A DNA stretch of 64,000 nt from Dictyostelium firmibasis. Lineage: Eukaryota; Evosea; Eumycetozoa; Dictyosteliales; Dictyosteliaceae. A model generated the notes under the pieces. It worked only from the letters and a program-made list of their open reading frames with translations. It was not told the DNA's origin and did not search any database. This document shows, piece by piece, positions 1 through 64,000 of the stretch. The translations under genes were made by a program, and so were the position numbers. The stretch covers positions 4,629,001-4,693,000 of the forward strand of contig CM069765.1 in assembly GCA_036169595.1 (NCBI GenBank). Direction: 5' to 3'. The number at the start of each line of letters is the position of its first letter. Position 1 is the first letter of the stretch.

Positions 1-1175
1 TAATTTTATTCCTTCTAGATTTCTTTAATTGATCAGAAATTTCTGGAAGTTTCTCAACTATCACATCTTCAAACTCTTCGCTGATAAAATTAGTTATTAT
101 TTCAATCTCTTCCTCAGAAGGATTTGTTTTTACTAATATATCACAAATTGTTGATGGAAGATTTTCGACAATTTCTATTACTTTATCTTTTATGTCTTCA
201 TCTTCTTCGAATTTAGAGTTAATGTATTCTTCCTCTTCGGTATTCAAATTACACTTATACTCTTTTGATTTTTGGTATGTTATTCTATACCTTCTATTGT
301 TAAGGATGAGTAATTGTTTTTGTTGATCAATGATTGATTCTTTTAAAATATCATTACCAATTAAAACATCAACTACTTCGACATCAGTTACAATAAATTT
401 ATATACGTCATCTCCTAACTGTATATTAACATCTTGCACATTTGATTCTTTAATACCAAGTAGTGGAAATTCAACAATATCTTTACTGTTGTGAATCATT
501 GATTTCATCTCCTCAGTTAATAATTTTCTATTAATTAAACTGATATTACTACCTGTATCCAAGATCACTTTTATGGTTTCATTTACCTTCTTTGGATCTA
601 ATATCAAACGTGGTTTGTTCATGTTATTTTTGTTCTCTATCATAATACCTTTTACAATAGGAATCATTATATCTTTATTACCAATGGATGAATTAGCAAC
701 CATTGTAATTAAAGGTTTTTTATTTTCGTTAAATCTAATTTCATAAATTTCTTTAACCTTTTCTTCCCCTTTTCTCTTTATGGAATCAAAGTTGAAATTA
801 GTTTCTTTTAATTGATTAAATAAATTAACAATATAATTTTTATTATTATCTTTAATTTTATTATCAATTTCTTTATTTATTATTTTTATGGGTTTCTCTA
901 TCTTCACCTTTGAAGGAATTTCAATCTCTTCATTGTGTTTTAGTTTAACCTCATATACTTTTTGAAGGAACTTCTTTATTTTATTCTGTCCTTTATTAGG
1001 ATCATCATTCTCACTTTCATTGTTTGAATGTTTTAAATTAAAATAAATGTCTTCAAGTTTTTTTAATGAGTCATGATCATCTAATTGATCATGATCTTCT
1101 ATGTGATGATAGTTTGGAAAAAAATATTTTTTATTTATTTTATTATTATTATTTTCTACACCATCATCGGCATGG
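1..1175 (-). CDS. Skipper protease / start of pol (partial, off left edge)
   Basis: Minus-strand frame following gag that continues past the window edge. The aspartic-protease motif DTGSNISLI is encoded around 535-570, in the expected position between gag and reverse transcriptase. Flanking sequence is rich in Lys, Glu and Asn. The family makes a Gag-Pro-Pol product cleaved by this protease. The rest of pol (RT, RNase H, integrase) is not in the window for this copy; copy 2 shows it. Confidence 0.6.
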
Positions 1176-1177
1176 CA

Positions 1178-2299
1178 TCATTTGGTCATTCTTTTGAATG
1201 GACTTTGACTCTTGTCGATTTGAACCTTTTCATTACTCGACTGAGCTCTACATTCTTTAACTAAATGATTTCTTCCACAATTGAGACATACATTATTATT
1301 ACTTCTAAATAACAAAATGTTGTCATTGATTGTTGTAAGATTAACATTTGGACCACAACCACTACCCTTTTTTCTAATGCCTTCTAGCATCGCCTTTCTC
1401 TCGGCTGGTTGGATTGGTTTTGGGCTTTGTAGCCTTGCATTACCTGGACTTGTGATATTTTCTTCACGTTGTCTCTTACCAGTAAAGCTTTTTAATCTTA
1501 TTTCATTATTGAAAATGAAGTCAGATATTTTGCTACGCGAAGCGTCGATACACTTTTCATTGGAGATTAGTGCTCTAACTTCAGAGGCGAATTGTGGATG
1601 AACTGAAGCAATCAGCATCTCTTTGCAGATTTTGACCTTGTTCTCACAGTCCTTACTAAATTTCTCCTCTACTGTTTTACCATTGTAGTGAGGTGGACTG
1701 TAGATATTAATAAAGTTATACACTCTATCAAGGTTCTTATCAGTCTCAAATGAACTGTTAATCTTTTGGGAGTTAGTGACGGCTTCAACCAGATCCATGA
1801 TAATGACTGGGAGGTCACTCGCTCTCTCGGCCTCTTTGTGTGCCTTGTGCACTCTTCTTAATATACTTTTTAACTCTTCACCCTCCACCTCTTTGTCGTA
1901 GCAATCTAGGTGTGGTGCGGTTTTGTCATTGGCACAACCATTTCTCAAAAATTCGCTAAGATTAGGCTTTATATTAAATAATGGGCAGAAATCTACAAAT
2001 CTTTGATATTGTATCTCTCCATTGGCTGCGGTTTTAACACTTTCAACCGTCTTACTATCCATTATTCTTCTGGAGTTATCCTTAAACTTCTCCATTTCAT
2101 TAGCCTTCTCCGCCAATTTTCTCTCGAGGTCTTTCACCATCTTGGCTAGTTGACTAACAGTGATAGCATCTGATGCTTCACTATCCGAATGAGTTTGGAA
2201 TAACTCCGGATTCTCTACTATTCGAGAGTTATCAACTATTTTTGTAGGTGATGTTGTTGTTGTTGTTGTGTTCTTTGAATTGTTTGCTTTTTTTGACAT
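1178..2299 (-). CDS. Skipper Gag protein
   Basis: A 373-residue Gag. The N-terminus is low complexity (Asn/Thr/Ser), a short coiled-coil-like stretch follows (about residues 48-75, rich in Lys/Glu/Leu), then a globular capsid-like region, and near the C-terminus a CCHC zinc knuckle, CLNCGRNHLVKEC, that would bind the element RNA. The ATG at 2299 follows an AT-rich leader. A second, almost identical gag lies at 28642-29766 in Skipper copy 2. Assignment rests on the zinc knuckle, the position behind an LTR and the protease downstream. Confidence 0.8.
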   Translation of the reverse strand: MSKKANNSKNTTTTTTSPTKIVDNSRIVENPELFQTHSDSEASDAITVSQLAKMVKDLERKLAEKANEMEKFKDNSRRIMDSKTVESVKTAANGEIQYQRFVDFCPLFNIKPNLSEFLRNGCANDKTAPHLDCYDKEVEGEELKSILRRVHKAHKEAERASDLPVIIMDLVEAVTNSQKINSSFETDKNLDRVYNFINIYSPPHYNGKTVEEKFSKDCENKVKICKEMLIASVHPQFASEVRALISNEKCIDASRSKISDFIFNNEIRLKSFTGKRQREENITSPGNARLQSPKPIQPAERKAMLEGIRKKGSGCGPNVNLTTINDNILLFRSNNNVCLNCGRNHLVKECRAQSSNEKVQIDKSQSPFKRMTK

Positions 2300-2684
2300 A
2301 TTTTTTATAATAGTAAAATTAATTTAAAGACTAAAATTATTAATTAATATTTTATCTTAATTATTTTATTATTATTTTTTTTTTTTCAAAAGAATTAACA
2401 TTTTATAACAACACTATACAACAATTAGTAGGCTATCACATTTAAAGAATTTTTATTCATTGAGCAGATATATCCTTACATATTTATTTTTATTTTCTTT
2501 TTTTCAAAAAAATAAAAATAAATACATAGTCTCTTGCATCAATCTTTTTATTTTTCTTAATGCTGCACTATTGATATCACCAACTACCTATTATTCATCT
2601 TTTGTGAATATAGATATTGATGTATCTTTCCCTCTTTATAACTTTTTATCTCTCTTGTCAGAAAAAAAAAAAAAAATAAAAAAG

Positions 2685-3065
2685 TGTTGGGGTTTCCCCT
2701 CGTTTACTTATTCTAACTATATAACTACTAATGCTGTACCTGTATATCCACTAACTATCTCTATAATATAATCATACAATCTACATCCTAATTTCTATCT
2801 AATTTTATTTATATAATTAAAACAAATAAATATAAAAATTCTTACAATAAAGGTAAAGTTTCAGTGTGGGAAAAAACTAGCGTAATGATTTATTTTAAAA
2901 AATTATAAAAACATCTTCGACTTTTTCGAAGAGAAAAAAATAACAAAATTTCGACAATTGTAAAAATTTAATTTAATTTTTAAGAACTTCGTCTTGAGAA
3001 CATAATTTCATTATTTTGTGTCTTGAGTTACTATTTCTTTTAATAAAACTAGTTAAACTCTAACA
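2685..3065 (-). repeat. Skipper 5' LTR, copy 1 (381 bp)
   Basis: The LTR reads TGTTGGGG... to ...CTCTAACA on the plus strand, with the TG/CA ends usual for retroviral-type LTRs. The same 381 bp unit occurs at 22626-23006 and 30150-30530. Immediately right of it, DIRS gag sequence begins (CTGATAGTTGATAATC). Confidence 0.9.
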
Positions 3066-3737
3066 CTGATAGTTGATAATCAGTTGGAACATCGATTGGA
3101 TCGATAGATTCATCATCACCTTGTTCATTCTCAGTTTCAGATTCATCATTAGAACGTTGATTATCAGAGTTACCGTACGACTCTCTGATTGGCTCTTTCA
3201 TATATCTTGTAAAAGCTAATGAGAGATTGGAGATTTGATCCTCAAGTGATTTCATTCTTGTTTCATAAGAATTAGAATTATTTTCGGTAGAGCTACTAGC
3301 GTGGTTATTATTATCGGTGGTAGACATTATTTTATTGATATCTAAAATTATTTTTATAGAGATAGAGAAAAAGTATTAAATTAATAAAAGAATTTTTTTT
3401 TTTTTTTTTTTAATTATTTGTATAAATTATGTGTGTGTATCTTAAATATATATAGGAGGAATTCCCAAATAAAATAAATCAAATTGTTTTCAATATTTAG
3501 TGCCACTATTTATACTGTTTTTACTTTCTGAAAAATTTCGCAAAACTCAAAAAAATAGGTGCGTGACACGTGGCAACTTTTTTCAAACTCGAAATTTTTC
3601 ATTTTTTCAATAATTTTTTCGAGCTAAAATATCTCCAGAAAATTCTCTTGAATTTCTCTGAAAATTATCTTAAATATTTGGGAATTTCAAATAAATAAAT
3701 ATATTCATAAATTTAAATATATATATGATAATATAAA
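3066..3737 (-). mobile_element. DIRS-1-like element, 5' fragment (gag start + left ITR)
   Basis: This carries the first ~87 codons of a DIRS gag (3066-3327, starting MSTTDNNNHASSS) and the left inverted terminal repeat (3328-3737). The remainder presumably lies beyond Skipper copy 1, left of the window, because that Skipper sits inside this gag. Its left terminus, ending GATAATATAAA, abuts the YR 3' end of the next DIRS copy. The ITR contains a TATAAATA box and the block TGACACGTGGCAA shared by all ITRs here. Confidence 0.85.
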
Positions 3738-3738
3738 T

Positions 3739-5487
3739 TTATGAAAGTTGGACTACATTATTTAAGAAACCACCAGATTTTTCACCAATGATTTTCTTGT
3801 CATAAAAGTTATCAACTGTATCATTTGATTTCCAACGACCGAGTTTCTTGACCACATGGAATGGAACATTACTGGACAACAAGAGAGAAGCCATAGCGGA
3901 ACGAGTAGAGTGAGATTTGAACTTTGTAATATCAATACCTGATTTTGAGAGTATTGATAAAACTATAGAGTTTATATATTCGACTGAAACTGGACTACCA
4001 TCACGGAGAATGAATACTGAATCACCAGATGAAACAGTTCTTCTTTGTTCAGAGTGTTTGAGATATCTTGAAAGATGGAGAACTGGACAAATACTTGCAT
4101 TTGATTCATCTAATGAAGTTAATTCTAAAATGGAAATATCAGCATTCTTTGTATTCCTTTGTTCTTTTGCATTGATAACAGGAGCTTTAATTGAGTGTTC
4201 AGTGATTATTAAATTCTTGTAAGACCATTTGACCAAGTCAGATGACCTTGCTAAACCAAACATTTTACAAAGAACAAAAGTCTTATGTAGAAGAACAGTG
4301 TATGTAAACTTTGGATAAACGTTGATTGTAGATAAGTATTTGAAAACTTGATTTGCATTCCAGATTTCATTATACTTTGAGTTACTCGGACGTAACTTGT
4401 GAATACCAGTCATTATTCTTGATATGAATGGATCATTAACGATTTCAGATTGATTTCTAAGAATGAGCAACTGATTGAGCATTGAACGATGACTGTTAAT
4501 TGTTGAATAAGCCAACGGAGGTTGTAGCTTGAATAAATAGGTTAAATAGTCCATAAAAACTACCAAAGTAATCTTTGATGGATCCAAACGATTCAAAATA
4601 CAAAAGAAATGGAACTTTGAGTAGTTTGAATCATAGACCTTTAAGGTTGATGGCTGCCAAGAGTTCATAAACAAATTCGAAGTACTCGATTTACTTGTTT
4701 TAATTATTGACTTTACATGAGATTGGAAAGTCGAATAATCCCCAGTTTCCATCGTTGCTGAATTTGAATTGGTATTGATTCTATCGATTCTTTTGTCAAT
4801 ACTTCTTGAAACGTACCCAGTACTTGAGGAAACAGATGGCGATGATGACGAGGAACTTGAGCTTGAATCATCGGATACCAAGTTGCTGATCTCCAAATCG
4901 GGAAGATCAGTATTATAGAAACCATCTTCGAACTCAATAAGTTCATCTTCTCCATCACAGAAGGCAAAAGTATTGGAGGTGGGAACGCTAGACATTGATT
5001 CCATTGACTCCAATCGAGTTGTAGAGCATTCATTTTCATGGTTGAGTAATTGATTGTTTGATGGTTGAAGTGTGAAGCAAATAGATCCATTTGAATTTGA
5101 CCGAATTGAAGTTGAATTCGATTGAATACTTCTTTCTTGAGTTGCCAGTTGTAACTCTTGATCGGCTTGGATGATTTGTGATTCATCTCTGATAGACGAC
5201 TGAGGTGATCGGCTTTGACATTGAAGAATCCTGGAATGTGTTCCCCAATCAGATTGATTTTCTTCTTGAGACATTGTTTCCAGAGCTGTTCGAAGAGAAT
5301 CGATAGATCTTGAATCTGACCACCTTGGCGATTGACATACGAGAGAGTTGTTGTGTTGTCGGTTTGAATCTTTAGATTGCAGTTGTTCAACTTCCGACAT
5401 AGAGTTTGAAATGCCATTAGTAGAGCAAGCATTTCTCGACGGTTCGATGACATGTTTGATTGGACTTCTGACCACTGGAACGACCAA
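3739..5487 (-). CDS. DIRS tyrosine recombinase (YR)
   Basis: Tyrosine recombinase thought to insert the circular DIRS DNA in place of a DDE integrase. The first ~200 residues overlap the RT frame and are low complexity. The N-terminal SAM-like/core-binding region follows (FMNSWQPSTLKVYDSNYSKF), and the C-terminal catalytic part shows HSTRSAMASLLL and the late HVVKKLGRWKSNDTVDNFY motif with the tyrosine nucleophile. It ends NVVQLS. The true start is uncertain because the overlap region is open in both frames. Confidence 0.8.
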   Translation of the reverse strand: MVVPVVRSPIKHVIEPSRNACSTNGISNSMSEVEQLQSKDSNRQHNNSLVCQSPRWSDSRSIDSLRTALETMSQEENQSDWGTHSRILQCQSRSPQSSIRDESQIIQADQELQLATQERSIQSNSTSIRSNSNGSICFTLQPSNNQLLNHENECSTTRLESMESMSSVPTSNTFAFCDGEDELIEFEDGFYNTDLPDLEISNLVSDDSSSSSSSSSPSVSSSTGYVSRSIDKRIDRINTNSNSATMETGDYSTFQSHVKSIIKTSKSSTSNLFMNSWQPSTLKVYDSNYSKFHFFCILNRLDPSKITLVVFMDYLTYLFKLQPPLAYSTINSHRSMLNQLLILRNQSEIVNDPFISRIMTGIHKLRPSNSKYNEIWNANQVFKYLSTINVYPKFTYTVLLHKTFVLCKMFGLARSSDLVKWSYKNLIITEHSIKAPVINAKEQRNTKNADISILELTSLDESNASICPVLHLSRYLKHSEQRRTVSSGDSVFILRDGSPVSVEYINSIVLSILSKSGIDITKFKSHSTRSAMASLLLSSNVPFHVVKKLGRWKSNDTVDNFYDKKIIGEKSGGFLNNVVQLS

Positions 5488-6608
5488 GTTTTGATGACTT
5501 TGTTGTTTTTCATTAAAGTTGCACCTGCACCTGATTCTGATGCATCTGTTGTTAGAACATAATCGTTACTTGGAAACAGACTTATTTCTTTTCCATTCCA
5601 TTGGTTTAAGAGAGTTAACCAATTTGAAATTTCTTTCTTGACATCTTGAGAAATTGGAAATGATTGATCCCAATTTCCATTTGCTAGTTTCAGACTTTGA
5701 CAATGAAACTTGTTTGTTTGACGAGTGTACAAACGGAATGGTATTACTGCATCTTTCAATGCAATCAGTTTTCCTTTTAAACCAGCTAACTTTCTTAGAG
5801 TACAAGTTTCGAGTTTTAGAAAGTTTCTGATATCCTTGATGATACTCTTCTTCTTTTCTTTTGGAACAAGTAACTTCATTGATATTGAATCGATTTGTAA
5901 TCCTAGAAATGTTATTGATTGAGTTGGCTCGAGGACACTCTTTTCTAGATTTAACTTGAATCCGAGTTTGACTAACAGATTCATTGTTTTGTTGAGGTTG
6001 TTTAAACATTCTTCCTTTGTTGAACCAACGATTAGAAGATCGTCTAAGTAGGCGATTACGGAAATGTTGATATCTCTCAGCATTCGGAGTACTGGTCTCA
6101 TTAACATTGTAAAGATTCGAGGAGCTGACGATAACCCGAATGGCATTGTTCTCCATCTGTAATGAGTTCCTTTCCAAACGAATCGGAATAAGTCTCGATA
6201 ACTTTCGTCGACTAAAACATGGAGATAAGCTTTCTTGATATCGAGTTTTACCATGTAGTAACCTTGCTTTACCATTGAAGACAGATTCTTTAGACCTTCC
6301 ATCTTGAATGATTGATTTTTGATAAAAAGGTTTAACCTCTTTAGATCTAATACTGGACGATGTAAATTTGTACCAGCTTTTGGAACCGTAAACACGTTGG
6401 AGTAAAAAACGAGTTGGGAGTGACGGTTTGGAAGTACTTGTTCTATTGCATTGTCTTTTAATAAATCTTGTACTTCGTTTGTGATGCAATCTGATTTCGG
6501 ACCCTCTGGAATTGAAATCGGAATTGGGTTCAGCATCGGTTTGAAGTTTGAAAGTAGTGAAACCTTTAATCCGTTTACTACTTCTTGACAAAAGTTTGGA
6601 AGACCCAA
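4713..6608 (-). CDS. DIRS reverse transcriptase / RNase H
   Basis: A 631-residue polyprotein segment. The RT domain spans roughly residues 40-260, with KLDIKKAYLHVLVDE (first catalytic Asp), TMPFGLSSAPRIF, and the active-site core AYLDDLLIVGS (YLDD). It is followed by the linker FLGLQIDS and an RNase H domain near residues 345-470 (LTTDASESGAGA, RREMLALL, QTDNTTTLSYVN, KADHLSR). Family members copy RNA into rolling or circular DNA intermediates. The last part overlaps the recombinase frame. Confidence 0.85.
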   Translation of the reverse strand: MGLPNFCQEVVNGLKVSLLSNFKPMLNPIPISIPEGPKSDCITNEVQDLLKDNAIEQVLPNRHSQLVFYSNVFTVPKAGTNLHRPVLDLKRLNLFIKNQSFKMEGLKNLSSMVKQGYYMVKLDIKKAYLHVLVDESYRDLFRFVWKGTHYRWRTMPFGLSSAPRIFTMLMRPVLRMLRDINISVIAYLDDLLIVGSTKEECLNNLNKTMNLLVKLGFKLNLEKSVLEPTQSITFLGLQIDSISMKLLVPKEKKKSIIKDIRNFLKLETCTLRKLAGLKGKLIALKDAVIPFRLYTRQTNKFHCQSLKLANGNWDQSFPISQDVKKEISNWLTLLNQWNGKEISLFPSNDYVLTTDASESGAGATLMKNNKVIKTWSFQWSEVQSNMSSNRREMLALLMAFQTLCRKLNNCNLKIQTDNTTTLSYVNRQGGQIQDLSILFEQLWKQCLKKKINLIGEHIPGFFNVKADHLSRLSEMNHKSSKPIKSYNWQLKKEVFNRIQLQFGQIQMDLFASHFNHQTINYSTMKMNALQLDWSQWNQCLAFPPPILLPSVMEKMNLLSSKMVSIILIFPIWRSATWYPMIQAQVPRHHRHLFPQVLGTFQEVLTKESIESIPIQIQQRWKLGIIRLSNLM

Positions 6609-6657
6609 TTCTTTCCAAACTTGTTTGAAGTGGACGAGACGTCACCTACTGGTAAGT

Positions 6658-7659
6658 TTACTTCTTGTTCTTCTGAAAACGATAATTGGTACCGTTTCCA
6701 GACTTGGTATTGCTGCTACCTGATGCAGCATTACTTTGGGATCCATTGAAGTTATTGGATCGGCCATTACTCCCACTACTGGACTTGTTATTCGAACTAC
6801 TACTTCCAGTAGTGTTATTACCACCCGTATTGGTTGATTTCTTAAAGTTTGACTTTGATTGATTGTTAACTTTTAACAATGATTGTTTGGCTTCATTGTT
6901 CTTTCTGATTGACTTTGCTAACTTTCTTACACGTTCAGATTCGGTATCATCAAACATCTTTGGAGTGTCTTTGATCTTGATTGGTTGAACCACTTCGGAA
7001 CCGTAGATTTCTTTTGAGATATTGTTACGACGAACACGAGCTAATGTTGCTTGAGCACTAACAACTAATTGGATGGACGAGTCAGCTAAGTAACCTAAGA
7101 GTTCGGTGTCGATATCAGTTTTATCGGATGATATCATACTTGAAAGTAAAAGTATTGGTTTCAATACATCATTGATTCTCTTTTCCACAATGTACAAGTC
7201 AGTATCATTATTCTTGAGATTCGATGAAGCAGATATACCTTCTGGAGTACCGAATGGAGCTACATTCACTTGGAAGTTAGATGGAAAGCAAAAGATTTTG
7301 TTAACATCAGCGATTTCGTTCTTCTTAAGGATACATTTTTCTTCAACTAACAAACCTTGATTATTGATTAAATGTTTGTAGTTAGCAAGCAATGACTCTG
7401 ATAGTTGATAATCAGTTGGAACATCGACTGGATCGATAGATTCATCATCACCTTGTTCATTCTCAGTTTCAGATTCATCATTAGAACGTTGATTATCAGA
7501 GTTACCGTACGACTCTCTGATTGGCTCTTTCATATATCTTGTAAAAGCTAATGAGAGATTGGAGATTTGATCCTCAAGTGATTTCATTCTAGTTTCATAA
7601 GAAATAGAATTATTTTCGGTAGAGCTACTAGCGTGGTTATTATTATCGGTGGTAGACAT
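6658..7659 (-). CDS. DIRS Gag-like protein
   Basis: A 333-residue protein that begins MSTTDNNNHASSS directly after the left ITR leader. Order: Ser/Asn-rich start, short coiled-coil-like segment (SLEDQISNLSLAF), acidic stretch, globular middle part with FPSNFQVNVAPFGTPEG, basic segment, and an Asn/Ser/Gly-rich tail. It matches the Gag position of DIRS-1. No zinc knuckle is visible. Near-identical copies occur at six other places in the window. Confidence 0.75.
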   Translation of the reverse strand: MSTTDNNNHASSSTENNSISYETRMKSLEDQISNLSLAFTRYMKEPIRESYGNSDNQRSNDESETENEQGDDESIDPVDVPTDYQLSESLLANYKHLINNQGLLVEEKCILKKNEIADVNKIFCFPSNFQVNVAPFGTPEGISASSNLKNNDTDLYIVEKRINDVLKPILLLSSMISSDKTDIDTELLGYLADSSIQLVVSAQATLARVRRNNISKEIYGSEVVQPIKIKDTPKMFDDTESERVRKLAKSIRKNNEAKQSLLKVNNQSKSNFKKSTNTGGNNTTGSSSSNNKSSSGSNGRSNNFNGSQSNAASGSSNTKSGNGTNYRFQKNKK

Positions 7660-8425
7660 TATTTTATTGATATCTAAAATTATTTTTATAGAGATAGAGA
7701 AAAAGTATTAAATTAATAAAAAGAATTTTTTTTTTTTTTTTTTTTAATTATTTGTATAAATTATGTGTGTGTATCTTAAATATATATAGGAGGAATTCCC
7801 AAATAAAATAAATCAAATTGTTTTCAATGTTTAGTGCCACTATTTATACTGTTTTTACTTTCTGAAAAATTTCTCAAAACTCAAAAAAATAGGTGCGTGA
7901 CACGTGGCAACTTTTTTCAAACTCGAAATTTTTCATTTTTTCAATAATTTTTTCGAGCTAAAAAACCTCCAGAAAATTCATTTGAATTTCTCTGAAAATT
8001 ATCTTAAATATTTGGGAATAATCAAATAAATAAATGTATTCATAAATTTAAATATATATATGATAATATAAATAAAAGAATTTTTTTTTTTTTTTTTTTA
8101 ATTATTTGTATAAATTATGTGTGTGTATCTTAAATATATATAGGAGGAATTCCCAAATAAAATAAATCAAATTGTTTTCAATGTTTAGTGCCACTATTTA
8201 TACTGTTTTTACTTTCTGAAAAATTTCTCAAAACTCAAAAAAATAGGTGCGTGACACGTGGCAACTTTTTTCAAACTCGAAATTTTTCATTTTTTCAATA
8301 ATTTTTTCGAGCTAAAAACCTCCAGAAAATTCATTTCAATTTCTCTGAAAATTATCTTAAATATTTGGGAATAATCAAATAAATAAATGTATTCATAAAT
8401 TTAAATATATATATGATAATATAAA
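7660..8425 (-). repeat. Two tandem DIRS left ITRs
   Basis: The left ITR of the preceding element (7660-8072) is followed head-to-tail by a second near-identical ITR (8073-8425), each ending GATAATATAAA. The block TGACACGTGGCAA and the TATAAATA box (on the minus strand) are present in both. The second copy is followed directly by the 3' half of a plus-strand DIRS, so the boundary is an insertion or recombination joint between elements. Confidence 0.85.
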
Positions 8426-8461
8426 TTACTCAACAATGAAAATGAATGCTCTACAACTCGA

Positions 8462-9736
8462 TTGGAGTCAATGGAATCAATGTCTAGCGTTCCCACCTCC
8501 AATACTTTTGCCTTCTGTGATGGAGAAGATGAACTTATTGAGTTCGAAGATGGTTTCTATAATACTGATCTTCCCGATTTGGAGATCAGCAACTTGGTAT
8601 CCGATGATTCAAGCTCAAGTTCCTCGTCATCATCGCCATCTGTTTCCTCAGGTACTGGGTACGTTTCAAGAAGTATTGACAAAGGAATCGATAGAGTCAA
8701 TACCAATTCAAATTCAGCAACGATTGAAACTGGGGATTATTCGACTTTCCAATCTCATGTAAAGTCAATAATTAAAACAAGTAAATCGAGTACTTCGAAT
8801 TTGTTTATGAACTCTTGGCAACCATCAACCTTAAAGGTCTATGATTCAAACTACTCAAAGTTCCATTTCTTTTGTATTTTAAATCGTTTGGATCCATCAA
8901 AGATTACTTTGGTAGTTTTTATGGACTATTTGACCTATTTATTCAAGCTACAACCTCCGTTGGCTTATTCAACAATTAACAGTCATCGTTCAATGCTCAA
9001 TCAGTTGCTCATTCTTAGAAATCAATCTGAAATAGTTAATGATCCGTTCATATCAAGAATAATGACTGGTATTCACAAGTTACGTCCAAGTAACTCAAAG
9101 TATAATGAAATCTGGAATGCAAATCAAGTTTTCAAATACTTATCTACAATCAACGTTTATCCAAAGTTTACATACTCTGTTCTTCTACATAAGACTTTTG
9201 TTCTTTGTAAAATGTTTGGTTTAGCAAGGTCATCTGACTTGGTCAAATGGTCTTACAAGAATATAATAATCACTGAACACTCAATTAAAGCTCCTGTTAT
9301 CAATGCAAAAGAGCAAAGGAATACAAAGAATGCTGATATTTCCATTTTAGAATTAACTTCACTAGATGAATCAAATGCAAGTATTTGTCCAGTTCTCCAT
9401 CTTTCAAGATACCTCAAACACTCTGAACAAAGAAGAACTGTTTCATCTGGTGACTCGGTTTTCATTCTCCGTGATGGTAATCCAGTTTCAGTCGAATATA
9501 TAAACTCTATAGTTTTATCAATACTCTCAAAATCAGGTATTGATATTACAAAGTTCAAATCTCACTCTACTCGTTCCGCTATGGCTTCTCTCTTGTTGTC
9601 CAGTAATGTTCCATTCCATGTGGTCAAGAAACTCGGTCGTTGGAAATCAAATGATACAGTTGATAACTTTTATGACAAGAAAATCATTGGTGAAAAATCT
9701 GGTGGTTTCTTAAATAATGTAGTCCAACTTTCATAA
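8462..9736 (+). CDS. DIRS tyrosine recombinase (YR)
   Basis: This has the same domain order as the 3739-5487 recombinase: Ser-rich overlap region, core-binding domain with LFMNSWQPSTLKVYDSNYS, and catalytic domain with HSTRSAMASLLL and LGRWKSNDTVDNFYDKK. It is open through the C-terminus NVVQLS. The N-terminal part in the RT overlap is shorter because the element begins at 8426. Confidence 0.75.
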   Translation: MESMESMSSVPTSNTFAFCDGEDELIEFEDGFYNTDLPDLEISNLVSDDSSSSSSSSSPSVSSGTGYVSRSIDKGIDRVNTNSNSATIETGDYSTFQSHVKSIIKTSKSSTSNLFMNSWQPSTLKVYDSNYSKFHFFCILNRLDPSKITLVVFMDYLTYLFKLQPPLAYSTINSHRSMLNQLLILRNQSEIVNDPFISRIMTGIHKLRPSNSKYNEIWNANQVFKYLSTINVYPKFTYSVLLHKTFVLCKMFGLARSSDLVKWSYKNIIITEHSIKAPVINAKEQRNTKNADISILELTSLDESNASICPVLHLSRYLKHSEQRRTVSSGDSVFILRDGNPVSVEYINSIVLSILSKSGIDITKFKSHSTRSAMASLLLSSNVPFHVVKKLGRWKSNDTVDNFYDKKIIGEKSGGFLNNVVQLS

Positions 9737-9815
9737 ATTTAAATATATATATGATAATATAAATTAAAAATTTAATAATTAAATTATATTTTATATTAAA
9801 TATATATATTTAAAT
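9737..9815 (+). repeat. DIRS internal complementary region (ICR)
   Basis: Just after the YR stop, the sequence reads as the reverse complement of the left terminus (ATTTAAATATATATATGATAATATAAA, first 20 bases decisive) joined to the reverse complement of the right terminus (TTAAAAATTTAATAATTAAA...). This is the ICR expected for DIRS, which templates joining of the two ends. Equivalent ICRs lie at 12453-12532, 21952-22031, 43366-43445 and 48907-48987. Confidence 0.85.
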
Positions 9816-10142
9816 TGGTCCCAACCCGCCCTCCCTTAGTCGGAATTCCATATAAATCAAATTGTTTTTCAATATTTAGTGCCACTATTTATACTGTTTT
9901 TACTTTCTGAAAAATTTCTCAAAACTCAAAAAAATAGGTGCGTGACACGTGGCAACTTTTTTCAAACTCGAAATTTTTCATTTTTTCAATAATTTTTTCG
10001 AGCTAAAAAACCTCCAGAAAATTCTTTTGAATTTCTCTGAAAATTATCTTAAATATTTGGGAATAATCAAATAAATAAATGTATTCATAAATTTAAATAT
10101 ATATATTTAATATAAAATATAATTTAATTATTAAATTTTTAA

Positions 10143-12837
10143 GTAAACGGATTAAAGGTTCAACTACTTCCAAACTTCAAACCGATGCTGAACCCAATTC
10201 CGATTTCAATTCCAGAGGGTCCGAAATCAGATTGTATCACAAACGAAGTACAAGATTTATTAAAAGACAATGCAATAGAACAGGTACTTCCAAACCGTCA
10301 CTCCCAACTCGTTTTTTACTCCAACGTGTTTACGGTTCCAAAAGCTGGAACGAATTTACATCGTCCAGTACTAGATCTAAAGAGGTAAAACCTTTTTATC
10401 AAAAACCAATCATTCAAGATGGAAGGTCTAAAGAATCTGTCTTCAATGGTAAAACAAGGTTATTACATGGTAAAACTCGATATCAAGAAAGCTTATCTCC
10501 ATGTTTTAGTCGACGAAAGTTATCGAGATTTATTCCGATTCGTTTGGAAAGGAACTCATTACAGATGGAGAACAATGCCATTCGGGTTATCGTCAGATGG
10601 AGAACAATGCCATTCTGTTTATCGTCAGCTCCTCGAATCTTTACAATGTTAATGAGACCAGTACTCCGAATGTTAAGAGATATCAACATTTCCGTAATCG
10701 CCTACTTAGACGATCTTCTAATCGTTGGTTCAACAAAAGAAGAATGTTTAAACAACCTCAACCAAACAATGAATCTGTTAGTCAAACTCGGATTCAAGTT
10801 AAATCTAGAAAAGAGTGTTCTCGAGCCAACTCAATCAATAACATTTCTAGGATTACAGATCGATTCAATATCAATGAAGTTACTTGTTCCAAAAGAAAAG
10901 AAGAAGAGTATCATCAAAGATATCAGGAACTTTCTAAAACTCGAAACTTGTACTCTAAGAAAGTTAGCTGGTTTAAAAGGAAAATTGATTGCATTGAAAG
11001 ATGCAGTAATACCATTCCGTTTATACACTCGTCAAACAAACAAGTTTCATTGTCAAAGTCTGAAACTAGCAAATGGAAATTGGGATCAATCATTTCCAAT
11101 TTCTCAAGATGTCAAGAAAGAAATTTCAAATTGGTTAACTCTCTTAAACCAATGGAATGGAAAAGAAATAAGTCTGTTTCCAAGTTACGATTATGTTCTT
11201 ACAACAGATGCTTCAGAATCAGGTGCAGGTGCAACTTTAATGAAAGACAACAAAGTCATCAAAACTTGGTTTCTATAATACTGATCTTCCCGATTTGGAG
11301 ATCAGCAACTTGGTATCCGATGATTCAAGCTCAAGTTCCTCGTCATCATCGCCATCTGTTTCCTCAAGTACTGGGTACGTTCCAAGAAGTATTGACAAAA
11401 GAATCGATAGAGTCAATACCAATTCAAATTCAGCAACGATGGAAACTGGGGATTATTCGACTTTCCAATCTCATGTAAAGTCAATAATTAAAACAAGTAA
11501 ATCGAGTACTTCGAATTTGTTTATGAACTCTTGGCAAGCGTCAACCTTAAAGGTCTATGATTCAAATTACTCAAAGTTCCATATCTTTTGTATTTTAAAT
11601 CGTTTGGATCCATCAAAGATTACTTTGGTAGTTTTTATGGACTATTTGACCTATTTATTCAAGCTACAACCTCCGTTAGCTTATTCAACAATTAACAGTC
11701 ATCGTTCAATGCTTAATCAGTTACTCATTCTTAGAAATCAATCTGAAATCGTTAATGATCCGTTCATATCAAGAATAATGACTGGTATTCACAAGTTACG
11801 TCCGAGTAACTCAAAGTATAATGAAATCTGGAATGCAAATCAAGTTTTCAAATACTTATCTACAATCAACGTTTATCCAAAGTTTACATACTCTGTTCTT
11901 CTACATAAGACTTTTGTTCTTTGTAAAATGTTTGGTTTAGCAAGGTCATCTGACTTGGTCAAATGGTCTTACAAGAATATAATAATCACTGAACACTCAA
12001 TTAAAGCTCCTGTTATCAATGCAAAAGAACAAAGGAATACAAAGAAAGCTGATATTTCAATTCTAGAATTAACTTCATTAGATGAATCCAATGCAAGTAT
12101 TTGTCCGGTTATCCATCTTTCAAGATACCTCAAACACTCTGAACAAAGAAGAACTGTTTCATCTGGTGACTCAGTATTCATTCTCCGTGATGGTAGTCCA
12201 GTTTCAATCGAATATATAAACTCTATAGTTTTATCAATACTTTCAAAATAAGGTATTAATATTACAAAGTTTAAATCTCACTCTACTCGTTCCGCTATGG
12301 CTTCTCTCTTGTTATCCAGTAAAGTTCCATTCCACGTGGTCAAAAAACTAGGTCGTTGGAAATCAAATGATACAGTTGATAACTTTTATGACAAGAAAAT
12401 CATTGGTGAAAAATCTGGTGGTTTCTTAAATAATGTAGTCCAACTTTCATAAATTTAAATATATATATGATAATATAAATTAAAAATTTAATAATTAAAT
12501 TATATTTTATATTAAATATATATATTTAAATTGGTCCCAACCCGCCCTCCCTTAGTCGGAATTCCATATAAATCAAATTGTTTTTCAATATTTAGTGCCA
12601 CTATTTATACTGTTTTTACTTTCTGAAAAATTTCTCAAAACTCAAAAAAATAGGTGCGTGACACGTGGCAACTTTTTTCAAACTCGAAATTTTTCATTTT
12701 TTCAATAATTTTTTCGAGCTAAAAAACCTCCAGAAAATTAATTTGAATTTCTCTGAAAATTATCTTAAATATTTGGGAATAATCAAATAAATAAATGTAT
12801 TCATAAATTTAAATATATATATATATGATAATATAAA
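10143..12837 (+). mobile_element. DIRS-1-like element, internally rearranged copy
   Basis: A plus-strand copy that starts inside RT right after the right terminus of the previous element. It holds RT pieces (10143 to about 11277), YR (from about 11278 to 12452), ICR (12453-12532) and right ITR (to 12837). It is broken, with about four breaks, and lacks gag and left ITR. Its outer end reads GATAATATAAA rather than the usual right terminus. Bacterial-like DNA begins at the next base. Confidence 0.8.
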
Positions 12838-12840
12838 TGA

Positions 12841-13185
12841 ATTTTTCGCTTTGAGTTGAGAAGTGGAAAAATATTTCTTAAGCTGCTTGTGTGTTATGCA
12901 GTGAGAAAAGGATGAGTTGGTATAAGGCAATGCGGTTTGCTGACCTGGATAGGGTTGATAACTCAAGTGGGTTAACGATTTAGCGTCCCATATTTGAGAT
13001 TCATCGAGTTCGAATTGACAGATCTGATCAACTAATAAAAGCCCCAACCGTCTCTCTGTGCGGCCAAAATGGATATTTTCTAATGCCAGATGATCAATTC
13101 GGTCCATAAGATCATGTAATGAACATGTCCCTAAATAGTCAGGATGAGAAATTTCTGTTTTCCCCACATCAGTGACGTTTAACAC
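12841..13185 (-). pseudogene. Bacterial-like fragment, unrecognised
   Basis: A minus-strand frame of about 110 residues from VTDVGKTEISHPDYLG to LKKYFSTSQLKAKNS, with much more even base composition than its surroundings and no Asn or homopolymer bias. It has no recognised domain. It is cut on the right near 13190 by AT-rich host-type DNA and on the left by a DIRS terminus at 12837, so it is a fragment open at both ends. By composition it belongs with the chlamydial blocks elsewhere in the window, but I could not name the gene. Confidence 0.4.
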
Positions 13186-13190
13186 TGCAA

Positions 13191-13660
13191 ATTATCGTAG
13201 TTTCCGTGGGGGTAAATTAATCTGGGAAAATACCCCCACCCCCCACTTTTTTCAATTGAAATTTTTACATGACACACTAAGAAAACTGCATATTCAACCT
13301 AACATTCGTAGTTTCCCTCTCATTCAAAAAAATTAATAGTAATAAATATAAGGTGCATTAAACTTTATTTAATTTTTTTTTTTAAATGAAAAATAATGAT
13401 TTGATTTGATTAAAATAAACTTGATTTGATTTGATTAAAATAAACTTGATTTGATTTGTGAGTTGGTGTTTGATTAGATTGTTTTTTTTTTTTTTGAAAA
13501 ATTTGTTTTAATTTGCCCAAATTATTGTCGGTTGGTTTGTTTTCAGTTTTTTTTTTTTTTAACTTTTTTTTATTAATTTTCCCTAGTATATTATTATTTA
13601 ATTGTTTTAGTATTATTATCATATAATTATAGTTCCACAATTTTATTGTTTCTAAATATT
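13191..13660. other. AT-rich host-type intergenic DNA
   Basis: No gene is seen. It contains two copies of a short word CGTAGTTTCC (near 13197 and 13308), a GC-rich G/C run TACCCCCACCCCCCAC, poly-T tracts and a short tandem repeat at 13398-13457. Confidence 0.5.
13398..13457 (+). repeat. 25 bp tandem repeat, about 2.4 copies
   Basis: Unit GATTTGATTTGATTAAAATAAACTT starts at 13398 and 13423 and partly at 13448 (first 20 bases GATTTGATTTGATTAAAATA). The copies are perfect. Typical AT-rich microsatellite-like host DNA. Confidence 0.8.
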
Positions 13661-13678
13661 TCTAAATATTTTTTCTTG

Positions 13679-13981
13679 ATGAATTCCATTATAATTTTTT
13701 TAATTTTCTTTTTCTTGAATGTTGGTTTGAGTGGTGGTATGAATGATGGAAACCAAAAACACAATAATGGAGACCAGAATCAGAACTATTTAAATTTGTT
13801 GGCCGTGGTTGCTGATAATTACGTTCCAAATCAAAGGTTTCACCCATATCGCCATTTAAATAATATTCCATACCCTGCGCCTACACATCCAATAGTAACT
13901 AATCAAGTGCACCCTCCGATAATACTGGAAAATGGAACGCGCAGGTGGGGGTCAGCAAAACTGAAATTTTCAAAAAAGTAA
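13679..13981 (+). CDS. Possible small secreted host protein
   Basis: An ATG at 13679 opens a 100-residue frame beginning MNSIIIFLIFFFLNVGLSGG, which looks like a signal peptide with cleavage near LSG. The mature part is Asn/Gln/His/Pro-rich (NDGNQKHNNGDQNQNYLNLL, then PYPAPTHP). The frame passes a possible splice donor (GCGCAG|GTGGGG) near 13942, so the last ~13 codons may not be coding. It is flanked by long poly-T and poly-A tracts as is common around dictyostelid genes. No family was recognised; it could be a gene fragment. Confidence 0.35.
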   Translation: MNSIIIFLIFFFLNVGLSGGMNDGNQKHNNGDQNQNYLNLLAVVADNYVPNQRFHPYRHLNNIPYPAPTHPIVTNQVHPPIILENGTRRWGSAKLKFSKK

Positions 13982-14074
13982 AAACAATTTTATTTTTTTT
14001 GAATTAAATTTTATTTTTTTTGGGGGTCGTATAAATTTTTATATGGTAAAAATGTGTTAAATATTTAATAAAAA
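13982..14074. other. AT-rich spacer
   Basis: Homopolymer-rich DNA leading into the ~190 bp tandem repeat array. No gene is seen. Confidence 0.4.
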
Positions 14075-14830
14075 AAAAAAAAAAAAAAACTATGATATAA
14101 TCAATATAAAAAATATTTAATATTATTAATTTTTTTTTATAAAAAAATATATAAATATAATCTCAATTAATTTTTCTTTAAAATAAAAAAAGAATTATAA
14201 AAATTAAATGACAAACAAGAAAATAAAAATTAAAACTTTTTTTTTAATAAAAAAAAAATCACAACAAAAATAAAACTATAATAAATAATCAGAACCAAAA
14301 ATATTTAATATTATTTGTTTTTTTATATGGAAAAAAATATTAATATAATCTCAATTATGTTACCTTTAAAATAAAAAAAGATTTATAAAAATTGAATGAC
14401 AAATAAGTAAAATAAAAATTAAATCCTTATTTTTATTAATTAAAAAAAAACCACACAATCCCAAAAAAAAAAACTATGATATAATCAATATAAAAAATAT
14501 TTAATATTATTTATTTTTTTTATAAAAAAAATACATAACTATAATCTCAATTAAGTTGCCTTTTAAATAAAAAAAGATTTATAAAAACTAAATAACAAAT
14601 AAGTAAAATAAAAATTAAAACTTTTTTTTTTTAATAAAAAAAAAAAAATCACAACAAAAAAAAAAACTATAATATAATCAGAGCCAATTAATTAGTAGTA
14701 TTTGTTTTTTATAGAATAAATACATTACTATAATCTCAATTAAGTTACCTTTTAAATAAAAAAGATTTATAAAAATTGAATGATTAAAAATAATAATTAA
14801 AATTTTACTATATATTTTTCTTAATTATTT
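14075..14830 (+). repeat. ~190 bp tandem repeat array, four copies
   Basis: A diverged unit is repeated about four times. The word TCTCAATTA recurs at 14161, 14350, 14545 and 14734 (spacings 189, 195, 189), and each unit also carries a variant of ACTATGATATAATCA, AAAATATTTAATATTATT and CACAACAAAAA. A partial fifth copy lies near 15905-16040. It is almost pure A/T. It may be a satellite-like array or the relic of tandemly duplicated intergenic DNA. Confidence 0.7.
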
Positions 14831-14875
14831 TTTTTTTTTTAAAATATTTTACTTAATTTTATTTGAATATTTTAC

Positions 14876-15490
14876 ATAAATTGAGAATTTATAATTTCAT
14901 CTTCATCGTTATCATATTCATCATTATCATATTCATCATTATCATATTGATTCTCTTGGATGAAATAATCATCGTCGTCAGAACCAATTTCGGGATTTTG
15001 ATGGTTTTCATCTTCAAAAAAATCAACGACTTGATCTTGATCTTGATCTTCATCTTCATCAATTACATTGGAATGGTTATTTAAATTTAAAAAATCATCA
15101 GGTAAAAAATCTTGGATTGTTTTTCCTTGTGGAATATTGAATACCTGAATGATTCATTGTTTAAAATGTCAACAACGAATCCATCATACCATGAACAATA
15201 TCATATCATTGTTGTGATTCAACTTCAGTATCATCTTCAATTTCATTTTGTGGTTGGTTGTTATTGGAATTATAATAATTTGTTATGTCGATGATGTTGT
15301 TGTATTGGAAGGTGGTGTTGAAATTGGTGTTGGTATTGGTGTTAGTGTTGGTGGTAGTGGTAGTGGTGGTGGTGGTGGTGGTGGTGGTGTTGGTGTTGGT
15401 GTTGGTGTAGGTGTTGGTGTTGGTGTTGGTGTTGGTGTTGGTGTTGGTGTTGGTGTTGGTATTGGTATTGGTGTTATCTTCTATCGACAA
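14876..15490 (-). pseudogene. Low-complexity host gene or gene relic (Asn-Thr repeat, acidic tail)
   Basis: On the minus strand, MSIEDNTNTNTN at 15490 opens a 94-residue frame of Asn-Thr and poly-Thr repeats that ends at 15206. Farther along (about 15160-14876), another frame encodes an acidic stretch with IPQGKTIQDFLPDDFLNLN, DEDEDQDQDQ and repeats of YDNDE. Both look like dictyostelid low-complexity protein sequence. They are not in one frame, so either an intron joins them or the gene is broken. No family can be named. Confidence 0.35.
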
Positions 15491-15493
15491 TGA

Positions 15494-16380
15494 GCTAGTT
15501 GGATCATATGTAAAGTGTTGTATTAATGGCTGACTATTCGTATGTTTTATTGATCTAAAATTTATCTCTGTTACTGTGAATTTGTTTTCCTCTCTTATAC
15601 ATTAAAATCTTCTTCGAAATTTGATTCTCTTTTATTGAACATTTTTGTTTTTGTATGTCAATTTCTGTAAGATATTTTATACATTCAATAAATATTTAAA
15701 AAAAAAAATATTAAATAATAAAAAAATAAAAAACGAATGAAAATTTGTAAAATTGAGATTTTTTTAATTATTATTCAAATATTTAAATTAAATAATTAAA
15801 TGAGTTATTGTTCTGTGGTGATCAAAAAAAGAATTTAGAAAAAAAATTTAAAAAAAAAAATTTAAAAAAAAAAAATTTAAAAAAAAAATTTAAAAAAAAT
15901 TAAAAAAATACATTACTATAATTGAGATTATGTTACCTTTTAAATAAAATTGAATGACAAATAAGTAAAATAAAAATTAAAACCTTTATTTTTTTAATTA
16001 TAAAAAAAAAACCACACATTCCCAAAAAAAAAAAAACCATGATATAATTATAGTTTTTAATAAACTTTTTTATATTTTAATATTATTAAAAAATATATAA
16101 TATTTTTAATATATATATTAAAACACACTTACCCCGTACGGTTTTCAGAAGTTGTGTCAGGTAGTATCTGTTAATTCCTGCTACTTGAATGTGGTGATTT
16201 TTGAATGTGGTGTGTGTTTAGGAAAATTCCAAAAAATAAAAATAATATTTTTTTATTTTTTATTTTTATTTTTACTTTTTTTACCACATATACAAATTTT
16301 TTCATTCATTAATTAAGTTTATAGTAATTTTAGATTTCAATTAAAATATGGTTCAATTTTAAGGAAATTTCGGAGGGCAC
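15494..16380. other. AT-rich host-type DNA with a partial array copy and an exon-like stretch
   Basis: This region holds a run of AAATTTAAAAAA repeats (15835-15905), a partial copy of the 190 bp unit (15905-16040), and on the minus strand a stretch near 16135-16200 encoding VAGINRYYLTQLLKTVR followed by GTAAGTGT, a good splice-donor sequence. This may be a relic host exon. No complete gene is seen. DIRS gag sequence begins at 16381. Confidence 0.35.
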
Positions 16381-17215
16381 CTGTATTGGTTGATTTCTTA
16401 AAGTTTGACTTTGATTGATTGTTAACTTTTAACAATGATTGTTTGGCTTCATTGTTCTTTCTGATTGACTTTGCTAACTTTCTTACACGTTCAGATTCGG
16501 TATCATCAAACATCTTTGGAGTGTCTTTGATCTTGATTGGTTGAACCACTTCGGAACCGTAGATTTCTTTTGAGATGTTGTTACGACGAACACGAGCTAA
16601 TGTTGCTTGAGCACTAACAACTAATTGAATTGACGAGTCAGCTAAGTAACCTAAGAGTTCGGTATCGATATCAGTTTTATCGGATGATATCATACTTGAA
16701 AGTAAAAGGATTGGTTTCAAAATATCATTGATTCTCTTTTCCACAATGTACAAGTCGGTATCATTATTCTTGAGATTCGATGAAGCAGATATACCTTCTG
16801 GAGTACCGAATGGAGCTACATTCACTTGGAAGTTAGATGGAAAGCAAAAGATTTTGTTAACATCAGCGATTTCGTTCTTCTTAAGGATACATTTTTCTTC
16901 AACTAACAAACCTTGATTATTGATTAAATGTTTGTAGTTAGCAAGCAATGATTCTGATAGTTGATAATCAGTTGGAACATCGACTGGATCGATAGATTCA
17001 TCATCACCTTGTTCATTCTCAGTTTCAGATTCATCATTAGAACGTTGATTATCAGAGTTACCGTACGACTCTCTGATTGGCTCTTTCATATATCTGGTAA
17101 AAGCTAATGAGAGATTGGAGATTTGATCCTCAAGTGATTTCATTCTTGTTTCATAAGAAATAGAATTATTTTCGGTAGAGCTACTAGCATGGTTATTATT
17201 ATCGGTGGTAGACAT
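16381..17215 (-). CDS. DIRS Gag-like protein (3' truncated)
   Basis: N-terminal 278 residues of the same Gag as at 6658-7659, from MSTTDNNNHASSS through FPSNFQVNVAPFGTPEG to the basic segment KSNFKKSTNTG. The low-complexity tail is replaced by unrelated sequence. Confidence 0.7.
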
Positions 17216-17624
17216 TATTTTATTGATATCTAAAATTATTTTTATAGAGATAGAGAAAAAGTATTAAATTAATAAAAGAATTTTTTTTTTTTTTTTTTTT
17301 AATTATTTGTATAAATTATGTGTGTGTATCTTAAATATATATAGGAGGAATTCCCAAATAAAATAAATCAAATTGTTTTCAATATTTAGTGCCACTATTT
17401 ATACTGTTTTTACTTTCTTCAAAATTTCGCAAAACTCAAAAAAATAGGTGCGTGACACGTGGCAACTTTTTTCAAACTCGAAATTTTTCATTTTTTCAAT
17501 AATTTTTTCGAGCTAAAATATCTCCAGAAAATTCTCTTGAATTTCTCTGAAAATTATCTTAAATATTTGGGAATTTCAAATAAATAAATATATTCATAAA
17601 TTTAAATATATATGATAATATAAA
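16381..17624 (-). mobile_element. DIRS-1-like element, 5' fragment (gag + left ITR)
   Basis: The left ITR (17216-17624) and most of gag (16381-17215) are present on the minus strand; RT and YR are absent. The gag stays open until the junction with AT-rich DNA at 16380. The outer terminus GATAATATAAA abuts a poly-A tract that leads into chlamydial DNA. Truncated, otherwise young. Confidence 0.85.
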
Positions 17625-17639
17625 AAAAAAAAAAAAAAA

Positions 17640-18008
17640 AAAAAAAAGAAAAAAAAATTGCGCAAATTTTCCCACACCTGTAAAAAATTTTTTCAAAAAA
17701 TTTAGGGGGTGGGGGAGGGGTGGAAAGGTAAGATAGTTTGTAGTGAATACCGACTTTTGAAAAATCTTGAGAAGTTGTTTATATGTTTGAGGTCCTTGAT
17801 AAGAGGTGTTGATAGCATTTTTTAAAGAAGGGGTATGATCTTTTAAAAGGTGGTGGACAATGGCCTTAATCAAGACGAGATTCCCAACAATGACGGCTCC
17901 GATGACGCACCCTTTAACCCAGGGAGAAAAAATGAATCGTCTAAGAGGCGGAAAATAGTGTTCATACAATTTTGAATTCATTATATTGGCAATTCCTTGA
18001 GATAGCAT
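17640..18008 (-). pseudogene. Chlamydial-type hypothetical membrane protein (3' truncated)
   Basis: From ATG at 18008, about 120 residues of bacterial-looking protein: MLSQGIANIMNSKLYEHYF, then a membrane segment around residues 31-55 (VKGCVIGAVIVGNLVLIKAI), then a soluble tail. It lies on the same strand downstream of the pGP6-D-like gene, about 230 bp away. The C-terminal part is lost at the poly-A tract that joins the DIRS terminus, so the natural length is unknown. I recognise no family. Confidence 0.4.
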
Positions 18009-18236
18009 AGAAATCCTTCAATTTGATTTGTTTAATTTACACAATAAATAATTGTACAATATTTTAATAAATAATAGAATCTCTTTCTATGTTCCAAGCT
18101 TGATTATTAATTATTCAGAGATCTTTTATTGAGTGATCAAAAAGATCTAGATTAACAATGGGGCATTTTTTAACAATGCCCTCCTATCGTGGAAGTTTAC
18201 AGTAAATAAAAAAACTTAGGGGCAAGAGTTCTTGTT

Positions 18237-18953
18237 TTATGCAAGCAGTCTTTGGATTGAGATCAGCTGTTGATCGATGAGTTTTTTTTCTTCTGCAGTC
18301 GGAGAGAGCTTAGGTTTTTTGAATAACCGGTGAAGTTTGTACAATAAGGATAAACTTTGTATCACGAGATTCTCTTGCCTTTGATCACTTTCTTCTAGAG
18401 GGAATAATCGCCGAATATTTTCCAGGAGTTCATGTTTTGTTTCTCCTTGATAATTGGTAATGAATTCTTGCTTTTTTACCCAAGAGATATCGCGGCTAGC
18501 AAGGGTATAAATAGCTTGCCGAGGAATGTCTTCTAATTTATCTTGAAGAGGCACGGGAAGTTGAAGATAAAATTCATAATATTGCAAAAAATTGTAAGGC
18601 GTTTGCCGGTTGCCATAAGTTGACATGAGCCAACGTGAGAAGGCTCCATCTCTGTAATGCTTTAAGATTAGCTGGGCTTTTTGGATTCTTTCTCCATGCA
18701 AGATCACAGCTTGATTGGAAATCGCTTTAATTTCTGAGGTAACACTGGCTAAGGTCAAGAAATCTTCTTCTACAGGTCTATACTCTTGAAGAATCTCTCG
18801 TAACGTTTCTTGATCCTTTTCTGAAAGGGGATGAACCTTAAACACTCCTGAGAAGCTAGAAAGGTCTCCTCTTGAAGAAAGGGTGGCAAGTTGAGCCATC
18901 TTAGAAGGCTTGGATTTAAGTCTAGAAGAGAGAAGGCGGTTGACATTAGACAT
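18237..18953 (-). CDS. pGP6-D-like chlamydial protein
   Basis: A 238-residue frame, intact from ATG to stop, resembling the pGP6-D family found on chlamydial plasmids and, as a paralogue, in the chlamydial chromosome. Visible features include the start MSNVNRLLSSRLKSKPSKMA, the central segment FSRWLMSTYGNRQTPYNFLQ (ParB-like/partition-associated in character) and a Lys/Gln-rich C-terminus. Its ATG overlaps the end of the parA-like frame by 8 bases, as in a bacterial operon. The order thrS-parA-gp6D is the chromosomal order I know from Chlamydia. Function is presumed DNA partition or regulation with ParA; the family's role is not well defined. Surprisingly it carries no lesion while its neighbours do. 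Confidence 0.75.
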   Translation of the reverse strand: MSNVNRLLSSRLKSKPSKMAQLATLSSRGDLSSFSGVFKVHPLSEKDQETLREILQEYRPVEEDFLTLASVTSEIKAISNQAVILHGERIQKAQLILKHYRDGAFSRWLMSTYGNRQTPYNFLQYYEFYLQLPVPLQDKLEDIPRQAIYTLASRDISWVKKQEFITNYQGETKHELLENIRRLFPLEESDQRQENLVIQSLSLLYKLHRLFKKPKLSPTAEEKKLIDQQLISIQRLLA

Positions 18954-19702
18954 ACAGGGATAACCTTTGCAAGATTTCTTGAGCCAACTCGGTAAAATCT
19001 AGAGCGGCTCTTGATTTTGGGGCTGTGTCAAAAATAGACTTTCCGTAAATACTTGATTCAGAAACAGCGACATCTCGCCTGACCTTGGTTTCTAAAATTT
19101 TACCGGGATAAGTCTCTTCAATCACCTCTAAGAAGGTGTCATTACTTTTACCTCGAGGATTCCAAAATGAAAGAATGACGCCCAGGATGTCAAGAGAGTG
19201 TCTGATCGATAAGTTTTCAATAAACTGCGAAAGTCTTTGAAGCCCTTTAACACTATAAAATTCAGGTGTGGCTGCAATGAGGGCAAATTGCGAAGCAATT
19301 AATGCCGATTCCATCAGCCAGCAAAGAGAGGGGGGTGTCGATAATGATTGTATCAAACTGTGTCAAAGGGGTTAAAATCGTTTTCAGTTTCTCATGAGAG
19401 TACCGATCTGCTGCAAGAGCTTGCGTCACTTCAACACGTTCTAACCATGTATCTGCTGCAATCAGAGATAAGTTAGGGTAAGGTGTTGAAAGAATCACCT
19501 CTTCAATAGATTTAACGCCTGGGGCTAAACTATCTTGAGCATCGGGATCATACCCAAGTCCTGTCGTTAGGTTAGCTTGCGCATCAAAATCAATGAGAAG
19601 GACATTTTGGTGATGAAAAAGAGCAAGGGCAGCTCCTAAATTAAGGGAGGACGAGGTTTTTGCCGTCCCTCCTTTAAAACTACTTACCGTGATCACTGGC
19701 AT
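18946..19702 (-). pseudogene. parA: ParA/MinD-type ATPase (chlamydial), frameshifted
   Basis: A ParA-family ATPase. Residues 1-20 (MPVITVSSFKGGTAKTSSSL) carry the deviant Walker A motif KGGTAKTS. Then come LLIDFDAQANLTTGLG (Walker A') and FDTIIIDTP (Walker B). Just after this motif the frame breaks near 19320-19330; the downstream part continues in another frame (ALIASQFALIAATPEFYSVK ... ILGVILSFWNPRGKSN) to the stop at 18946. Total coding length fits the usual ~250 residues. It starts 4 bases or so after the thrS stop and overlaps the pGP6-D-like start, so it was the middle gene of an operon. It partitions DNA in the living bacterium; here it is a pseudogene with one visible frameshift. Confidence 0.8.
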
Positions 19703-19708
19703 TGCTTT

Positions 19709-21415
19709 AACCTGTAAAACTAGAGGTGAGGGATTTGCTCCTTTTTTCTTTAATTAAATTGTTTAAAAAGGTTTCAAATGTGATTTCCCCATGAAGAACG
19801 TTATCCCGGGTTCTAAGCGACAAGGTTTGATTTTCCATTTCTTTATCCCCAATGGTGATCATGTAGTTGATTTGAAGAAGCTGGGCATTTCTCACCTTTT
19901 TATTCATCGATTCTGAGCTGTCATCTACATCGCAAATGAAACCAGCTTCGATCATTTTTTCTGCAACATCAATGCAGTTTCTAAATGCCTATCGGGCAAC
20001 AGTCATAATCCGAATTGGAAGGGGGCTGATCCATAAGGGGAATTTTCCGACAAAATGTTCAATCAAAATCCCGAAAAATCTCTCCACAGATCCAAAGATC
20101 GCTCGGTGGAGCATGACGGGATGTTTTGCTAGTCCATCTTTGTCAATGTTTTCAAGCTCGAACTTTTCAGGAAGAGCCATATCCAGCTGCACAGTTCCAC
20201 ATTGCCACGATCTTCCTAGAGCATCTTTAATTTGGATGTCAATTTTAGGACCGTAAAAAGCGCCGTCGCCTTCATTAACCCGAAACTGTTTTTTCCAATC
20301 TTCTAAAGCCTCTTTTAATCCAGAAGTTGCAATTTCCCAATCGGCATCAGTTCCAATACTTTTTTCAGGTCTTGTCGAAAGTTCTTATCGACTCTCAAGG
20401 CCAAATGTGGAATAAATGGTTTCAATCAGGTCTAGAATGCGTGAAATTTCAGATTTGATATCTGACGGTTTCATAAAAAGATGTGCATCATCTTGGTGGT
20501 CAGTAGTGGTCCCAATGACCTGACCGCTCCCACAGCTCTTGGTTCATCAATTGTGGGGTTTTAATTTCATCATACCCAGAGCTGAGCATCAAATCTCTTA
20601 AGAAATCTACAAGACGGTTACAAATGATCATCCCTTTGGGGTAGATAAAGGGAATGCCAGGCGCTTCTTTGATAGAAAAAAGAGCCAGTTTAGGGCCTCT
20701 TTTATGATCTCTTTTTTTCGCCTCTTCCAGAAGAGTAAGATAATCTTTCAGCAGCTGCCGTTGAGGAAATGAGATTCCATAGATACGCTTTAGCATAGGC
20801 TTTGTCGCATCACCTCTCCAATAGGCTCCAGATGTTTTTAACCATTTAAACGCTTTAATTTTCCCCACGCGAGGAAGGTGAGGTCCTCTGCAAAGGTCAA
20901 AAAATTCCCCCTGCTCATACGCTGTGAACAAACCTTCTTCAAACCCTTCAATCAACTCAACTTTAAAGGGATTTTCTTTAAATCTTAGCTTTGCCGCAGC
21001 TCTATCTTGAAAAAGGTGCCGTTTAGGCATAGGGTTTTCGTTAATGATATTGGAAACTTCTTTTTCAATTTTTTCAAAATCTGCATCCGTAATCGACAGG
21101 TTGGCAAAATCGTAATAAAATCCTTGTTCAATGGCAGGGCCAATCGTCGGATGCCTCTGGCCATAATCTAAGAACAGCTTGAGCGAGCACGTGAGCCGAT
21201 GTGTGCCAAAAAATTTCTTTCCCTAGAGGGGTGTCAAACGAAATCAACTCTAGCGCATCACCTTCTTGAATAGGGGTTTCGATATCAAAAAGTGTTCCGT
21301 TGATTTTCACAGCAAGCGCTTAATCAGGGCTATTGAGATGAAGCATTTCAACAAGGTCTTTTACAGATTGCTTTGTTTTTAAATCGATGATCTTTCCATT
21401 CAAGGTGATTGGCAT
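19709..21415 (-). pseudogene. thrS: Threonyl-tRNA synthetase (chlamydial), degraded
   Basis: ThrRS charges tRNA-Thr. The start at 21415 (MPITLNGKIIDLKTKQSVKD) is preceded by an AGGA Shine-Dalgarno 6 bases upstream. Domain order: TGS, the HxxxH editing region (HTSAHVLAQAVLRLWPEA), the SAD/zinc region (FDLCRGPHLP), the class II core ([30 protein letters not shown]), and the anticodon-binding domain (GFICDVDDSSESMNKKVRNA). Lesions seen: an in-frame TAA at 21320-21322, a frameshift near 21150, an internal deletion near 20500 (HWDHY runs almost directly into QDDAHLF, losing ~50 residues with motif 2), an in-frame stop near 20387, and another near 19990. It is clearly non-functional. The 210 bp upstream to the DIRS end at 21628 holds no gene. 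Confidence 0.85.
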
Positions 21416-22031
21416 ATAGATTCCTAAAACATAAGGTTTTTTCTAGTTAAAGGGAAAAAACGAAAAAACCAAAGCACGATTCTTGACACGGTTTAGAATT
21501 CATCCATGCTGTGCTTTAAAAGGTGTGCTGTTGGAGGAAAAAGAGCTTTAAATATTCTTGATTAAAAATTAGTATCAAATTTTGCGATCTTTCACTTCTA
21601 TTTATTGTTAAGATATCGCATTAAATTAAAAATTTAAATAATTAAATTATATTTTATATTAAATATATATATTTAAATTTATGAATATATTTATTTATTT
21701 GAAATTCCCAAATATTTAAGATAGTTTTCAGAGAAATTCAAGAGAATTTTCTGGAGATATTTTAGCTCGAAAAAATTATTGAAAAAATGAAAAATTTCGA
21801 GTTTGAAAAAAGTTGCCACGTGTCACGCACCTATTTTTTTGAGTTTTGCGAAATTTTTCAGAAAGTAAGAACAGTATAAATAGTGGCACTAAATATTGAA
21901 AACAATTTGATTTATATGGAATTCCGACTAAGGGAGGGCGGGTTGGGACCAATTTAAATATATATATTTAATATAAAATATAATTTAATTATTTAAATTT
22001 TTAATTTATATTATCATATATATATTTAAAT

Positions 22032-22625
22032 TTATGAAAGTTGGACTACATTATTTAAGAAACCACCAGATTTTTCACCAATGATTTTCTTGTCATAAAA
22101 GTTATCAACTGTATCATTTGATTTCCAACGACCAAGTTTCTTGACCACATGGAATGGAACATTGTTGGACAACAAGAGAGAAGCCATAGCGGAACGAGTA
22201 GAGTGAGATTTGAACTTTGTAATATCAATACCTGATTTTGAAAGTATTGATAAAACTATAGAGTTTATATATTCGACTGAAACTGGATTACCATCACGGA
22301 GAATGAATACCGAATCACCAGATGAAGCAGTTCTTCTTTGTTCAGAGTGTTTGAGGTATCTTGAAAGATGGAGAACTGGACAAATACTTACATTTGATTC
22401 ATCTAATGAAGTTAATTCTAGAATTGAAATATCAGCATTCTTTGTATTACTTTGTTCTTTTGCATTGATAACAGGAGCTTTAATTGAGTGTTCAGTGATT
22501 ATTAAATTCTTGTAAGACCATTTGACCAAGTCAGATGACCTTGCTAAACCAAACATTTTACAAAGAACAAAAGTCTTATGTAGAAGAACAGAGTATGTAA
22601 ACTTTGGATAAACGTTGATTGTAGA
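22032..22625 (-). CDS. DIRS tyrosine recombinase, C-terminal part
   Basis: The catalytic C-terminal domain of the YR protein (STINVYPKFTYSVLLHKTF to NVVQLS), including HSTRSAMASLLL and the LGRWKSNDTVDNFY nucleophile motif. The N-terminal part lies on the far side of the Skipper insertion, at 30531 and onward. Confidence 0.7.
   Translation of the reverse strand, partial: STINVYPKFTYSVLLHKTFVLCKMFGLARSSDLVKWSYKNLIITEHSIKAPVINAKEQSNTKNADISILELTSLDESNVSICPVLHLSRYLKHSEQRRTASSGDSVFILRDGNPVSVEYINSIVLSILSKSGIDITKFKSHSTRSAMASLLLSNNVPFHVVKKLGRWKSNDTVDNFYDKKIIGEKSGGFLNNVVQLS
22621..22625. repeat. Target site duplication GTAGA, left copy
   Basis: GTAGA immediately left of the Skipper 3' LTR. The partner copy is at 30531-30535. 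In the other YR copies the site is single (GATTGTAGATAAGTATTTG), which proves the insertion. Confidence 0.9.
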
Positions 22626-23006
22626 TGTTGGGGTTTCCCCTCGTTTACTCATTCTAACTATATAACTACTAACGCTGTACCTGTATGTCCACTAACTAAC
22701 TCTATATTATAATCATACAATCTACATCCTAATTTCTATCTAATTTTATTTATATAATTAAAACAAATAAATATAAAAATTCTTACAATAAAGGTAAAGT
22801 TTCAGTGTGGGAAAAAACTAGCGTAATGATTTATTTTAAAAAATTATAAAAACATCTTCGACTTTTTCGAAGAGAAAAAAATAACAAAATTTCGACAATT
22901 GTAAAAATTTAATTTAATTTTTACGAACTTCGTTTTGAGAACATTATTTCATTATTTTGTGTCTTGAGTTACTATTTCTTTTAATAAAACTAGTTAAACT
23001 CTAACA
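22626..23006 (-). repeat. Skipper 3' LTR, copy 2
   Basis: A 381 bp TG...CA repeat differing from its 5' partner at 30150-30530 by a single base (ACTCATT against ACTTATT) as read by eye. Confidence 0.9.
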
Positions 23007-23023
23007 CCTTCCCCTCCCCTCTG
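23007..23023 (-). promoter_or_regulatory. Skipper polypurine tract
   Basis: On the minus strand AGAGGGGAGGGGAAGG directly precedes the 3' LTR, the place where plus-strand DNA priming occurs in LTR retroelements. Confidence 0.7.
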
Positions 23024-23039
23024 AAGGAGATTATGGGCT

Positions 23040-24524
23040 TTAGAATCTACTTGGTGGTTTACTGGTTCTACCACTCTTTGTGACTTTACTTATAACAACT
23101 TCCGATTCTCCTCCTTTACTATTAACTCTTTTCCTTCCAGCTTTGGATTTATTGAAATTCTCCGGAGCCTCTGGATCTTGAAGGTTACTCTCTGATCTGT
23201 CGGATAAAGAGATATTGGAGGTTTCAGGATGAACAATTGACTCAAGATTTTCTTGTTGTCTGCTCTCCCTCCCTTGTTTTGAGTTCAATTTTTCATTTTG
23301 AACTTCCCAATATTCTTTTATCAACTCATCACAGTTGGCATCTTCCTCTTTGACCCATTCAGGTTCTGGATAACCAACAAACTTGGCTAGATAACGTCTA
23401 TGTTTTCTATCGTAGTTAATAATTTTTTCTACTTCATAGGTGGACTCTTCAGTCTCTTCTGCGTCAGGCATTGATATTTCATTTCTAATCCAATCATCAT
23501 CTTCGAATAGTTGTACTAATTGGTCAACGTTGAACACATTGTGTTTTCTAGGATAACTAATTAGATCTAGAGTTACATTGTTTCCATTTACTTCAATGAT
23601 TTTGAATGGACCACAATTTTTTGATTCTAGTTTTTTAGAAATAATATCTTTTGAAAGACCAGTTTCAAAGTATTTTCTTTTTACAAACACTTTGTCACCT
23701 ATTTTGTAGTCGGGTGCTTTACCACGATTTTTATTATAATATTTTTGTGAGGTTATTTGAGCATCAAGAATATTATCACGTATGATTTTTTTGATACTAC
23801 TCAACGGAATCTTAGTTCTTGTTAAAGTATTAAAATGACTCACTGGAGTTGGTGGATTGAAACCATAAACTGCTTGGAAAGGTGACATTTTCGTTACCTT
23901 ACTAATAGATGAATTCATTGCAAATTCTGCTAACGCAGTAAGATCTGCCCATCCTTCTCCGTATGTGCTCGACATCTTTGTTAGGATTGCAACGAATTCT
24001 TGAATTTTTCTTTCAGTTTGGCCATCCCCTTTCGCTCTATGTGCAACAGTCATTTTTAATTTCGAATCCATAGTTTCAGCCCAAAGTCTCCAAATTTCCG
24101 ATATGAATTTTGGGTCTCTGTCTGATACAATGGTCCTTGGATAACCATGTAATCTGAAAACATGATTCAACATGAGTTGTGCTGTATGTTCAGCATTGAT
24201 GGTTTTAGCACATGGGATTGCATGAATCATTTTAGATAATCTACATACTATCATGCAGCATTGATCTACTTCAACTTGGAATCCATTCATTGCCATTTTA
24301 GATTTGGGCATGGAGACGAAATCCATTGATATGTCCCTCCAAACCTCATAGGGTATTTCTAAACTTTGAAGTAACCCAGTTTCCTTTCTATTGATATTCA
24401 ATTGACATACTGCACAAGATTTGATATATCTTTTAATTATATAATACATCTCTAAAATAGTAATCATGTCTAATGTTATTATACACGACTTCGAATGACT
24501 TGTGACCACTATATTTGGCGTCAT
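23040..24524 (-). CDS. Skipper integrase with C-terminal chromodomain
   Basis: The C-terminal part of pol. It shows a CAVCQLN half of the HHCC zinc-binding region, the integrase catalytic core (ISMDFVSMPKS; TIVSDRDPKFISEIW; the DDE acidic residues are recognisable), a GPY-like module (NCGPFKIIEVNGNNVTLDLI), and a chromodomain near residues 365-415 (YEVEKIINYDRKHRRYLAKF, VGYPEPEWVKEED). The chromodomain places it among chromoviruses, whose integrase is guided to methylated histone H3 in heterochromatin. The tail is basic. Confidence 0.85.
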   Translation of the reverse strand: MTPNIVVTSHSKSCIITLDMITILEMYYIIKRYIKSCAVCQLNINRKETGLLQSLEIPYEVWRDISMDFVSMPKSKMAMNGFQVEVDQCCMIVCRLSKMIHAIPCAKTINAEHTAQLMLNHVFRLHGYPRTIVSDRDPKFISEIWRLWAETMDSKLKMTVAHRAKGDGQTERKIQEFVAILTKMSSTYGEGWADLTALAEFAMNSSISKVTKMSPFQAVYGFNPPTPVSHFNTLTRTKIPLSSIKKIIRDNILDAQITSQKYYNKNRGKAPDYKIGDKVFVKRKYFETGLSKDIISKKLESKNCGPFKIIEVNGNNVTLDLISYPRKHNVFNVDQLVQLFEDDDWIRNEISMPDAEETEESTYEVEKIINYDRKHRRYLAKFVGYPEPEWVKEEDANCDELIKEYWEVQNEKLNSKQGRESRQQENLESIVHPETSNISLSDRSESNLQDPEAPENFNKSKAGRKRVNSKGGESEVVISKVTKSGRTSKPPSRF

Positions 24525-26142
24525 GATATTCTCTTACTATTTTATCTATTGTTTCTTTTTCTATAATTATTAATTTTCTTATACCATCTTCTACAAGATA
24601 ATATATATCATTGGTTCCTTCGATGCAGAGATTTTGATTATTTTTCATCTCTTTTAGCCATTCCGAACCTTCTTGTTCTTCTTTAATCTTCTCTAAAAAT
24701 GAGGCATCCCATTGGAATGAGTCATATTTACGAGATAAGAAATCAGCCACACCATTTTTATTACCACTAATATGTATTAATTTTGCATTAAACTCTTCTA
24801 AATATTTTATATAGTTTATCTGTCTATTCGACAATAGCTGTTCGCTCGTCTTATTAATAACATATAGTAGGTTTTGGTGGTCAGTATAAATTGTCACTCT
24901 TTTTCCCATTAATAAATATTGGAATTTTTTGAGTGAATCAACTATTGAAAGGAATTCTCTATCACCAATACTGTATCTTTTCTGAGTTTCAGATAGTTTT
25001 CTACTATGAAACCATATTGGTCTGAGTCTACTTTCTTGTACACCTGACAAAGCTAGGTCACTAACATCACAATATAGATGGTATCCACCATTAAATATAT
25101 TATCCGGATCTTTAACTGGTAATCCGTGTGGTTCCTCAAGTAATTCCATGTCAACAGGATCATCGTTCTTTTCGATTGGGATAGCAACAATATTGTCACC
25201 TTTAAACTCTTCCTTTAATGCAATGAATTCTTCTATTGCTTTATCAGATAGTTTCCCCCCCTTGACCTTTGATTCAGCTGATATGAATGCAGTTTTCTCT
25301 GCATACTTGGGAATAACTCTTCTGAAGAATCCAAACAAACCTAAAGCAGATTCAGCCTCTTTTGCGGTTCTTGGGTTTGGTAATTCAGTGATGGCTCTAA
25401 TTTTAGCAGCTCTTGGAGAAATACCTTTTTGATTTATTTGAAATCCTAAAAAATCTACTTCTTTTTTGAACATATGACTTTTTGATTTTGCAATATAAAT
25501 CATGTATTTTCTACAATATAATAACATTCTAATTATTTCAATAAAATGTTTTTTATAATTCTCCTTTGTATGAATTAATAAATCATCAAAGTATTGGAGT
25601 AGATTCTTAATTTTTCCAAAGGTTTCAACCATAAGTCTAGCAAATGTTGAAGGCGAATTTACCAATCCCATCGGCATTCTAAGATACTCGAATTTTCCAA
25701 TGTGGGTTGTAAACGCCGTATATTGTTGATGTTTTGGATTTAACATCACTTGGAAGAATCCCATAATCATGTCAAATTTAGAAAACAATTTAGAATCTTT
25801 ACATTGACTGATTAAATTATCTGCTGGTGTAAATGGATGTTCATCTCTTACTGTTACTTCATTTAAATTACGATAATCATGAACTATTCGCCATTTACTC
25901 TCCTCTCTGATGAGGATAATTGGAGAAGAATAATTGGATTTTGATCTTGTTATAATACCTAGATCTAAAAATTTCTCAATCATCTCTTCTACTACCTTTT
26001 TCTGATCATCTGATGTGTAATAAATCAACTTTTTTGCTGGTTTTATTTCCATACCTGTTTTAATCAGAATATTGTGAATAATTTTATTCCTTCTAGATTT
26101 CTTTAATTGATCAGAAATTTCTGGAAGTTTCTCAACTATCAC
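24433..26142 (-). CDS. Skipper reverse transcriptase / RNase H
   Basis: RT domain with FSKFDMIMGFFQVML (first Asp), EYLRMPMGLVNSPSTFARLM and the active-site core YFDDLLIHTKE (YFDD) is followed by FLGFQINQKGISP. An RNase H-like domain (HLYCDVSDLALSG, RKLSETQKRYSIGDREFLSI, TIYTDHQNLLYV) and the beginning of the integrase zinc region come next. The upstream neighbour, the protease part, is shared with copy 1 at the left edge of the window. Confidence 0.85.
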   Translation of the reverse strand: MIVEKLPEISDQLKKSRRNKIIHNILIKTGMEIKPAKKLIYYTSDDQKKVVEEMIEKFLDLGIITRSKSNYSSPIILIREESKWRIVHDYRNLNEVTVRDEHPFTPADNLISQCKDSKLFSKFDMIMGFFQVMLNPKHQQYTAFTTHIGKFEYLRMPMGLVNSPSTFARLMVETFGKIKNLLQYFDDLLIHTKENYKKHFIEIIRMLLYCRKYMIYIAKSKSHMFKKEVDFLGFQINQKGISPRAAKIRAITELPNPRTAKEAESALGLFGFFRRVIPKYAEKTAFISAESKVKGGKLSDKAIEEFIALKEEFKGDNIVAIPIEKNDDPVDMELLEEPHGLPVKDPDNIFNGGYHLYCDVSDLALSGVQESRLRPIWFHSRKLSETQKRYSIGDREFLSIVDSLKKFQYLLMGKRVTIYTDHQNLLYVINKTSEQLLSNRQINYIKYLEEFNAKLIHISGNKNGVADFLSRKYDSFQWDASFLEKIKEEQEGSEWLKEMKNNQNLCIEGTNDIYYLVEDGIRKLIIIEKETIDKIVREYHDAKYSGHKSFEVVYNNIRHDYYFRDVLYN

Positions 26143-26654
26143 ATCTTCAAACTCTTCGCTGATAAAATTAGTTATTATTTCAATCTCTTCCTCAGAAGGA
26201 TTTGTTTTTACTAATATATCACAAATTGTTGATGGAAGATTTTCGACAATTTCTATTTATATTATCATATATATATTTATATTATGAATACATTTATTTA
26301 TTTGATTATTCCCAAATATTTAAGATAATTTTTAAATTTTTAAAAATTTCGCGCAAAGTGTGGTGTGGGGTGTGTTAAAATTTCCCGCGCAAATAAGTGC
26401 GCCAAAAAGTGGGGGAAAAATAAAAAATTTTTTTTTTTTTTTTTTTTGTTGAAATTTTTACAGACGAATGCATTTCATTATAAATACCACACAGAAACTT
26501 TTACAATTTGATTTATTTTATTTGGGAATTCCTCCTATATGTTTAAGATACATTCACACAATTTTTATACAAATAATTAATTTATAACAATATTTTTATA
26601 TATTTTAATTTAATTTTATACTAACTCATACAATATTTTAAATAAAATAAAATA

Positions 26655-27707
26655 ATGAACACCACTGTTAATAATAACTCTAATGATCAAAGCTATGGCA
26701 GTTCCTCTACAGATAATAATACAAATTTAATGGATATTAGAATGAAATCAATTGAAGATCAAATAAATAAATTAACATTAACATTTAGTAGATACGTTAA
26801 AGAACCAATAACATCTAACAATAATATAAGTAAAAATCAAGAGAATAATAACAATTCAGATAAAGAGAATGAAGATAATGATGATGATTCAAATAATGAT
26901 GTCGATATACCAACTGAATATCAATTATCTGATTCATTGTTTAATGAATATAAACATTTATTAAACAATCAAGGTTTATTGGTTGAAGAACAATGTATCC
27001 TCAAAAAGAACGATATTTCTGATTTTAATAAAACTTTTTGCTTTCCATCAAATTTTCAAGTTAATGTTGCTCCATTCGGTACTCCAGATGGTATTACTGC
27101 CTCATCTCATCTCAAGAATAATGATTCTGATCTATTCATTGTCGAAAAAAGAATCAATGATATATTGAAACCTATCCTCTTGATATCAAACATGTTATCA
27201 TCTACTGATAATTCTGAAGTCGATACAGAACTATTAAGTTATTTAGCTGATTCTACTATTCTTTTAACTATTAATGCACAAGCATCATTAAGTCGTGTTC
27301 GTCGTAACAACATATCAAAAGAAATATATGGTTCTGAAGTCGTTCAACCAATCAAGATAAAGGATACTCCAAAATTATTTGATGAAACTGAAACTGAACG
27401 TATAAGAAAGTTATCAAAGGTAATCAGAAAGAATAATGAAACAAAACAATCATTATCAAAAAGTAGTTATCAATCAAAATCAAGATTTAAGAAATCGTTT
27501 AATAATAACAACAATAACAACAATAATAACAACTCAAGTGGTAATAACACTAATGGAAACAGTAGTAATAGTAAATCCAATAGTGGGAGTAATGGCCGAT
27601 CCAACAACTTCAATGGATCCCAAAGTACTGTTGCAGCAGGTAGCAACAATACCAAGTCTGGAAACGGTTCCAACAACAACTACCGTTTTCCGAAGAACAA
27701 GAAGTAA
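26655..27707 (+). CDS. DIRS-B Gag-like protein
   Basis: A 350-residue Gag starting MNTTVNNNSNDQSYGSSSTD. It shares FPSNFQVNVAPFGTPDG, RVRRNNISKEIYGSEVVQPI and the Asn/Ser/Gly-rich tail with the A-type Gag but has a different acidic N-terminal region and poly-Asn. It is one of two B-type gag copies (the other near 61611-62610). Confidence 0.75.
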   Translation: MNTTVNNNSNDQSYGSSSTDNNTNLMDIRMKSIEDQINKLTLTFSRYVKEPITSNNNISKNQENNNNSDKENEDNDDDSNNDVDIPTEYQLSDSLFNEYKHLLNNQGLLVEEQCILKKNDISDFNKTFCFPSNFQVNVAPFGTPDGITASSHLKNNDSDLFIVEKRINDILKPILLISNMLSSTDNSEVDTELLSYLADSTILLTINAQASLSRVRRNNISKEIYGSEVVQPIKIKDTPKLFDETETERIRKLSKVIRKNNETKQSLSKSSYQSKSRFKKSFNNNNNNNNNNNSSGNNTNGNSSNSKSNSGSNGRSNNFNGSQSTVAAGSNNTKSGNGSNNNYRFPKNKK

Positions 27708-27757
27708 ACTTACCGGTAGGTGGACGTCTTGTCCACTTCAAACAGGTTTGGAAAGAA

Positions 27758-28249
27758 TTGGGTCTTCCAAACTTTTGTCAAGAAGTAGTGAATGGTCTAA
27801 AGATTCATCTACTTCCAAACTTCAAACCGATGCTGAACCCAATTCCGATTTCGATGTCAGATGGTCCGAAAACGGATTGCATCACAAACGAAGTACAAGA
27901 ATTGCTACTAGACGATGCTATAGAGCAAGTACTTCCAAACCGTTATTCAAAACTCGTTTTTTACTCCAACGTGTTTACGGTTCCAAAAGCTGGAACGAAT
28001 TTACTTCGTCCAGTACTAGATTTAAAAAGATTAAACAAGTTCATCAGCAATCAATCATTCAAGATGGAAGGAATAAAGAATCTCTCATCAATGTTGAAAC
28101 AAGGTTATTACATGGTAAAACTCGATATCAAGAAAGCCTATCTTCATATCTTAGTGGACGAAAGATTCAAAGACCTATTTCGGTTCGTTTGGAAAGGAAT
28201 TCATTATCGTTGGAAAACGATGCCATTCGGATTATCAACAGCTCCTCGA
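27758..28249 (+). CDS. DIRS-B reverse transcriptase, N-terminal part
   Basis: Starts MGLPNFCQEVVNGLKIHLLP and runs through KLDIKKAYLHILVDE to TMPFGLSTAPR, where the fragment ends at the Skipper junction. Homologous to the A-type RT but with many substitutions. Confidence 0.65.
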
Positions 28250-28641
28250 TCAAAGTTGAAATTAGTTTCTTTTAATTGATTAAATAAATTAACAATATAA
28301 TTTTTATTATTATCTTTAATTTTATTATCAATTTCTTTATTTATTATTTTTATGGGTTTCTCTATCTTCACCTTTGAAGGAATTTCAATCTCTTCATTGT
28401 GTTTTAGTTTAACCTCATATACTTTTTGAAGGAACTTCTTTATTTTATTCTGTCCTTTATTAGGATCATCATTCTCACTTTCATTGTTTGAATGTTTTAA
28501 ATTAAAATAAATGTCTTCAAGTTTTTTTAATGAGTCATGATCATCTAATTGATCATGATCTTCTATGTGATGATTGTTTGGAAAAAAATATTTTTTATTT
28601 ATTTTATTATTATTATTTTCTACACCATCATCGGCATGGCA

Positions 28642-29766
28642 TCATTTGGTCATTCTTTTGAATGGACTTTGACTCTTGTCGATTTGAACCTTTTCATTAC
28701 TCGACTGAGCTCTACATTCTTTAACTAAATGATTTCTTCCACAATTGAGACATACATTATTATTACTTCTAAATAACAAAATGTTGTCATTGATTGTTGT
28801 AAGATTAACATTTGGACCACAACCACTACCCTTTTTTCTAATGCCTTCTAGCATCGCCTTTCTCTCGGCTGGTTGGATTGGTTTTGGGCTTTGTAGCCTT
28901 GCATTACCTGGACTTGTGATATTTTCTTCACGTTGTCTCTTACCAGTAAAGCTTTTTAATCTTATTTCATTATTGAAAATGAAGTCAGATATTTTGCTAC
29001 GCGAAGCGTCGATACACTTTTCATTGGAGATTAGTGCTCTAACTTCAGAGGCGAATTGTGGATGAACTGAAGCAATCAGCATCTCTTTGCAGATTTTCAC
29101 CTTGTTCTAACAGTCCTTATTAAATTTCTCCTCTACTGTTTTACCATTGTAGTGAGGTGGACTGTAGATATTAATAAAGTTGTACACTCTATCAAGGTTT
29201 TTATCAGTTTCAAATGAACTGCTAATCTTTTGGGAGTTAGTGACGGCTTCAACCAGATCCATGATAATGACTGGGAGGTCACTCGCTCTCTCGGCCTCTT
29301 TGTGTGCCTTGTGCACTCTTCTTAATATACTTTTCAACTCTTCACCCTCCACCTCTTTGTCGTAGCAATCTAGGTGTGGTGCGGTTTTGTCATTGGCACA
29401 ACCATTTCTCAAAAATTCGCTAAGATTAGGCTTTATATTAAATAATGGGCAGAAATCTACAAATCTTTGATATTGTATCTCTCCATTGGCTGCGGTTTTA
29501 ACACTTTCAACCGTCTTACTATCCATTATTCTTCTGGAGTTATCCTTAAACTTCTCCATTTCATTAGCCTTCTCCGCCAATTTTCTCTCGAGGTCTTTCA
29601 CCATCTTGGCTAGTTGACTAACAGTGATAGCATCTGATGCTTCACTATCCGAATGAGTTTGGAATAACTCCGGATTCTCTACTATTCGAGAGTTATCAAC
29701 TATTTTTGTAGGTGATGTTGTTGTTGTTGTTGTTGTGTTCTTTGAATTATTTGCTTTTTTTGACAT
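28642..29766 (-). CDS. Skipper Gag protein, copy 2
   Basis: Second copy of the Skipper gag. The N-terminal part (29107-29766) and the C-terminal part with the zinc knuckle CLNCGRNHLVKEC (28642-29100) are both present. It is broken once. Almost identical to the gag at 1178-2299. Confidence 0.7.
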
Positions 29767-30149
29767 ATTTTTTATAATAGTAAAATTAATTTAAAGACTA
29801 AAATTATTAATTAATATTTTATCTTAATTATTTTATTATTATTTTTTTTTTTTCAAAAGAATTAACATTTTATAACAACACTATACAACAATTAATAGGC
29901 TATCACATTTAAAGAATTTTTATTCATTGAGCAGATATATCCTTACATATTTATTTTTATTTTCTTTTTTTCAAAAAAATAAAAATAAATACATAGTCTC
30001 TTGCATCAATCTTTTTATTTTTCTTAATGCTGCACTATTGATATCACCAACTACCTATTATTCATCTTTTGTGAATATAGATATTGATGTATCTTTCCCT
30101 CTTTATAACTTTTTATCTCTCTTGTCAGAAAAAAAAAAAAATAAAAAAG

Positions 30150-30530
30150 TGTTGGGGTTTCCCCTCGTTTACTTATTCTAACTATATAACTACTAACGCT
30201 GTACCTGTATGTCCACTAACTAACTCTATATTATAATCATACAATCTACATCCTAATTTCTATCTAATTTTATTTATATAATTAAAACAAATAAATATAA
30301 AAATTCTTACAATAAAGGTAAAGTTTCAGTGTGGGAAAAAACTAGCGTAATGATTTATTTTAAAAAATTATAAAAACATCTTCGACTTTTTCGAAGAGAA
30401 AAAAATAACAAAATTTCGACAATTGTAAAAATTTAATTTAATTTTTACGAACTTCGTTTTGAGAACATTATTTCATTATTTTGTGTCTTGAGTTACTATT
30501 TCTTTTAATAAAACTAGTTAAACTCTAACA
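30150..30530 (-). repeat. Skipper 5' LTR, copy 2
   Basis: A 381 bp LTR with TG/CA ends. The DIRS sequence resumes at 30531 with the duplicated GTAGA. Confidence 0.9.
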
Positions 30531-30535
30531 GTAGA
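30531..30535. repeat. Target site duplication GTAGA, right copy
   Basis: Partner of 22621-22625. The following bases TAAGTATTTGAAAAC continue the interrupted recombinase gene. Confidence 0.9.
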
Positions 30536-30915
30536 TAAGTATTTGAAAACTTGATTTGCATTCCAGATTTCATTATACTTTGAGTTACTCGGACGTAACT
30601 TGTGAATACCAGTCATTATTCTTGATATGAATGGATTATTAACGATTTCAGATTGATTTCTAAGAATGAGCAACTGATTAAGCATTGAACGATGACTGTT
30701 AATTGTTGAATAAGCCAACGGAGGTTGTAGCTTGAATAAATAGGTCAAATAGTCCATAAAAACTACCAGAGTAATCTTTGATGGATCCAAACGGTTCAAA
30801 ATACAAAAGAAATGGAACTTTGAGTAATTTGAATCATAGACCTTTAAGGTTGATGGCTGCCAAGAGTTCATAAACAAATTGGAAGTACTCGATTTACTTG
30901 TTTTAATTATTGACT

Positions 30916-32811
30916 TTATATGAGATTGGAAAGTCGAATAATCCCCAGTTTCCATCGTTGCTGAGTTTGAATTGGTATTGACTCTATCGATTCTTTTGTC
31001 AATACTTCTTGAAACGTACCCAGTACTTGAGGAAACAGATGGCGATGATGACGAGGAACTTGAGCTTGAATCATCGGATACCAAGTTGCTGATCTCCAAA
31101 TCGGGAAGATCAGTATTATAGAAACCATCTTCGAACTCAATAAGTTCATCTTCTCCATCACAGAAGGCAAAAGTATTGGAGGTGGGAACGCTAGACATTG
31201 ATCCCACTGACTCCAATCGAGTTGTAGAGCATTCATTTTCATGGTTGAGTAATTGATTGTTTGATGGTTGAAGTGTGAAGCAAATAGATCCATTTGAATT
31301 TGACCGAATTGGAGTTGAATTCGATTGAATACTTCTTTCTTGAGTTGCCAGTTGTAACTCTTGATCGTCTTGGATGATTTGTGATTCATCTCTGATAGAC
31401 GACTGAGGTGATCGGCTTTGACATTGAAGAATCCTGGAATGTGTTCCCCGATCAGATTGATTTTCTTCTTGAGACATTGTTTCCAGAGCTGTTCGAAGAG
31501 AATCGATAGATCTTGAATCTGACCACCTTGGCGATTGACATACGAGAGAGTTGTTGTGTTGTCGGTTTGAATCTTTAGATTACAATTGTTCAACTTCCGA
31601 CATAGAGTTTGAAATGCCATTAGTAGAGCGAGCATTTCTCGACGGTTCGATGTCATGTTTGATTGGATTTCTGACCACTGGAACGACCAAGTTTTGATGA
31701 GTTTGTTGTCTTTCTTTAAAGTTGCACCTGCACCTGATTCTGATGCATCTGTTGTTAGAACATAATCGTAACTTGGAAACAGACTTATTTCTTTTCCATT
31801 CCATTGGTTTAAGAGAGTTAACCAATTTGAAATTTCTTTCTTGACATCTTGAGAAATTGGAAATGATTGATCCCAATTTCCATTTGCTAGTTTCAGACTT
31901 TGACAATGAAACTTGTTTGTTTGACGAGTGTACAAGCGGAATGGTATTACTGCATCTTTCAATGCAATCAGTTTTCCTTTTAAACCAGCTAACTTTCTTA
32001 GAGTACAAGTTTCGAGTTTTAGAAAGTTCCTGATATCTTTGATGATACTCTTCTTCTTTTCTTTTGGAACAAGTAACTTCATTGATATTGAATCGATTTG
32101 TAATCCTAGAAACGTTATTGATTGAGTTGGCTCGAGAACACTCTTTTCTAGATTTAACTTGAATCCGAGTTTGACTAACAGATTCATTGTTTTGTTGAGG
32201 TTGTTTAAACATTCTTCCTTGGTTGAACCAACGATTAGAAGATCGTCTAAGTAGGCGATTACGGAAATGTTGATATCTCTTAGCATTCGGAGTACTGGTC
32301 TCATTAACATTGTAAATATTCGAGGAGCTGACGATAACCCGAATGGCATTGTTCTCCATCTGTAATGAGCTCCTTTCCAAACGAATCGGAATAAATCTCG
32401 ATAACTTTCGTCGACTAAAACATGGAGATAAGCTTTCTTGATATCGAGTTTTACCATGTAGTAACCTTGTTTTACCATTGAAGACAGATTCTTTAGACCT
32501 TCCATCTTGAATGATTGATTTTTGATAAAAAGGTTTAACCTCTTTAGATCTAGTACTGGACGATGTAAATTCGTTCCAGCTTTTGGAACCGTAAACACGT
32601 TGGAGTAAAAAACGAGTTGGGAGTGACGGTTTGGAAGTACCTGTTCTATTGCATTGTCTTTTAATAAATCTTGTACTTCGTTTGTGATGCAATCTGATTT
32701 CGGACCCTCTGGAATTGAAATCGGAATTGGGTTCAGCATCGGTTTGAAGTTTGAAAGTAGTGGAACCTTTAATCCGTTTACTACTTCTTGACAAAAGTTT
32801 GGAAGACCCAA
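30916..32811 (-). CDS. DIRS reverse transcriptase / RNase H
   Basis: A 631-residue frame with the same layout as 4713-6608: KLDIKKAYLHVLVDE, TMPFGLSSAPRIF, AYLDDLLIVGS and the RNase H motifs LTTDASESGAGA and QTDNTTTLSYVN. Open throughout. Confidence 0.8.
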   Translation of the reverse strand: MGLPNFCQEVVNGLKVPLLSNFKPMLNPIPISIPEGPKSDCITNEVQDLLKDNAIEQVLPNRHSQLVFYSNVFTVPKAGTNLHRPVLDLKRLNLFIKNQSFKMEGLKNLSSMVKQGYYMVKLDIKKAYLHVLVDESYRDLFRFVWKGAHYRWRTMPFGLSSAPRIFTMLMRPVLRMLRDINISVIAYLDDLLIVGSTKEECLNNLNKTMNLLVKLGFKLNLEKSVLEPTQSITFLGLQIDSISMKLLVPKEKKKSIIKDIRNFLKLETCTLRKLAGLKGKLIALKDAVIPFRLYTRQTNKFHCQSLKLANGNWDQSFPISQDVKKEISNWLTLLNQWNGKEISLFPSYDYVLTTDASESGAGATLKKDNKLIKTWSFQWSEIQSNMTSNRREMLALLMAFQTLCRKLNNCNLKIQTDNTTTLSYVNRQGGQIQDLSILFEQLWKQCLKKKINLIGEHIPGFFNVKADHLSRLSEMNHKSSKTIKSYNWQLKKEVFNRIQLQFGQIQMDLFASHFNHQTINYSTMKMNALQLDWSQWDQCLAFPPPILLPSVMEKMNLLSSKMVSIILIFPIWRSATWYPMIQAQVPRHHRHLFPQVLGTFQEVLTKESIESIPIQTQQRWKLGIIRLSNLI

Positions 32812-32861
32812 TTCTTTCCAAACTTGTTTGAAGTGGACGAGACGTCCACCTACTGGTAAGT

Positions 32862-33607
32862 TTACTTCTTGTTCTTCTGAAAACGATAATTGGTACCGTT
32901 TCCAGACTTGGTATTGCTGCTACCTGATGCAGCATTACTTTGGGATCCATTGAAGTTGTTGGATCGGCCATTACTCCCACTATTGGACTTGTTATTCGAA
33001 CTACTACTTCCAGTAGTGTTATTACCACCTGTGATGGTTGATTTCTTAAAGTTTGTCTTTGATCAGTTTTATCGGATGATATCATACTTGAAAGTAAAAG
33101 TATTGGTTTCAATATATCATTGATTATCTTTTCGACAATGTACAAGTCAGTATCATTGTTCTTGAGATTCGATGAAGCAGATATACCTTCTGGAGTACCG
33201 AATGGAGCTACATTCACTTGGAAGTTAGATGGAAAGCAAAAGATTTTGTTAACATCAGCGATTTCGTTCTTCTTAAGGATACATTTTTCTTCAACTAACA
33301 AACCTTGATTATTGATTAAATGTTTGTAGTTAGCAAGCAATGATTCTGATAGTTGATAATCAGTTGGAACATCGACTGGATCGATAGATTCATCATCACC
33401 TTGTTCATTCTCAGTTTCAGATTCATCATTAGAACGTTGATTATCAGAGTTACCGTACGACTCTCTGATTGGCTCTTTCATATATCTGGTAAAAGCTAAT
33501 GAGAGATTGGAGATTTGATCCTCAAGTGATTTCATTCTTGTTTCATAAGAATTAGAATTATTTTCGGTAGAGCTACTAGCGTGGTTATTATTATCGGTGG
33601 TAGACAT
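32862..33607 (-). CDS. DIRS Gag-like protein (broken)
   Basis: Starts MSTTDNNNHASSS at 33607 behind the left ITR and shows FPSNFQVNVAPFGTPEG and the Ser/Asn-rich tail. Shorter than the complete 333-residue copies and broken at about one place. Confidence 0.65.
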
Positions 33608-34025
33608 TATTTTATTGATATCTAAAATTATTTTTATAGAGATAGAGAAAAGGTATTAAATTAATAAAAGAATTTTTTTTTTTTTTTTTTTTTTTTATAA
33701 TTATTTGTATAAATTATGTGTGTGTATCTTAAATATATATAGGAGGAATTCCCAAATAAAATAAATCAAATTGTTTTCAATATTTAGTGCCACTATTTAT
33801 ACTGTTTTTACTTTCTTCAAAATTTCGCAAAACTCAAAAAAATAGGTGCGTGACACGTGGCAACTTTTTTCAAACTCGAAATTTTTCATTTTTTCAATAA
33901 TTTTTTCGAGCTAAAATATCTCCAGAAAATTCATTTGAATTTCTCTGAAAATTATCTTAAATATTTGGGAATAATCAAATAAATAAATGTATTCATAAAT
34001 TTAAATATATATATGATAATATAAA

Positions 34026-34327
34026 TAAGATGGCACCGCCATTTAGAGTGGCAGAATTTGACATTCTCTTTGGAGAGGGCATCTCTCGAGCAGGTTCTAT
34101 TTTAGATATCGCGGCAGATTTCAATATCATTGATAAGAAAGGAGCTTGGTTTAGCTATAAAGGGCAAATATTTGGACAGGGAAGAGATACTGTTCGAGAT
34201 GAGCTCAAAAAGAATCCAAAGCTCTTAGATTGAGCTCCAAGTCACCATAATAATGAAAGAAAAAAAGATAGAGGCTACTTCTAAAGCGGCTTCTGAACTA
34301 TTTGATGAGCCATTAACCGATAGCTAA
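34026..34327 (+). pseudogene. recA: RecA, C-terminal fragment (chlamydial)
   Basis: It begins at the DIRS terminus in mid-gene with (NK)[17 protein letters not shown], then SGAW-type segment [18 protein letters not shown]: the end of the RecA core and the start of the C-terminal domain. The frame stops at 34231-34233. A second frame continues (ELQVTIIMKEKKIEATSKAA) to a TAA at 34325-34327, so a one-base frameshift near 34228 is likely. RecA does homologous recombination and SOS control in the bacterium. The N-terminal ~260 residues, including Walker A, are not next to the other end of the DIRS element. Confidence 0.8.
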
Positions 34328-34344
34328 ATAGATATCCATTAATA

Positions 34345-34371
34345 AAGGCCCTATAGCAGGTATAGGGCCTT
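34345..34371. terminator. Bidirectional intrinsic terminator between recA and ispA
   Basis: AAGGCCCTATA and TATAGGGCCTT form an 11 bp perfect stem with loop GCAGG, placed between the convergent ends of recA (+) and ispA (-). This is a bacterial regulatory structure preserved inside the amoeba contig. Confidence 0.75.
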
Positions 34372-34375
34372 ATAT

Positions 34376-34816
34376 CTATTCGCCTCGGCTCAGAGAGAGA
34401 GCATGAGAGTGCTGCGATAACAGTCGAGTCATATGGATAAGTGATTTTTCTTTTTCATCACACTCTTGATAGAGTTTTAGTCGATTTTCCATAAGATCAA
34501 CTGCATCTCGAACATGGGCATCAATTGCTTTTATAGCTCTATTCACTCCAAATTGAAGTGCATAATTCACTGTTTTTCCAGATAGTCGATCTTTCTCGAT
34601 ATCATCGATATCATCAAGTATTTGAAAAGCTCTACCAAAGTGGAGCGCAAGCTGTCGAACGTTCGGTAGAAGATCCATATCGCCTCCTCCAAAGATCCAA
34701 CCAAGCGTGAATGAGAGCTCAAATAGTGCCCCTCTCTTCATATCTATAATTGTCTCGATAGTTTTTTGAGACATATCAGGTGGATTTAAATCGACTAGCT
34801 GCCCACCAATAAGCCC
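34376..34816 (-). pseudogene. ispA: Polyprenyl (farnesyl/geranyl) diphosphate synthase, 3' half
   Basis: The C-terminal half of an IspA-type trans-prenyl synthase: GLIGGQLVDLNPPDMSQ at the break, then RGALFELSFTLGW, and the second Asp-rich motif FQILDDIDDIEKD, ending at 34376. The N-terminal half is at 37057-37557 on the same strand. The reading continues exactly across the break (GASG then LIGGQ) if the sequence between is taken out, so a 2.24 kb insertion split one gene. IspA makes C15/C20 prenyl diphosphates. In Chlamydia ispA lies next to a glmU-like gene, as here. Confidence 0.8.
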
Positions 34817-35122
34817 TCCGAAATAAAGTATTTTTATGGTGTCTTTGGTGCATTGGTTTGTTCAGCAAAAATAATCGATCTGCACGCGAAACGGCATAAT
34901 TTAATTAAAAAATATAAAATTTAAATCGAAAAAATTAAAATTTGTGTTTTTTAAAAATAAAAATCTCATATTTTAATTAAAATTAATTTTTTTATTTTTT
35001 TTTATTTTTTTTTATTTTTTTTTATTTTTTTTTATTTTTTATTTTTTTTATTTTTTTTTATTTTTTTATTTTTTTATTTTTTTTGACAAATGGTATTATA
35101 TTTGAAATATTGATACAATAAA

Positions 35123-35209
35123 GACGATGAAACAGAGATGGAAGATTGGGTTGAGGAACTATTTGATCAAATAGTTCCTCATTCCAATCTCTATCTCTGT
35201 TTCATCGTC
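35123..35209. repeat. Large hairpin, ~43 bp arms
   Basis: GACGATGAAACAGAGATGGA... is followed after the centre TTTGATCAAA by its near-exact reverse complement ...CTCTGTTTCATCGTC. Only a few mismatches occur. The arms encode an acidic peptide-like sequence, so it may be an inverted duplication of a coding scrap. Confidence 0.8.
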
Positions 35210-35429
35210 TTCGTCTTCGTAGACATCCTGGTTATCATCTGGATTGTTTTTAGTTTTGATTATTATTATTTTGACTTTGATTTTGATATTGGTTTTGAGA
35301 AAATTGATGATCAATTTGTAAATGGTTAGTGAAGATCACAATTATTCATATGATAATGATGATGATGCATCACCCATTAATACGTTTTTGGATCGTCAAA
35401 TATTGAATTCAGAAATCTATTTGATTTAA

Positions 35430-35990
35430 ATAATACCAATACACTTCTACTACTACTACCTCTTCATCCATCACCTTCCAATAATCCTGCTTCTTCATCA
35501 AGATCATCACTACTCCTGCTTCACCACCGCTACTACCTCTTGATCCACCATCTAATACTCCTGCTTCTTCATCATGATCATCCAATACTCCTGCTTCTTC
35601 ATCACAATAACAAACTCTCTTTAAATAATACCAATACTACTTCTACTACCTCTTCATCATCACCACCATTGAATACACCTGCCTCTTTATCAAGATCATC
35701 CAATATCACCACTACCCTACCACTGCTACTGCTACTGCTACTGCTACTGCTACTGCTACTGCTACTACCTCTTCATCATCACCACCATTGAATACACCTG
35801 CTTCTTCATAACAATCATCTAATACACCTACTTCTTCATAACAATCATCTAATACACCTACTTCTTCATCACAATCATCTAATACACCTGCTTCATCATC
35901 CAATACCACTACCTCAACTGCCACTGCTACTAATACTACCTATTCTTCATCACCACGAAATACACCTTCTTCTTCATCTAACACTGGTAC
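35430..35990 (+). repeat. Trinucleotide-rich low-complexity tract
   Basis: Tracts of CTACTGCTACTG, ACTACCTCTTCATCATCACC and four or more repeats of CACCTACTTCTTCAT(A/C)ACAATCATCTAATA. One frame reads poly-Leu, another Thr/Ser/Pro-rich. It resembles dictyostelid low-complexity coding DNA but has no sustained gene. Confidence 0.5.
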
Positions 35991-36140
35991 TACTTTAAGA
36001 ATGTCTTCATCTGTTTACCAAAAATTTTAGTAAGATTATATTGGCCTGCAACCATTATGGATACAGATGGTCATCTATATATGAAGAAATAGAATATATA
36101 TTAAAAATTAAGTAGGTATGAATTTTTTAAAAAAAAAGAA

Positions 36141-36266
36141 ATACATTTATATTAATGTATATAACTTGTAGATTGACCTATTTTAAAATTTATATACAAT
36201 ATTGTTTATTTTAAAATTTTAAAATAGGTCAATCTACAAGTTGTATGTACATTAATATAAATGTAT
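36141..36266. repeat. Large hairpin, ~50 bp arms
   Basis: ATACATTTATATTAATGTA...TAGATTGACCTATTTTAAAA is mirrored by TTTTAAAATAGGTCAATCTA...TACATTAATATAAATGTAT with a loop of roughly 25 bases. The near-perfect arms suggest a MITE-like or recently formed palindrome. Confidence 0.8.
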
Positions 36267-36269
36267 TTT

Positions 36270-36990
36270 AAAATGAACTAATGCACCTGTAAAATATAAT
36301 CTTGTTATTATATATATTGTTATTATTTGTATAGTTTCAAAAAAAATGAAAAAAAAAATAAAAAAAAATAAAAAATAAAAAAAAATATTCCTGACGAGCA
36401 GCAAAAATTTATTTCAAAAAAATTTGAGAGTGTGGTAGGTGGGATGTATGAAATCTTGAAGTGGAGTGATGGAAATCAAAAAATTTACATATGTTCTCAG
36501 TTGCCAAATGAAAGAAGCCGTTTGTGAATATGCGAGTGAAATTTTTGTAAAAAAAAAAAAATATTTACCATTTACAATTTCCTATTTATATTTATTTTTT
36601 TTATATTTTATTATTTAATTTTTTTTTGAATAATTATTAATACATAATAAAAATTTACATATAAAAAAAAAAAAAAAAAAATTTTTACTCATAAAAAAAA
36701 AAAAAAAAAAAAAAAAATCACCATTTAAAATGACATTATTACTTTTTTTTCATAGTTATTGATTAAAAACATCTAAAACACTCATATAACCCAAGAAGAT
36801 ACCTTATCATAATGAAAGGGCCTGTTGTTCTGTTATGACATGGTTATTTTGGAGTGTTGATAAGGCTTTTCAAAACTCCGCAAGATCTAAAAAAATAAAA
36901 AAATAAAAAAAATATTTTTTTAATTTAAATTTTAATTATTTTTATTTTTATTTTTAAATTAATTTTTTCCCGGGTTATATAACAAATAAA
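36270..36990. other. AT-rich DNA, no gene
   Basis: Right part of the ispA insertion. It contains poly-A and poly-T tracts and a few less AT-rich words, for example TGGGATGTATGAAATC and AAGGGCCTGTTGTTCTG. No coding frame or RNA gene was recognised. Confidence 0.4.
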
Positions 36991-37056
36991 ATCGAATGCA
37001 CCAGATTATTGGTCATTTTAATATGAACTTATCAATACTAAAAACCGGAGGGGGCC

Positions 37057-37557
37057 TGAAGCACCCATTGTACGGCTTGATTCTAAGATCGCCCGTTTTA
37101 TTGCATCTGGATGAGCCTTATCACACAACTTTGATCGAGCAATTGATTGAAACCCAAGGGCAATTAATGAAAAGCTAGCTAAAATAGCTGTGGCTTCAGA
37201 GAAGGCTTTATGCGTAGTTGGAACGCCGCGGCGCATAGCATCGTTATCCATACATGGGAGATCATCGGCAATTAAAGATGATGTATGGAAATACTCAACA
37301 GCAAAAGCTGCATTATCAAGATACTCATGCTTTGCACACCCTAAAGCCTCCCCTACCATCCAGACAATTGCAGGCCTAAATCTCTTTCCAGAGGATGAAA
37401 GGGCATAGTGAGACGCTTATTTGAGCTCTTGAACGGCTCCGAATTCTCCAGATGAAAGATGCTCTTTTAGCAACTCTTCAAAGCGAATTTTGTGTGGAGC
37501 AATAATCATTCCCAAAGATGTCAGAAAACGCTCAGTACTATTATGAGATGGTATCAT
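37057..37557 (-). pseudogene. ispA: Polyprenyl (farnesyl/geranyl) diphosphate synthase, 5' half
   Basis: N-terminal half of ispA. Two starts are possible: ATG at 37557, overlapping the end of the GlmU-like gene, or ATG at 37509 (MIIAPHKIRFEELLKEHLSS). Then ALSSSGKRFRPAIVWM (the conserved GKR...RP segment) and the first Asp-rich motif SSLIADDLPCMDNDAMRRG. An in-frame TAA lies at 37417-37419, and the gene is cut at 37057 after TMGASG by the AT-rich insertion. So it carries at least two lesions. The operon with the upstream GlmU-like gene matches Chlamydia. Confidence 0.8.
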
Positions 37558-38263
37558 AGAGGAAATTTTGATTCGCTGATTCTATAGCAATCGTGCTTTT
37601 TTGCATCGATTTTACTCTAGCATGAGCCGGAATAACTCCGGTAATATAGAGAGTTGGATAGCAAAAGGCACTCTTTCCAACAACTGTTCCTGGGCTTAAA
37701 ACAGTATTACAACCAATTTGAGAGCTATCGCCAATAATTGATCCAAATTTTCTTAACCCGGTAGCTATTTTTTTGCCCTCATATTGAATAAAGATCGGTT
37801 GGTTATCGAAACGAAGGTTTGCACATTTAATACCAGCGCCTATATTTACCCCATTTCCAATGATAGAATCTCCGATAAAGGCAAAGTGAGCCGCTTTTGC
37901 ACCATCTAATAGAATAGAGTGCATTAATTCAGTAGTATGACCGATTACGCAAGCATCACCGACAAGTACATGACCTCTAATATAAGCCCCATGCCGTATT
38001 TCGCAGTTCTTTCCAATAATTGCTGGCCCTTTGATATAGGCTCCAGCCTCAATAGTCGTCCCTTCACCTATTGAGATCATCTCTGGATTTTCAAAAGTTA
38101 CGCCCTTATATACGCCAATATCAATAGAATTCCATTTTTGGGCAGAGAGGTACAAGTCTATCCTCGGAAGCACCTGCCAAACGTAAGCGACATCATAAAA
38201 AATCGAGCTATGTAAAAAGCTAGATAGGTTAAAAAAATTCTCAGGAGAATGCCAAAAAGACAT
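37541..38263 (-). CDS. GlmU-like left-handed beta-helix protein (chlamydial)
   Basis: An intact 240-residue frame. The N-terminal ~50 residues are unique (MSFWHSPENFFNLSSFLHSS), followed by hexapeptide-repeat turns of a left-handed beta helix: VTFENPEMISIGEGTTIEAG, IIGKNCEIRHGAYIRGHVLV, FIGDSIIGNGVNIGAGIKCA and IIGDSSQIGCNTVLSPGTVV. This resembles the acetyltransferase half of GlmU and the short GlmU-like gene placed before ispA in Chlamydia. No nucleotidyltransferase domain is present. Presumed sugar-nucleotide or acyl transfer for envelope synthesis in the bacterium. It has no lesion, unlike its neighbours. The short length is normal for the chlamydial form as I recall it. Confidence 0.7.
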   Translation of the reverse strand: MSFWHSPENFFNLSSFLHSSIFYDVAYVWQVLPRIDLYLSAQKWNSIDIGVYKGVTFENPEMISIGEGTTIEAGAYIKGPAIIGKNCEIRHGAYIRGHVLVGDACVIGHTTELMHSILLDGAKAAHFAFIGDSIIGNGVNIGAGIKCANLRFDNQPIFIQYEGKKIATGLRKFGSIIGDSSQIGCNTVLSPGTVVGKSAFCYPTLYITGVIPAHARVKSMQKSTIAIESANQNFLYDTIS

Positions 38264-38540
38264 AAGAAGACGCTTTCTCTTTTTTTATGCTTGATTTAGG
38301 TTGAAGACAAATCTACACCAAAAACAGATTTTTTAGCTCTCAAACTATCTCCTCTAGCTTCTTGTCAACATCCACAGAGAGATATGATGATAAATAAGAA
38401 GATGTAAAGTATCTCTTCTTCTTAGGTCTATGTGGATCTGTTTATAACTGGGCTTTTTTATCTCTAAAAACTTTCTGTTTACAGTCTGTTCACTGTTTGG
38501 TTGTATCTCATCTCCTCATTGTTTACACTAAAGCGTACTT
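38264..38540. other. Divergent intergenic region, bacterial
   Basis: Separates the glmU-like/ispA pair (-) from the methyltransferase gene (+). No gene is seen. It has bacterial rather than host composition. Promoters are expected on both strands but I could not fix -10/-35 boxes with confidence. Confidence 0.4.
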
Positions 38541-38568
38541 CATGCTTTTAGACACAATCTATCTACTT

Positions 38569-39754
38569 ATGAACAGACTATTTTCTTTTCACTGTCCCCA
38601 TTTTAAGCTATGTCCTGGATGTGAAAAAGAGCGACCTTTTGAGTCGTATCCAATTCTTTATCAACAAGCTAAAGATTTTTTTGCTCAAATTTCCTTGAGA
38701 AAAATTGAGACGTCCTTTGTCTATGGAGAGCCGATTCTTTGGAGAATAAGAGCCAAACTTGCTTGTAGACAAGTCGAAGGGCGTATTCGGTTTGGAATTT
38801 TTGAGAAAGGATCCCATAATCTCGTTCCAATTCCTCACTGCAGAGTTCACCATCCTGCAATAAATAGAGCTGTAGAGCTTATTGAAAGAGTATGTAATAG
38901 CCTTAGACCAGCCGCTGCCTATCATGAAAAAAAACATTCAGGACTTATCAGATATATTCAATGCTCCGTTGATCGTTCATCTCAGAAAGTTCAACTGGTT
39001 ATTGTCATCTGCGAAAGAGATGTGGCATGAAGAGTGCTCATTTATTGAAATAAAGCTCAAAGAGCATCTAGAGACTATCCATTCGATCTGGTTCAATTAC
39101 AATCCTGATAAAACGAATAGAATTTATGGGGATGAATGGAGACATGTTTTTGGCCCTGAGCATATTTGGGAGCGTATATGTGAAAAAGAGATTCCCCATC
39201 TTCCTTCCCATTTTATGCAGGGAAATCCTGAACTTTTTGAAAAACTTCTTAAAGAGGTGCAAAACCAACTATCCAAAGAGGAGCATCTCATTGAACTCTA
39301 TGCAGGAATGGGCGTTATCAGTATAGCACTTCGAGATAAAGTAGCCTCAACGCTCTCTATTGAAGAGAATCGAGAGTCCTACAGCTCTTTTTGCACAGCA
39401 AAAGGCCGTCTTTCTATAGAGCTACAAAACGAGTGTCAGTTTATTGTTGGTGATTCTGAAAAAGAGTATTTAGGAATTGAACGGAGAAAGCACACACTTC
39501 TCGTCGATCCGCCAAGAAAGGGCCTATCGCAGAGGCTTGTCCAGTCTCTTTCGGAAGATCCCGACTCTACAGGGGCGCAAAAGCTGATCTACATCTCTTG
39601 TCACTATCCAAGCCTTGAAAGAGATATCTCAATTCTTGTAAAGAGTGGAAAATGGGTGGTATCTCATGCAAGCTGCTACCTCTTTTTTCCAGGAACAGAG
39701 CATATAGAGACTTTGGTCATCATGAATCGAAAAGAAGAGACAAAATCTTGGTGA
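38569..39754 (+). pseudogene. RNA (uracil-5-)-methyltransferase, RlmD/TrmA family (chlamydial), frameshifted
   Basis: SAM-dependent enzyme making m5U in rRNA/tRNA. Start at 38569 (MNRLFSFHCPHFKLCPGCEK) is chosen because the Cys-rich Fe-S motif CPHFKLCPGC follows at once; an upstream in-frame ATG near 38542 is an alternative. The first part is read to about 38990, after which the frame shifts (near 38940-39010). The rest, with SAM motif LIELYAGMGVISIAL, DPPRKGLSQRLV and the catalytic Cys motif YISCHYPSLERD, and the final FFPGTEHIETLVIM, is read in another frame to 39754. The combined length (~395 residues) is normal for the family, so a single frameshift is the only lesion seen. Confidence 0.8.
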
Positions 39755-39775
39755 GAAGATTTTAACTTCCGACCC

Positions 39776-39798
39776 CTTGCACCCCATGCAAGTTTTTT
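39776..39798 (+). terminator. Intrinsic terminator after the methyltransferase gene
   Basis: CTTGCA-CCCCA-TGCAAG forms a 6 bp stem followed by TTTTTT, 20 bases after the stop codon. Confidence 0.6.
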
Positions 39799-40103
39799 CG
39801 TCTTTTTATTGTCTCGATTAGTCTCATTATGTCGCATAAAATCAAATTCACAAGACATCTTAGAGTTTGGTTTTGTCTTTTTATATTATCATATATATAT
39901 TGAAATTTATGAATACATTTATTTATTTGATTATTCCCAAATATTTAAGATAATTTTCAGAGAAATTCAAATGAATTTTCTGGAGGTTTTTTAGCTCGAA
40001 AAAATTATTGAAAAAATGAAAAATTTCGAGTTTGATAAAAGTTGCCACGTGTCACGCACCTATTTTTTTGAGTTTTGAGAAATTTTTCAGAAAGTAAAAA
40101 CAG

Positions 40104-40111
40104 TATAAATA
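40104..40111 (+). promoter_or_regulatory. TATA box in DIRS left ITR
   Basis: TATAAATA, about 180 bp before the gag ATG at 40288, lies in the conserved ITR block CAGTATAAATAGTGGCAC. The same box is present in the other A-type ITRs. It is the likely core promoter of the element. Confidence 0.55.
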
Positions 40112-40287
40112 GTGGCACTAAATATTGAAAACAATTTGATTTATTTTATTTGGGAATTCCTCCTATATATATTTAAGATACACACATAATTTATACAAAT
40201 AATTAAAAAAAAAAAAAAAAAATTCTTTTATTAATTTAATACTTTTTCTCTATCTCTATAAAAATAATTTTAGATATCAATAAAATA

Positions 40288-40921
40288 ATGTCTACCACCG
40301 ATAATAATAACCACGCTAGTAGCTCTACCGAAAATAATTCTAATTCGTATGAAACAAGAATGAAATCGCTTGAGGATCAAATCTCCAATCTCTCATTAGC
40401 TTTTACAAGATATATGAAAGAGCCAATCAGAGAGTCGTACGGTAACTCTGATAATCAACGTTCTAATGATGAATCTGAAACTGAGAATGAACAAGGTGAT
40501 GATGAATCTATTCGTTTGTTATTCGAACTACTACTTCCAGTAGTGTTATTACCACCTGTATTGGTTGATTTCTTAAAGTTTGACTTTGATTGATTGTTAA
40601 CTTTTAACAATGATTGTTTGGCTTAATTGTTCTTTCTGATTGACTTTGCTAACTTTCTTACACGTTAAGATTCAGTATCATCAAACATCTTTGGAGTATC
40701 TTTGATCTTGATTGGTTGAACCACTTCGGAACCGTAGATTTCTTTTGAGATATTGTTACGACGAACACGAGCTAATGTTGCTTGAGCACTAACAACTAAC
40801 TGAATGGACGAGTCAGCTAAGTAACCTAAGAGTTCAGTGTCGATATCAGTTTTATCGGATGATAACATACTTGATAGCAAAAGTATTGGTTTCAATACAT
40901 CATTGATTCTCTTTTCGACAA
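40288..40921 (+). pseudogene. DIRS gag region (rearranged)
   Basis: Opens with the gag start MSTTDNNNHASSS at 40288. The region is a rearranged, broken gag. Confidence 0.6.
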
Positions 40922-40957
40922 TTCGTTTGGAAAGGAACTCATTACAGATGGAGAACA

Positions 40958-42391
40958 ATGCCATTCGGGTTATCGTCAGCTCCTCGAGTCTTTACAATGT
41001 TAATGAGACCAGTACTCCGAATGCTAAGAGATATCAACATTTCCGTAATCGCCTACTTAGACGATCTTCTAATCGTTGGTTCAACAAAAGAAGAATGTTT
41101 AAACAACCTCAACCAAACAATGAATATGTTAGTCAAACTCGGATTCAAGTTAAATCTAGAAAAGAGTGTTCTCGAGCCAACTCAATCAATAACGTTTCTA
41201 GGATTACAAATCGATTCAATATCAATGAAGCTACTTGTTCCAAAAGAAAAGAAGAAGAGTATCATCAAGGATATCAGGAACTTTCTAAAACTCGAAACTT
41301 GTACTCTAAGAAAGTTAGCTGGTTTAAAAGGAAAACTGATTGCATTGAAAGATGCAGTAATACCATTCCGTTTATACACTCGTCAAACAAACAAGTTTCA
41401 TTGTCAAAGTCTGAAACTAGCAAATGGAAATTGGGATCAATCATTTCCAATTTCTCAAGATGTCAAGAAAGAAATTTCAAATTGGTTAACTCTATTAAAC
41501 CAATGGAATGGAAAAGAAATAAGTCTGTTTCCAAGTTACGATTATGTTCTAACAACAGATGCTTCAGAATCAGGTGCAGGTGCAACTTTAATGAAAGACA
41601 AAAAACTCATCAAAACTTGGTCATTCCAGTGGTCAGAAGTCCAATCAAACATGTCATCGAACCGTCGAGAAATGCTCGCTCTACTAATGGCATTTCAAAC
41701 TCTATGTCGGAAGTTGAACAATTGTAATCTAAAGATTCAAACCGACAACACAACGACTCTCTCGTATGTCAATCTCCAAGGTGGTCAGATTCAAGATCTA
41801 TCGATTCTCTTCGAACAGCTCTGGAAACAATGTCTCAAGAAGAAAATCAATCTGATCGGGGAACACATTCCAGGATTCTTCAATGTCAAAGCCGATCACC
41901 TCAGTCGTCTATCAGAGATGAATCACAAACTATCCAAGCCGATCAAGAGTTACAATTGGCAACTCAAGAAAGAAGTATTCAATCGAATTCAACTCCAATT
42001 CGGTCAAATTCAAATGGATCTGTTTGCTTCACACTTCAACCATCAAACAATCAATTACTCAACCATGAAAATGAATGCTCTACAACTCGATTGGAGTCAG
42101 TGGGATCAATGTCTAGCGTTCCCACCTCCAATACTTTTGCCTTCTGTGATGGAGAAGATGAACTTATTGAGTTCGAAGATGGTTTCTATAATACTGATCT
42201 TCCCGATTTGGAGATCAGCAACTTGGTATCCGATGATTCAAGCTCAAGTTCCTCGTCATCATCACCATCTGTTTCCTCAAGTACTGGGTACGTTCCAAGA
42301 AGTATTGACAAAAGAATCGATAGAGTCAATACCAATTCAAATTCAGCAACGATGGAAATTGGGGATTATTCGACTTTCCAATCTCATGTAA
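40958..42391 (+). CDS. DIRS reverse transcriptase / RNase H (5' truncated)
   Basis: Begins at MPFGLSSAPRVFTMLM and contains AYLDDLLIVGS, FLGLQIDS, LTTDASESGAGA, RREMLALL, QTDNTTTLSYVN and KADHLSR. The first third of RT is not present. Confidence 0.75.
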   Translation: MPFGLSSAPRVFTMLMRPVLRMLRDINISVIAYLDDLLIVGSTKEECLNNLNQTMNMLVKLGFKLNLEKSVLEPTQSITFLGLQIDSISMKLLVPKEKKKSIIKDIRNFLKLETCTLRKLAGLKGKLIALKDAVIPFRLYTRQTNKFHCQSLKLANGNWDQSFPISQDVKKEISNWLTLLNQWNGKEISLFPSYDYVLTTDASESGAGATLMKDKKLIKTWSFQWSEVQSNMSSNRREMLALLMAFQTLCRKLNNCNLKIQTDNTTTLSYVNLQGGQIQDLSILFEQLWKQCLKKKINLIGEHIPGFFNVKADHLSRLSEMNHKLSKPIKSYNWQLKKEVFNRIQLQFGQIQMDLFASHFNHQTINYSTMKMNALQLDWSQWDQCLAFPPPILLPSVMEKMNLLSSKMVSIILIFPIWRSATWYPMIQAQVPRHHHHLFPQVLGTFQEVLTKESIESIPIQIQQRWKLGIIRLSNLM

Positions 42392-43365
42392 AGTCAATAA
42401 TTAAAACAAGTAAATCGAGTACTTCGAATTTGTTTATGAACTCTTGGCAGCCATCAACCTTAAAGGTCTATGATTCAAACTACTCAAAGTTCCATTTCTT
42501 TTGTATTTTAAATCGTTTGGATCCATCAAAGATTACTCTGGTAGTTTTTATGGACTATTTGACCTATTTATTCAAGCTACAACCTCCGTTGGCTTATTCA
42601 ACAATTAACAGTCATCGTTCAATGCTTAATCAGTTGCTCATTCTTAGAAATCAATCTGAAATCGTTAATAATCCATTCATATCAAGAATAATGACTGGTA
42701 TTCACAAGTTACGTCCGAGTAACTCAAAGTATAATGAAATCTGGAATGCAAATCAAGTTTTCAAATACTTATCTACAATCAACGTTTATCCAAAGTTTAC
42801 ATACTCTGTTCTTCTACATAAGACTTTTGTTCTTTGTAAAATGTTTGGTTTAGCAAGGTCATCTGACTTGGTCAAATGGTCTTACAAGAATTTAATAATC
42901 ACTGAACACTCAATTAAAGCTCCTGTTATCAATGCAAAAGAACAAAGTAATACAAAGAATGCTGATATTTCAATTCTAGAATTAACTTCATTAGATGAAT
43001 CAAATGTAAGTATTTGTCCAGTTCTCCATCTTTCAAGATACCTCAAACACTCTGAACAAAGAAGAACTGCTTCATCTGGTGATTCGGTATTCATTCTCCG
43101 TGATGGTAATCCAGTTTCAGTCGAATATATAAACTCTATAGTTTTATCAATACTTTCAAAATCAGGTATTGATATTACAAAGTTCAAATCTCACTCTACT
43201 CGTTCCGCTATGGCTTCTCTCTTGTTGTCCAGTAATGTTCCATTCCATGTGGTCAAGAAACTCGGTCGTTGGAAATCAAATGATACAGTTGATAACTTTT
43301 ATGACAAGAAAATCATTGGTGAAAAATCTGGTGGTTTCTTAAATAATGTAGTCCAACTTTCATAA
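41830..43365 (+). CDS. DIRS tyrosine recombinase (YR)
   Basis: An open 511-residue frame overlapping the RT end. Ser-rich overlap region, core-binding domain LFMNSWQPSTLKVYDSNYS, catalytic domain HSTRSAMASLLL and LGRWKSNDTVDNFYDKK, C-terminus NVVQLS. Confidence 0.8.
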   Translation: MSQEENQSDRGTHSRILQCQSRSPQSSIRDESQTIQADQELQLATQERSIQSNSTPIRSNSNGSVCFTLQPSNNQLLNHENECSTTRLESVGSMSSVPTSNTFAFCDGEDELIEFEDGFYNTDLPDLEISNLVSDDSSSSSSSSSPSVSSSTGYVPRSIDKRIDRVNTNSNSATMEIGDYSTFQSHVKSIIKTSKSSTSNLFMNSWQPSTLKVYDSNYSKFHFFCILNRLDPSKITLVVFMDYLTYLFKLQPPLAYSTINSHRSMLNQLLILRNQSEIVNNPFISRIMTGIHKLRPSNSKYNEIWNANQVFKYLSTINVYPKFTYSVLLHKTFVLCKMFGLARSSDLVKWSYKNLIITEHSIKAPVINAKEQSNTKNADISILELTSLDESNVSICPVLHLSRYLKHSEQRRTASSGDSVFILRDGNPVSVEYINSIVLSILSKSGIDITKFKSHSTRSAMASLLLSSNVPFHVVKKLGRWKSNDTVDNFYDKKIIGEKSGGFLNNVVQLS

Positions 43366-43806
43366 ATTTAAATATATATATGATAATATAAATTAAAAAT
43401 TTAAATAATTAAATTATATTTTATATTAAATATATATATTTAAATTGGTCCCAACCCGCCCTCCCTTAGTCGGAATTCCATATAAATCAAATTGTTTTCA
43501 ATATTTAGTACCACTATTTATACTGTTTTTACTTTCTGAAAAATTTCACAAAACTCAAAAAAAATAGGTGCGTGACACGTGGCAACTTTTTTCAAACTCG
43601 AAATTTTTCATTTTTTCAATAATTTTTTCGAGCTAAAAAACCTCCAGAAAATTCATTTGAATTTCTCTGAAAATTATCTTAAATATTTGGGAATAATCAA
43701 ATAAATAAATGTATTCATAAATTTAAATATATATATTTAATATAAAATATAATTTAATTATTTAAATTTTTAATTTAAATATATATATTTAATATAAATA
43801 ATTACC

Positions 43807-44082
43807 GGAATTCCATATAAATCAAATTGTTTTCAATATTTAGTGCCACTATTTATACTGTTTTTTTTTTTCTTCAAAATTTCTCAAAACTCAAAAAAAT
43901 AGGTGCGTGACACGTGGCAACTTTTTTCAAACTCGAAATTTTTCATTTTTTCAATAATTTTTTCGAGCTAAAAAACCTCCAGAAAATTCATTTGAATTTC
44001 TCTGAAAATTATCTTAAATATTTGGGAATAATCAAATAAATAAATGTATTCATAAATTTAAATATATATATGATAATATAAA
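43807..44082 (+). repeat. Extra DIRS ITR fragment
   Basis: A second right-type ITR (starts GGAATTCCATATAAATC) follows the element's own right ITR. It ends with the left-type terminus GATAATATAAA, which abuts chlamydial rpsL-side DNA at 44083. Confidence 0.8.
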
Positions 44083-44152
44083 GAAGTCATTCTCAATTAC
44101 TTATCTGTAGAAATAGGGGTATCTACAGGCTTTAAGAGGGCACAAGACCGCT

Positions 44153-44518
44153 CTATTTAGGTTTTTTTGCGCCGTATTTTGACCGACTTTGTTTACGATC
44201 TTTTACTGCAGCACAATCTAAAGCTCCTCGAACGAAATGGTAACGAACACCAGGAAGGTCTTTAACCCTTCCACCTCTTACGAGTACAATGCTGTGCTCT
44301 TGGAGGTTATGGCCTTCGCCACCGATGTAAGCAATGACTTCTTGCCCGTTCGAAAGACGAACCCAAGCTACTTTTCTCAGCGCTGAGTTAGGTTTCTTTG
44401 GAGTTTGACTTGCAAGCACACGCCTCGTTTTTGAGGACATTCTTGCAAAGCAGGTGATTTACAACGTTTTGCTTTTCGTCCCCGCCCTGTTTTGACTAAT
44501 TGATTAATTGTCGGCATC
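44153..44518 (-). pseudogene. rpsL: 30S ribosomal protein S12 (chlamydial), frameshifted
   Basis: S12 sits at the decoding centre of the small subunit. Start at 44518, with Shine-Dalgarno AAGGA 6 bases upstream; the first part reads [20 protein letters not shown], then [17 protein letters not shown]. The frame then shifts by one base near 44405-44420 into [55 protein letters not shown] and the basic end [11 protein letters not shown]. Length is normal for S12 (~122 residues). One frameshift seen; not functional as it stands. The stretch between it and rho (44519-44715) encodes a short open piece (FELDKEKIQRSLIEYDL) that I cannot name. Confidence 0.85.
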
Positions 44519-44715
44519 AGTTTTCCTTAAAATAATTCAATATGAAAAAAGCGTTTCTCATGAACATGCATGTCTAAAGATATCTTTTTCTGGTGAAGAG
44601 GAAGTTTTAAGATCATACTCAATCAAACTTCTCTGAATCTTTTCTTTATCCAATTCAAAGCACACCTTGGATCTGTTTCTACCCCCCTCTATTCCCTGAA
44701 TTCATGGATTGGCAA

Positions 44716-45710
44716 CTACTCTTTCATCGAGAGAAGAAACTCAATATTGCTATTAGTCTTCTTTAAACGGCCCGTTAAAAGATTCATGTCATCTAAAGGT
44801 GATAAATCAGCAAGTGCTTGCCGCATCAGATAGATTTTCTCGAGTTCTTCAGGGTGGCACAGAAGCTCTTCTTTACGCGTTCCGCTCTTAATCAGATCAA
44901 TCGCAGGATAGGTTCTTCGGTCGGCTAAACGTCTGTCAAGAACCAGTTCTATATTTCCCGTTCCTTTAAACTCTTCAAAGATCACTTCATCCATACGAGA
45001 TCCGGTATCAATCAACGTTGTGGCAATGATCGTCAGTGATCCGCCCTCTTCAACATTACGAGCAGCTCCAAATATTCGCTTGGGTTTATGAAGGGCATTA
45101 GCATCAATCCCTCCACTCAAAATTTTTCCTGAATGTGGCTGGATGGTGTTATAAGCCCGTGCAAGCCTTGTTAAAGAATCCAAAAGAATCAAGACATCCT
45201 GATAATACTCAACCAGTCTTCGAGCTTTCTCAATGGCCATCTCTGCCACTTGAACGTTTCTTTCAGGAGGTTAATCAAATGTAGAAGAAACTCCTAAAGA
45301 AAAGGAAATCGGATCGTTCCATAAACCGTATCTCCTTTTTTTAAATCAAACCGCCGGATTTGAGCTGGAGAGACATAAATATCTTCTGCAGAAGGGAGAT
45401 AATTGTAATTTGGAGAGCGTAAAAAACCAAATACATCCGGAAGAACTTCAAACACTCCTTCCCCTACTAAAACTTCTGTGGGAGATTCAGCTTTTGCTTT
45501 TATGATTTCAAAGACAAGTTGAGATTTAGCGATCGATCCTAAGTTAAGACTCATCATCCTTGCAACGTTATTGAGCTCTTCCACTTCCATACGTTGCAGA
45601 TCGGCAATTTTTGTAATCTGTTCTTGAGGTGTCGGTTGAGGGGGGGATGAAGGGAGGGTCTGTTCAGAAGAAAGCGCTTCTGATTCTGGATGGGATGGAT
45701 CGGATTTCAT
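44716..45710 (-). pseudogene. rho: Transcription terminator Rho (chlamydial), internally deleted
   Basis: RNA helicase that ends transcription. Start at ATG 45710 (MKSDPSHPESEALSSEQTLP), chosen because AGGAG precedes it by 6 bases. The N-terminal part has the Rho_N segment (MEVEELNNVARMMSLNLGSI) and RNA-binding cold-shock region (VFGFLRSPNYNYLPSAEDIY). Near 45290 the sequence jumps from GTIRFPF to VSSTFD, losing ~150 residues with Walker A and part of Walker B, and changing frame. An in-frame stop follows ([15 protein letters not shown]). The C-terminal part is intact: [35 protein letters not shown] (Q-loop side), [20 protein letters not shown], ending at 44716. Confidence 0.85.
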
Positions 45711-45729
45711 TCGTGCTCCTTGCATAAAT

Positions 45730-46120
45730 TGGGCAGTACCTTAAAAAAATTCTTTTTTTCATCGCACAACATCACCTACGATCCAGGTTTCTCAAGAAGA
45801 AAAATCTTGGTTATAAACCTCCTATTTCGATTTTGCTTAAAAGCAAAAAGAAGTAGGTTAATGGCTATAAGGAAGAAATCTTCTAAGAGTTGAATTGAGT
45901 TTAAAAACACAATAATCGTAAGTTTTTTCTATTAAAATGGTGATTTGTAATGATGTCTTAGGGGAAAAATAACTTTATATTCTCTTAAGACATTTAAGAG
46001 TGAGGAGCTTAACACGGTCATCGTGTCAGCATCAACTCTATCACCTCCCCTTTTTTTCATTAAACCGTAAATCAGTCAGTTGATTGAAGGTAAGAAAATC
46101 TATAGGGATGATTTTCCTTA
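45730..46120 (-). pseudogene. Possible dephospho-CoA kinase (CoaE) remnant
   Basis: Between polA and rho, where coaE lies in Chlamydia, only ~390 bp remain. One minus-strand stretch near 46000-46055 reads GGDRVDADTMTVLSSSLLNV, resembling the VDAD segment that follows the P-loop in CoaE. The rest has no usable frame. Position supports the call more than the sequence does. Confidence 0.3.
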
Positions 46121-46123
46121 ACG

Positions 46124-46482
46124 TTAACACTCTCCCCAATTTTTTCCAATTGAAATATGGACTTCAAGAGGAACTTTTAAAGTCATCACCTGTTCCATAT
46201 GGGCTTTAACGTCTTGAGATAACGAAAAAATCTCTTCTTGGGGCGCTTCAAAGAGTAATTCATCGTGAATTTGAAGGAGCATATGGCAGTGAGGTTTTTG
46301 ACTTAAGTGACGATCAATCTGAATCATTGCCATCTTTATCAAATCAGCAGCGGTTCCTTGCAGAGGGGTGTTAATGGCCAGTCTTTCAGAAGCGGCTCTA
46401 ATCATAGGATTTTTTTTCGTGAGATCAGGGATCGGCCGCTTTCTTCCTGTCATTGTGATGGCATACCCTGTCTTTCTTGCCT
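46124..46482 (-). pseudogene. polA: DNA polymerase I, C-terminal fragment (chlamydial)
   Basis: The last ~119 residues of the polymerase domain: ARKTGYAITMTGRKRPIPDL, then the conserved segment ERLAINTPLQGTAADLIKMA, and catalytic motif C MLLQIHDELLFEAP (HDE), ending IGKNWGEC at 46124. No lesion in this part. The upstream portion is lost at the junction with a DIRS fragment at 46483. The order polA-(coaE)-rho on one strand matches the chlamydial chromosome. Confidence 0.85.
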
Positions 46483-48534
46483 ATAAACGGATTAAAGGTT
46501 CCACTACTTCCAAACTTCAAACCGATGCTGAACCCAATTCCGATTTCAATTCCAGAGGGTCCGAAATCAGATTGTATCACAAACGAAGTACAAGATTTAT
46601 TAAAAGACAATGCAATAGAACAGGTACTTCCAAACCGTCACTCCCAACTCGTTTTTTACTCCAAAGTGTTTACGGTTCCAAAAGCTGGAACGAATTTACA
46701 TCGTCCAGTACTAGATCTAAAGAGGATAAACCTTTTTATCAAAAATCAATCATTCAAGATGGAAGGTCTAAAGAATCTGTCTTCAATGGTAAAACAAGGT
46801 TACTACATGGTAAAGCTCGATATCAAGAAAGCTTATCTCCATGTATTAGTCGACGAAAGTTATCGAGATTTATTCCGATTCGTTTGGAAAGGAACTCATT
46901 ACAGATGGAGAACAATGCCATTCGGGTTATCGTCAGCTCCTCGAATCTTTACAATGTTAATGAGACCAGTACTCCGAATGCTAAGAGATATCCACATTTC
47001 CGTAATCGCCTACTTAGACGATCTTCTAATCGTTGGTTCAACAAAAGAAGAATGTTTAAACAACCTCAACCAAACAATGAATCTGTTAGTCAAACTCGGA
47101 TTCAAGTTAAATCTAGAAAAGAGTGTTCTCGAGCCAACTCAATCAATAACGTTTCTAGGATTACAAATCGATTCAATATCAATGAAGCTACTTGTTCCAA
47201 AAGAAAAGAAGAAGAATATCATCAAAGATATAAGAAACTTTCTAAAACTCGAAACTTGTACTCTAAGAAAGTTAGCTGGTTTAAAAGGAAAACTGATTGC
47301 ATTGAAAGATGCAGTAATACCATTCCGTTTATACACTCGTCAATCATTTCCAATTTCTCAAGACGTCAAGAAAGAAATTTCAAATTGGTTAACTCTCTTA
47401 AACCAATGGAATGGAAAAGAAATAAGTCTGTTTCCAAGTTACGATTATGTTCTAACAACAGATGCATCAGAATCAGGTGCAGGTGCAACTTTAATGAAAG
47501 ACAACAAACTCATCAAAACTTGGTCGTTCCAGTGGTCAGAAGTCCAATCAAACATGACATCGAACCGTCGAGAAATGCTTGCTCTACTAATGGCATTTCA
47601 GACTCTATGTCGGAAGTTGAACAACTGCAATCTAAAGATTCAAACCGACAACACAACAACTCTCTCGTATGTCAATCGCCGAGGTGGTCAGATTCAAGAT
47701 CTATCGATTCTCTTCGAACAACTTTGGAAACAATGTCTCAAGAAGAAAATCAATCTGATTGGGGAACACATTCCAGGATTCTTCAATGTCAAAGCCGATC
47801 ACCTCAGTCGTCTATCAGAGATGAATCACAAATCATCCAAGCCGATCAAGAGTTACAACTGGCAACTCAAGAAAGAAGTATTCAATCGAATTCAACTCCA
47901 ATTCGGTCAAATTCAAATGGATCTATTTGCTTCACACTTCAACCATCAAACAATCAATTACTCAACCATGAAAATGAATGCTCTACAACTCGATTGGAGT
48001 CAGTGGGATCAATGTCTAGCGTTCCCTCCTCCAATACTTTTGCCTTCTGTGATGGAGAAGATGAACTTATTGAGTTCGAAGATGGTTTCTATAATACTGA
48101 TCTTCCCGATTTGGAGATCAGCAACTTGGTATCCGATGATTCAAGCTCAAGTTCCTCGTCATCATCGCCATCTGTTTCCTCAAGTACTGGGTACGTTCCA
48201 AGAAGTATTGACAAAAGAATCGATAGAGTCAATACCAATTCAAATTCAGCAACGATGGAAACTGGGGATTATTCGACTTTCCAATCTCATGTAAAGTCAA
48301 TACTTAAAACAAGTAAATCGAGTACTTCGAATTTGTTTATGAACTCTTGGCAACCATCAACCTTAAAGGTCTATGATTCAAACTACTCAAAGTTCCATTT
48401 CTTTTGTATTTTGAATCGTATGGATCCATCAAAGATTACTCTGGTAGTTTTTATGGACTATTTGACCTATTGATTCAAGCTACAACCTCCGTTAGCTTAT
48501 TCAACAATTAACAGTCATCGTTCAATGCTCAATG
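46483..48534 (+). mobile_element. DIRS-1-like element, internal fragment (RT + part of YR)
   Basis: A plus-strand piece that starts inside RT directly at the polA junction and ends inside YR. Contains RT/RNase H (to about 48294) and the first part of YR (to about 48534). No gag, ITR or ICR. Broken, with about two breaks besides the two cut ends. Confidence 0.8.
46486..48294 (+). CDS. DIRS reverse transcriptase / RNase H (5' truncated)
   Basis: Long open frame with LDIKKAYLHVLVDE, TMPFGLSSAPRIF, AYLDDLLIVGS, LTTDASESGAGA and QTDNTTTLSYVN. Slightly shorter than the complete copies at 4713-6608 and 49962-51857. Confidence 0.75.
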   Translation, partial: NGLKVPLLPNFKPMLNPIPISIPEGPKSDCITNEVQDLLKDNAIEQVLPNRHSQLVFYSKVFTVPKAGTNLHRPVLDLKRINLFIKNQSFKMEGLKNLSSMVKQGYYMVKLDIKKAYLHVLVDESYRDLFRFVWKGTHYRWRTMPFGLSSAPRIFTMLMRPVLRMLRDIHISVIAYLDDLLIVGSTKEECLNNLNQTMNLLVKLGFKLNLEKSVLEPTQSITFLGLQIDSISMKLLVPKEKKKNIIKDIRNFLKLETCTLRKLAGLKGKLIALKDAVIPFRLYTRQSFPISQDVKKEISNWLTLLNQWNGKEISLFPSYDYVLTTDASESGAGATLMKDNKLIKTWSFQWSEVQSNMTSNRREMLALLMAFQTLCRKLNNCNLKIQTDNTTTLSYVNRRGGQIQDLSILFEQLWKQCLKKKINLIGEHIPGFFNVKADHLSRLSEMNHKSSKPIKSYNWQLKKEVFNRIQLQFGQIQMDLFASHFNHQTINYSTMKMNALQLDWSQWDQCLAFPPPILLPSVMEKMNLLSSKMVSIILIFPIWRSATWYPMIQAQVPRHHRHLFPQVLGTFQEVLTKESIESIPIQIQQRWKLGIIRLSNLM

Positions 48535-48906
48535 AGGTGTTTACAGTAAATTGTAGAAATCAAATTCAAAAATTAAGTTAAAAATTTAAATAATTAAATT
48601 ATATTTTATATTAAATATATATATTTAAATTTATGGAATACATTTATTTATTTGATTATTCCCAAATATTTAAGATAATTTTCAGAGAAATTCAAATGAA
48701 TTTTCTGGAGTTTTTTTGCTCGAAAAAATTATTGAAAAAATGAAAAATTTCGAGTTTGAAAAAAGTTGCCACGTGTCATGCACCTATTTTTTTTTTGAGT
48801 TTTGCGAAATTTTTCAGAAAGTAAAAACAGTATAAATAGTGGCACTAAATATTGAAAACAATTTGATTTATATGGAATTCCGACTAAGGGAGGGCGGGTT
48901 GGGACC

Positions 48907-48987
48907 AATTTAAATATATATATTTAATATAAAATATAATTTAATTATTTAAATTTTTAATTTATATTATCATATATATATTTAAAT
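48907..48987 (-). repeat. DIRS internal complementary region (ICR)
   Basis: Same structure as 9737-9815, in minus orientation, between the YR stop and the GC-rich spacer GGTCCCAACCCGCCCTCCC. Confidence 0.8.
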
Positions 48988-50790
48988 TTATGAAAGTTGG
49001 ACTACATTATTTAAGAAACCACCAGATTTTTCACCAATGATTTTCTTGTCATAAAAGTTATCAACTGTATCATTTGATTTCCAACGACCGAGTTTCTTGA
49101 CCACATGGAATGGAACATTGTTGGACAACAAGAGAGAAGCCATAGCGGAACGAGTAGAGTGAGATTTGAACTTTGTAATATCAATACCTGATTTTGAAAG
49201 TATTGATAAAACTATAGAGTTTATATATTCGACTGAAACTGGACTACCATCACGGAGAATGAATACTGAATCACCAGATGAAGCAGTTCTTCTTTGTTCA
49301 GAGTGTTTGAGGTATCTTGAAAGATGGAGAACTGGACAAATACTTGCATTTGATTCATCTAGTGAAGTTAATTCTAGAATTGAAATATCAGCATTCTTTG
49401 TATTCCTTTGTTCTTTTGCATTGATAACAGGAGCTTTAATTGAGTGTTCAGTGATTATTAAACTCTTGTAAGACCATTTGACCAAGTCAGATGACCTTGC
49501 CAAACCAAACATTTTACAAAGAACAAAAGTCTTATGTAGAAGAACAGTGTATGTAAACTTTGGATAAACGTTGATTGTAGATAAGTATTTGAAAACTTGA
49601 TTTGCATTCCAGATTTCATTATACTTTGAGTTACTTGGACGTAACTTGTGAATACCAGTCATTATTCTTGATATGAACGGATCATTAACGATTTCAGATT
49701 GATTTCTAAGAATGAGCAACTGATTGAGCATTGAACGATGACTGTTAATTGTTGAATAAGCCAACGGAGGTTGTAGCTTGAATAAATAGGTCAAATAGTC
49801 CATAAAAACTACCAAAGTAATCTTTGATGGATCCAAACGATTCAAAATACAAAAGAAATGGAACTTTGAGTAGTTTGAATCATAGACCTTTAAGGTTGAC
49901 GCTTGCCAAGAGTTCATAAACAAATTCGAAGTACTCGATTTACTTGTTTTAATTATTGACTTTACATGAGATTGGAAAGTCGAATAATCCCCAGTTTCCA
50001 TCGTTGCTGAATTTGAATTGGTATTGACTCTATCGATTCTTTTGTCAATACTTCCTGGAACGTACCCAGTACTTGAGGAAACAGATGGCGATGATGACGA
50101 GGAACTTGAGCTTGAATCATCGGATACCAAGTTGCTGATCTCCAAATCGGGAAGATCAGTATTATAGAAACCATCTTCGAACTCAATAAGTTCATCTTCT
50201 CCATCACAGAAGGCAAAAGTATTGGAGGCGGGAACGCTAGACATTGATCCCACTGACTCCAATCGAGTTGTAGAGCATTCATTTTCATGGTTGAGTAATT
50301 GATTGTTTGATGGTTGAAGTGTGAAGCAAACAGATCCATTTGAATTTGACCGAATTGGAGTTGAATTCGATTGAATACTTCTTTCTTGAGTTGCCAATTG
50401 TAACTCTTGATCGGCTTGGATAATTTGTGATTCATCTCTGATAGACGACTGAGGTGATCGGCTTTGACATTGAAGAATCCTGGAATGTGTTCCCCGATCA
50501 GATTGATTTTCTTCTTGAGACATTGTTTCCAGAGCTGTTCGAAGAGAATCGATAGATCTTGAATCTGACCACCTTGGCGATTGACATACGAGAGAGTTGT
50601 TGTGTTGTCGGTTTGAATCTTTAGATTGCAGTTGTTCAATTTCCGACATAGAGTCTGAAATGCCATTAGTAGAGCAAGCATTTCTCGACGGTTCGATGAC
50701 ATGTTTGATTGGATTTCTGACCACTGGAACGACCAAGTTTTGATGAGTTTGTTGTCTTTCATTAAAGTTGCACCTGCACCTGATTCTGAT
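48988..50790 (-). CDS. DIRS tyrosine recombinase (YR)
   Basis: Recombinase frame ending NVVQLS at 48988, with core-binding region FMNSWQASTLKVYDSNYS, HSTRSAMASLLL and LGRWKSNDTVDNFY. The frame is open far upstream through the RT overlap, so the true start is uncertain; the given upstream limit is approximate. Confidence 0.7.
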   Translation of the reverse strand: MRIRCRCNFNERQQTHQNLVVPVVRNPIKHVIEPSRNACSTNGISDSMSEIEQLQSKDSNRQHNNSLVCQSPRWSDSRSIDSLRTALETMSQEENQSDRGTHSRILQCQSRSPQSSIRDESQIIQADQELQLATQERSIQSNSTPIRSNSNGSVCFTLQPSNNQLLNHENECSTTRLESVGSMSSVPASNTFAFCDGEDELIEFEDGFYNTDLPDLEISNLVSDDSSSSSSSSSPSVSSSTGYVPGSIDKRIDRVNTNSNSATMETGDYSTFQSHVKSIIKTSKSSTSNLFMNSWQASTLKVYDSNYSKFHFFCILNRLDPSKITLVVFMDYLTYLFKLQPPLAYSTINSHRSMLNQLLILRNQSEIVNDPFISRIMTGIHKLRPSNSKYNEIWNANQVFKYLSTINVYPKFTYTVLLHKTFVLCKMFGLARSSDLVKWSYKSLIITEHSIKAPVINAKEQRNTKNADISILELTSLDESNASICPVLHLSRYLKHSEQRRTASSGDSVFILRDGSPVSVEYINSIVLSILSKSGIDITKFKSHSTRSAMASLLLSNNVPFHVVKKLGRWKSNDTVDNFYDKKIIGEKSGGFLNNVVQLS

Positions 50791-51857
50791 GCATCTGTTG
50801 TTAGAACATAATCGTAACTTGGAAACAGACTTATTTCTTTTCCATTCCATTGGTTTAAGAGAGTTAACCAATTTGAAATTTCTTTCTTGACATCTTGAGA
50901 AATTGGAAATGATTGATCCCAATTTCCATTTGCTAGTTTCAGACTTTGACAATGAAACTTGTTTGTTTGACGAGTGTACAAACGGAAAGGTATTACTGCA
51001 TCTTTCAATGCAATCAGTTTTCCTTTTAGACCAGCTAACTTTCTTAGAGTACAAGTTTCGAGTTTTAGAAAGTTCCTGATATCTTTGATGATACTCTTCT
51101 TCTTTTCTTTCGGAACAAGTAGCTTCATTGATATTGAATCGATTTGTAATCCTAGAAACGTTATTGATTGAGTTGGCTCGAGAACACTCTTTTCTAAATT
51201 TAACTTGAATCCGAGTTTGACTAACAGATTCATTGTTTGGTTGAGGTTGTTTAAACATTCTTCTTTTGTTGAACCAACGATTAGAAGATCGTCTAAGTAG
51301 GCGATTACGGAAATGTTGATATCTCTTAGCATTCGGAGTACTGGTCTCATTAACATTGTAAAGATTCGAGGAGCTGACGATAACCCGAATGGCATTGTTC
51401 TCCATCTGTAATGAGTTCCTTTCCAAACGAATCGGAATAAGTCTCGATAACTTTCGTCGACTAAAACATGGAGATAAGCTTTCTTGATATCGAGTTTTAC
51501 CATGTAGTAACCTTGTTTTACCATTGAAGACAGATTCTTTAGACCTTCCATCTTGAATGATTGGTTTTTGATAAAAAGGTTTAACCTCTTTAGATCTAGT
51601 ACTGGACGATGTAAATTCGTTCCAGCTTTTGGAACCGTAAACACGTTGGAGTAAAAAACGAGTTGGGAGTGACGGTTTGGAAGTACCTGTTCTATTGCGT
51701 TGTCTTTTAATAAATCTTGTACTTCGTTTGTGATGCAATCTGATTTCGGACCCTCTGGAATTGAAATCGGAATTGGGTTCAGCATCGGTTTGAAGTTTGA
51801 AAGTAGTGGAACCTTTAATCCGTTTACTACTTCTTGACAAAAGTTTGGAAGACCCAA
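49962..51857 (-). CDS. DIRS reverse transcriptase / RNase H
   Basis: A complete 631-residue frame: MGLPNFCQEVVNGLKVPLLS start, KLDIKKAYLHVLVDE, TMPFGLSSAPRIF, AYLDDLLIVGS, FLGLQIDS, LTTDASESGAGA, RREMLALL, QTDNTTTLSYVN and KADHLSR. Confidence 0.85.
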   Translation of the reverse strand: MGLPNFCQEVVNGLKVPLLSNFKPMLNPIPISIPEGPKSDCITNEVQDLLKDNAIEQVLPNRHSQLVFYSNVFTVPKAGTNLHRPVLDLKRLNLFIKNQSFKMEGLKNLSSMVKQGYYMVKLDIKKAYLHVLVDESYRDLFRFVWKGTHYRWRTMPFGLSSAPRIFTMLMRPVLRMLRDINISVIAYLDDLLIVGSTKEECLNNLNQTMNLLVKLGFKLNLEKSVLEPTQSITFLGLQIDSISMKLLVPKEKKKSIIKDIRNFLKLETCTLRKLAGLKGKLIALKDAVIPFRLYTRQTNKFHCQSLKLANGNWDQSFPISQDVKKEISNWLTLLNQWNGKEISLFPSYDYVLTTDASESGAGATLMKDNKLIKTWSFQWSEIQSNMSSNRREMLALLMAFQTLCRKLNNCNLKIQTDNTTTLSYVNRQGGQIQDLSILFEQLWKQCLKKKINLIGEHIPGFFNVKADHLSRLSEMNHKLSKPIKSYNWQLKKEVFNRIQLQFGQIQMDLFASHFNHQTINYSTMKMNALQLDWSQWDQCLAFPPPILLPSVMEKMNLLSSKMVSIILIFPIWRSATWYPMIQAQVPRHHRHLFPQVLGTFQEVLTKESIESIPIQIQQRWKLGIIRLSNLM

Positions 51858-51907
51858 TTCTTTCCAAACTTGTTTGAAGTGGATGAGACGTCCACCTACT
51901 GGTAAGT

Positions 51908-52898
51908 TTACTTCTTGTTCTTCTGAAAACGATAATTGGTACCGTTTCCAGACTTGGTATTGCTGCTACCTGATGCAGCATTACTTTGGGATCCATTGAA
52001 GTTGTTGGATCGGCCATTACTCCCACTATTGGACTTGTTATTCGAACTACTACTTCCAGTAGTGTTATTACCACCTGTGTTGGTTGATTTCTTAAAGTTT
52101 GTCTTTGATTGATTGTTAACTTTTAACAATGATTGTTTGGCTTCTGATTGACTTTGCTAACTTTCTTACACGTTCAGATTCGGTATCATCAAACATCTTT
52201 GGAGTGTCTTTGATCTTAATTGGTTGGACCACTTCGGAACCGTAGATTTCTTTTGAGATATTGTTACGACGAACACGAGCTAATGTTGCTTGAGCACTAA
52301 CAACTAATTGGATGGACGAGTCAGCTAAGTAACCTAAGAGTTCGGTATCGATATCAGTTTTATCGGATGATATCATACTTGAAAGTAAAAGTATTGGTTT
52401 CAATATATCATTGATTCTCTTTTCGACAATGTACAAGTCAGTATCATTGTTCTTGAGATTCGATGAAGCAGATATACCTTCTGGAGTACCGAATGGAGCT
52501 ACATTCACTTGGAAGTTAGATGGAAAGCAAAAGATTTTGTTAACATCAGCGATTTCGTTCTTCTTAAGGATACATTTTTCTTCAACTAACAAACCTTGAT
52601 TATTGATTAAATGTTTGTAGTTAGCAAGCAATGACTCTGATAGTTGATAATCAGTTGGAACATCGACTGGATCGATAGATTCATCATCACCTTGTTCATT
52701 CTCAGTTTCAGATTCATCATTAGAACGTTGATTATCAGAGTTACCGTACGACTCTCTGATTGGCTCTTTCATATATCTGGTAAAAGCTAATGAGAGATTG
52801 GAGATTTGATCCTCAAGTGATTTCATTCTAGTTTCATAAGAATTAGAATTATTTTCGGTAGAGCTACTAGCGTGGTTATTATTATCGGTGGTAGACAT
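51908..52898 (-). CDS. DIRS Gag-like protein (broken once)
   Basis: Starts MSTTDNNNHASSS at 52898 after the left ITR leader. Contains FPSNFQVNVAPFGTPEG, RVRRNNISKEIYGSEVVQPI and the Asn/Ser/Gly tail. It is broken at about one place. Confidence 0.7.
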
Positions 52899-52963
52899 TA
52901 TTTTATTGATATCTAAAATTATTTTTATAGAGATAGAGAAAAAGTATTAAATTAATAAAAGAA

Positions 52964-52994
<31 letters not shown>

Positions 52995-53327
52995 ATTTGT
53001 ATAAATTATGTGTGTGTATCTTAAATATATATAGGAGGAATTCCCAAATAAAATAAATCAAATTGTTTTCAATATTTAGTGCCACTATTTATACTGTTTT
53101 TACTTTCTGAAAAATTTCGCAAAACTCAAAAAAAAAATAGGTGCGTGACACGTGGCAACTTTTTTCAAACTCGAAATTTTTCATTTTTTCAATAATTTTT
53201 TCGAGCAAAAAAACTCCAGAAAATTCATTTGAATTTCTCTGAAAATTATCTTAAATATTTGGGAATAATCAAATAAATAAATGTATTCCATAAATTTAAA
53301 TATATATATGATAATATAAATACGGTG

Positions 53328-53358
53328 TACTTTCACAGATTTAAATTTAATTTTTGTA
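53328..53358 (+). repeat. Harbinger left terminal inverted repeat
   Basis: 31 bases, identical in inverse to 56056-56086. Inner end ...TTTAATTTTTGTA. Confidence 0.9.
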
Positions 53359-53446
53359 AAACATATCAAATTTTCGACGAAAACTCTTTTAAATTAAAAT
53401 AAACTTTAAAAGGAATAAAAAAATAATATAATTTTAAAAAATATAT

Positions 53447-54397
53447 TCATTTATTGTTTCTTAAATTAAAATTGATTTGTTCAATATGGAATATCATTAT
53501 TAAACAGTACGAAAGGAAGTTTGGTTGATGAATTCCTCTTTGTTTTACTATTCCCCATCTATTCTTCATATCAGCAAACTTGTTCTCTACCAATGACCGT
53601 TTACCAGCTTGGAAATGATGGAATCTTGATTCCACAACTTTTCTTTCTTGATTGGAAAGTATTTCGTCACCTTTACCAAGAAGATTTTTGATTCTCTTTG
53701 GTGTATAAAACAAGGTACCGTTGTAAGCAGGGTCTGCAAGTACTGCAAACTCTTCTCCGTTTTTTATAAAAGAGTAAATTAGATCATTGAGACCAGTTAA
53801 CATTGACATACCTGAATCATTATTATGACCTTTACCAATGATCGCAGAATCGATTGTACCATTTTCATCGACAAGTATTTGAATTGTAAAATAGTGATAC
53901 TTTAAGTCGCCTCTGTACCATTCGAATTGATATGGATGCACTCGATTGATTCTAAAATCGGTACAATCGACATAATGTAAACAGTTTAAGTTCATTAACT
54001 CCAACGAGATGATATAAAGACATGGTATCATAAGTGGAATAAGTGCACGTACAGCTCTTGAAATAGTAGCACTACTAATACTAAAGATTCTCTTTAACAA
54101 TGAGGTCGAATTTGGTCCTTTCTAAATTATTTGACAAAAATATTTAATATTCTAATATAATAGTAATCTAAAACTTATTTTTAATATGTACAGACCTTCA
54201 AAATCTTTTACAATTGTTTCAAATCGATTTCGTTCGAATGTTTCTAACATGTTTTTATTAAAACCATCATCTAAAATTTCCCAAGTAGATTCATTAAAAC
54301 TATATCCTTCCCATTTTATAAAGTATTCTATCGAACCATCTATAATTCTTTTATCTAAAATTTCTTCAACATTATATCGATAATTGTTACTATCCAT
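53447..54397 (-). CDS. Harbinger transposase with N-terminal chromodomain (spliced)
   Basis: Two exons on the minus strand. Exon 1 (54397-54212, 62 codons) encodes a chromodomain: YNVEEILDKRIIDGSIEYFI, then KWEGYSFNESTWEIL. The intron 54211-54122 (GTAAAA...TTTAG, 90 bp, AT-rich) is in phase 0. Exon 2 (54121-53447, 225 codons with stop) starts KGPNSTSLLKRIFSISSATI, a helix-turn-helix as in Harbinger N-termini, then the DDE_Tnp_4 catalytic core: VDCTDFRINRV (first Asp), VLADPAYNGTLF (second Asp) and SLVENKFADMKNRWGI (Glu). Both exons are free of stops. The splice sites are my reading; if wrong, these are two adjacent genes. The chromodomain would recognise methylated histone H3 and could steer insertion into heterochromatin. 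Confidence 0.7.
54122..54211 (-). other. Predicted intron in transposase gene
   Basis: Donor GTAAAAG and acceptor AATTTAG keep the frame from chromodomain to HTH/DDE region. The 90 bp, very AT-rich character is usual for dictyostelid introns. Confidence 0.5.
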
Positions 54398-54916
54398 TTG
54401 AGTTAACTTTATATCAATTAAATAATTGTTATTTATAGGAATTATAGTTTATAAGTTTATATAATATTTATAGTTTATAGGTTTTTAATTATATTATTTA
54501 ATGTGAATAGAAAATTAATGTGAAACAATTATTTTCACGCAAGTGGTATAAAAAAATAATAAATTTAATTAAATTTAATTACTTTTTAACACTAACCCAC
54601 ACGTGGTAAAAATTATTGAAAATAAACTGAAAAAAATAAATAATTTAATTTAATTTAATTATTTACCCCTAATGTGGTTAAATTATATCGATAATTTACA
54701 ACAATTGACACGTGGCAATATTATTAATAAAATAAATTAATAAAAACACCCACATTTTTAATTTTAATTTTTATTTTTTATTATTTTTTATTTTTTATTT
54801 TTTAATATCTTTAATTTTTTAATTAGAAAACTACAATAAGTTACACAAAACAATTTAATTATTAAAAACAAAAACAAACATTTATATTAAGTAATAACAT
54901 TCTTTTATTAAACACC
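54398..54916. promoter_or_regulatory. Divergent promoter region of the Harbinger element
   Basis: About 520 bp between the two genes, with two CACGTG boxes: 54600-54605 (CCACACGTGGT) and 54709-54714 (TGACACGTGGCAA). The second is a 13-base perfect match to the conserved block in every A-type DIRS ITR of the window. A TATAAAAAA word lies near 54547. CACGTG is a bZIP/bHLH-type site, so host factors may drive both genes. Confidence 0.5.
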
Positions 54917-55992
54917 ATGGGTATGCATTACTAAAATAAAAATAATATAGTTTACAAATTGTTTTATTAACAAAATGTGTTTTAATAGATTTTAGAAATC
55001 TAAAAAAATATAAATTAGATAAATCAAACAATAACAATATTAATAAAAATAATATTAGTAATAACTATGAATCAACAGAATCAACAGAATCTAGTAGTGA
55101 AAATGAAGAATATAGTGATGATATTGCATTGTCAAACAATGAAAATGATGATTACAGTGATAATGATACTTTTAATGATAATGATAATAGGTTTGAAGAT
55201 ACTGATATCGAAAGTCAAGAACAATCACTTGATTCTAGCGAGTCAGATGATGATTTAGATGACTCGGATTCCAGAGATATAGATTCAAACTCAAATGTTT
55301 GGAATTGGGAAACAACACATACATTCTTGACATTTTATTTAAAGAATTTAAGAAACCCGAATATCAATTCATTATCAAACAAAAGTGTAATGCAATTAAC
55401 CGTTTCCGACTATAATAAAAAGTATAAAACCAATCTCAGTGTCAAACAAGCTTTGTCGTACTTATCAAATCTCAGAGGCGTTAATTCAAAATTGAAAAAA
55501 CCATTCACTCGTCCAAAGAGATTCACAAGTCATCACATCAATAAATATGGTTCCAAACATAATTTCAGTTTATATCTTGATACTTGTGAAAACTATTTTA
55601 ACAAATCTTCTAAATTGTTGGAATTAATAGAGAAAGAATTAAGAAGTTCTCAAGTAATTGGTGATACCGAATCAAGATTAAATTCTTCCCAAATCTCTGA
55701 TGATATTGCTTCTCAACAACAGAATAGAACAAATGTAAGAAGAGATCGTTATTCAACTTTAACAAATATCTTTCAAGATGAAAAATCATTCAGAGGGAAG
55801 GTATGCTCCAGACTTGAAAAACAAGAACAGATCGAAAGAGAAAAGTTAGATCATCAAATTAAACAAGATAGTGTTAATAACTCTTTAAACTCTAGATTAA
55901 TAACACAACTAGAAAGATCAAGTAACCAATTAGAAGTGTTGTCTGAAATATTGATTCAACTATTAAAAAATAAAACCAATCCCAATAAATAA
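54917..55992 (+). CDS. Harbinger Myb/SANT-like DNA-binding protein (spliced)
   Basis: ATGG at 54917-54920 forms a tiny first exon; the intron 54921-54988 (GTATGC...AATAG, 68 bp) restores an open frame of 335 residues that starts MDFRNLKKYKLDKSNNN and ends NKTNPNK at 55992. An acidic Ser/Asp/Asn-rich region (residues 30-90) precedes a trihelix/Myb-type domain (NVWNWETTHTFLTFYLKNLR, then YNKKYKTNLSVKQALSYLSN), then a basic linker and a coiled-coil-like C-terminus (LNSRLITQLERSSNQLEVLS). Harbinger elements carry such a second protein, which binds the ends and helps the transposase. Without the short exon there is no early in-frame ATG. Confidence 0.6.
54921..54988 (+). other. Predicted intron in Myb-like gene
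   Basis: Strong donor GTATGC and acceptor TTTTAATAG; removing it joins ATGG to a frame that is open to the stop at 55992 with total length divisible by three. Confidence 0.55.
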
Positions 55993-56055
55993 AAATTAAA
56001 TCTTTTCATTTATAAATTATAAAAAAAGTATTCATTTTTTAAGGCTTATGTTTTT

Positions 56056-56086
56056 TACAAAAATTAAATTTAAATCTGTGAAAGTA
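56056..56086 (-). repeat. Harbinger right terminal inverted repeat
   Basis: Exact inverse of 53328-53358. Confidence 0.9.
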
Positions 56087-56098
56087 TACACATCTTAA

Positions 56099-56741
56099 GT
56101 TTTGAAATTGTAATTTAATATTTAAATTTAAGTAAGTGAAAACACCTCAATAGCCTTCAAAATTAAAAAATATTTTTTTTGTTAATCTGGAACTGGCGTT
56201 AAATTCAAGATAAAAGAGTAGGTATATTCTCCTAATTTTCGTGGGATTGCCTACTTTAAGAATTTTAATGCTTCAGTTCTGATTTCTAGGTAAGAGTCAT
56301 TGCATAAACATCTTTTCTTCCTCAATTGGCATCTTTTTCTACTAAAAAAATTAGAGCTTTTCATTCGGTGCATGTTCAAGAACTCTCTTAAAATATCTTT
56401 ACCCAAACCATCCAGGCTGTTGTGATTTACATTTCTTAGATCTCTTCACTCTTTTTTTGCTAAAAAAATATTCATGCAGGTATATTCGACTCAAAAATTG
56501 AATAAGACAAAATCTCGATTATAGGAATTTCTTATGAGTAGTTTGATTTGTGTCTCTGTCACCCTCTCTTCTTCCGTTCAATATTCTTTGAGGCTCACTT
56601 TACAAGAAGGAAAAGAGTTTTTGCAGAAGCTACCTTCGAAGAGCCAAAACTGCCTGGATTTTCAACCCCTTTTGCTTCCAACAACAGGGGTTTTCAAAAT
56701 CACTTTCAAATTAAAAGAATAATATAATGGAACAACATCAT
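56099..56741. other. Transition to bacterial DNA, no certain gene
   Basis: AT-rich host-type DNA to about 56180, then composition changes to that of the chlamydial blocks. A short open piece at 56534-56722 (SVTLSSSVQYSLRLTLQEGK ... GVFKITFKLKE) looks like bacterial protein sequence, possibly the end of an upstream gene, but I cannot name it. Confidence 0.35.
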
Positions 56742-56745
56742 GAAT

Positions 56746-57487
56746 ACCGAGCTCAAAGGTTTGCTCACACCTTGTCGTCACTTTACAGCTTCTTCGATTC
56801 ATTACGGCTCAAGAAGAAATGGAGGTGATCAACACTCTTTTAGATCAAGATGTTCTTTGTCACCACGATGTGACTCATCTCACCCAGGTGTATTACACGC
56901 TTCCTGAGTTAGAAAAACAGGCAACTTTTGTCCCGGTTCAAAACTCTCATACTGTCCTTACCCAAATTGTAGAGAAGATACAAAAAGCTCATCAAACAGC
57001 ATCACCCAAGGAAATCATCACAGCGTACCATCTTCGGCAGTTTAAAGTTTCCGTGATGAATGCCTCTTTTACCCCCGATTCTTCTCTCACATTCACGGCA
57101 GACAAGATCAAAGACATCGCTATCCACTTCCCTTGTTGTCGGAAAATGAATGAGTTTGAGAGTGACGTAGAAGCACTTTTAGGAAAAGCATTTGCCGAGG
57201 ATGTCAAGCTGATTATACAAGATAAAAAAGAGCAGATTGTTAAGCGAGAAGAAATTCAGAATCGGTTTAATGAACTACAACAACTTCAAAAGCAAGATCC
57301 GTCTCTTTATCCTTCTTATTTAGAAGAGATCTTAAAGAAAGGGTGTTTACATCTCTATGATCATCTCATTAATATGAAGAAAATTCCTCATCAAGCAGAA
57401 AGAGAGCTTGAGGAAAAAGAGCAAATTCCTCATCAAGCAGAAAGAGAGCTTGAGGAAAAAGAGCTTTCGTTTTCTACATTTTCTTAG
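56746..57487 (+). pseudogene. N-terminal part of a large chlamydial-type hypothetical protein
   Basis: Open from 56746, with the first ATG in frame at 56819 (MEVINTLLDQDVLCHHDVTH). Helical protein of ~220 residues, Gln/Glu/Lys-rich toward the end. The 14-residue unit IPHQAERELEEKEQ occurs twice in tandem (42 bp DNA repeat, 57382-57465). Directly after its stop, another frame continues into a P-loop GTPase-like region, so this is probably the front of the same broken gene. No family recognised for this part. Confidence 0.45.
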
Positions 57488-57489
57488 AG

Positions 57490-59043
57490 TTTAAGGAGAT
57501 TGCTCTTAATAAAGCTGAAAAATTGATTCCTCAAGGCAGTAATACTCTCTTTCTTCTCGGGAATACAAGGTCTGGAAAATCGACAACACTTTGTTACTTA
57601 AGAAAAGATTCCTTGGTTTTAAAAGGCGAAGGTTATCAATCCCTAGCTCCTGGTGAGGATCTGATTGGAAACAAGGGAAAAGTATCATGCACAATTTTTC
57701 CTAACATTTCTGTGACTTCAGATTTGACACTGGTTGACTTCCCAGGATTTAATGACACCCATATTTTATCAAGATCAAAACCATTGAAACGGCGCAACAA
57801 GAAAAACTTTCTTCTCAAAGTCAAGAGGAGAGTGACCTCGAAGCTGGGATTAAAATGCTCTTATCTATGGAAATGCCGGCTCTTCAGGATAAGATTGATC
57901 AGAAACAACAAGAGCTTGTAAAACTTCAACAAAAAAAAGCTCTTTCATCTCCACAAGCTCTTCCTGATACAGAAGAGAAGAGATCTCATAGAAAGGCACT
58001 TCATGAAAGGGAAGAGACCTTTAAAGAAAGTCTTGGAGTGAAGACAATGATTGCTCTTGCAGATCTGACCAATCAAGGCGATTTAGAAAAACTTCTTTTT
58101 ACCTTAAAACCCTCTCCAGAAATTTCTTTACTTCCCAAATGTCACCAATTAGATCCAGTAGATAAAGATCTTTTAGAGTATCTTTTTAAAGAGAGGATTA
58201 TTTCTTTAATTTATTCTCAAAAAGATCGTAAGTTTTCTTCTTCAAATCTTACTCCTTCTCAAAGAGCTTTATCAAAAAGTGGGCTCTTAGATCAGGTTAA
58301 AGCATTTGAAAAGAGAATTTTAGAGACGAGTTTGATTAATACCCTCTTACTCAAAACACATCTTGAAATTAGATAGTTCTTTCATTTAGATGAAATTGAT
58401 CCTGCTATCGTTAAAAATTACGATAAAGAGTTAATTGAACGGTGTATTCAAGACTATATCCATGAAGTGATGGATGACTTAAGTGTTCTTCAAGAGGTCA
58501 TTCAAAAATTCAAAGAGCAGTTTACAAAAGAACAAAATCAGGCCATTAAAGCAATATATCCTCACCTTATCTCTAGGGATTCCTGCGCAAGCTGATGAGA
58601 CTAAAGTAACTCAAGCTTGGGAAGCACTTCAAAAAGAACATGAGTCCCCGATTAAAAAGCGAGAAAAAGATCTAGAGCTCTCGGGATTGATGACAGGGAT
58701 TTTGATGGCCGCTTTAGGGATTCCTTATGGAATTTTTGCACTATTTAAGAAAATTACACTTGATAAAGCTCATGCAATGTCGATTAAAGAGGTTACTCGT
58801 CAACTGTGAGATCGTATCAAAGACATCATGCAAGCGATTGAACAGCTTAAAGAGATTGAAAAAACAGTTAAAGATAAAGACCTTTTTGATGCAGTTTTTG
58901 CAAAAAACCCTCTTTCATTAGACTCTCTCTCTTCCTTACAAACCTCTCTTGATCAACAAATTGAGCAGGTCAAAAATATCTATGAACAACCAGAATGGGA
59001 GGCAAGAGCTCACCTGCTCATGGAGTCTATCCAAGAAACATAG
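57490..59043 (+). pseudogene. P-loop GTPase-like large protein (chlamydial), degraded
   Basis: Starts FKEIALNKAEKLIPQGSNTL and then carries a G1/Walker A motif FLLGNTRSGKSTTLCYL and a G3-like LVDFPGFNDTH, as in AIG1/septin-like GTPases. Several frames follow: a helical region (57855-58376, Lys/Gln/Glu-rich, coiled-coil-like), a segment around 58380-58560, one with a hydrophobic helix (LSGLMTGILMAALGIPYGIF, near 58675-58740), and a last helical part to 59043 (EQVKNIYEQPEWEARAHLLM). Breaks are seen near 57490, 57790-57850, 58375 (in-frame TAG), 58560-58590 and 58807 (TGA). Such long GTPase/coiled-coil proteins are known from environmental chlamydiae; function unknown. Confidence 0.5.
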
Positions 59044-59126
59044 GGAGTTATTCTCGAAAAAAAGAGTCTTCCCGTTTAAACTAACGGTCAAAGAGAACTG
59101 TAATTTTCTTAAGTGGATAAGAGGGA

Positions 59127-59625
59127 TTGATGAGAGGTAGATGGGGATTAGGACTGATGTGTCTCCCGATTTTAACAGCAAGTCAGAAGATACAAGAAAG
59201 GGATTGCCAAGTTTCAAAAGAGATGAGGTTAGAAGAATATGTCACGAAAAGATACCCTTCTGGAGAGATAGAAAAGGTTGTTTTCTATGAAAAATTAGGA
59301 GTCTGCAGTCAATATCCATCTCTATTATCCCTCACGGCAGTTATGGAAAGCTACTGATGTTATCAGCCATTTTAAATCCGATGACCTTCTCACCCTTTAC
59401 GGGGTACAAACCATTTGGGATGAAGAAGGGCATCTGTTGCAACACTCTTTCTATCACCTGGGAAAACTTCACAAAGAGGCGAAGATGTTTTATCCTGAAG
59501 GAGGGATAAAACGGATCATCTCTCTTCAACAAGGGATGTGTCATGGCCCCTGCATGACCTATGCCTTTAACTGCATATTGTTAGAAAAAGCTTATTTTGA
59601 AAACGATAAGTTTCAAAGGGAATAA
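59127..59625 (+). pseudogene. MORN_2 (YwqK-like) repeat protein, frameshifted
   Basis: Repeats of the form YPSGEIEKVVFYEKLG, YYPSRQLWKATDVIS, WDEEGHLLQHSFYHLGKLHK and FYPEGGIKRIISLQQGMCHG fit the MORN_2/YwqK pattern (aromatic-Pro-x-Gly ... Gly-x-x-His-Gly). An N-terminal stretch (WGLGLMCLPILTASQ) may be a signal or lipoprotein-like leader. The frame changes near 59300-59350, so the gene is broken once; it ends at 59625. Exported repeat proteins of this type are common in chlamydiae. Role unknown. Confidence 0.5.
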
Positions 59626-59861
59626 TTTCTATAGGATGGTTCTTCAGCATGAAGCTTCTTGTTATCATCAATAACAAGTAAGAAGTTATAGCTTAGAGCT
59701 TAACGCCAGGGAATATAAACGATCTGTCTCAGGTAGAAAACCTCTATAAAAAGTTAAAAAGGAAGTTTTTTCTGGATATAGGATACATATCCCATAAGTT
59801 TTTTAAGGCACTCTTTTGAGCAGGAATTAGAGCTGATTAAAAGGCTTCGATTCAATATGAA
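59626..59861. other. Bacterial-type intergenic DNA
   Basis: No gene is seen. Composition is still bacterial up to the DIRS junction near 59862. Confidence 0.4.
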
Positions 59862-60201
59862 AAATCGTTATATTTTGTGTTTGTTGGACGCAATTTATGG
59901 ATACCAGTCATAATTCTTGTAATGAATGGGTCATTAACAATTTCAGATTGATTCTTTAGAATTAATAATTGATTTAACATTGAACGATGGCTGTTGATTG
60001 TTGAATATGCTAATGGAGGTTGAAACTTGAATAGATATGTAAGATAATCCATGAAAACTACCAATGTTATGTTTGAATGTTTGAGATTGTTTTTCGAACA
60101 GAAATTGAAAAATTTTGAATAATTTGAATCATAAACCTTGAGTGTAGAAGGTTGCCAAGAGTTCATAAACAAGGTAGATGTACTTGACTTTTGAGTTCCA
60201 A

Positions 60202-61560
60202 TTATAGATTTTCTTCTTGAGACATTGTTTCCAAAGTTGTTCGAAGAGAATCGATAGGTTCTGGATTTGACCACCTTGACGGTTGATATACGATAGAGTT
60301 GTTGTGTTGTCGGTTTGAACTTTTAGATTGCAGCTCTTTAACTTTCGACAAAGTTTTTGAAATGCCATTAATAGTGCAAGCATTTCTCGACGATTCGATG
60401 ACATGTTTGATTGATCGGTTGACCATTAGAAAGACCAAGTTTGTATGAGCTTGTTTCCTTTCTTTAGAGTTGCACCTGCACCTGATTCTGATGCATCTGT
60501 TGTTAACACATAATCGTAACTTGGGAAAAAGACTTATTTCTTTTCCATTCCATTGGTTTAAGAGTTTTAACCAATTTGATATTTCTATCTTTACTTCTTG
60601 AGGGATTGTAAATGATTGATCCCAATTTCCATTTGCGATAATTAAACTTTGACAATGGAACTTGTTTGTTTGTCGAGTGTATAGACGGAATGGTATTACT
60701 GCATCTTTCAATGCAATAAGCTTTCCTTTTAAACCAGCTAACTTTCTTAGAGAACATGAATCCAGTTTTAGAAAGTTTCTTATTTCTTTGATGACACTCT
60801 TTTTCTTTTTCTCCGGGACAAGCAATTTCATTGATATTGAATCGATTTCTAACCCGAGAAATGTTATTGTTTGAGTTGGTTGTAAAACACTCTTTTCTAG
60901 ATTTAATTTGAATCCCAGTTTTAATAAAAGGTCCATTGTTTTGTTGAGGTTGAGAGTACATTCTTCTTTTGTTGAACCAACAATTAGAAGATCGTCCAAG
61001 TAAGCGATTACTGATACATTGATTTCTCTTAATCTTTGGAGTACTGGTCTCATTAACATTGTGAAGACTCGAGGAGCTGTTGATAATCCGAATGGCATCG
61101 TTTTCCAACGATAATGAATTCCTTTCCAAACGAACCGAAATAGGTCTCTGAATCTTTCGTCCACTAAGATATGAAGATAGGCTTTCTTGATATCGAGTTT
61201 TACCATGTAATAACCTTGTTTCAACATTGATGAGAGATTCTTTATTCCTTCCATCTTGAATGATTGATTGCTGATGAACTTGTTTAATCTTTTTAAATCT
61301 AGTACTGGACGAAGTAAATTCGTTCCAGCTTTTGGAACCGTAAACACGTTGGAGTAAAAAACGAGTTTTGAATAACGGTTTGGAAGTACTTGCTCTATAG
61401 CATCGTCTAGTAGCAATTCTTGTACTTCGTTTGTGATGCAATCCGTTTTCGGACCATCTGACATCGAGATCGGAATTGGGTTCAGCATCGGTTTGAAGTT
61501 TGGAAGTAGATAAATCTTTAAACCATTCACTACTTCTTGACAAAAGTTTGGAAGACCCAA
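60202..61560 (-). CDS. DIRS-B reverse transcriptase / RNase H (part)
   Basis: Starts MGLPNFCQEVVNGLKIYLLP and contains KLDIKKAYLHILVDE, TMPFGLSTAPRVF, AYLDDLLIVGS (YLDD) and FLGLEIDS. RNase H motifs appear in the region 60129-60404 (RREMLALL, QTDNTTTLSYIN). Confidence 0.7.
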   Translation of the reverse strand: MGLPNFCQEVVNGLKIYLLPNFKPMLNPIPISMSDGPKTDCITNEVQELLLDDAIEQVLPNRYSKLVFYSNVFTVPKAGTNLLRPVLDLKRLNKFISNQSFKMEGIKNLSSMLKQGYYMVKLDIKKAYLHILVDERFRDLFRFVWKGIHYRWKTMPFGLSTAPRVFTMLMRPVLQRLREINVSVIAYLDDLLIVGSTKEECTLNLNKTMDLLLKLGFKLNLEKSVLQPTQTITFLGLEIDSISMKLLVPEKKKKSVIKEIRNFLKLDSCSLRKLAGLKGKLIALKDAVIPFRLYTRQTNKFHCQSLIIANGNWDQSFTIPQEVKIEISNWLKLLNQWNGKEISLFPKLRLCVNNRCIRIRCRCNSKERKQAHTNLVFLMVNRSIKHVIESSRNACTINGISKTLSKVKELQSKSSNRQHNNSIVYQPSRWSNPEPIDSLRTTLETMSQEENL

Positions 61561-61610
61561 TTCTTTCCAAACTTGTTTGAAGTGGACAAGACGTCCACCT
61601 ACCGGTAAGT

Positions 61611-62610
61611 TTACTTCTTGTTCTTCGGAAAACGGTAGTTGTTGTTGGAACCGTTTCCAGACTTGGTATTGTTGCTACCTGCTGCAACAGTACCTTGGGA
61701 TCCATTGAAGTTGTTGGATCGGCCATTACTCCCACTATTGGATTTACTATTACTACTGTTTCCATTAGTGTTATTACCACTTGAGTTGTTATTATTGTTG
61801 TTATTGTTGTTATTATTAAATGATTTCTTAAATCTTGATTTTGATTGATAACTACTTTTTGATAATGATTGTTTTGTTTCATTATTCTTTCTGATTACCT
61901 TTGATAACTTTCTTATACGTTCAGTTTCAGTTTCATCAAATAATTTTGGAGTATCCTTTATCTTGATTGGTTGAACGACTTCAGAACCATATATTTCTTT
62001 TGATATGTTGTTACGACGAACACGACTTAATGATGCTTGTGCATTAATAGTTAAAAGAATAGTAGAATCAGCTAAATAACTTAATAGTTCAGTATCGACT
62101 TCAGAATTATCAGTAGATGATAACATGTTTGATATCAAGAGGATAGGTTTCAATATATCATTGATTCTTTTTTCGACAATGAATAGATCAGAATCATAAT
62201 TCTTGAGATGAGATGAGGCAGTAATACCATCTGGAGTACCGAATGGAGCAACATTAACTTGAAAATTTGATGGAAAGCAAAAAGTTTTATTAAAATTGTT
62301 TAATAAATGTTTATATTCATTAAACAATGAAATCAGATAATTGATATTCAGTTGGTATATCGACATCATTATTTGAATCATCATCATTATCTTCATTCTC
62401 TATATCTGAATTGTTATTATTCTCTTGATTTTTACTTATATTATTGTTAGATGTTATTGGTTCTTTAACGTATCTACTAAATGTTAATGTTAATTTGTTT
62501 ATTTGATCTTCAATTGATTTCATTCTAATATCCATTAAATTTGTGTTATTATCTGTAGAGGAACTGCCATATCTTTGATCATTAGAGTTATTATTAACAG
62601 TGGTGTTCAT
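61611..62610 (-). CDS. DIRS-B Gag-like protein (broken)
   Basis: Starts MNTTVNNNSNDQRYGSSSTD at 62610. Shows FPSNFQVNVAPFGTPDG, RVRRNNISKEIYGSEVVQPI and a poly-Asn, Ser/Gly-rich tail. Broken at about one place. Confidence 0.65.
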
Positions 62611-62775
62611 TATTTTATTTAATTTAAAATATTGTATGAGTTAGTATAATATTAAATTAAAATATATAAAAATATTGTTATAAATTAATTATTTGTATAA
62701 AAATTGTGTGAATGTATCTTAAACATATAGGAGGAATTCCCAAATAAAATAAATCAAATTGTAAAAGTTTCTGTT

Positions 62776-63150
62776 ACATTTATTTTATTTGATTATTCCC
62801 AAATATTTAAGATAATTTTAAAAATTTTAAAAATTTCGCGCAAAATGTGGTGTGAGGTGTGTTAAAATTTCCCGCGCAAATAAGTGCGAGTTTGAAAAAA
62901 GTTGCCACGTGTCACGCACCTATTTTTTTGAGTTTTGAGAAATTTTGAAGAAAGTAAAAACAGTATAAATAGTGGCACTAAATATTGAAAAACAATTTGA
63001 TTTATTTTATTTGGGAATTCCTCCTATATATATTTAAGATACACACACATAATTTATACAAAAAATTAAAAAAAAAAAAAAAAAATTCTTTTATTAATTT
63101 AATACTTTTTCTCTATCTCTATAAAAATAATTTTAGATATCAATAAAATA
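62776..63150 (+). repeat. Hybrid DIRS left ITR (B-type outside, A-type inside)
   Basis: The outer ~110 bp carry the B-type block TTTCGCGCAAAATGTGG and CCCGCGCAAATAAGTGCG. At about 62886 the sequence switches to the A-type block with TTGCCACGTGTCACGCACC, the TATAAATA box and the A-type leader. Confidence 0.75.
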
Positions 63151-64000
63151 ATGTCTACCACCGATAATAATAACCACGCTAGTAGCTCTACCGAAAATAA
63201 TTCTAATTCTTATGAAACAAGAATGAAATCACTTGAGGATCAAATCTCCAATCTCTCTTTAGCTTTTACCAGATATATGAAAGAGCCAATCAGAGAGTCG
63301 TACGGTAACTCTGATAATCAACGTTCTAATGATGAATCTGAAACTGAGAATGAACAAGGTGATGATGAATCTATCGATCCAGTCGATGTTCCAACTGATT
63401 ATCAACTATCAGAATCATTGCTTGCTAACTACAAACATTTAATCAATAATCAAGGTTTGTTAGTTGAAGAAAAATATATCCTTGAGAAGAACGAAATGGC
63501 TGATGTTAACAAGATCTTTTGCTTTCCTTCTAACTTCCAAGTGAATGTAGCTCCATTCGGTACTCCAGAAGATATATCTGCTTCATCTAATCTCAAGAAT
63601 AATGATACTGACTTGTACATTGTCGAAAAGAGAATCAATGATATATTGAAACCAATACTTTTACTTTCAAGTATGATGTCGTCCGATAAAACTGATATCG
63701 ACACCGAACTCTTAGGTTACTTAGCTGACTCGTCCATCCAATTAGTTGTTAGTGCTCAAGCAACATTAGCTCGTGTTCGTCGTAACAATATCTCAAAAGA
63801 AATCTACGGTTCCGAAGTGGTCCAACCAATCAAGATCAAAGACACTCCAAAGATGTTTGATGATACCGAATCTGAACGTGTAAGAAAGTTAGCAAAGTCA
63901 ATCAGAAAGAACAATGAAGCCAAGCAATCATTGTTAAAAGTTAACAATCAATCAAAGTCAAACTTTAAGAAATCAACCAACACAGGTGGTAATAACACTA
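63151..64000 (+). CDS. DIRS Gag-like protein (off right edge)
   Basis: MSTTDNNNHASSS start at 63151, open for 283 codons to the edge, with FPSNFQVNVAPFGTPED and RVRRNNISKEIYGSEVVQPI. It has a few substitutions relative to the other A-type Gags. Confidence 0.75.
   Translation, partial: MSTTDNNNHASSSTENNSNSYETRMKSLEDQISNLSLAFTRYMKEPIRESYGNSDNQRSNDESETENEQGDDESIDPVDVPTDYQLSESLLANYKHLINNQGLLVEEKYILEKNEMADVNKIFCFPSNFQVNVAPFGTPEDISASSNLKNNDTDLYIVEKRINDILKPILLLSSMMSSDKTDIDTELLGYLADSSIQLVVSAQATLARVRRNNISKEIYGSEVVQPIKIKDTPKMFDDTESERVRKLAKSIRKNNEAKQSLLKVNNQSKSNFKKSTNTGGNNT

Follow-up and report, generated by a model that had tools for sequence, protein, structure and literature searches.

The window, which is the whole analysed stretch of 64,000 bases, corresponds to chr1:4629001-4693000 of Dictyostelium firmibasis (4.629-4.693 Mb of the 9.41-Mb contig C1) and lies within the DIRS1 region of the D. 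firmibasis genome paper. It contains four bacterial stretches, A to D, which are flanked by DIRS, Ty3/gypsy, and other host elements, and host nuclear and bacterial DNA are contiguous in the assembly. The features are:

3739..6641, minus strand: DIRS reverse transcriptase/RNase H/tyrosine recombinase reading frames, a sample of the surrounding array (domains)
17640..17748: host repeat adjoining piece A (seven copies at 93-99% on C2, C5, and C6; one 81% copy on C5)
17749..21627, minus strand: piece A, a fragment of a chlamydial chromosome that occurs once in the assembly
18228..18953, minus strand: CT583/pGP6-D family (UPF0137) gene, open frame (Pfam UPF0137, E 5.2e-79)
18961..19702, minus strand: parA-like pseudogene with a single frameshift near 19322-19344 (Pfam AAA_31/CbiA)
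19713..21442, minus strand: thrS pseudogene (Pfam tRNA_SAD; tblastn with the L026, L032, L053, and L066 proteins)
23040..26142, minus strand: Ty3/gypsy (Skipper-type) reading frames (RVT_1, RNase H, Integrase_H2C2, rve, SH3_Tf2-1)
34024..34233, plus strand: 3' part of recA, truncated by a DIRS terminus (Pfam RecA_C)
34376..34813, minus strand: 3' part of an ispA-like gene (Pfam polyprenyl_synt; tblastn)
34814..37052: host element in ispA, 2239 bases, ends CCCTCCG...CGGAGGG, without counterpart in the sister copy B'
37053..37581, minus strand: 5' part of the ispA-like gene with one in-frame stop (tblastn), no counterpart in B'
37565..38263, minus strand: GlmU-like hexapeptide gene, open frame (Pfam hexapeptide)
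38593..39754, plus strand: RNA m5U methyltransferase pseudogene, frameshift near 39010-39030 (Pfam tRNA_U5-meth_tr; tblastn)
39886..44082: DIRS-type elements with nested termini, separating B from C (reading frames, and terminal sequences at either end)
44083..46480, minus strand: piece C, which carries rpsL (S12) and rho together with the 3' terminal part of polA (Pfam Ribosom_S12_S23, ATP-synt_ab, DNA_pol_A)
about 56153..59864, plus strand: piece D, single-copy, with damaged genes of bacterial type, one of them for a P-loop GTPase

The DIRS elements were identified by their reverse transcriptase, RNase H, Dam-like, and tyrosine-recombinase domains, and the cluster combines these proteins with inverted termini and numerous near-identical copies. 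A first-pass annotation made from the letters had placed the locus in a DIRS cluster of a dictyostelid with a Skipper element nearby, and both the host and the location are borne out, the Skipper-type Ty3/gypsy element by its reverse transcriptase, RNase H, rve, and SH3_Tf2-1 domains. The DIRS content of the region is that known from D. discoideum centromeres, and the region is called centromere-type here. According to the genome paper the DIRS1 region shows little mRNA and much small-RNA signal, and genomic DNA coverage is constant with a mean long-read depth of 199x, both given assembly-wide; chlamydiae are not mentioned in that paper. Scans for tRNAs and Rfam families gave no matches in the window and 20 neighbouring loci.

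The genes that had been named from the letters are all present by the Pfam matches listed above, and the proposed gene decay is borne out by stops and frameshifts in the pseudogenes. The joints had been placed correctly within a few bases, except for the start of piece A. Because 17640-17748 is a host repeat, with copies on C2, C5, and C6 that rule out a bacterial assignment, A starts near 17749. Its gene order is that of chlamydial loci. The pGP6-D protein shows 86% identity with P0121 (Ca. Rhabdochlamydia sp. MAG), and the parA-like pseudogene matches the L032 protein in two frames at 83% and 74%. The thrS pseudogene contains three in-frame stops and one frameshift near 21150-21230, and about 66 codons are absent at 20498-20503. 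In the thrS tree piece A groups with L026 and L032 (support 98/90) on a long branch, to which its frameshifted ends contribute; further rows bearing the name Rhabdochlamydiaceae are placed in other parts of the tree.

Piece B (34024-39885) is present but, as a correction to the first-pass annotation, is split by the host element at 34814-37052. The GlmU-like protein is 87% identical to P0241, and the best match of the m5U methyltransferase among 20 chlamydial genomes is at 37%. A sister copy, B', is found at C1:4697857-4701297, 29 kb from B and 4.9 kb beyond the end of the window. In B' the GlmU-like gene is about 114 bases (about 38 codons) shorter with a frame that is likewise open, and the m5U methyltransferase pseudogenes differ in length by 5 bases. 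Piece B sits between two inward-facing DIRS termini. On the far side of the DIRS element in B the missing upstream portion of recA does not follow, and the history of B thus includes rearrangement and is not one clean insertion; in B' recA continues through the joint point of B without any DIRS sequence, and the DIRS terminus therefore arrived later. The two copies show 38 differences in 2660 aligned bases as well as frame-breaking indels. The 33 coding differences are distributed over codon positions 1:2:3 as 12:11:10, whereas in all eight bacterial control pairs, which at 78-94% identity lie further apart than the B/B' pair, 71-82% of the differences fall on position 3. This test covers B/B' and shows no purifying selection in their differences, meaning decay without selection inside the host.

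The chlamydial origin proposed for the bacterial DNA is borne out for A and B. Piece C was assigned from Pfam only; it is single-copy in a search of the D. firmibasis genome, its ATP-synt_ab match fits Rho, and rho is spread over two open frames. Relatives of piece D, at 49, 41, and 38%, occur in three of the 20 chlamydial genomes. D is a fourth piece, which ends at the joint 59862-59864 given in the first-pass annotation, and bacterial pieces are also present beyond the window and on other chromosomes; across the 260 kb examined about 20 pieces together comprise 48 kb. The window stretch 12849-13910 is single-copy in the region examined; it is one of 21 pieces but is left out of the approximately 20 bacterial ones.

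Host elements interrupt the bacterial DNA, and the empty site is preserved in sister copies. For example, a MITE of 332 bases with a 3-base target duplication is inserted in another bacterial piece at C1:4574111-4574442, and the sister copy at C1:4534990-4535040 carries the empty site; the same MITE family is present on C4, C5, C6, and C7. In addition, a recC-recB piece has copies at 98-99% on C5 and C6, close to DIRS copies. Of 40 piece ends, 17 are at DIRS termini and 23 at other things; nine of the 40 are at a TIR element (counted from 20 pieces, with 12849-13910 included and the last piece at the region edge excluded). Original bacterial-host joints are not distinguishable from later transposon joints.

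A second threonyl-tRNA synthetase gene is placed in a separate chlamydial group, and the two distinct genes point to at least two donors. Pieces A and B and the piece with the second thrS are colinear in gene order with the chlamydial chromosome. By tblastx, 14 of the 21 pieces matched the 78 chlamydial loci, seven of these 14 via just one or two loci; the seven unmatched pieces, which include C, D, and the pieces with ankyrin and SecA-like genes, had no counterpart among these loci, which span the pGP6-D neighbourhood only. The ankyrin-SecA piece gave weak matches only, in 19 of the 20 chlamydial genomes. Against the plasmid collection it matched 11 records, of which the best three are from Ca. 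Megaera, Legionella geestiana, and Ca. Bandiella (30-36%). This piece suggests a possible third, non-chlamydial donor. The recD protein is 82% identical to that of a MAG named Chlamydia sp., a relative not found among 232 chlamydial genomes, where the best-scoring match is at 41%. NCBIfam matched two of ten proteins (recC and SecA-like), both below the curated cut-offs. Judged by pGP6-D of piece A, recD, and the thrS tree, the closest relatives are intracellular symbionts.

Chlamydial pieces within a DIRS cluster of a social amoeba chromosome are confirmed. DIRS repeats are difficult to assemble, and if a chlamydia lived in the culture, the assembler could have fused its DNA to them; the amoebae were bacteria-fed, and the authors of the genome paper needed to take out contigs of bacterial origin. 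Such a chimera is highly improbable, however, given that the sister copies differ without codon bias and carry private stops and indels, that a host MITE and a TIR element interrupt bacterial DNA at sites left empty in the sister copies, and that the copies of one piece are on three contigs. In addition, a search for bacterial 16S gave two matches only, on C12 and C10, which are taken for putative mitochondrial and nuclear rDNA. The sister copies, the empty sites, and the three contigs reject a simple contaminant, which had already been considered unlikely in the first-pass annotation.

Some of the genes could instead be of use to the amoeba, because frames are still open in pGP6-D, the GlmU-like gene (also in B', minus the 38 codons), and most of recD. 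Functional transfer is set aside as very unlikely in view of the broken adjoining genes, the absence of purifying selection from the B/B' differences, and the low mRNA and high small-RNA signal of the region. Capture of bacterial DNA by DIRS itself, for example as circles via its tyrosine recombinase instead of by break repair, would agree with the 17 ends at DIRS termini and the inward-facing termini around B. It is somewhat less improbable but still unlikely, and is rejected as the sole route because recA in B' continues across the DIRS joint of B and 23 of the 40 ends are at other things.

Therefore, DNA of intracellular bacteria very probably joined the DIRS arrays of the amoeba, was cut by host transposons and copied, and is now decaying. 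DNA from at least two chlamydial lineages would have entered the nucleus in an ancestor of D. firmibasis and been joined into its DIRS retrotransposon arrays, most likely during break repair in these gene-poor arrays with DNA of digested or lysed symbionts. The incoming pieces were colinear stretches of chlamydial chromosome, as gene order shows in A, in B, and in the piece with the second thrS. Host elements later cut them, as seen with the DIRS terminus in recA, the TIR element in ispA, and the MITE elsewhere; some pieces were duplicated within chromosome 1, and one was also copied to two more chromosomes, into regions that bear DIRS. Decay without selection, as in B/B', probably applies to the pieces in general, which as genes probably do nothing and would be filler in centromere-type heterochromatin. 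The earlier proposal that endosymbiont DNA entered a centromere-type region of an amoeba is supported, and is refined in two ways: the chlamydial donors number at least two, with perhaps another bacterium as a third, and one piece was copied onto other chromosomes. Because the pieces are held in the DIRS cluster, with copies of one on other chromosomes, the cluster is a record of past infections. More tentatively, the DIRS arrays might be a lasting trap and archive, with repeated uptake from two chlamydial families and a non-chlamydial bacterium. The bacterial DNA would then be handled as a component of the common array and copied among centromere regions on three or more chromosomes, with part of it in working centromeric chromatin.

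Wolbachia is the best-known case of symbiont DNA in host nuclei, with insertions in insects, and organelle DNA insertions (numts) are likewise fragmented and neutrally decaying. The pieces resemble numts in both respects but come from a symbiont and not from an organelle. The available part of PMC2882956 describes endosymbiont (Wolbachia) DNA in nuclei of filarial nematodes. As in Wolbachia insertions, bacterial chromosome pieces decay in a host nuclear genome; in contrast to these alphaproteobacterial cases, the pieces are chlamydial, the host is an amoeba, there are several donors, and the site is a centromere-type DIRS array. The DIRS-1 centromere clusters of D. discoideum, as far as covered by the accessible text of PMC5006619, are similar arrays of tyrosine-recombinase retrotransposons with Skipper-type elements, but here about 48 of 260 kb are bacterial. 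Symbiont DNA in nuclei is already known, whereas several donors in one centromere-type retrotransposon array look new. Here one compartment of a phagocytic protist's chromosomes retains fragments that stem from several intracellular bacteria, and the internal copies permit relative dating and neutrality tests. The route of bacterial DNA into a eukaryotic nucleus, centromere-type arrays as preferred sites of entry or survival, and the symbionts carried by the amoeba lineage in the past become testable. Cleaning genomes contig by contig can miss such bacterial DNA.

Chlamydia-like endosymbionts with closed 1.5-Mb genomes have been described from the Dictyostelium isolates GS8b and M4B (PMC12324515) and are likely relatives of one donor; the accessible part of that paper does not mention integrated DNA. 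They are alive and in other isolates, in contrast to the integrated pieces found here. Because the authors of the genome paper discarded bacterial contigs, a living chlamydia in the D. firmibasis culture is possible as well.

The chlamydial pieces in this part of chromosome 1 are colinear and have later undergone host insertions, duplication, neutral divergence and, for one piece, spread. Four pieces (A-D) together comprise about 13.6 kb of the 64-kb window at a GC content of 0.37-0.40, and a sister copy of B, here called B', lies 29 kb from B and 4.9 kb past the window end:

Window 17749-21627: A, with a CT583/pGP6-D family gene, parA and thrS (Pfam)
Window 34024-39885: B, containing a host insert, with genes for RecA, IspA, a GlmU-like protein and an RNA m5U methyltransferase (Pfam)
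Window 44083-46480: C, with rpsL, rho and polA (Pfam)
Window about 56153-59864: D, with a P-loop GTPase gene that has relatives in three of 20 chlamydial genomes
C1:4697857-4701297: B', sister of B

A, C and D are each present as a single copy, and the thrS gene of A contains three stop codons and one frameshift and lacks about 66 codons. With the pGP6-D-like protein as query against the contigs of one genome per species we obtained 78 loci, 62 of which carry chlamydial names while the other 16 are named as Verrucomicrobia, Bacteroidetes, Acidobacteria, or just bacterium. The thrS and parA genes adjoin the pGP6-D gene in 72 of the 78 loci, as they do in A. In the loci that reach far enough, glmU(+), ispA(+) and recA(-) are found about 4-9 kb further along in the same arrangement as in B, and the methyltransferase gene (-) precedes glmU, which also matches B. 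Given the different reach of the loci, glmU is present in 11, ispA in 10, recA in eight and the methyltransferase in two of them, and glmU is on the B-like side in all glmU-containing loci (10/11) except L090, which has it elsewhere. The closest relative of the pGP6-D protein (86%; next best 74%) belongs to a Candidatus Rhabdochlamydia sp. MAG, that of the GlmU-like protein (87%; next best 60%) is on a 1.54-Mb NCBI contig, and that of the recD product of a neighbouring piece (82%; next best 43%) is in a MAG named Chlamydia sp. Closed 1.5-Mb genomes are described for Chlamydia-like symbionts of Dictyostelium isolates (PMC12324515).

The assembly comprises 31,455,843 bases in 12 contigs, of which C1, with the window at C1:4629001-4693000, has 9,412,997 bases, and the genome of D. 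firmibasis TNS-C-14 is described with 31.5 Mb, 12 contigs, a largest contig of 9.4 Mb, and small contigs of 118 to 24 kb (PMC11193728). Contig C6 has 2.98 Mb here compared to 3.9 Mb stated for the smallest main contig (PMC11193728). According to the same paper, 4.5-4.8 Mb of chromosome 1 is a DIRS1 region with low mRNA and high small-RNA signal, the gDNA coverage is constant, and contigs of bacterial origin were taken out of the assembly by its authors (PMC11193728). In a term search of its main text neither "chlamyd-" nor "centromer-" occurs. By analogy with the DIRS clusters of D. discoideum (PMC5006619) the region might function as centromere. The bacterial pieces of the window are separated by a Ty3/gypsy element, by DIRS elements with domains for reverse transcriptase, RNase H and tyrosine recombinase, and by further elements. 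The ORF at window 53447-54448 encodes a DDE_Tnp_4 transposase domain and is a DNA transposon within the array; it is adjoined by an ORF that looks chromodomain-like by eye.

The bacterial DNA extends beyond the window. In C1 4.48-4.74 Mb (260 kb including the window, 5 kb of it N) we found about 20 low-copy stretches with GC contents of 0.37-0.44, totalling 47.9 kb (limits within tens of bases), or 43.1 kb without two pieces encoding ankyrin repeats and SecA-like domains. These include recC-recB and recB-recD pieces, the recA-ispA-glmU locus B', and a porin-like gene, named by eye, which has relatives in 40 of the 78 loci and no match in Pfam or NCBIfam. Window 12849-13910, about 1 kb with a DIRS terminus on its left side, is also single-copy within this region, and the overlapping ORF at 12760-13191 has no Pfam match.

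A second thrS gene is located at C1:4541008-4541811, with 59% identity to thrS of A over 150 residues. In the tree its group (96/92) comprises three Parachlamydiaceae loci (L063, L066, L103) together with L053, L073 and L089, and thrS of A joins L032 and L026, the latter named Rhabdochlamydiaceae (98/90). The two coding stretches beside the second thrS adjoin thrS in 40 and 39 of the 78 chlamydial loci, and their order and orientation are those of most of these loci, with L090 carrying them elsewhere; on C1, about 3.6 kb of repeated DNA separates them. A bacterium normally has one thrS. Because there are two different ones, at least two bacterial donors would be the simplest reading. The ankyrin-SecA pieces (C1:4604722-4606374 and C1:4611125-4614203; L116 and L117) have GC contents of up to 0.44 and match 19 of 20 chlamydial genomes weakly, at best with 31% over 118 residues. 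Their best plasmid matches are in Candidatus Megaera (35.6%) and Legionella geestiana (30.3%), and they are likely to derive from a third, non-chlamydial intracellular donor.

The following comparisons indicate that the bacterial DNA is an integrated and old part of the chromosome. The alignment of B with B' spans 2660 bases and shows 38 substitutions and nine indels; these counts leave out a 2.2-kb element carried by B and a gap of about 114 bases in glmU of B'. The 33 coding differences are distributed 12:11:10 over codon positions 1, 2 and 3; in all eight bacterial locus pairs compared, which are more diverged than B and B', position 3 takes 71-82% of the differences. This even split makes it most likely that B and B' diverged in a setting where the genes were not used. 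The element is found in ispA of B (window 34814-37052) and is absent from ispA of B'. Similarly, recA of B' continues through the position at which B has a DIRS terminus in place of the upstream part of the gene; at least one DIRS/bacterial joint is secondary. At C1:4701092-4701193, in the stretch holding B' (L120), a short segment from the upstream portion of recA lies in inverted orientation beside the remainder. Another bacterial piece contains a 332-base MITE (C1:4574111-4574442), which has inverted ends and a target duplication of 3 bases; the sister copy at C1:4534990-4535040 represents the empty site. The MITE family is present on C1, C4, C5, C6, and C7.

Besides its two copies on C1, the recC-recB piece has copies with 98-99% identity at two places on C5 and at one on C6. 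Those on C5 and C6 are close to DIRS copies:

C5:4138362-4140616: recC-recB copy, near DIRS
C5:4267250-4268428: recC-recB copy, near DIRS
C6:38229-40102: recC-recB copy, near DIRS

So, together with the arrays, at least one bacterial piece has been duplicated from one chromosome to another. By match coordinates, an interruption of 290 bases in one C5 copy and of 289 bases in the C6 copy falls at the same point, with a 5-base overlap, which suggests common descent. The C6 match beyond the interruption is short (87%), the other C5 copy stops at this point, and the C1 copy is not interrupted.

Among the matches listed in our literature search, which covered neither subscription papers and supplements nor most preprints, none describes chlamydial DNA within a dictyostelid chromosome. 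With Dictyostelium firmibasis and chlamydia as joint terms, PMC12324515 was the sole match listed, and integration is not mentioned in the parts of it considered here. The first entry probably happened by break repair using DNA of lysed intracellular bacteria, and the pieces probably survived in the arrays because these are gene-poor and silenced. At the 40 ends of 20 pieces (including window 12849-13910 and omitting the last piece at the region edge) the neighbours are DIRS termini in 17, a TIR element in nine, and something else in 14 cases.

Follow-up and report, generated by a model that had tools for sequence, protein, structure and literature searches.

A stretch of 64,000 nucleotides in the genome of Dictyostelium firmibasis (hereafter the window; C1:4629001-4693000) carries bacterial genes among transposons, which raises the question of how these genes came to lie there and whether they belong to the amoeba nucleus. 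The host genome comprises 31.46 Mb in 12 contigs, and the window is located within the DIRS cluster of chromosome 1, a gene-poor region in which ORFs and repeat coverage reveal clustered DIRS and Skipper-type elements; the assembly paper names a DIRS1 region in this genome. In Dictyostelium discoideum, the DIRS-1/Skipper-1 clusters are the centromeres, where CenH3 and H3K9 methylation are known (excerpts of PMC5633606), and by analogy the region studied here is probably of centromere type. Our analysis provides a strong case that the cluster contains broken pieces of chlamydial chromosomes, likely from at least two endosymbiont species and probably captured at chromosome breaks.

Within the window, chlamydial chromosomal genes occur in three blocks: block A (gp6D-minD-thrS), block B (recA end-ispA-glmU-trmA), and a third block (rpsL-rho-polA end). 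All genes named in the earlier note, made from the letters of this DNA (pGP6-D-like, ParA, ThrRS, RecA end, IspA, GlmU-like, m5U methyltransferase, S12, Rho, and PolA end), were recovered, mainly by Pfam. The features are as follows (a strand is given where one applies).

17626..17745: poly-A run and host transposon end adjoining block A (repeat matches)
18237..18953, minus: gp6D/CT583 (UPF0137, pGP6-D); Pfam 4e-79; open frame, 238 aa
18961..19702, minus: minD/ParA-like gene in two frames (Pfam ParA at 18946-19702; tblastn)
19713..21481, minus: thrS (allele thrS-2) in three frames (Pfam ThrRS SAD domain at 20500-21030; tblastn)
21622..34025: host block between blocks A and B, with DIRS pieces and a Skipper-like element at 23040-26142 (repeat coverage, ORFs)
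34024..34230, plus: recA 3' end, 64% identity to a chlamydial RecA
34376..34813, minus: ispA 3' part (Pfam polyprenyl synthase at 34376-34774; tblastn)
34814..37052: host element of 2.24 kb that interrupts ispA; its ends carry CCCTCCG; absent from the second block B copy
37054..37560, minus: ispA 5' part (Pfam polyprenyl synthase at 37018-37359; tblastn)
37541..38263, minus: GlmU-like hexapeptide protein (Pfam); open frame, 240 aa
38545..39685, plus: m5U methyltransferase gene (trmA) in two frames (Pfam 38882-39754; tblastn)
39879..44082: host DIRS sequence; on either side a DIRS terminus faces chlamydial DNA (joint reading)
44153..44517, minus: rpsL (S12) in two frames (Pfam 44153-44440; tblastn 89% and 79%)
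44716..45725, minus: rho in two frames (Pfam 44716-45249 and 45294-45725; NCBIfam rho)
46124..46483, minus: polA 3' end, truncated by a DIRS element that is itself broken internally (Pfam 46124-46453)
53317..56149: host DNA transposon whose left end is interrupted by a DIRS terminus; contains a DDE_Tnp_4 ORF at 53447-54100 (Pfam; ends)
56159..59864, plus: bacterial-looking piece, GC 0.366, single copy in the genome

The Skipper-like element was named from its ORF sequence and the earlier note. Chance is excluded as the source of the similarities, because tblastn of chlamydial ORFs against C1:4530001-4792000 returned 1,153 matches and the same sequence reversed returned 0. Pfam, gene order, and tblastn place multi-gene donor DNA in contigs of the host chromosomes. 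The earlier note had placed its finding at 17640-46482; the bacterial pieces are real, and stretches of this kind continue far outside that interval. We count about 20 of them, totaling 48.5 kb, over C1 4.530-4.741 Mb, with a chlamydial origin proven for only part of this DNA.

Block A includes a Chlamydia-restricted UPF0137 gene, for which none of 14 control genomes gives a match; its product shares 86% identity with P0001, a protein of Candidatus Rhabdochlamydia. A chlamydial plasmid was ruled out as the source of this block because chlamydial chromosome contigs carry the order thrS-minD-gp6D. More generally, the gene order within each block is that of chlamydial chromosomes, and relatives have thrS-minD-gp6D followed by glmU-ispA-recA within about 5-10 kb. 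In block B, the GlmU-like protein is 87% identical to P0121, a protein from a lineage other than that of the gp6D relative, and a longer copy of recA, identified as RecA by Pfam, lies at C1 4700243-4701103. The polA end has five matches in the genome, only this one being of chlamydial type. An adjoining position of rpsL and rho was not found in the chlamydial loci compared, where the single rpsL match, in the reference chlamydial genome G152, is far from rho. The piece at 56159-59864 looks bacterial from its sequence, and its chlamydial origin is unproven: Pfam and NCBIfam returned no family and no homologue was found, with weak tblastn matches at one end only. A family search (Pfam, NCBIfam) of 12847-13191 was likewise without a match.

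The boundaries between donor and host DNA were largely where the earlier note had drawn them. All lie within 6 bases of the proposed positions (at about 21622, 34025, 39879, 44082, 46483, and 59864), except for the start of block A, which moves to about 17746. Bacterial DNA had been taken to begin at 17640, but the first ~106 bases (17640-17745) belong to the end of a host transposon and have eight other matches in the genome. Of seven such loci that were read, three share one base at which the match stops and unrelated DNA begins; at the other four, the search string had no match on the plus strand. At 34025, 39879, and 44082 the neighbor is a DIRS terminus, and at 46483 and 59864 it is an internally cut DIRS element; altogether, a DIRS terminus lies at or no more than 10 bases from 11 of the 27 joints examined. 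Host transposons have also inserted into the donor DNA itself. In one copy of dus sits a host MITE with a 3-bp repeat on its flanks, the other copy representing the empty site, and the ispA element, which has further copies elsewhere in the cluster, is similarly missing from the other copy of its target.

The idea that the high-GC stretches are single copy was ruled out by blastn, which found block B twice and the dus region twice. Duplicated blocks in the cluster differ by 0.4-1.8%. Across seven pairs we counted 67 substitutions, 42 of them in frame and distributed 14/14/14 over codon positions 1/2/3. In seven pairs of chlamydial contigs used as a control, which at 7-21% are more diverged than the duplicates, 68-83% of substitutions fall at position 3. 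The duplicates thus diverged without coding constraint after integration. In line with the decay that the earlier note had described, tblastn and Pfam show broken frames in most chlamydial genes of the window, gp6D and the GlmU-like gene being the two complete-looking open frames. Single-query searches of the genome itself located copies on other contigs as well: a fragment of thrS is found again, with 99-100% identity, around C2:4970598, C3:4859156, and C5:4154189, and C7 carries another minD and gp6D, around C7:2600-7800. Because the thrS fragment is present on three other large contigs, the bacterial DNA could mark exchange between probable centromeres.

Together, these features make the pieces look like resident nuclear DNA and bear directly on whether reads of a living symbiont might have been joined by the assembler to amoeba repeats. 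Wild D. discoideum carries chlamydiae, according to the excerpted literature, the assembly paper had discarded contigs of bacterial origin, and the gp6D and GlmU frames are open, all of which would suit such a chimera or contamination. We nevertheless consider it very improbable, given the many separate joints on C1, the pieces on C2, C3, C5, and C7, the host transposon with its target repeat inside a chlamydial gene, the broken frames of most genes, and the even codon-position spread between duplicates. In particular, a contaminant contig of a living chlamydia, with intact genes in uninterrupted order, does not fit, since frames are broken and host elements lie between and inside genes. On read depth, the assembly paper, which names public Nanopore reads under BioProject PRJNA1008051, makes only the general statement that genomic coverage is constant. 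The earlier note's proposal of endosymbiont DNA inside a dictyostelid DIRS cluster gains support from gene order, from transposons in chlamydial genes, and from bias-free duplicate divergence. The two open frames might instead suggest that the amoeba retains and uses part of this gene set, for instance gp6D or the gene of the GlmU-like protein. This functional transfer is scarcely credible: about 112 bases are missing from the second copy of GlmU, copies differ without codon-position bias, and in the assembly paper the region has low coverage by mRNA but high coverage by small RNAs.

A chlamydial origin, as first proposed, is borne out by gene matches and gene order; what changes is that the pieces likely came from at least two past chlamydial symbiont species and that copies or relatives of them are present on other contigs. 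One donor species and one event, with the second thrS and minD-gp6D as paralogues in that donor, would account for the location of most strong matches within one ~62-kb arc of G152, which is unexpected under two independent donors, and placing both thrS alleles in one clade was not rejected (p = 0.21). However, the 86-87% relatives of gp6D and GlmU sit on contigs that differ in length, the two thrS alleles have only 65% of bases in common, and grouping of GlmU with L015 was rejected (AU p = 0.003, for a group chosen after the first GlmU tree had been seen). A single donor thus appears unlikely.

For capture from at least two symbionts, we envisage that chlamydiae lysed in the amoeba would release DNA that reaches the nucleus and joins chromosome breaks via end joining. 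The gene-poor, presumably silenced DIRS cluster may tolerate such DNA, into which DIRS, Skipper-like, and DNA transposons would insert and fragment it. Recombination between repeats could then duplicate, invert, and reorder the pieces, also between clusters of different chromosomes, and the present state would reflect neutral decay of the chlamydial genes. The chromosome 1 cluster is reported absent in D. discoideum, whose counterparts of this chromosome, 3 and 6, are two separate chromosomes. As a more tentative extension, which is possible although we would not yet favor it, DIRS-cluster centromeres may act as traps for endosymbiont DNA (from at least two chlamydial families), whose tags, unlike the repeats, would show recent swaps between non-homologous centromeres, and the chromosome 1 cluster may have grown on foreign DNA. 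Centromere repeats are too alike for tracing, and low-copy bacterial tags would make inter-centromere exchange measurable. The pieces also form a record of past chlamydial infections in social amoebae.

The best-known examples of symbiont DNA in nuclei come from animals. With a chlamydial case in D. firmibasis, which is closely related to the model amoeba D. discoideum and has a small haploid genome, the way such DNA enters a nucleus could be tested directly; a search of openly licensed PMC papers showed no report of chlamydial DNA in such an amoeba cluster. NUMTs are non-functional organelle pieces that lie out of order in nuclear DNA, and the present pieces resemble them in both respects, with a symbiont rather than an organelle as the source. 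Judging from excerpts of PMC4299567, Wolbachia DNA in insect nuclei, as on chromosome 4 of Drosophila ananassae, is likewise large, multi-copy, and symbiont-derived, whereas here the donors are chlamydial and likely of more than one species, the host is an amoeba, and the pieces are cut up within DIRS clusters. The giant-virus insertions of Acanthamoeba, as excerpted from PMC12210455, share an amoeba host, partial copies, host mobile elements, and intra- and inter-chromosomal recombination, but they occupy sub-telomeres, and the donor here is bacterial and the site DIRS clusters. Finally, the D. discoideum DIRS-1/Skipper-1 clusters, in the excerpted account (PMC5633606), are alike in their DIRS and Skipper-like elements and in being large and gene-poor; the present cluster differs in that part of it is bacterial DNA.

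Chlamydial genes are present in three blocks of the window, much as the earlier note had proposed for 17640..46482, except that the initial ~106 bases of that region are the end of a host transposon. The blocks, with approximate coordinates, are:

17746-21621, block A: gp6D, an open frame of 238 aa; minD, split over two frames; thrS (allele thrS-2), split over three frames
34026-39878, block B: recA end; ispA, with a 2.24-kb host element inside it; a GlmU-like gene, an open frame of 240 aa; an m5U methyltransferase gene, split over two frames
44083-46483, block C: rpsL and rho, each in two frames; polA end

The blocks are separated by pieces of the host retroelement DIRS and a Skipper-like element. 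By its appearance, 56159-59864 is a further candidate bacterial piece, for which family and homologue searches gave no assignment; it includes a perfect 42-base tandem duplication (57381-57464). Next to a DIRS end, two 354-base units stand in tandem at 7719-8426 and are 99% alike.

Self-comparison and tblastn of C1:4530001-4792000 confirm the observation of chlamydial DNA in a DIRS cluster and extend it beyond the noted region. Between C1 4530378 and 4740887, we find ~20 largely non-repeat stretches (GC 0.37-0.44; chlamydial for some, putatively so for others), totalling 48,522 bases, with 13,929 inside the window. Genes matched elsewhere in the cluster include dus, a gspL-like gene, a second thrS allele (thrS-1) with a divergent neighbour, a porin-like gene, recB, recD, dinG, and a longer recA; the names gspL, porin, recD, and dus are our interpretation of the proteins matched, and Pfam gives no hit for the porin-like piece. 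C1:4722462-4733075 (loci L100, L101) is an interrupted chlamydial recBD region, in which the recB start is followed about 4.4 kb later by recB-end-like and recD-like frames. C1:4604739-4614204 (L094, L095), with SecA-like and ankyrin-repeat reading frames at GC 0.41-0.44, possibly derives from another bacterial donor. At C1:4737837-4740887 (L101), two metallophosphatase-like copies, 77-78% alike, stand in tandem and match L085, a record labelled Chlamydiae.

The genome comprises 31,455,843 bases in 12 contigs, of which C1 accounts for 9,412,997; the window occupies C1:4629001-4693000. In the assembly of D. firmibasis TNS-C-14, 4.5-4.8 Mb of chromosome 1 is described as a DIRS1-covered region where mRNA coverage is low and small-RNA coverage high. 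In D. discoideum, where chromosomes 3 and 6 correspond to D. firmibasis chromosome 1, this region is apparently absent (PMC11193728). The main text of that paper contains no word starting with 'chlamyd' or 'centromer'. DIRS and Skipper-1 clusters are reported to be centromeric in D. discoideum (PMC5633606).

Related copies occur on other contigs. The thrS-1 fragment (C1:4541008-4542220) recurs at C3:4859156-4860117 (99%), and an identical 465-base section of it at both C5:4154189-4154653 and C2:4970598-4971062 (100%). UPF0137 has two matches in the genome, in the window and at C7:7064-7783, and minD matches lie in the window and at C7:2904-3653. On C7, a small contig, minD is located 3.4 kb before gp6D on the same strand, in the order found in chlamydiae; a weak thrS match (C7:2638-2814) overlaps a match to a MITE, a short host DNA transposon. 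DNA searches skipping common words return one additional genome copy of block B and no second copy of either block C or 56159-59864. The C2, C3, C5, and C7 copies would lie in DIRS clusters, judging from the description of DIRS1 at the ends of D. firmibasis chromosomes 2, 3, 4, and 5 and as making up most of two small contigs (PMC11193728). From these sequences, we infer that clusters on different contigs may have exchanged material.

Blocks A and B preserve internal gene order and strand, with their positions swapped relative to chlamydial relatives. Genes of block B are also carried by 11 of the 78 chlamydial loci found via gp6D, many of them short. L015, L018, and L042 are among the loci in which thrS, minD, and gp6D are followed about 5-10 kb on by glmU and ispA; the recA end comes after ispA in L015 and L018, and trmA precedes glmU in L018 and L042. 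In the reference chlamydial genome G152, rho, a 201-aa frame, and polA are consecutive and rpsL is distant. Strong matches from the C1 cluster fall mostly within a ~62-kb arc of G152, outside of which are rho, polA, rpsL, and several weaker matches.

The earlier interpretation, that symbiont DNA entered an amoeba DIRS cluster, is supported, and sequence comparisons add that it occupies more than one location and likely came from more than one donor. The window gp6D is 86% and 74% identical to two Candidatus Rhabdochlamydia proteins (P0001 and P0002, respectively), and a tree built by a quick method agrees with this affinity. For the GlmU-like protein, the best match is P0121 at 87% identity (next best 60 and 63%), encoded on a contig of 1,543,817 bases; no contig of this size carries any of the 120 gp6D matches listed of 2,540. 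The GlmU tree joins the window's sequence to P0121 and separates it from L015, whose gp6D is near that of the window; constraining the window GlmU together with L015, picked after the first GlmU tree was seen, is rejected (p = 0.003). GlmU matches occur in 207 of 232 chlamydial genomes, the best at 56-58%; therefore, these 232 include no close relative of the GlmU donor. Between the two thrS alleles, 65% of bases and 87 of 143 residues are identical; in the tree, thrS-1 falls in a clade with Parachlamydiaceae (98/89) and the window thrS beside L009 and L015 (90/58). Nevertheless, the pieces ascribed to two donors share one G152 arc, which counts against two donors, and a single clade for both thrS alleles is not rejected (p = 0.21). 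For both reasons, a single donor, still the less likely explanation, gains weight, and we regard the boldest idea, that centromeres catch DNA of at least two chlamydial families in their DIRS clusters and have recently exchanged it, as somewhat short of an even bet. Six compared loci (L041, L053, L011, L013, L070, L050) are labelled Chlamydia trachomatis, Verrucomicrobia, Acidobacteria, or Bacteroidetes; their gp6D groups among environmental chlamydiae, as does their thrS except in L050, and these labels look wrong.

Residence of the chlamydial DNA in the amoeba nucleus is supported by its duplicates and joints, as judged from sequence. Block B has an inverted second copy at C1 4697848-4701297, and the dus region is also duplicated in inverted orientation (C1 4572098-4574830). 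Across seven aligned segment pairs, substitution divergence is 0.4-1.8%. Of 67 substitutions, 42 fall in an assigned frame and split 14/14/14 over codon positions 1/2/3; 17 of the other 25 are in two pairs where frame assignment is impossible. In seven control pairs of chlamydial contigs, which are more diverged (7-21%), 68-83% of differences are at third positions. The probability of at most 14 of 42 third-position substitutions is 0.0004 at a share of 0.6, 0.02 at 0.5, and 0.09 at 0.45. Sequencing errors could also produce an even spread, but a 1% error rate seems unlikely in a 739x polished assembly. One dus copy carries a MITE of 337 bases, related to sequences at many genome sites and flanked on either side by ATT; the other has a single ATT and no MITE. 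The host element in the window's ispA is missing from the second ispA copy, and its flanks give no clear target repeat. At 11 of the 27 joints inspected, a DIRS terminus stands directly at the joint or no more than 10 bases from it; two of these 11 (12846, 17625) face DNA that is not proven chlamydial, and the remaining 16 joints show other sequence, partly longer or internal DIRS. The DNA-transposon terminus ACACCTCA is present at 11 of 12 places inspected, five adjoining the ~20 non-repeat stretches.

PMC9723776 reports rhabdochlamydiae from D. discoideum, and PMC11114107 gives about 40% as the share of sampled hosts that carry obligate symbionts. We propose that DNA from lysed bacteria would be captured at breaks and tolerated in silenced chromatin; transposons would then colonise it, and repeats would drive duplication and exchange of the pieces. 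For giant-virus DNA in Acanthamoeba, a model with similar steps has been put forward (PMC12210455).
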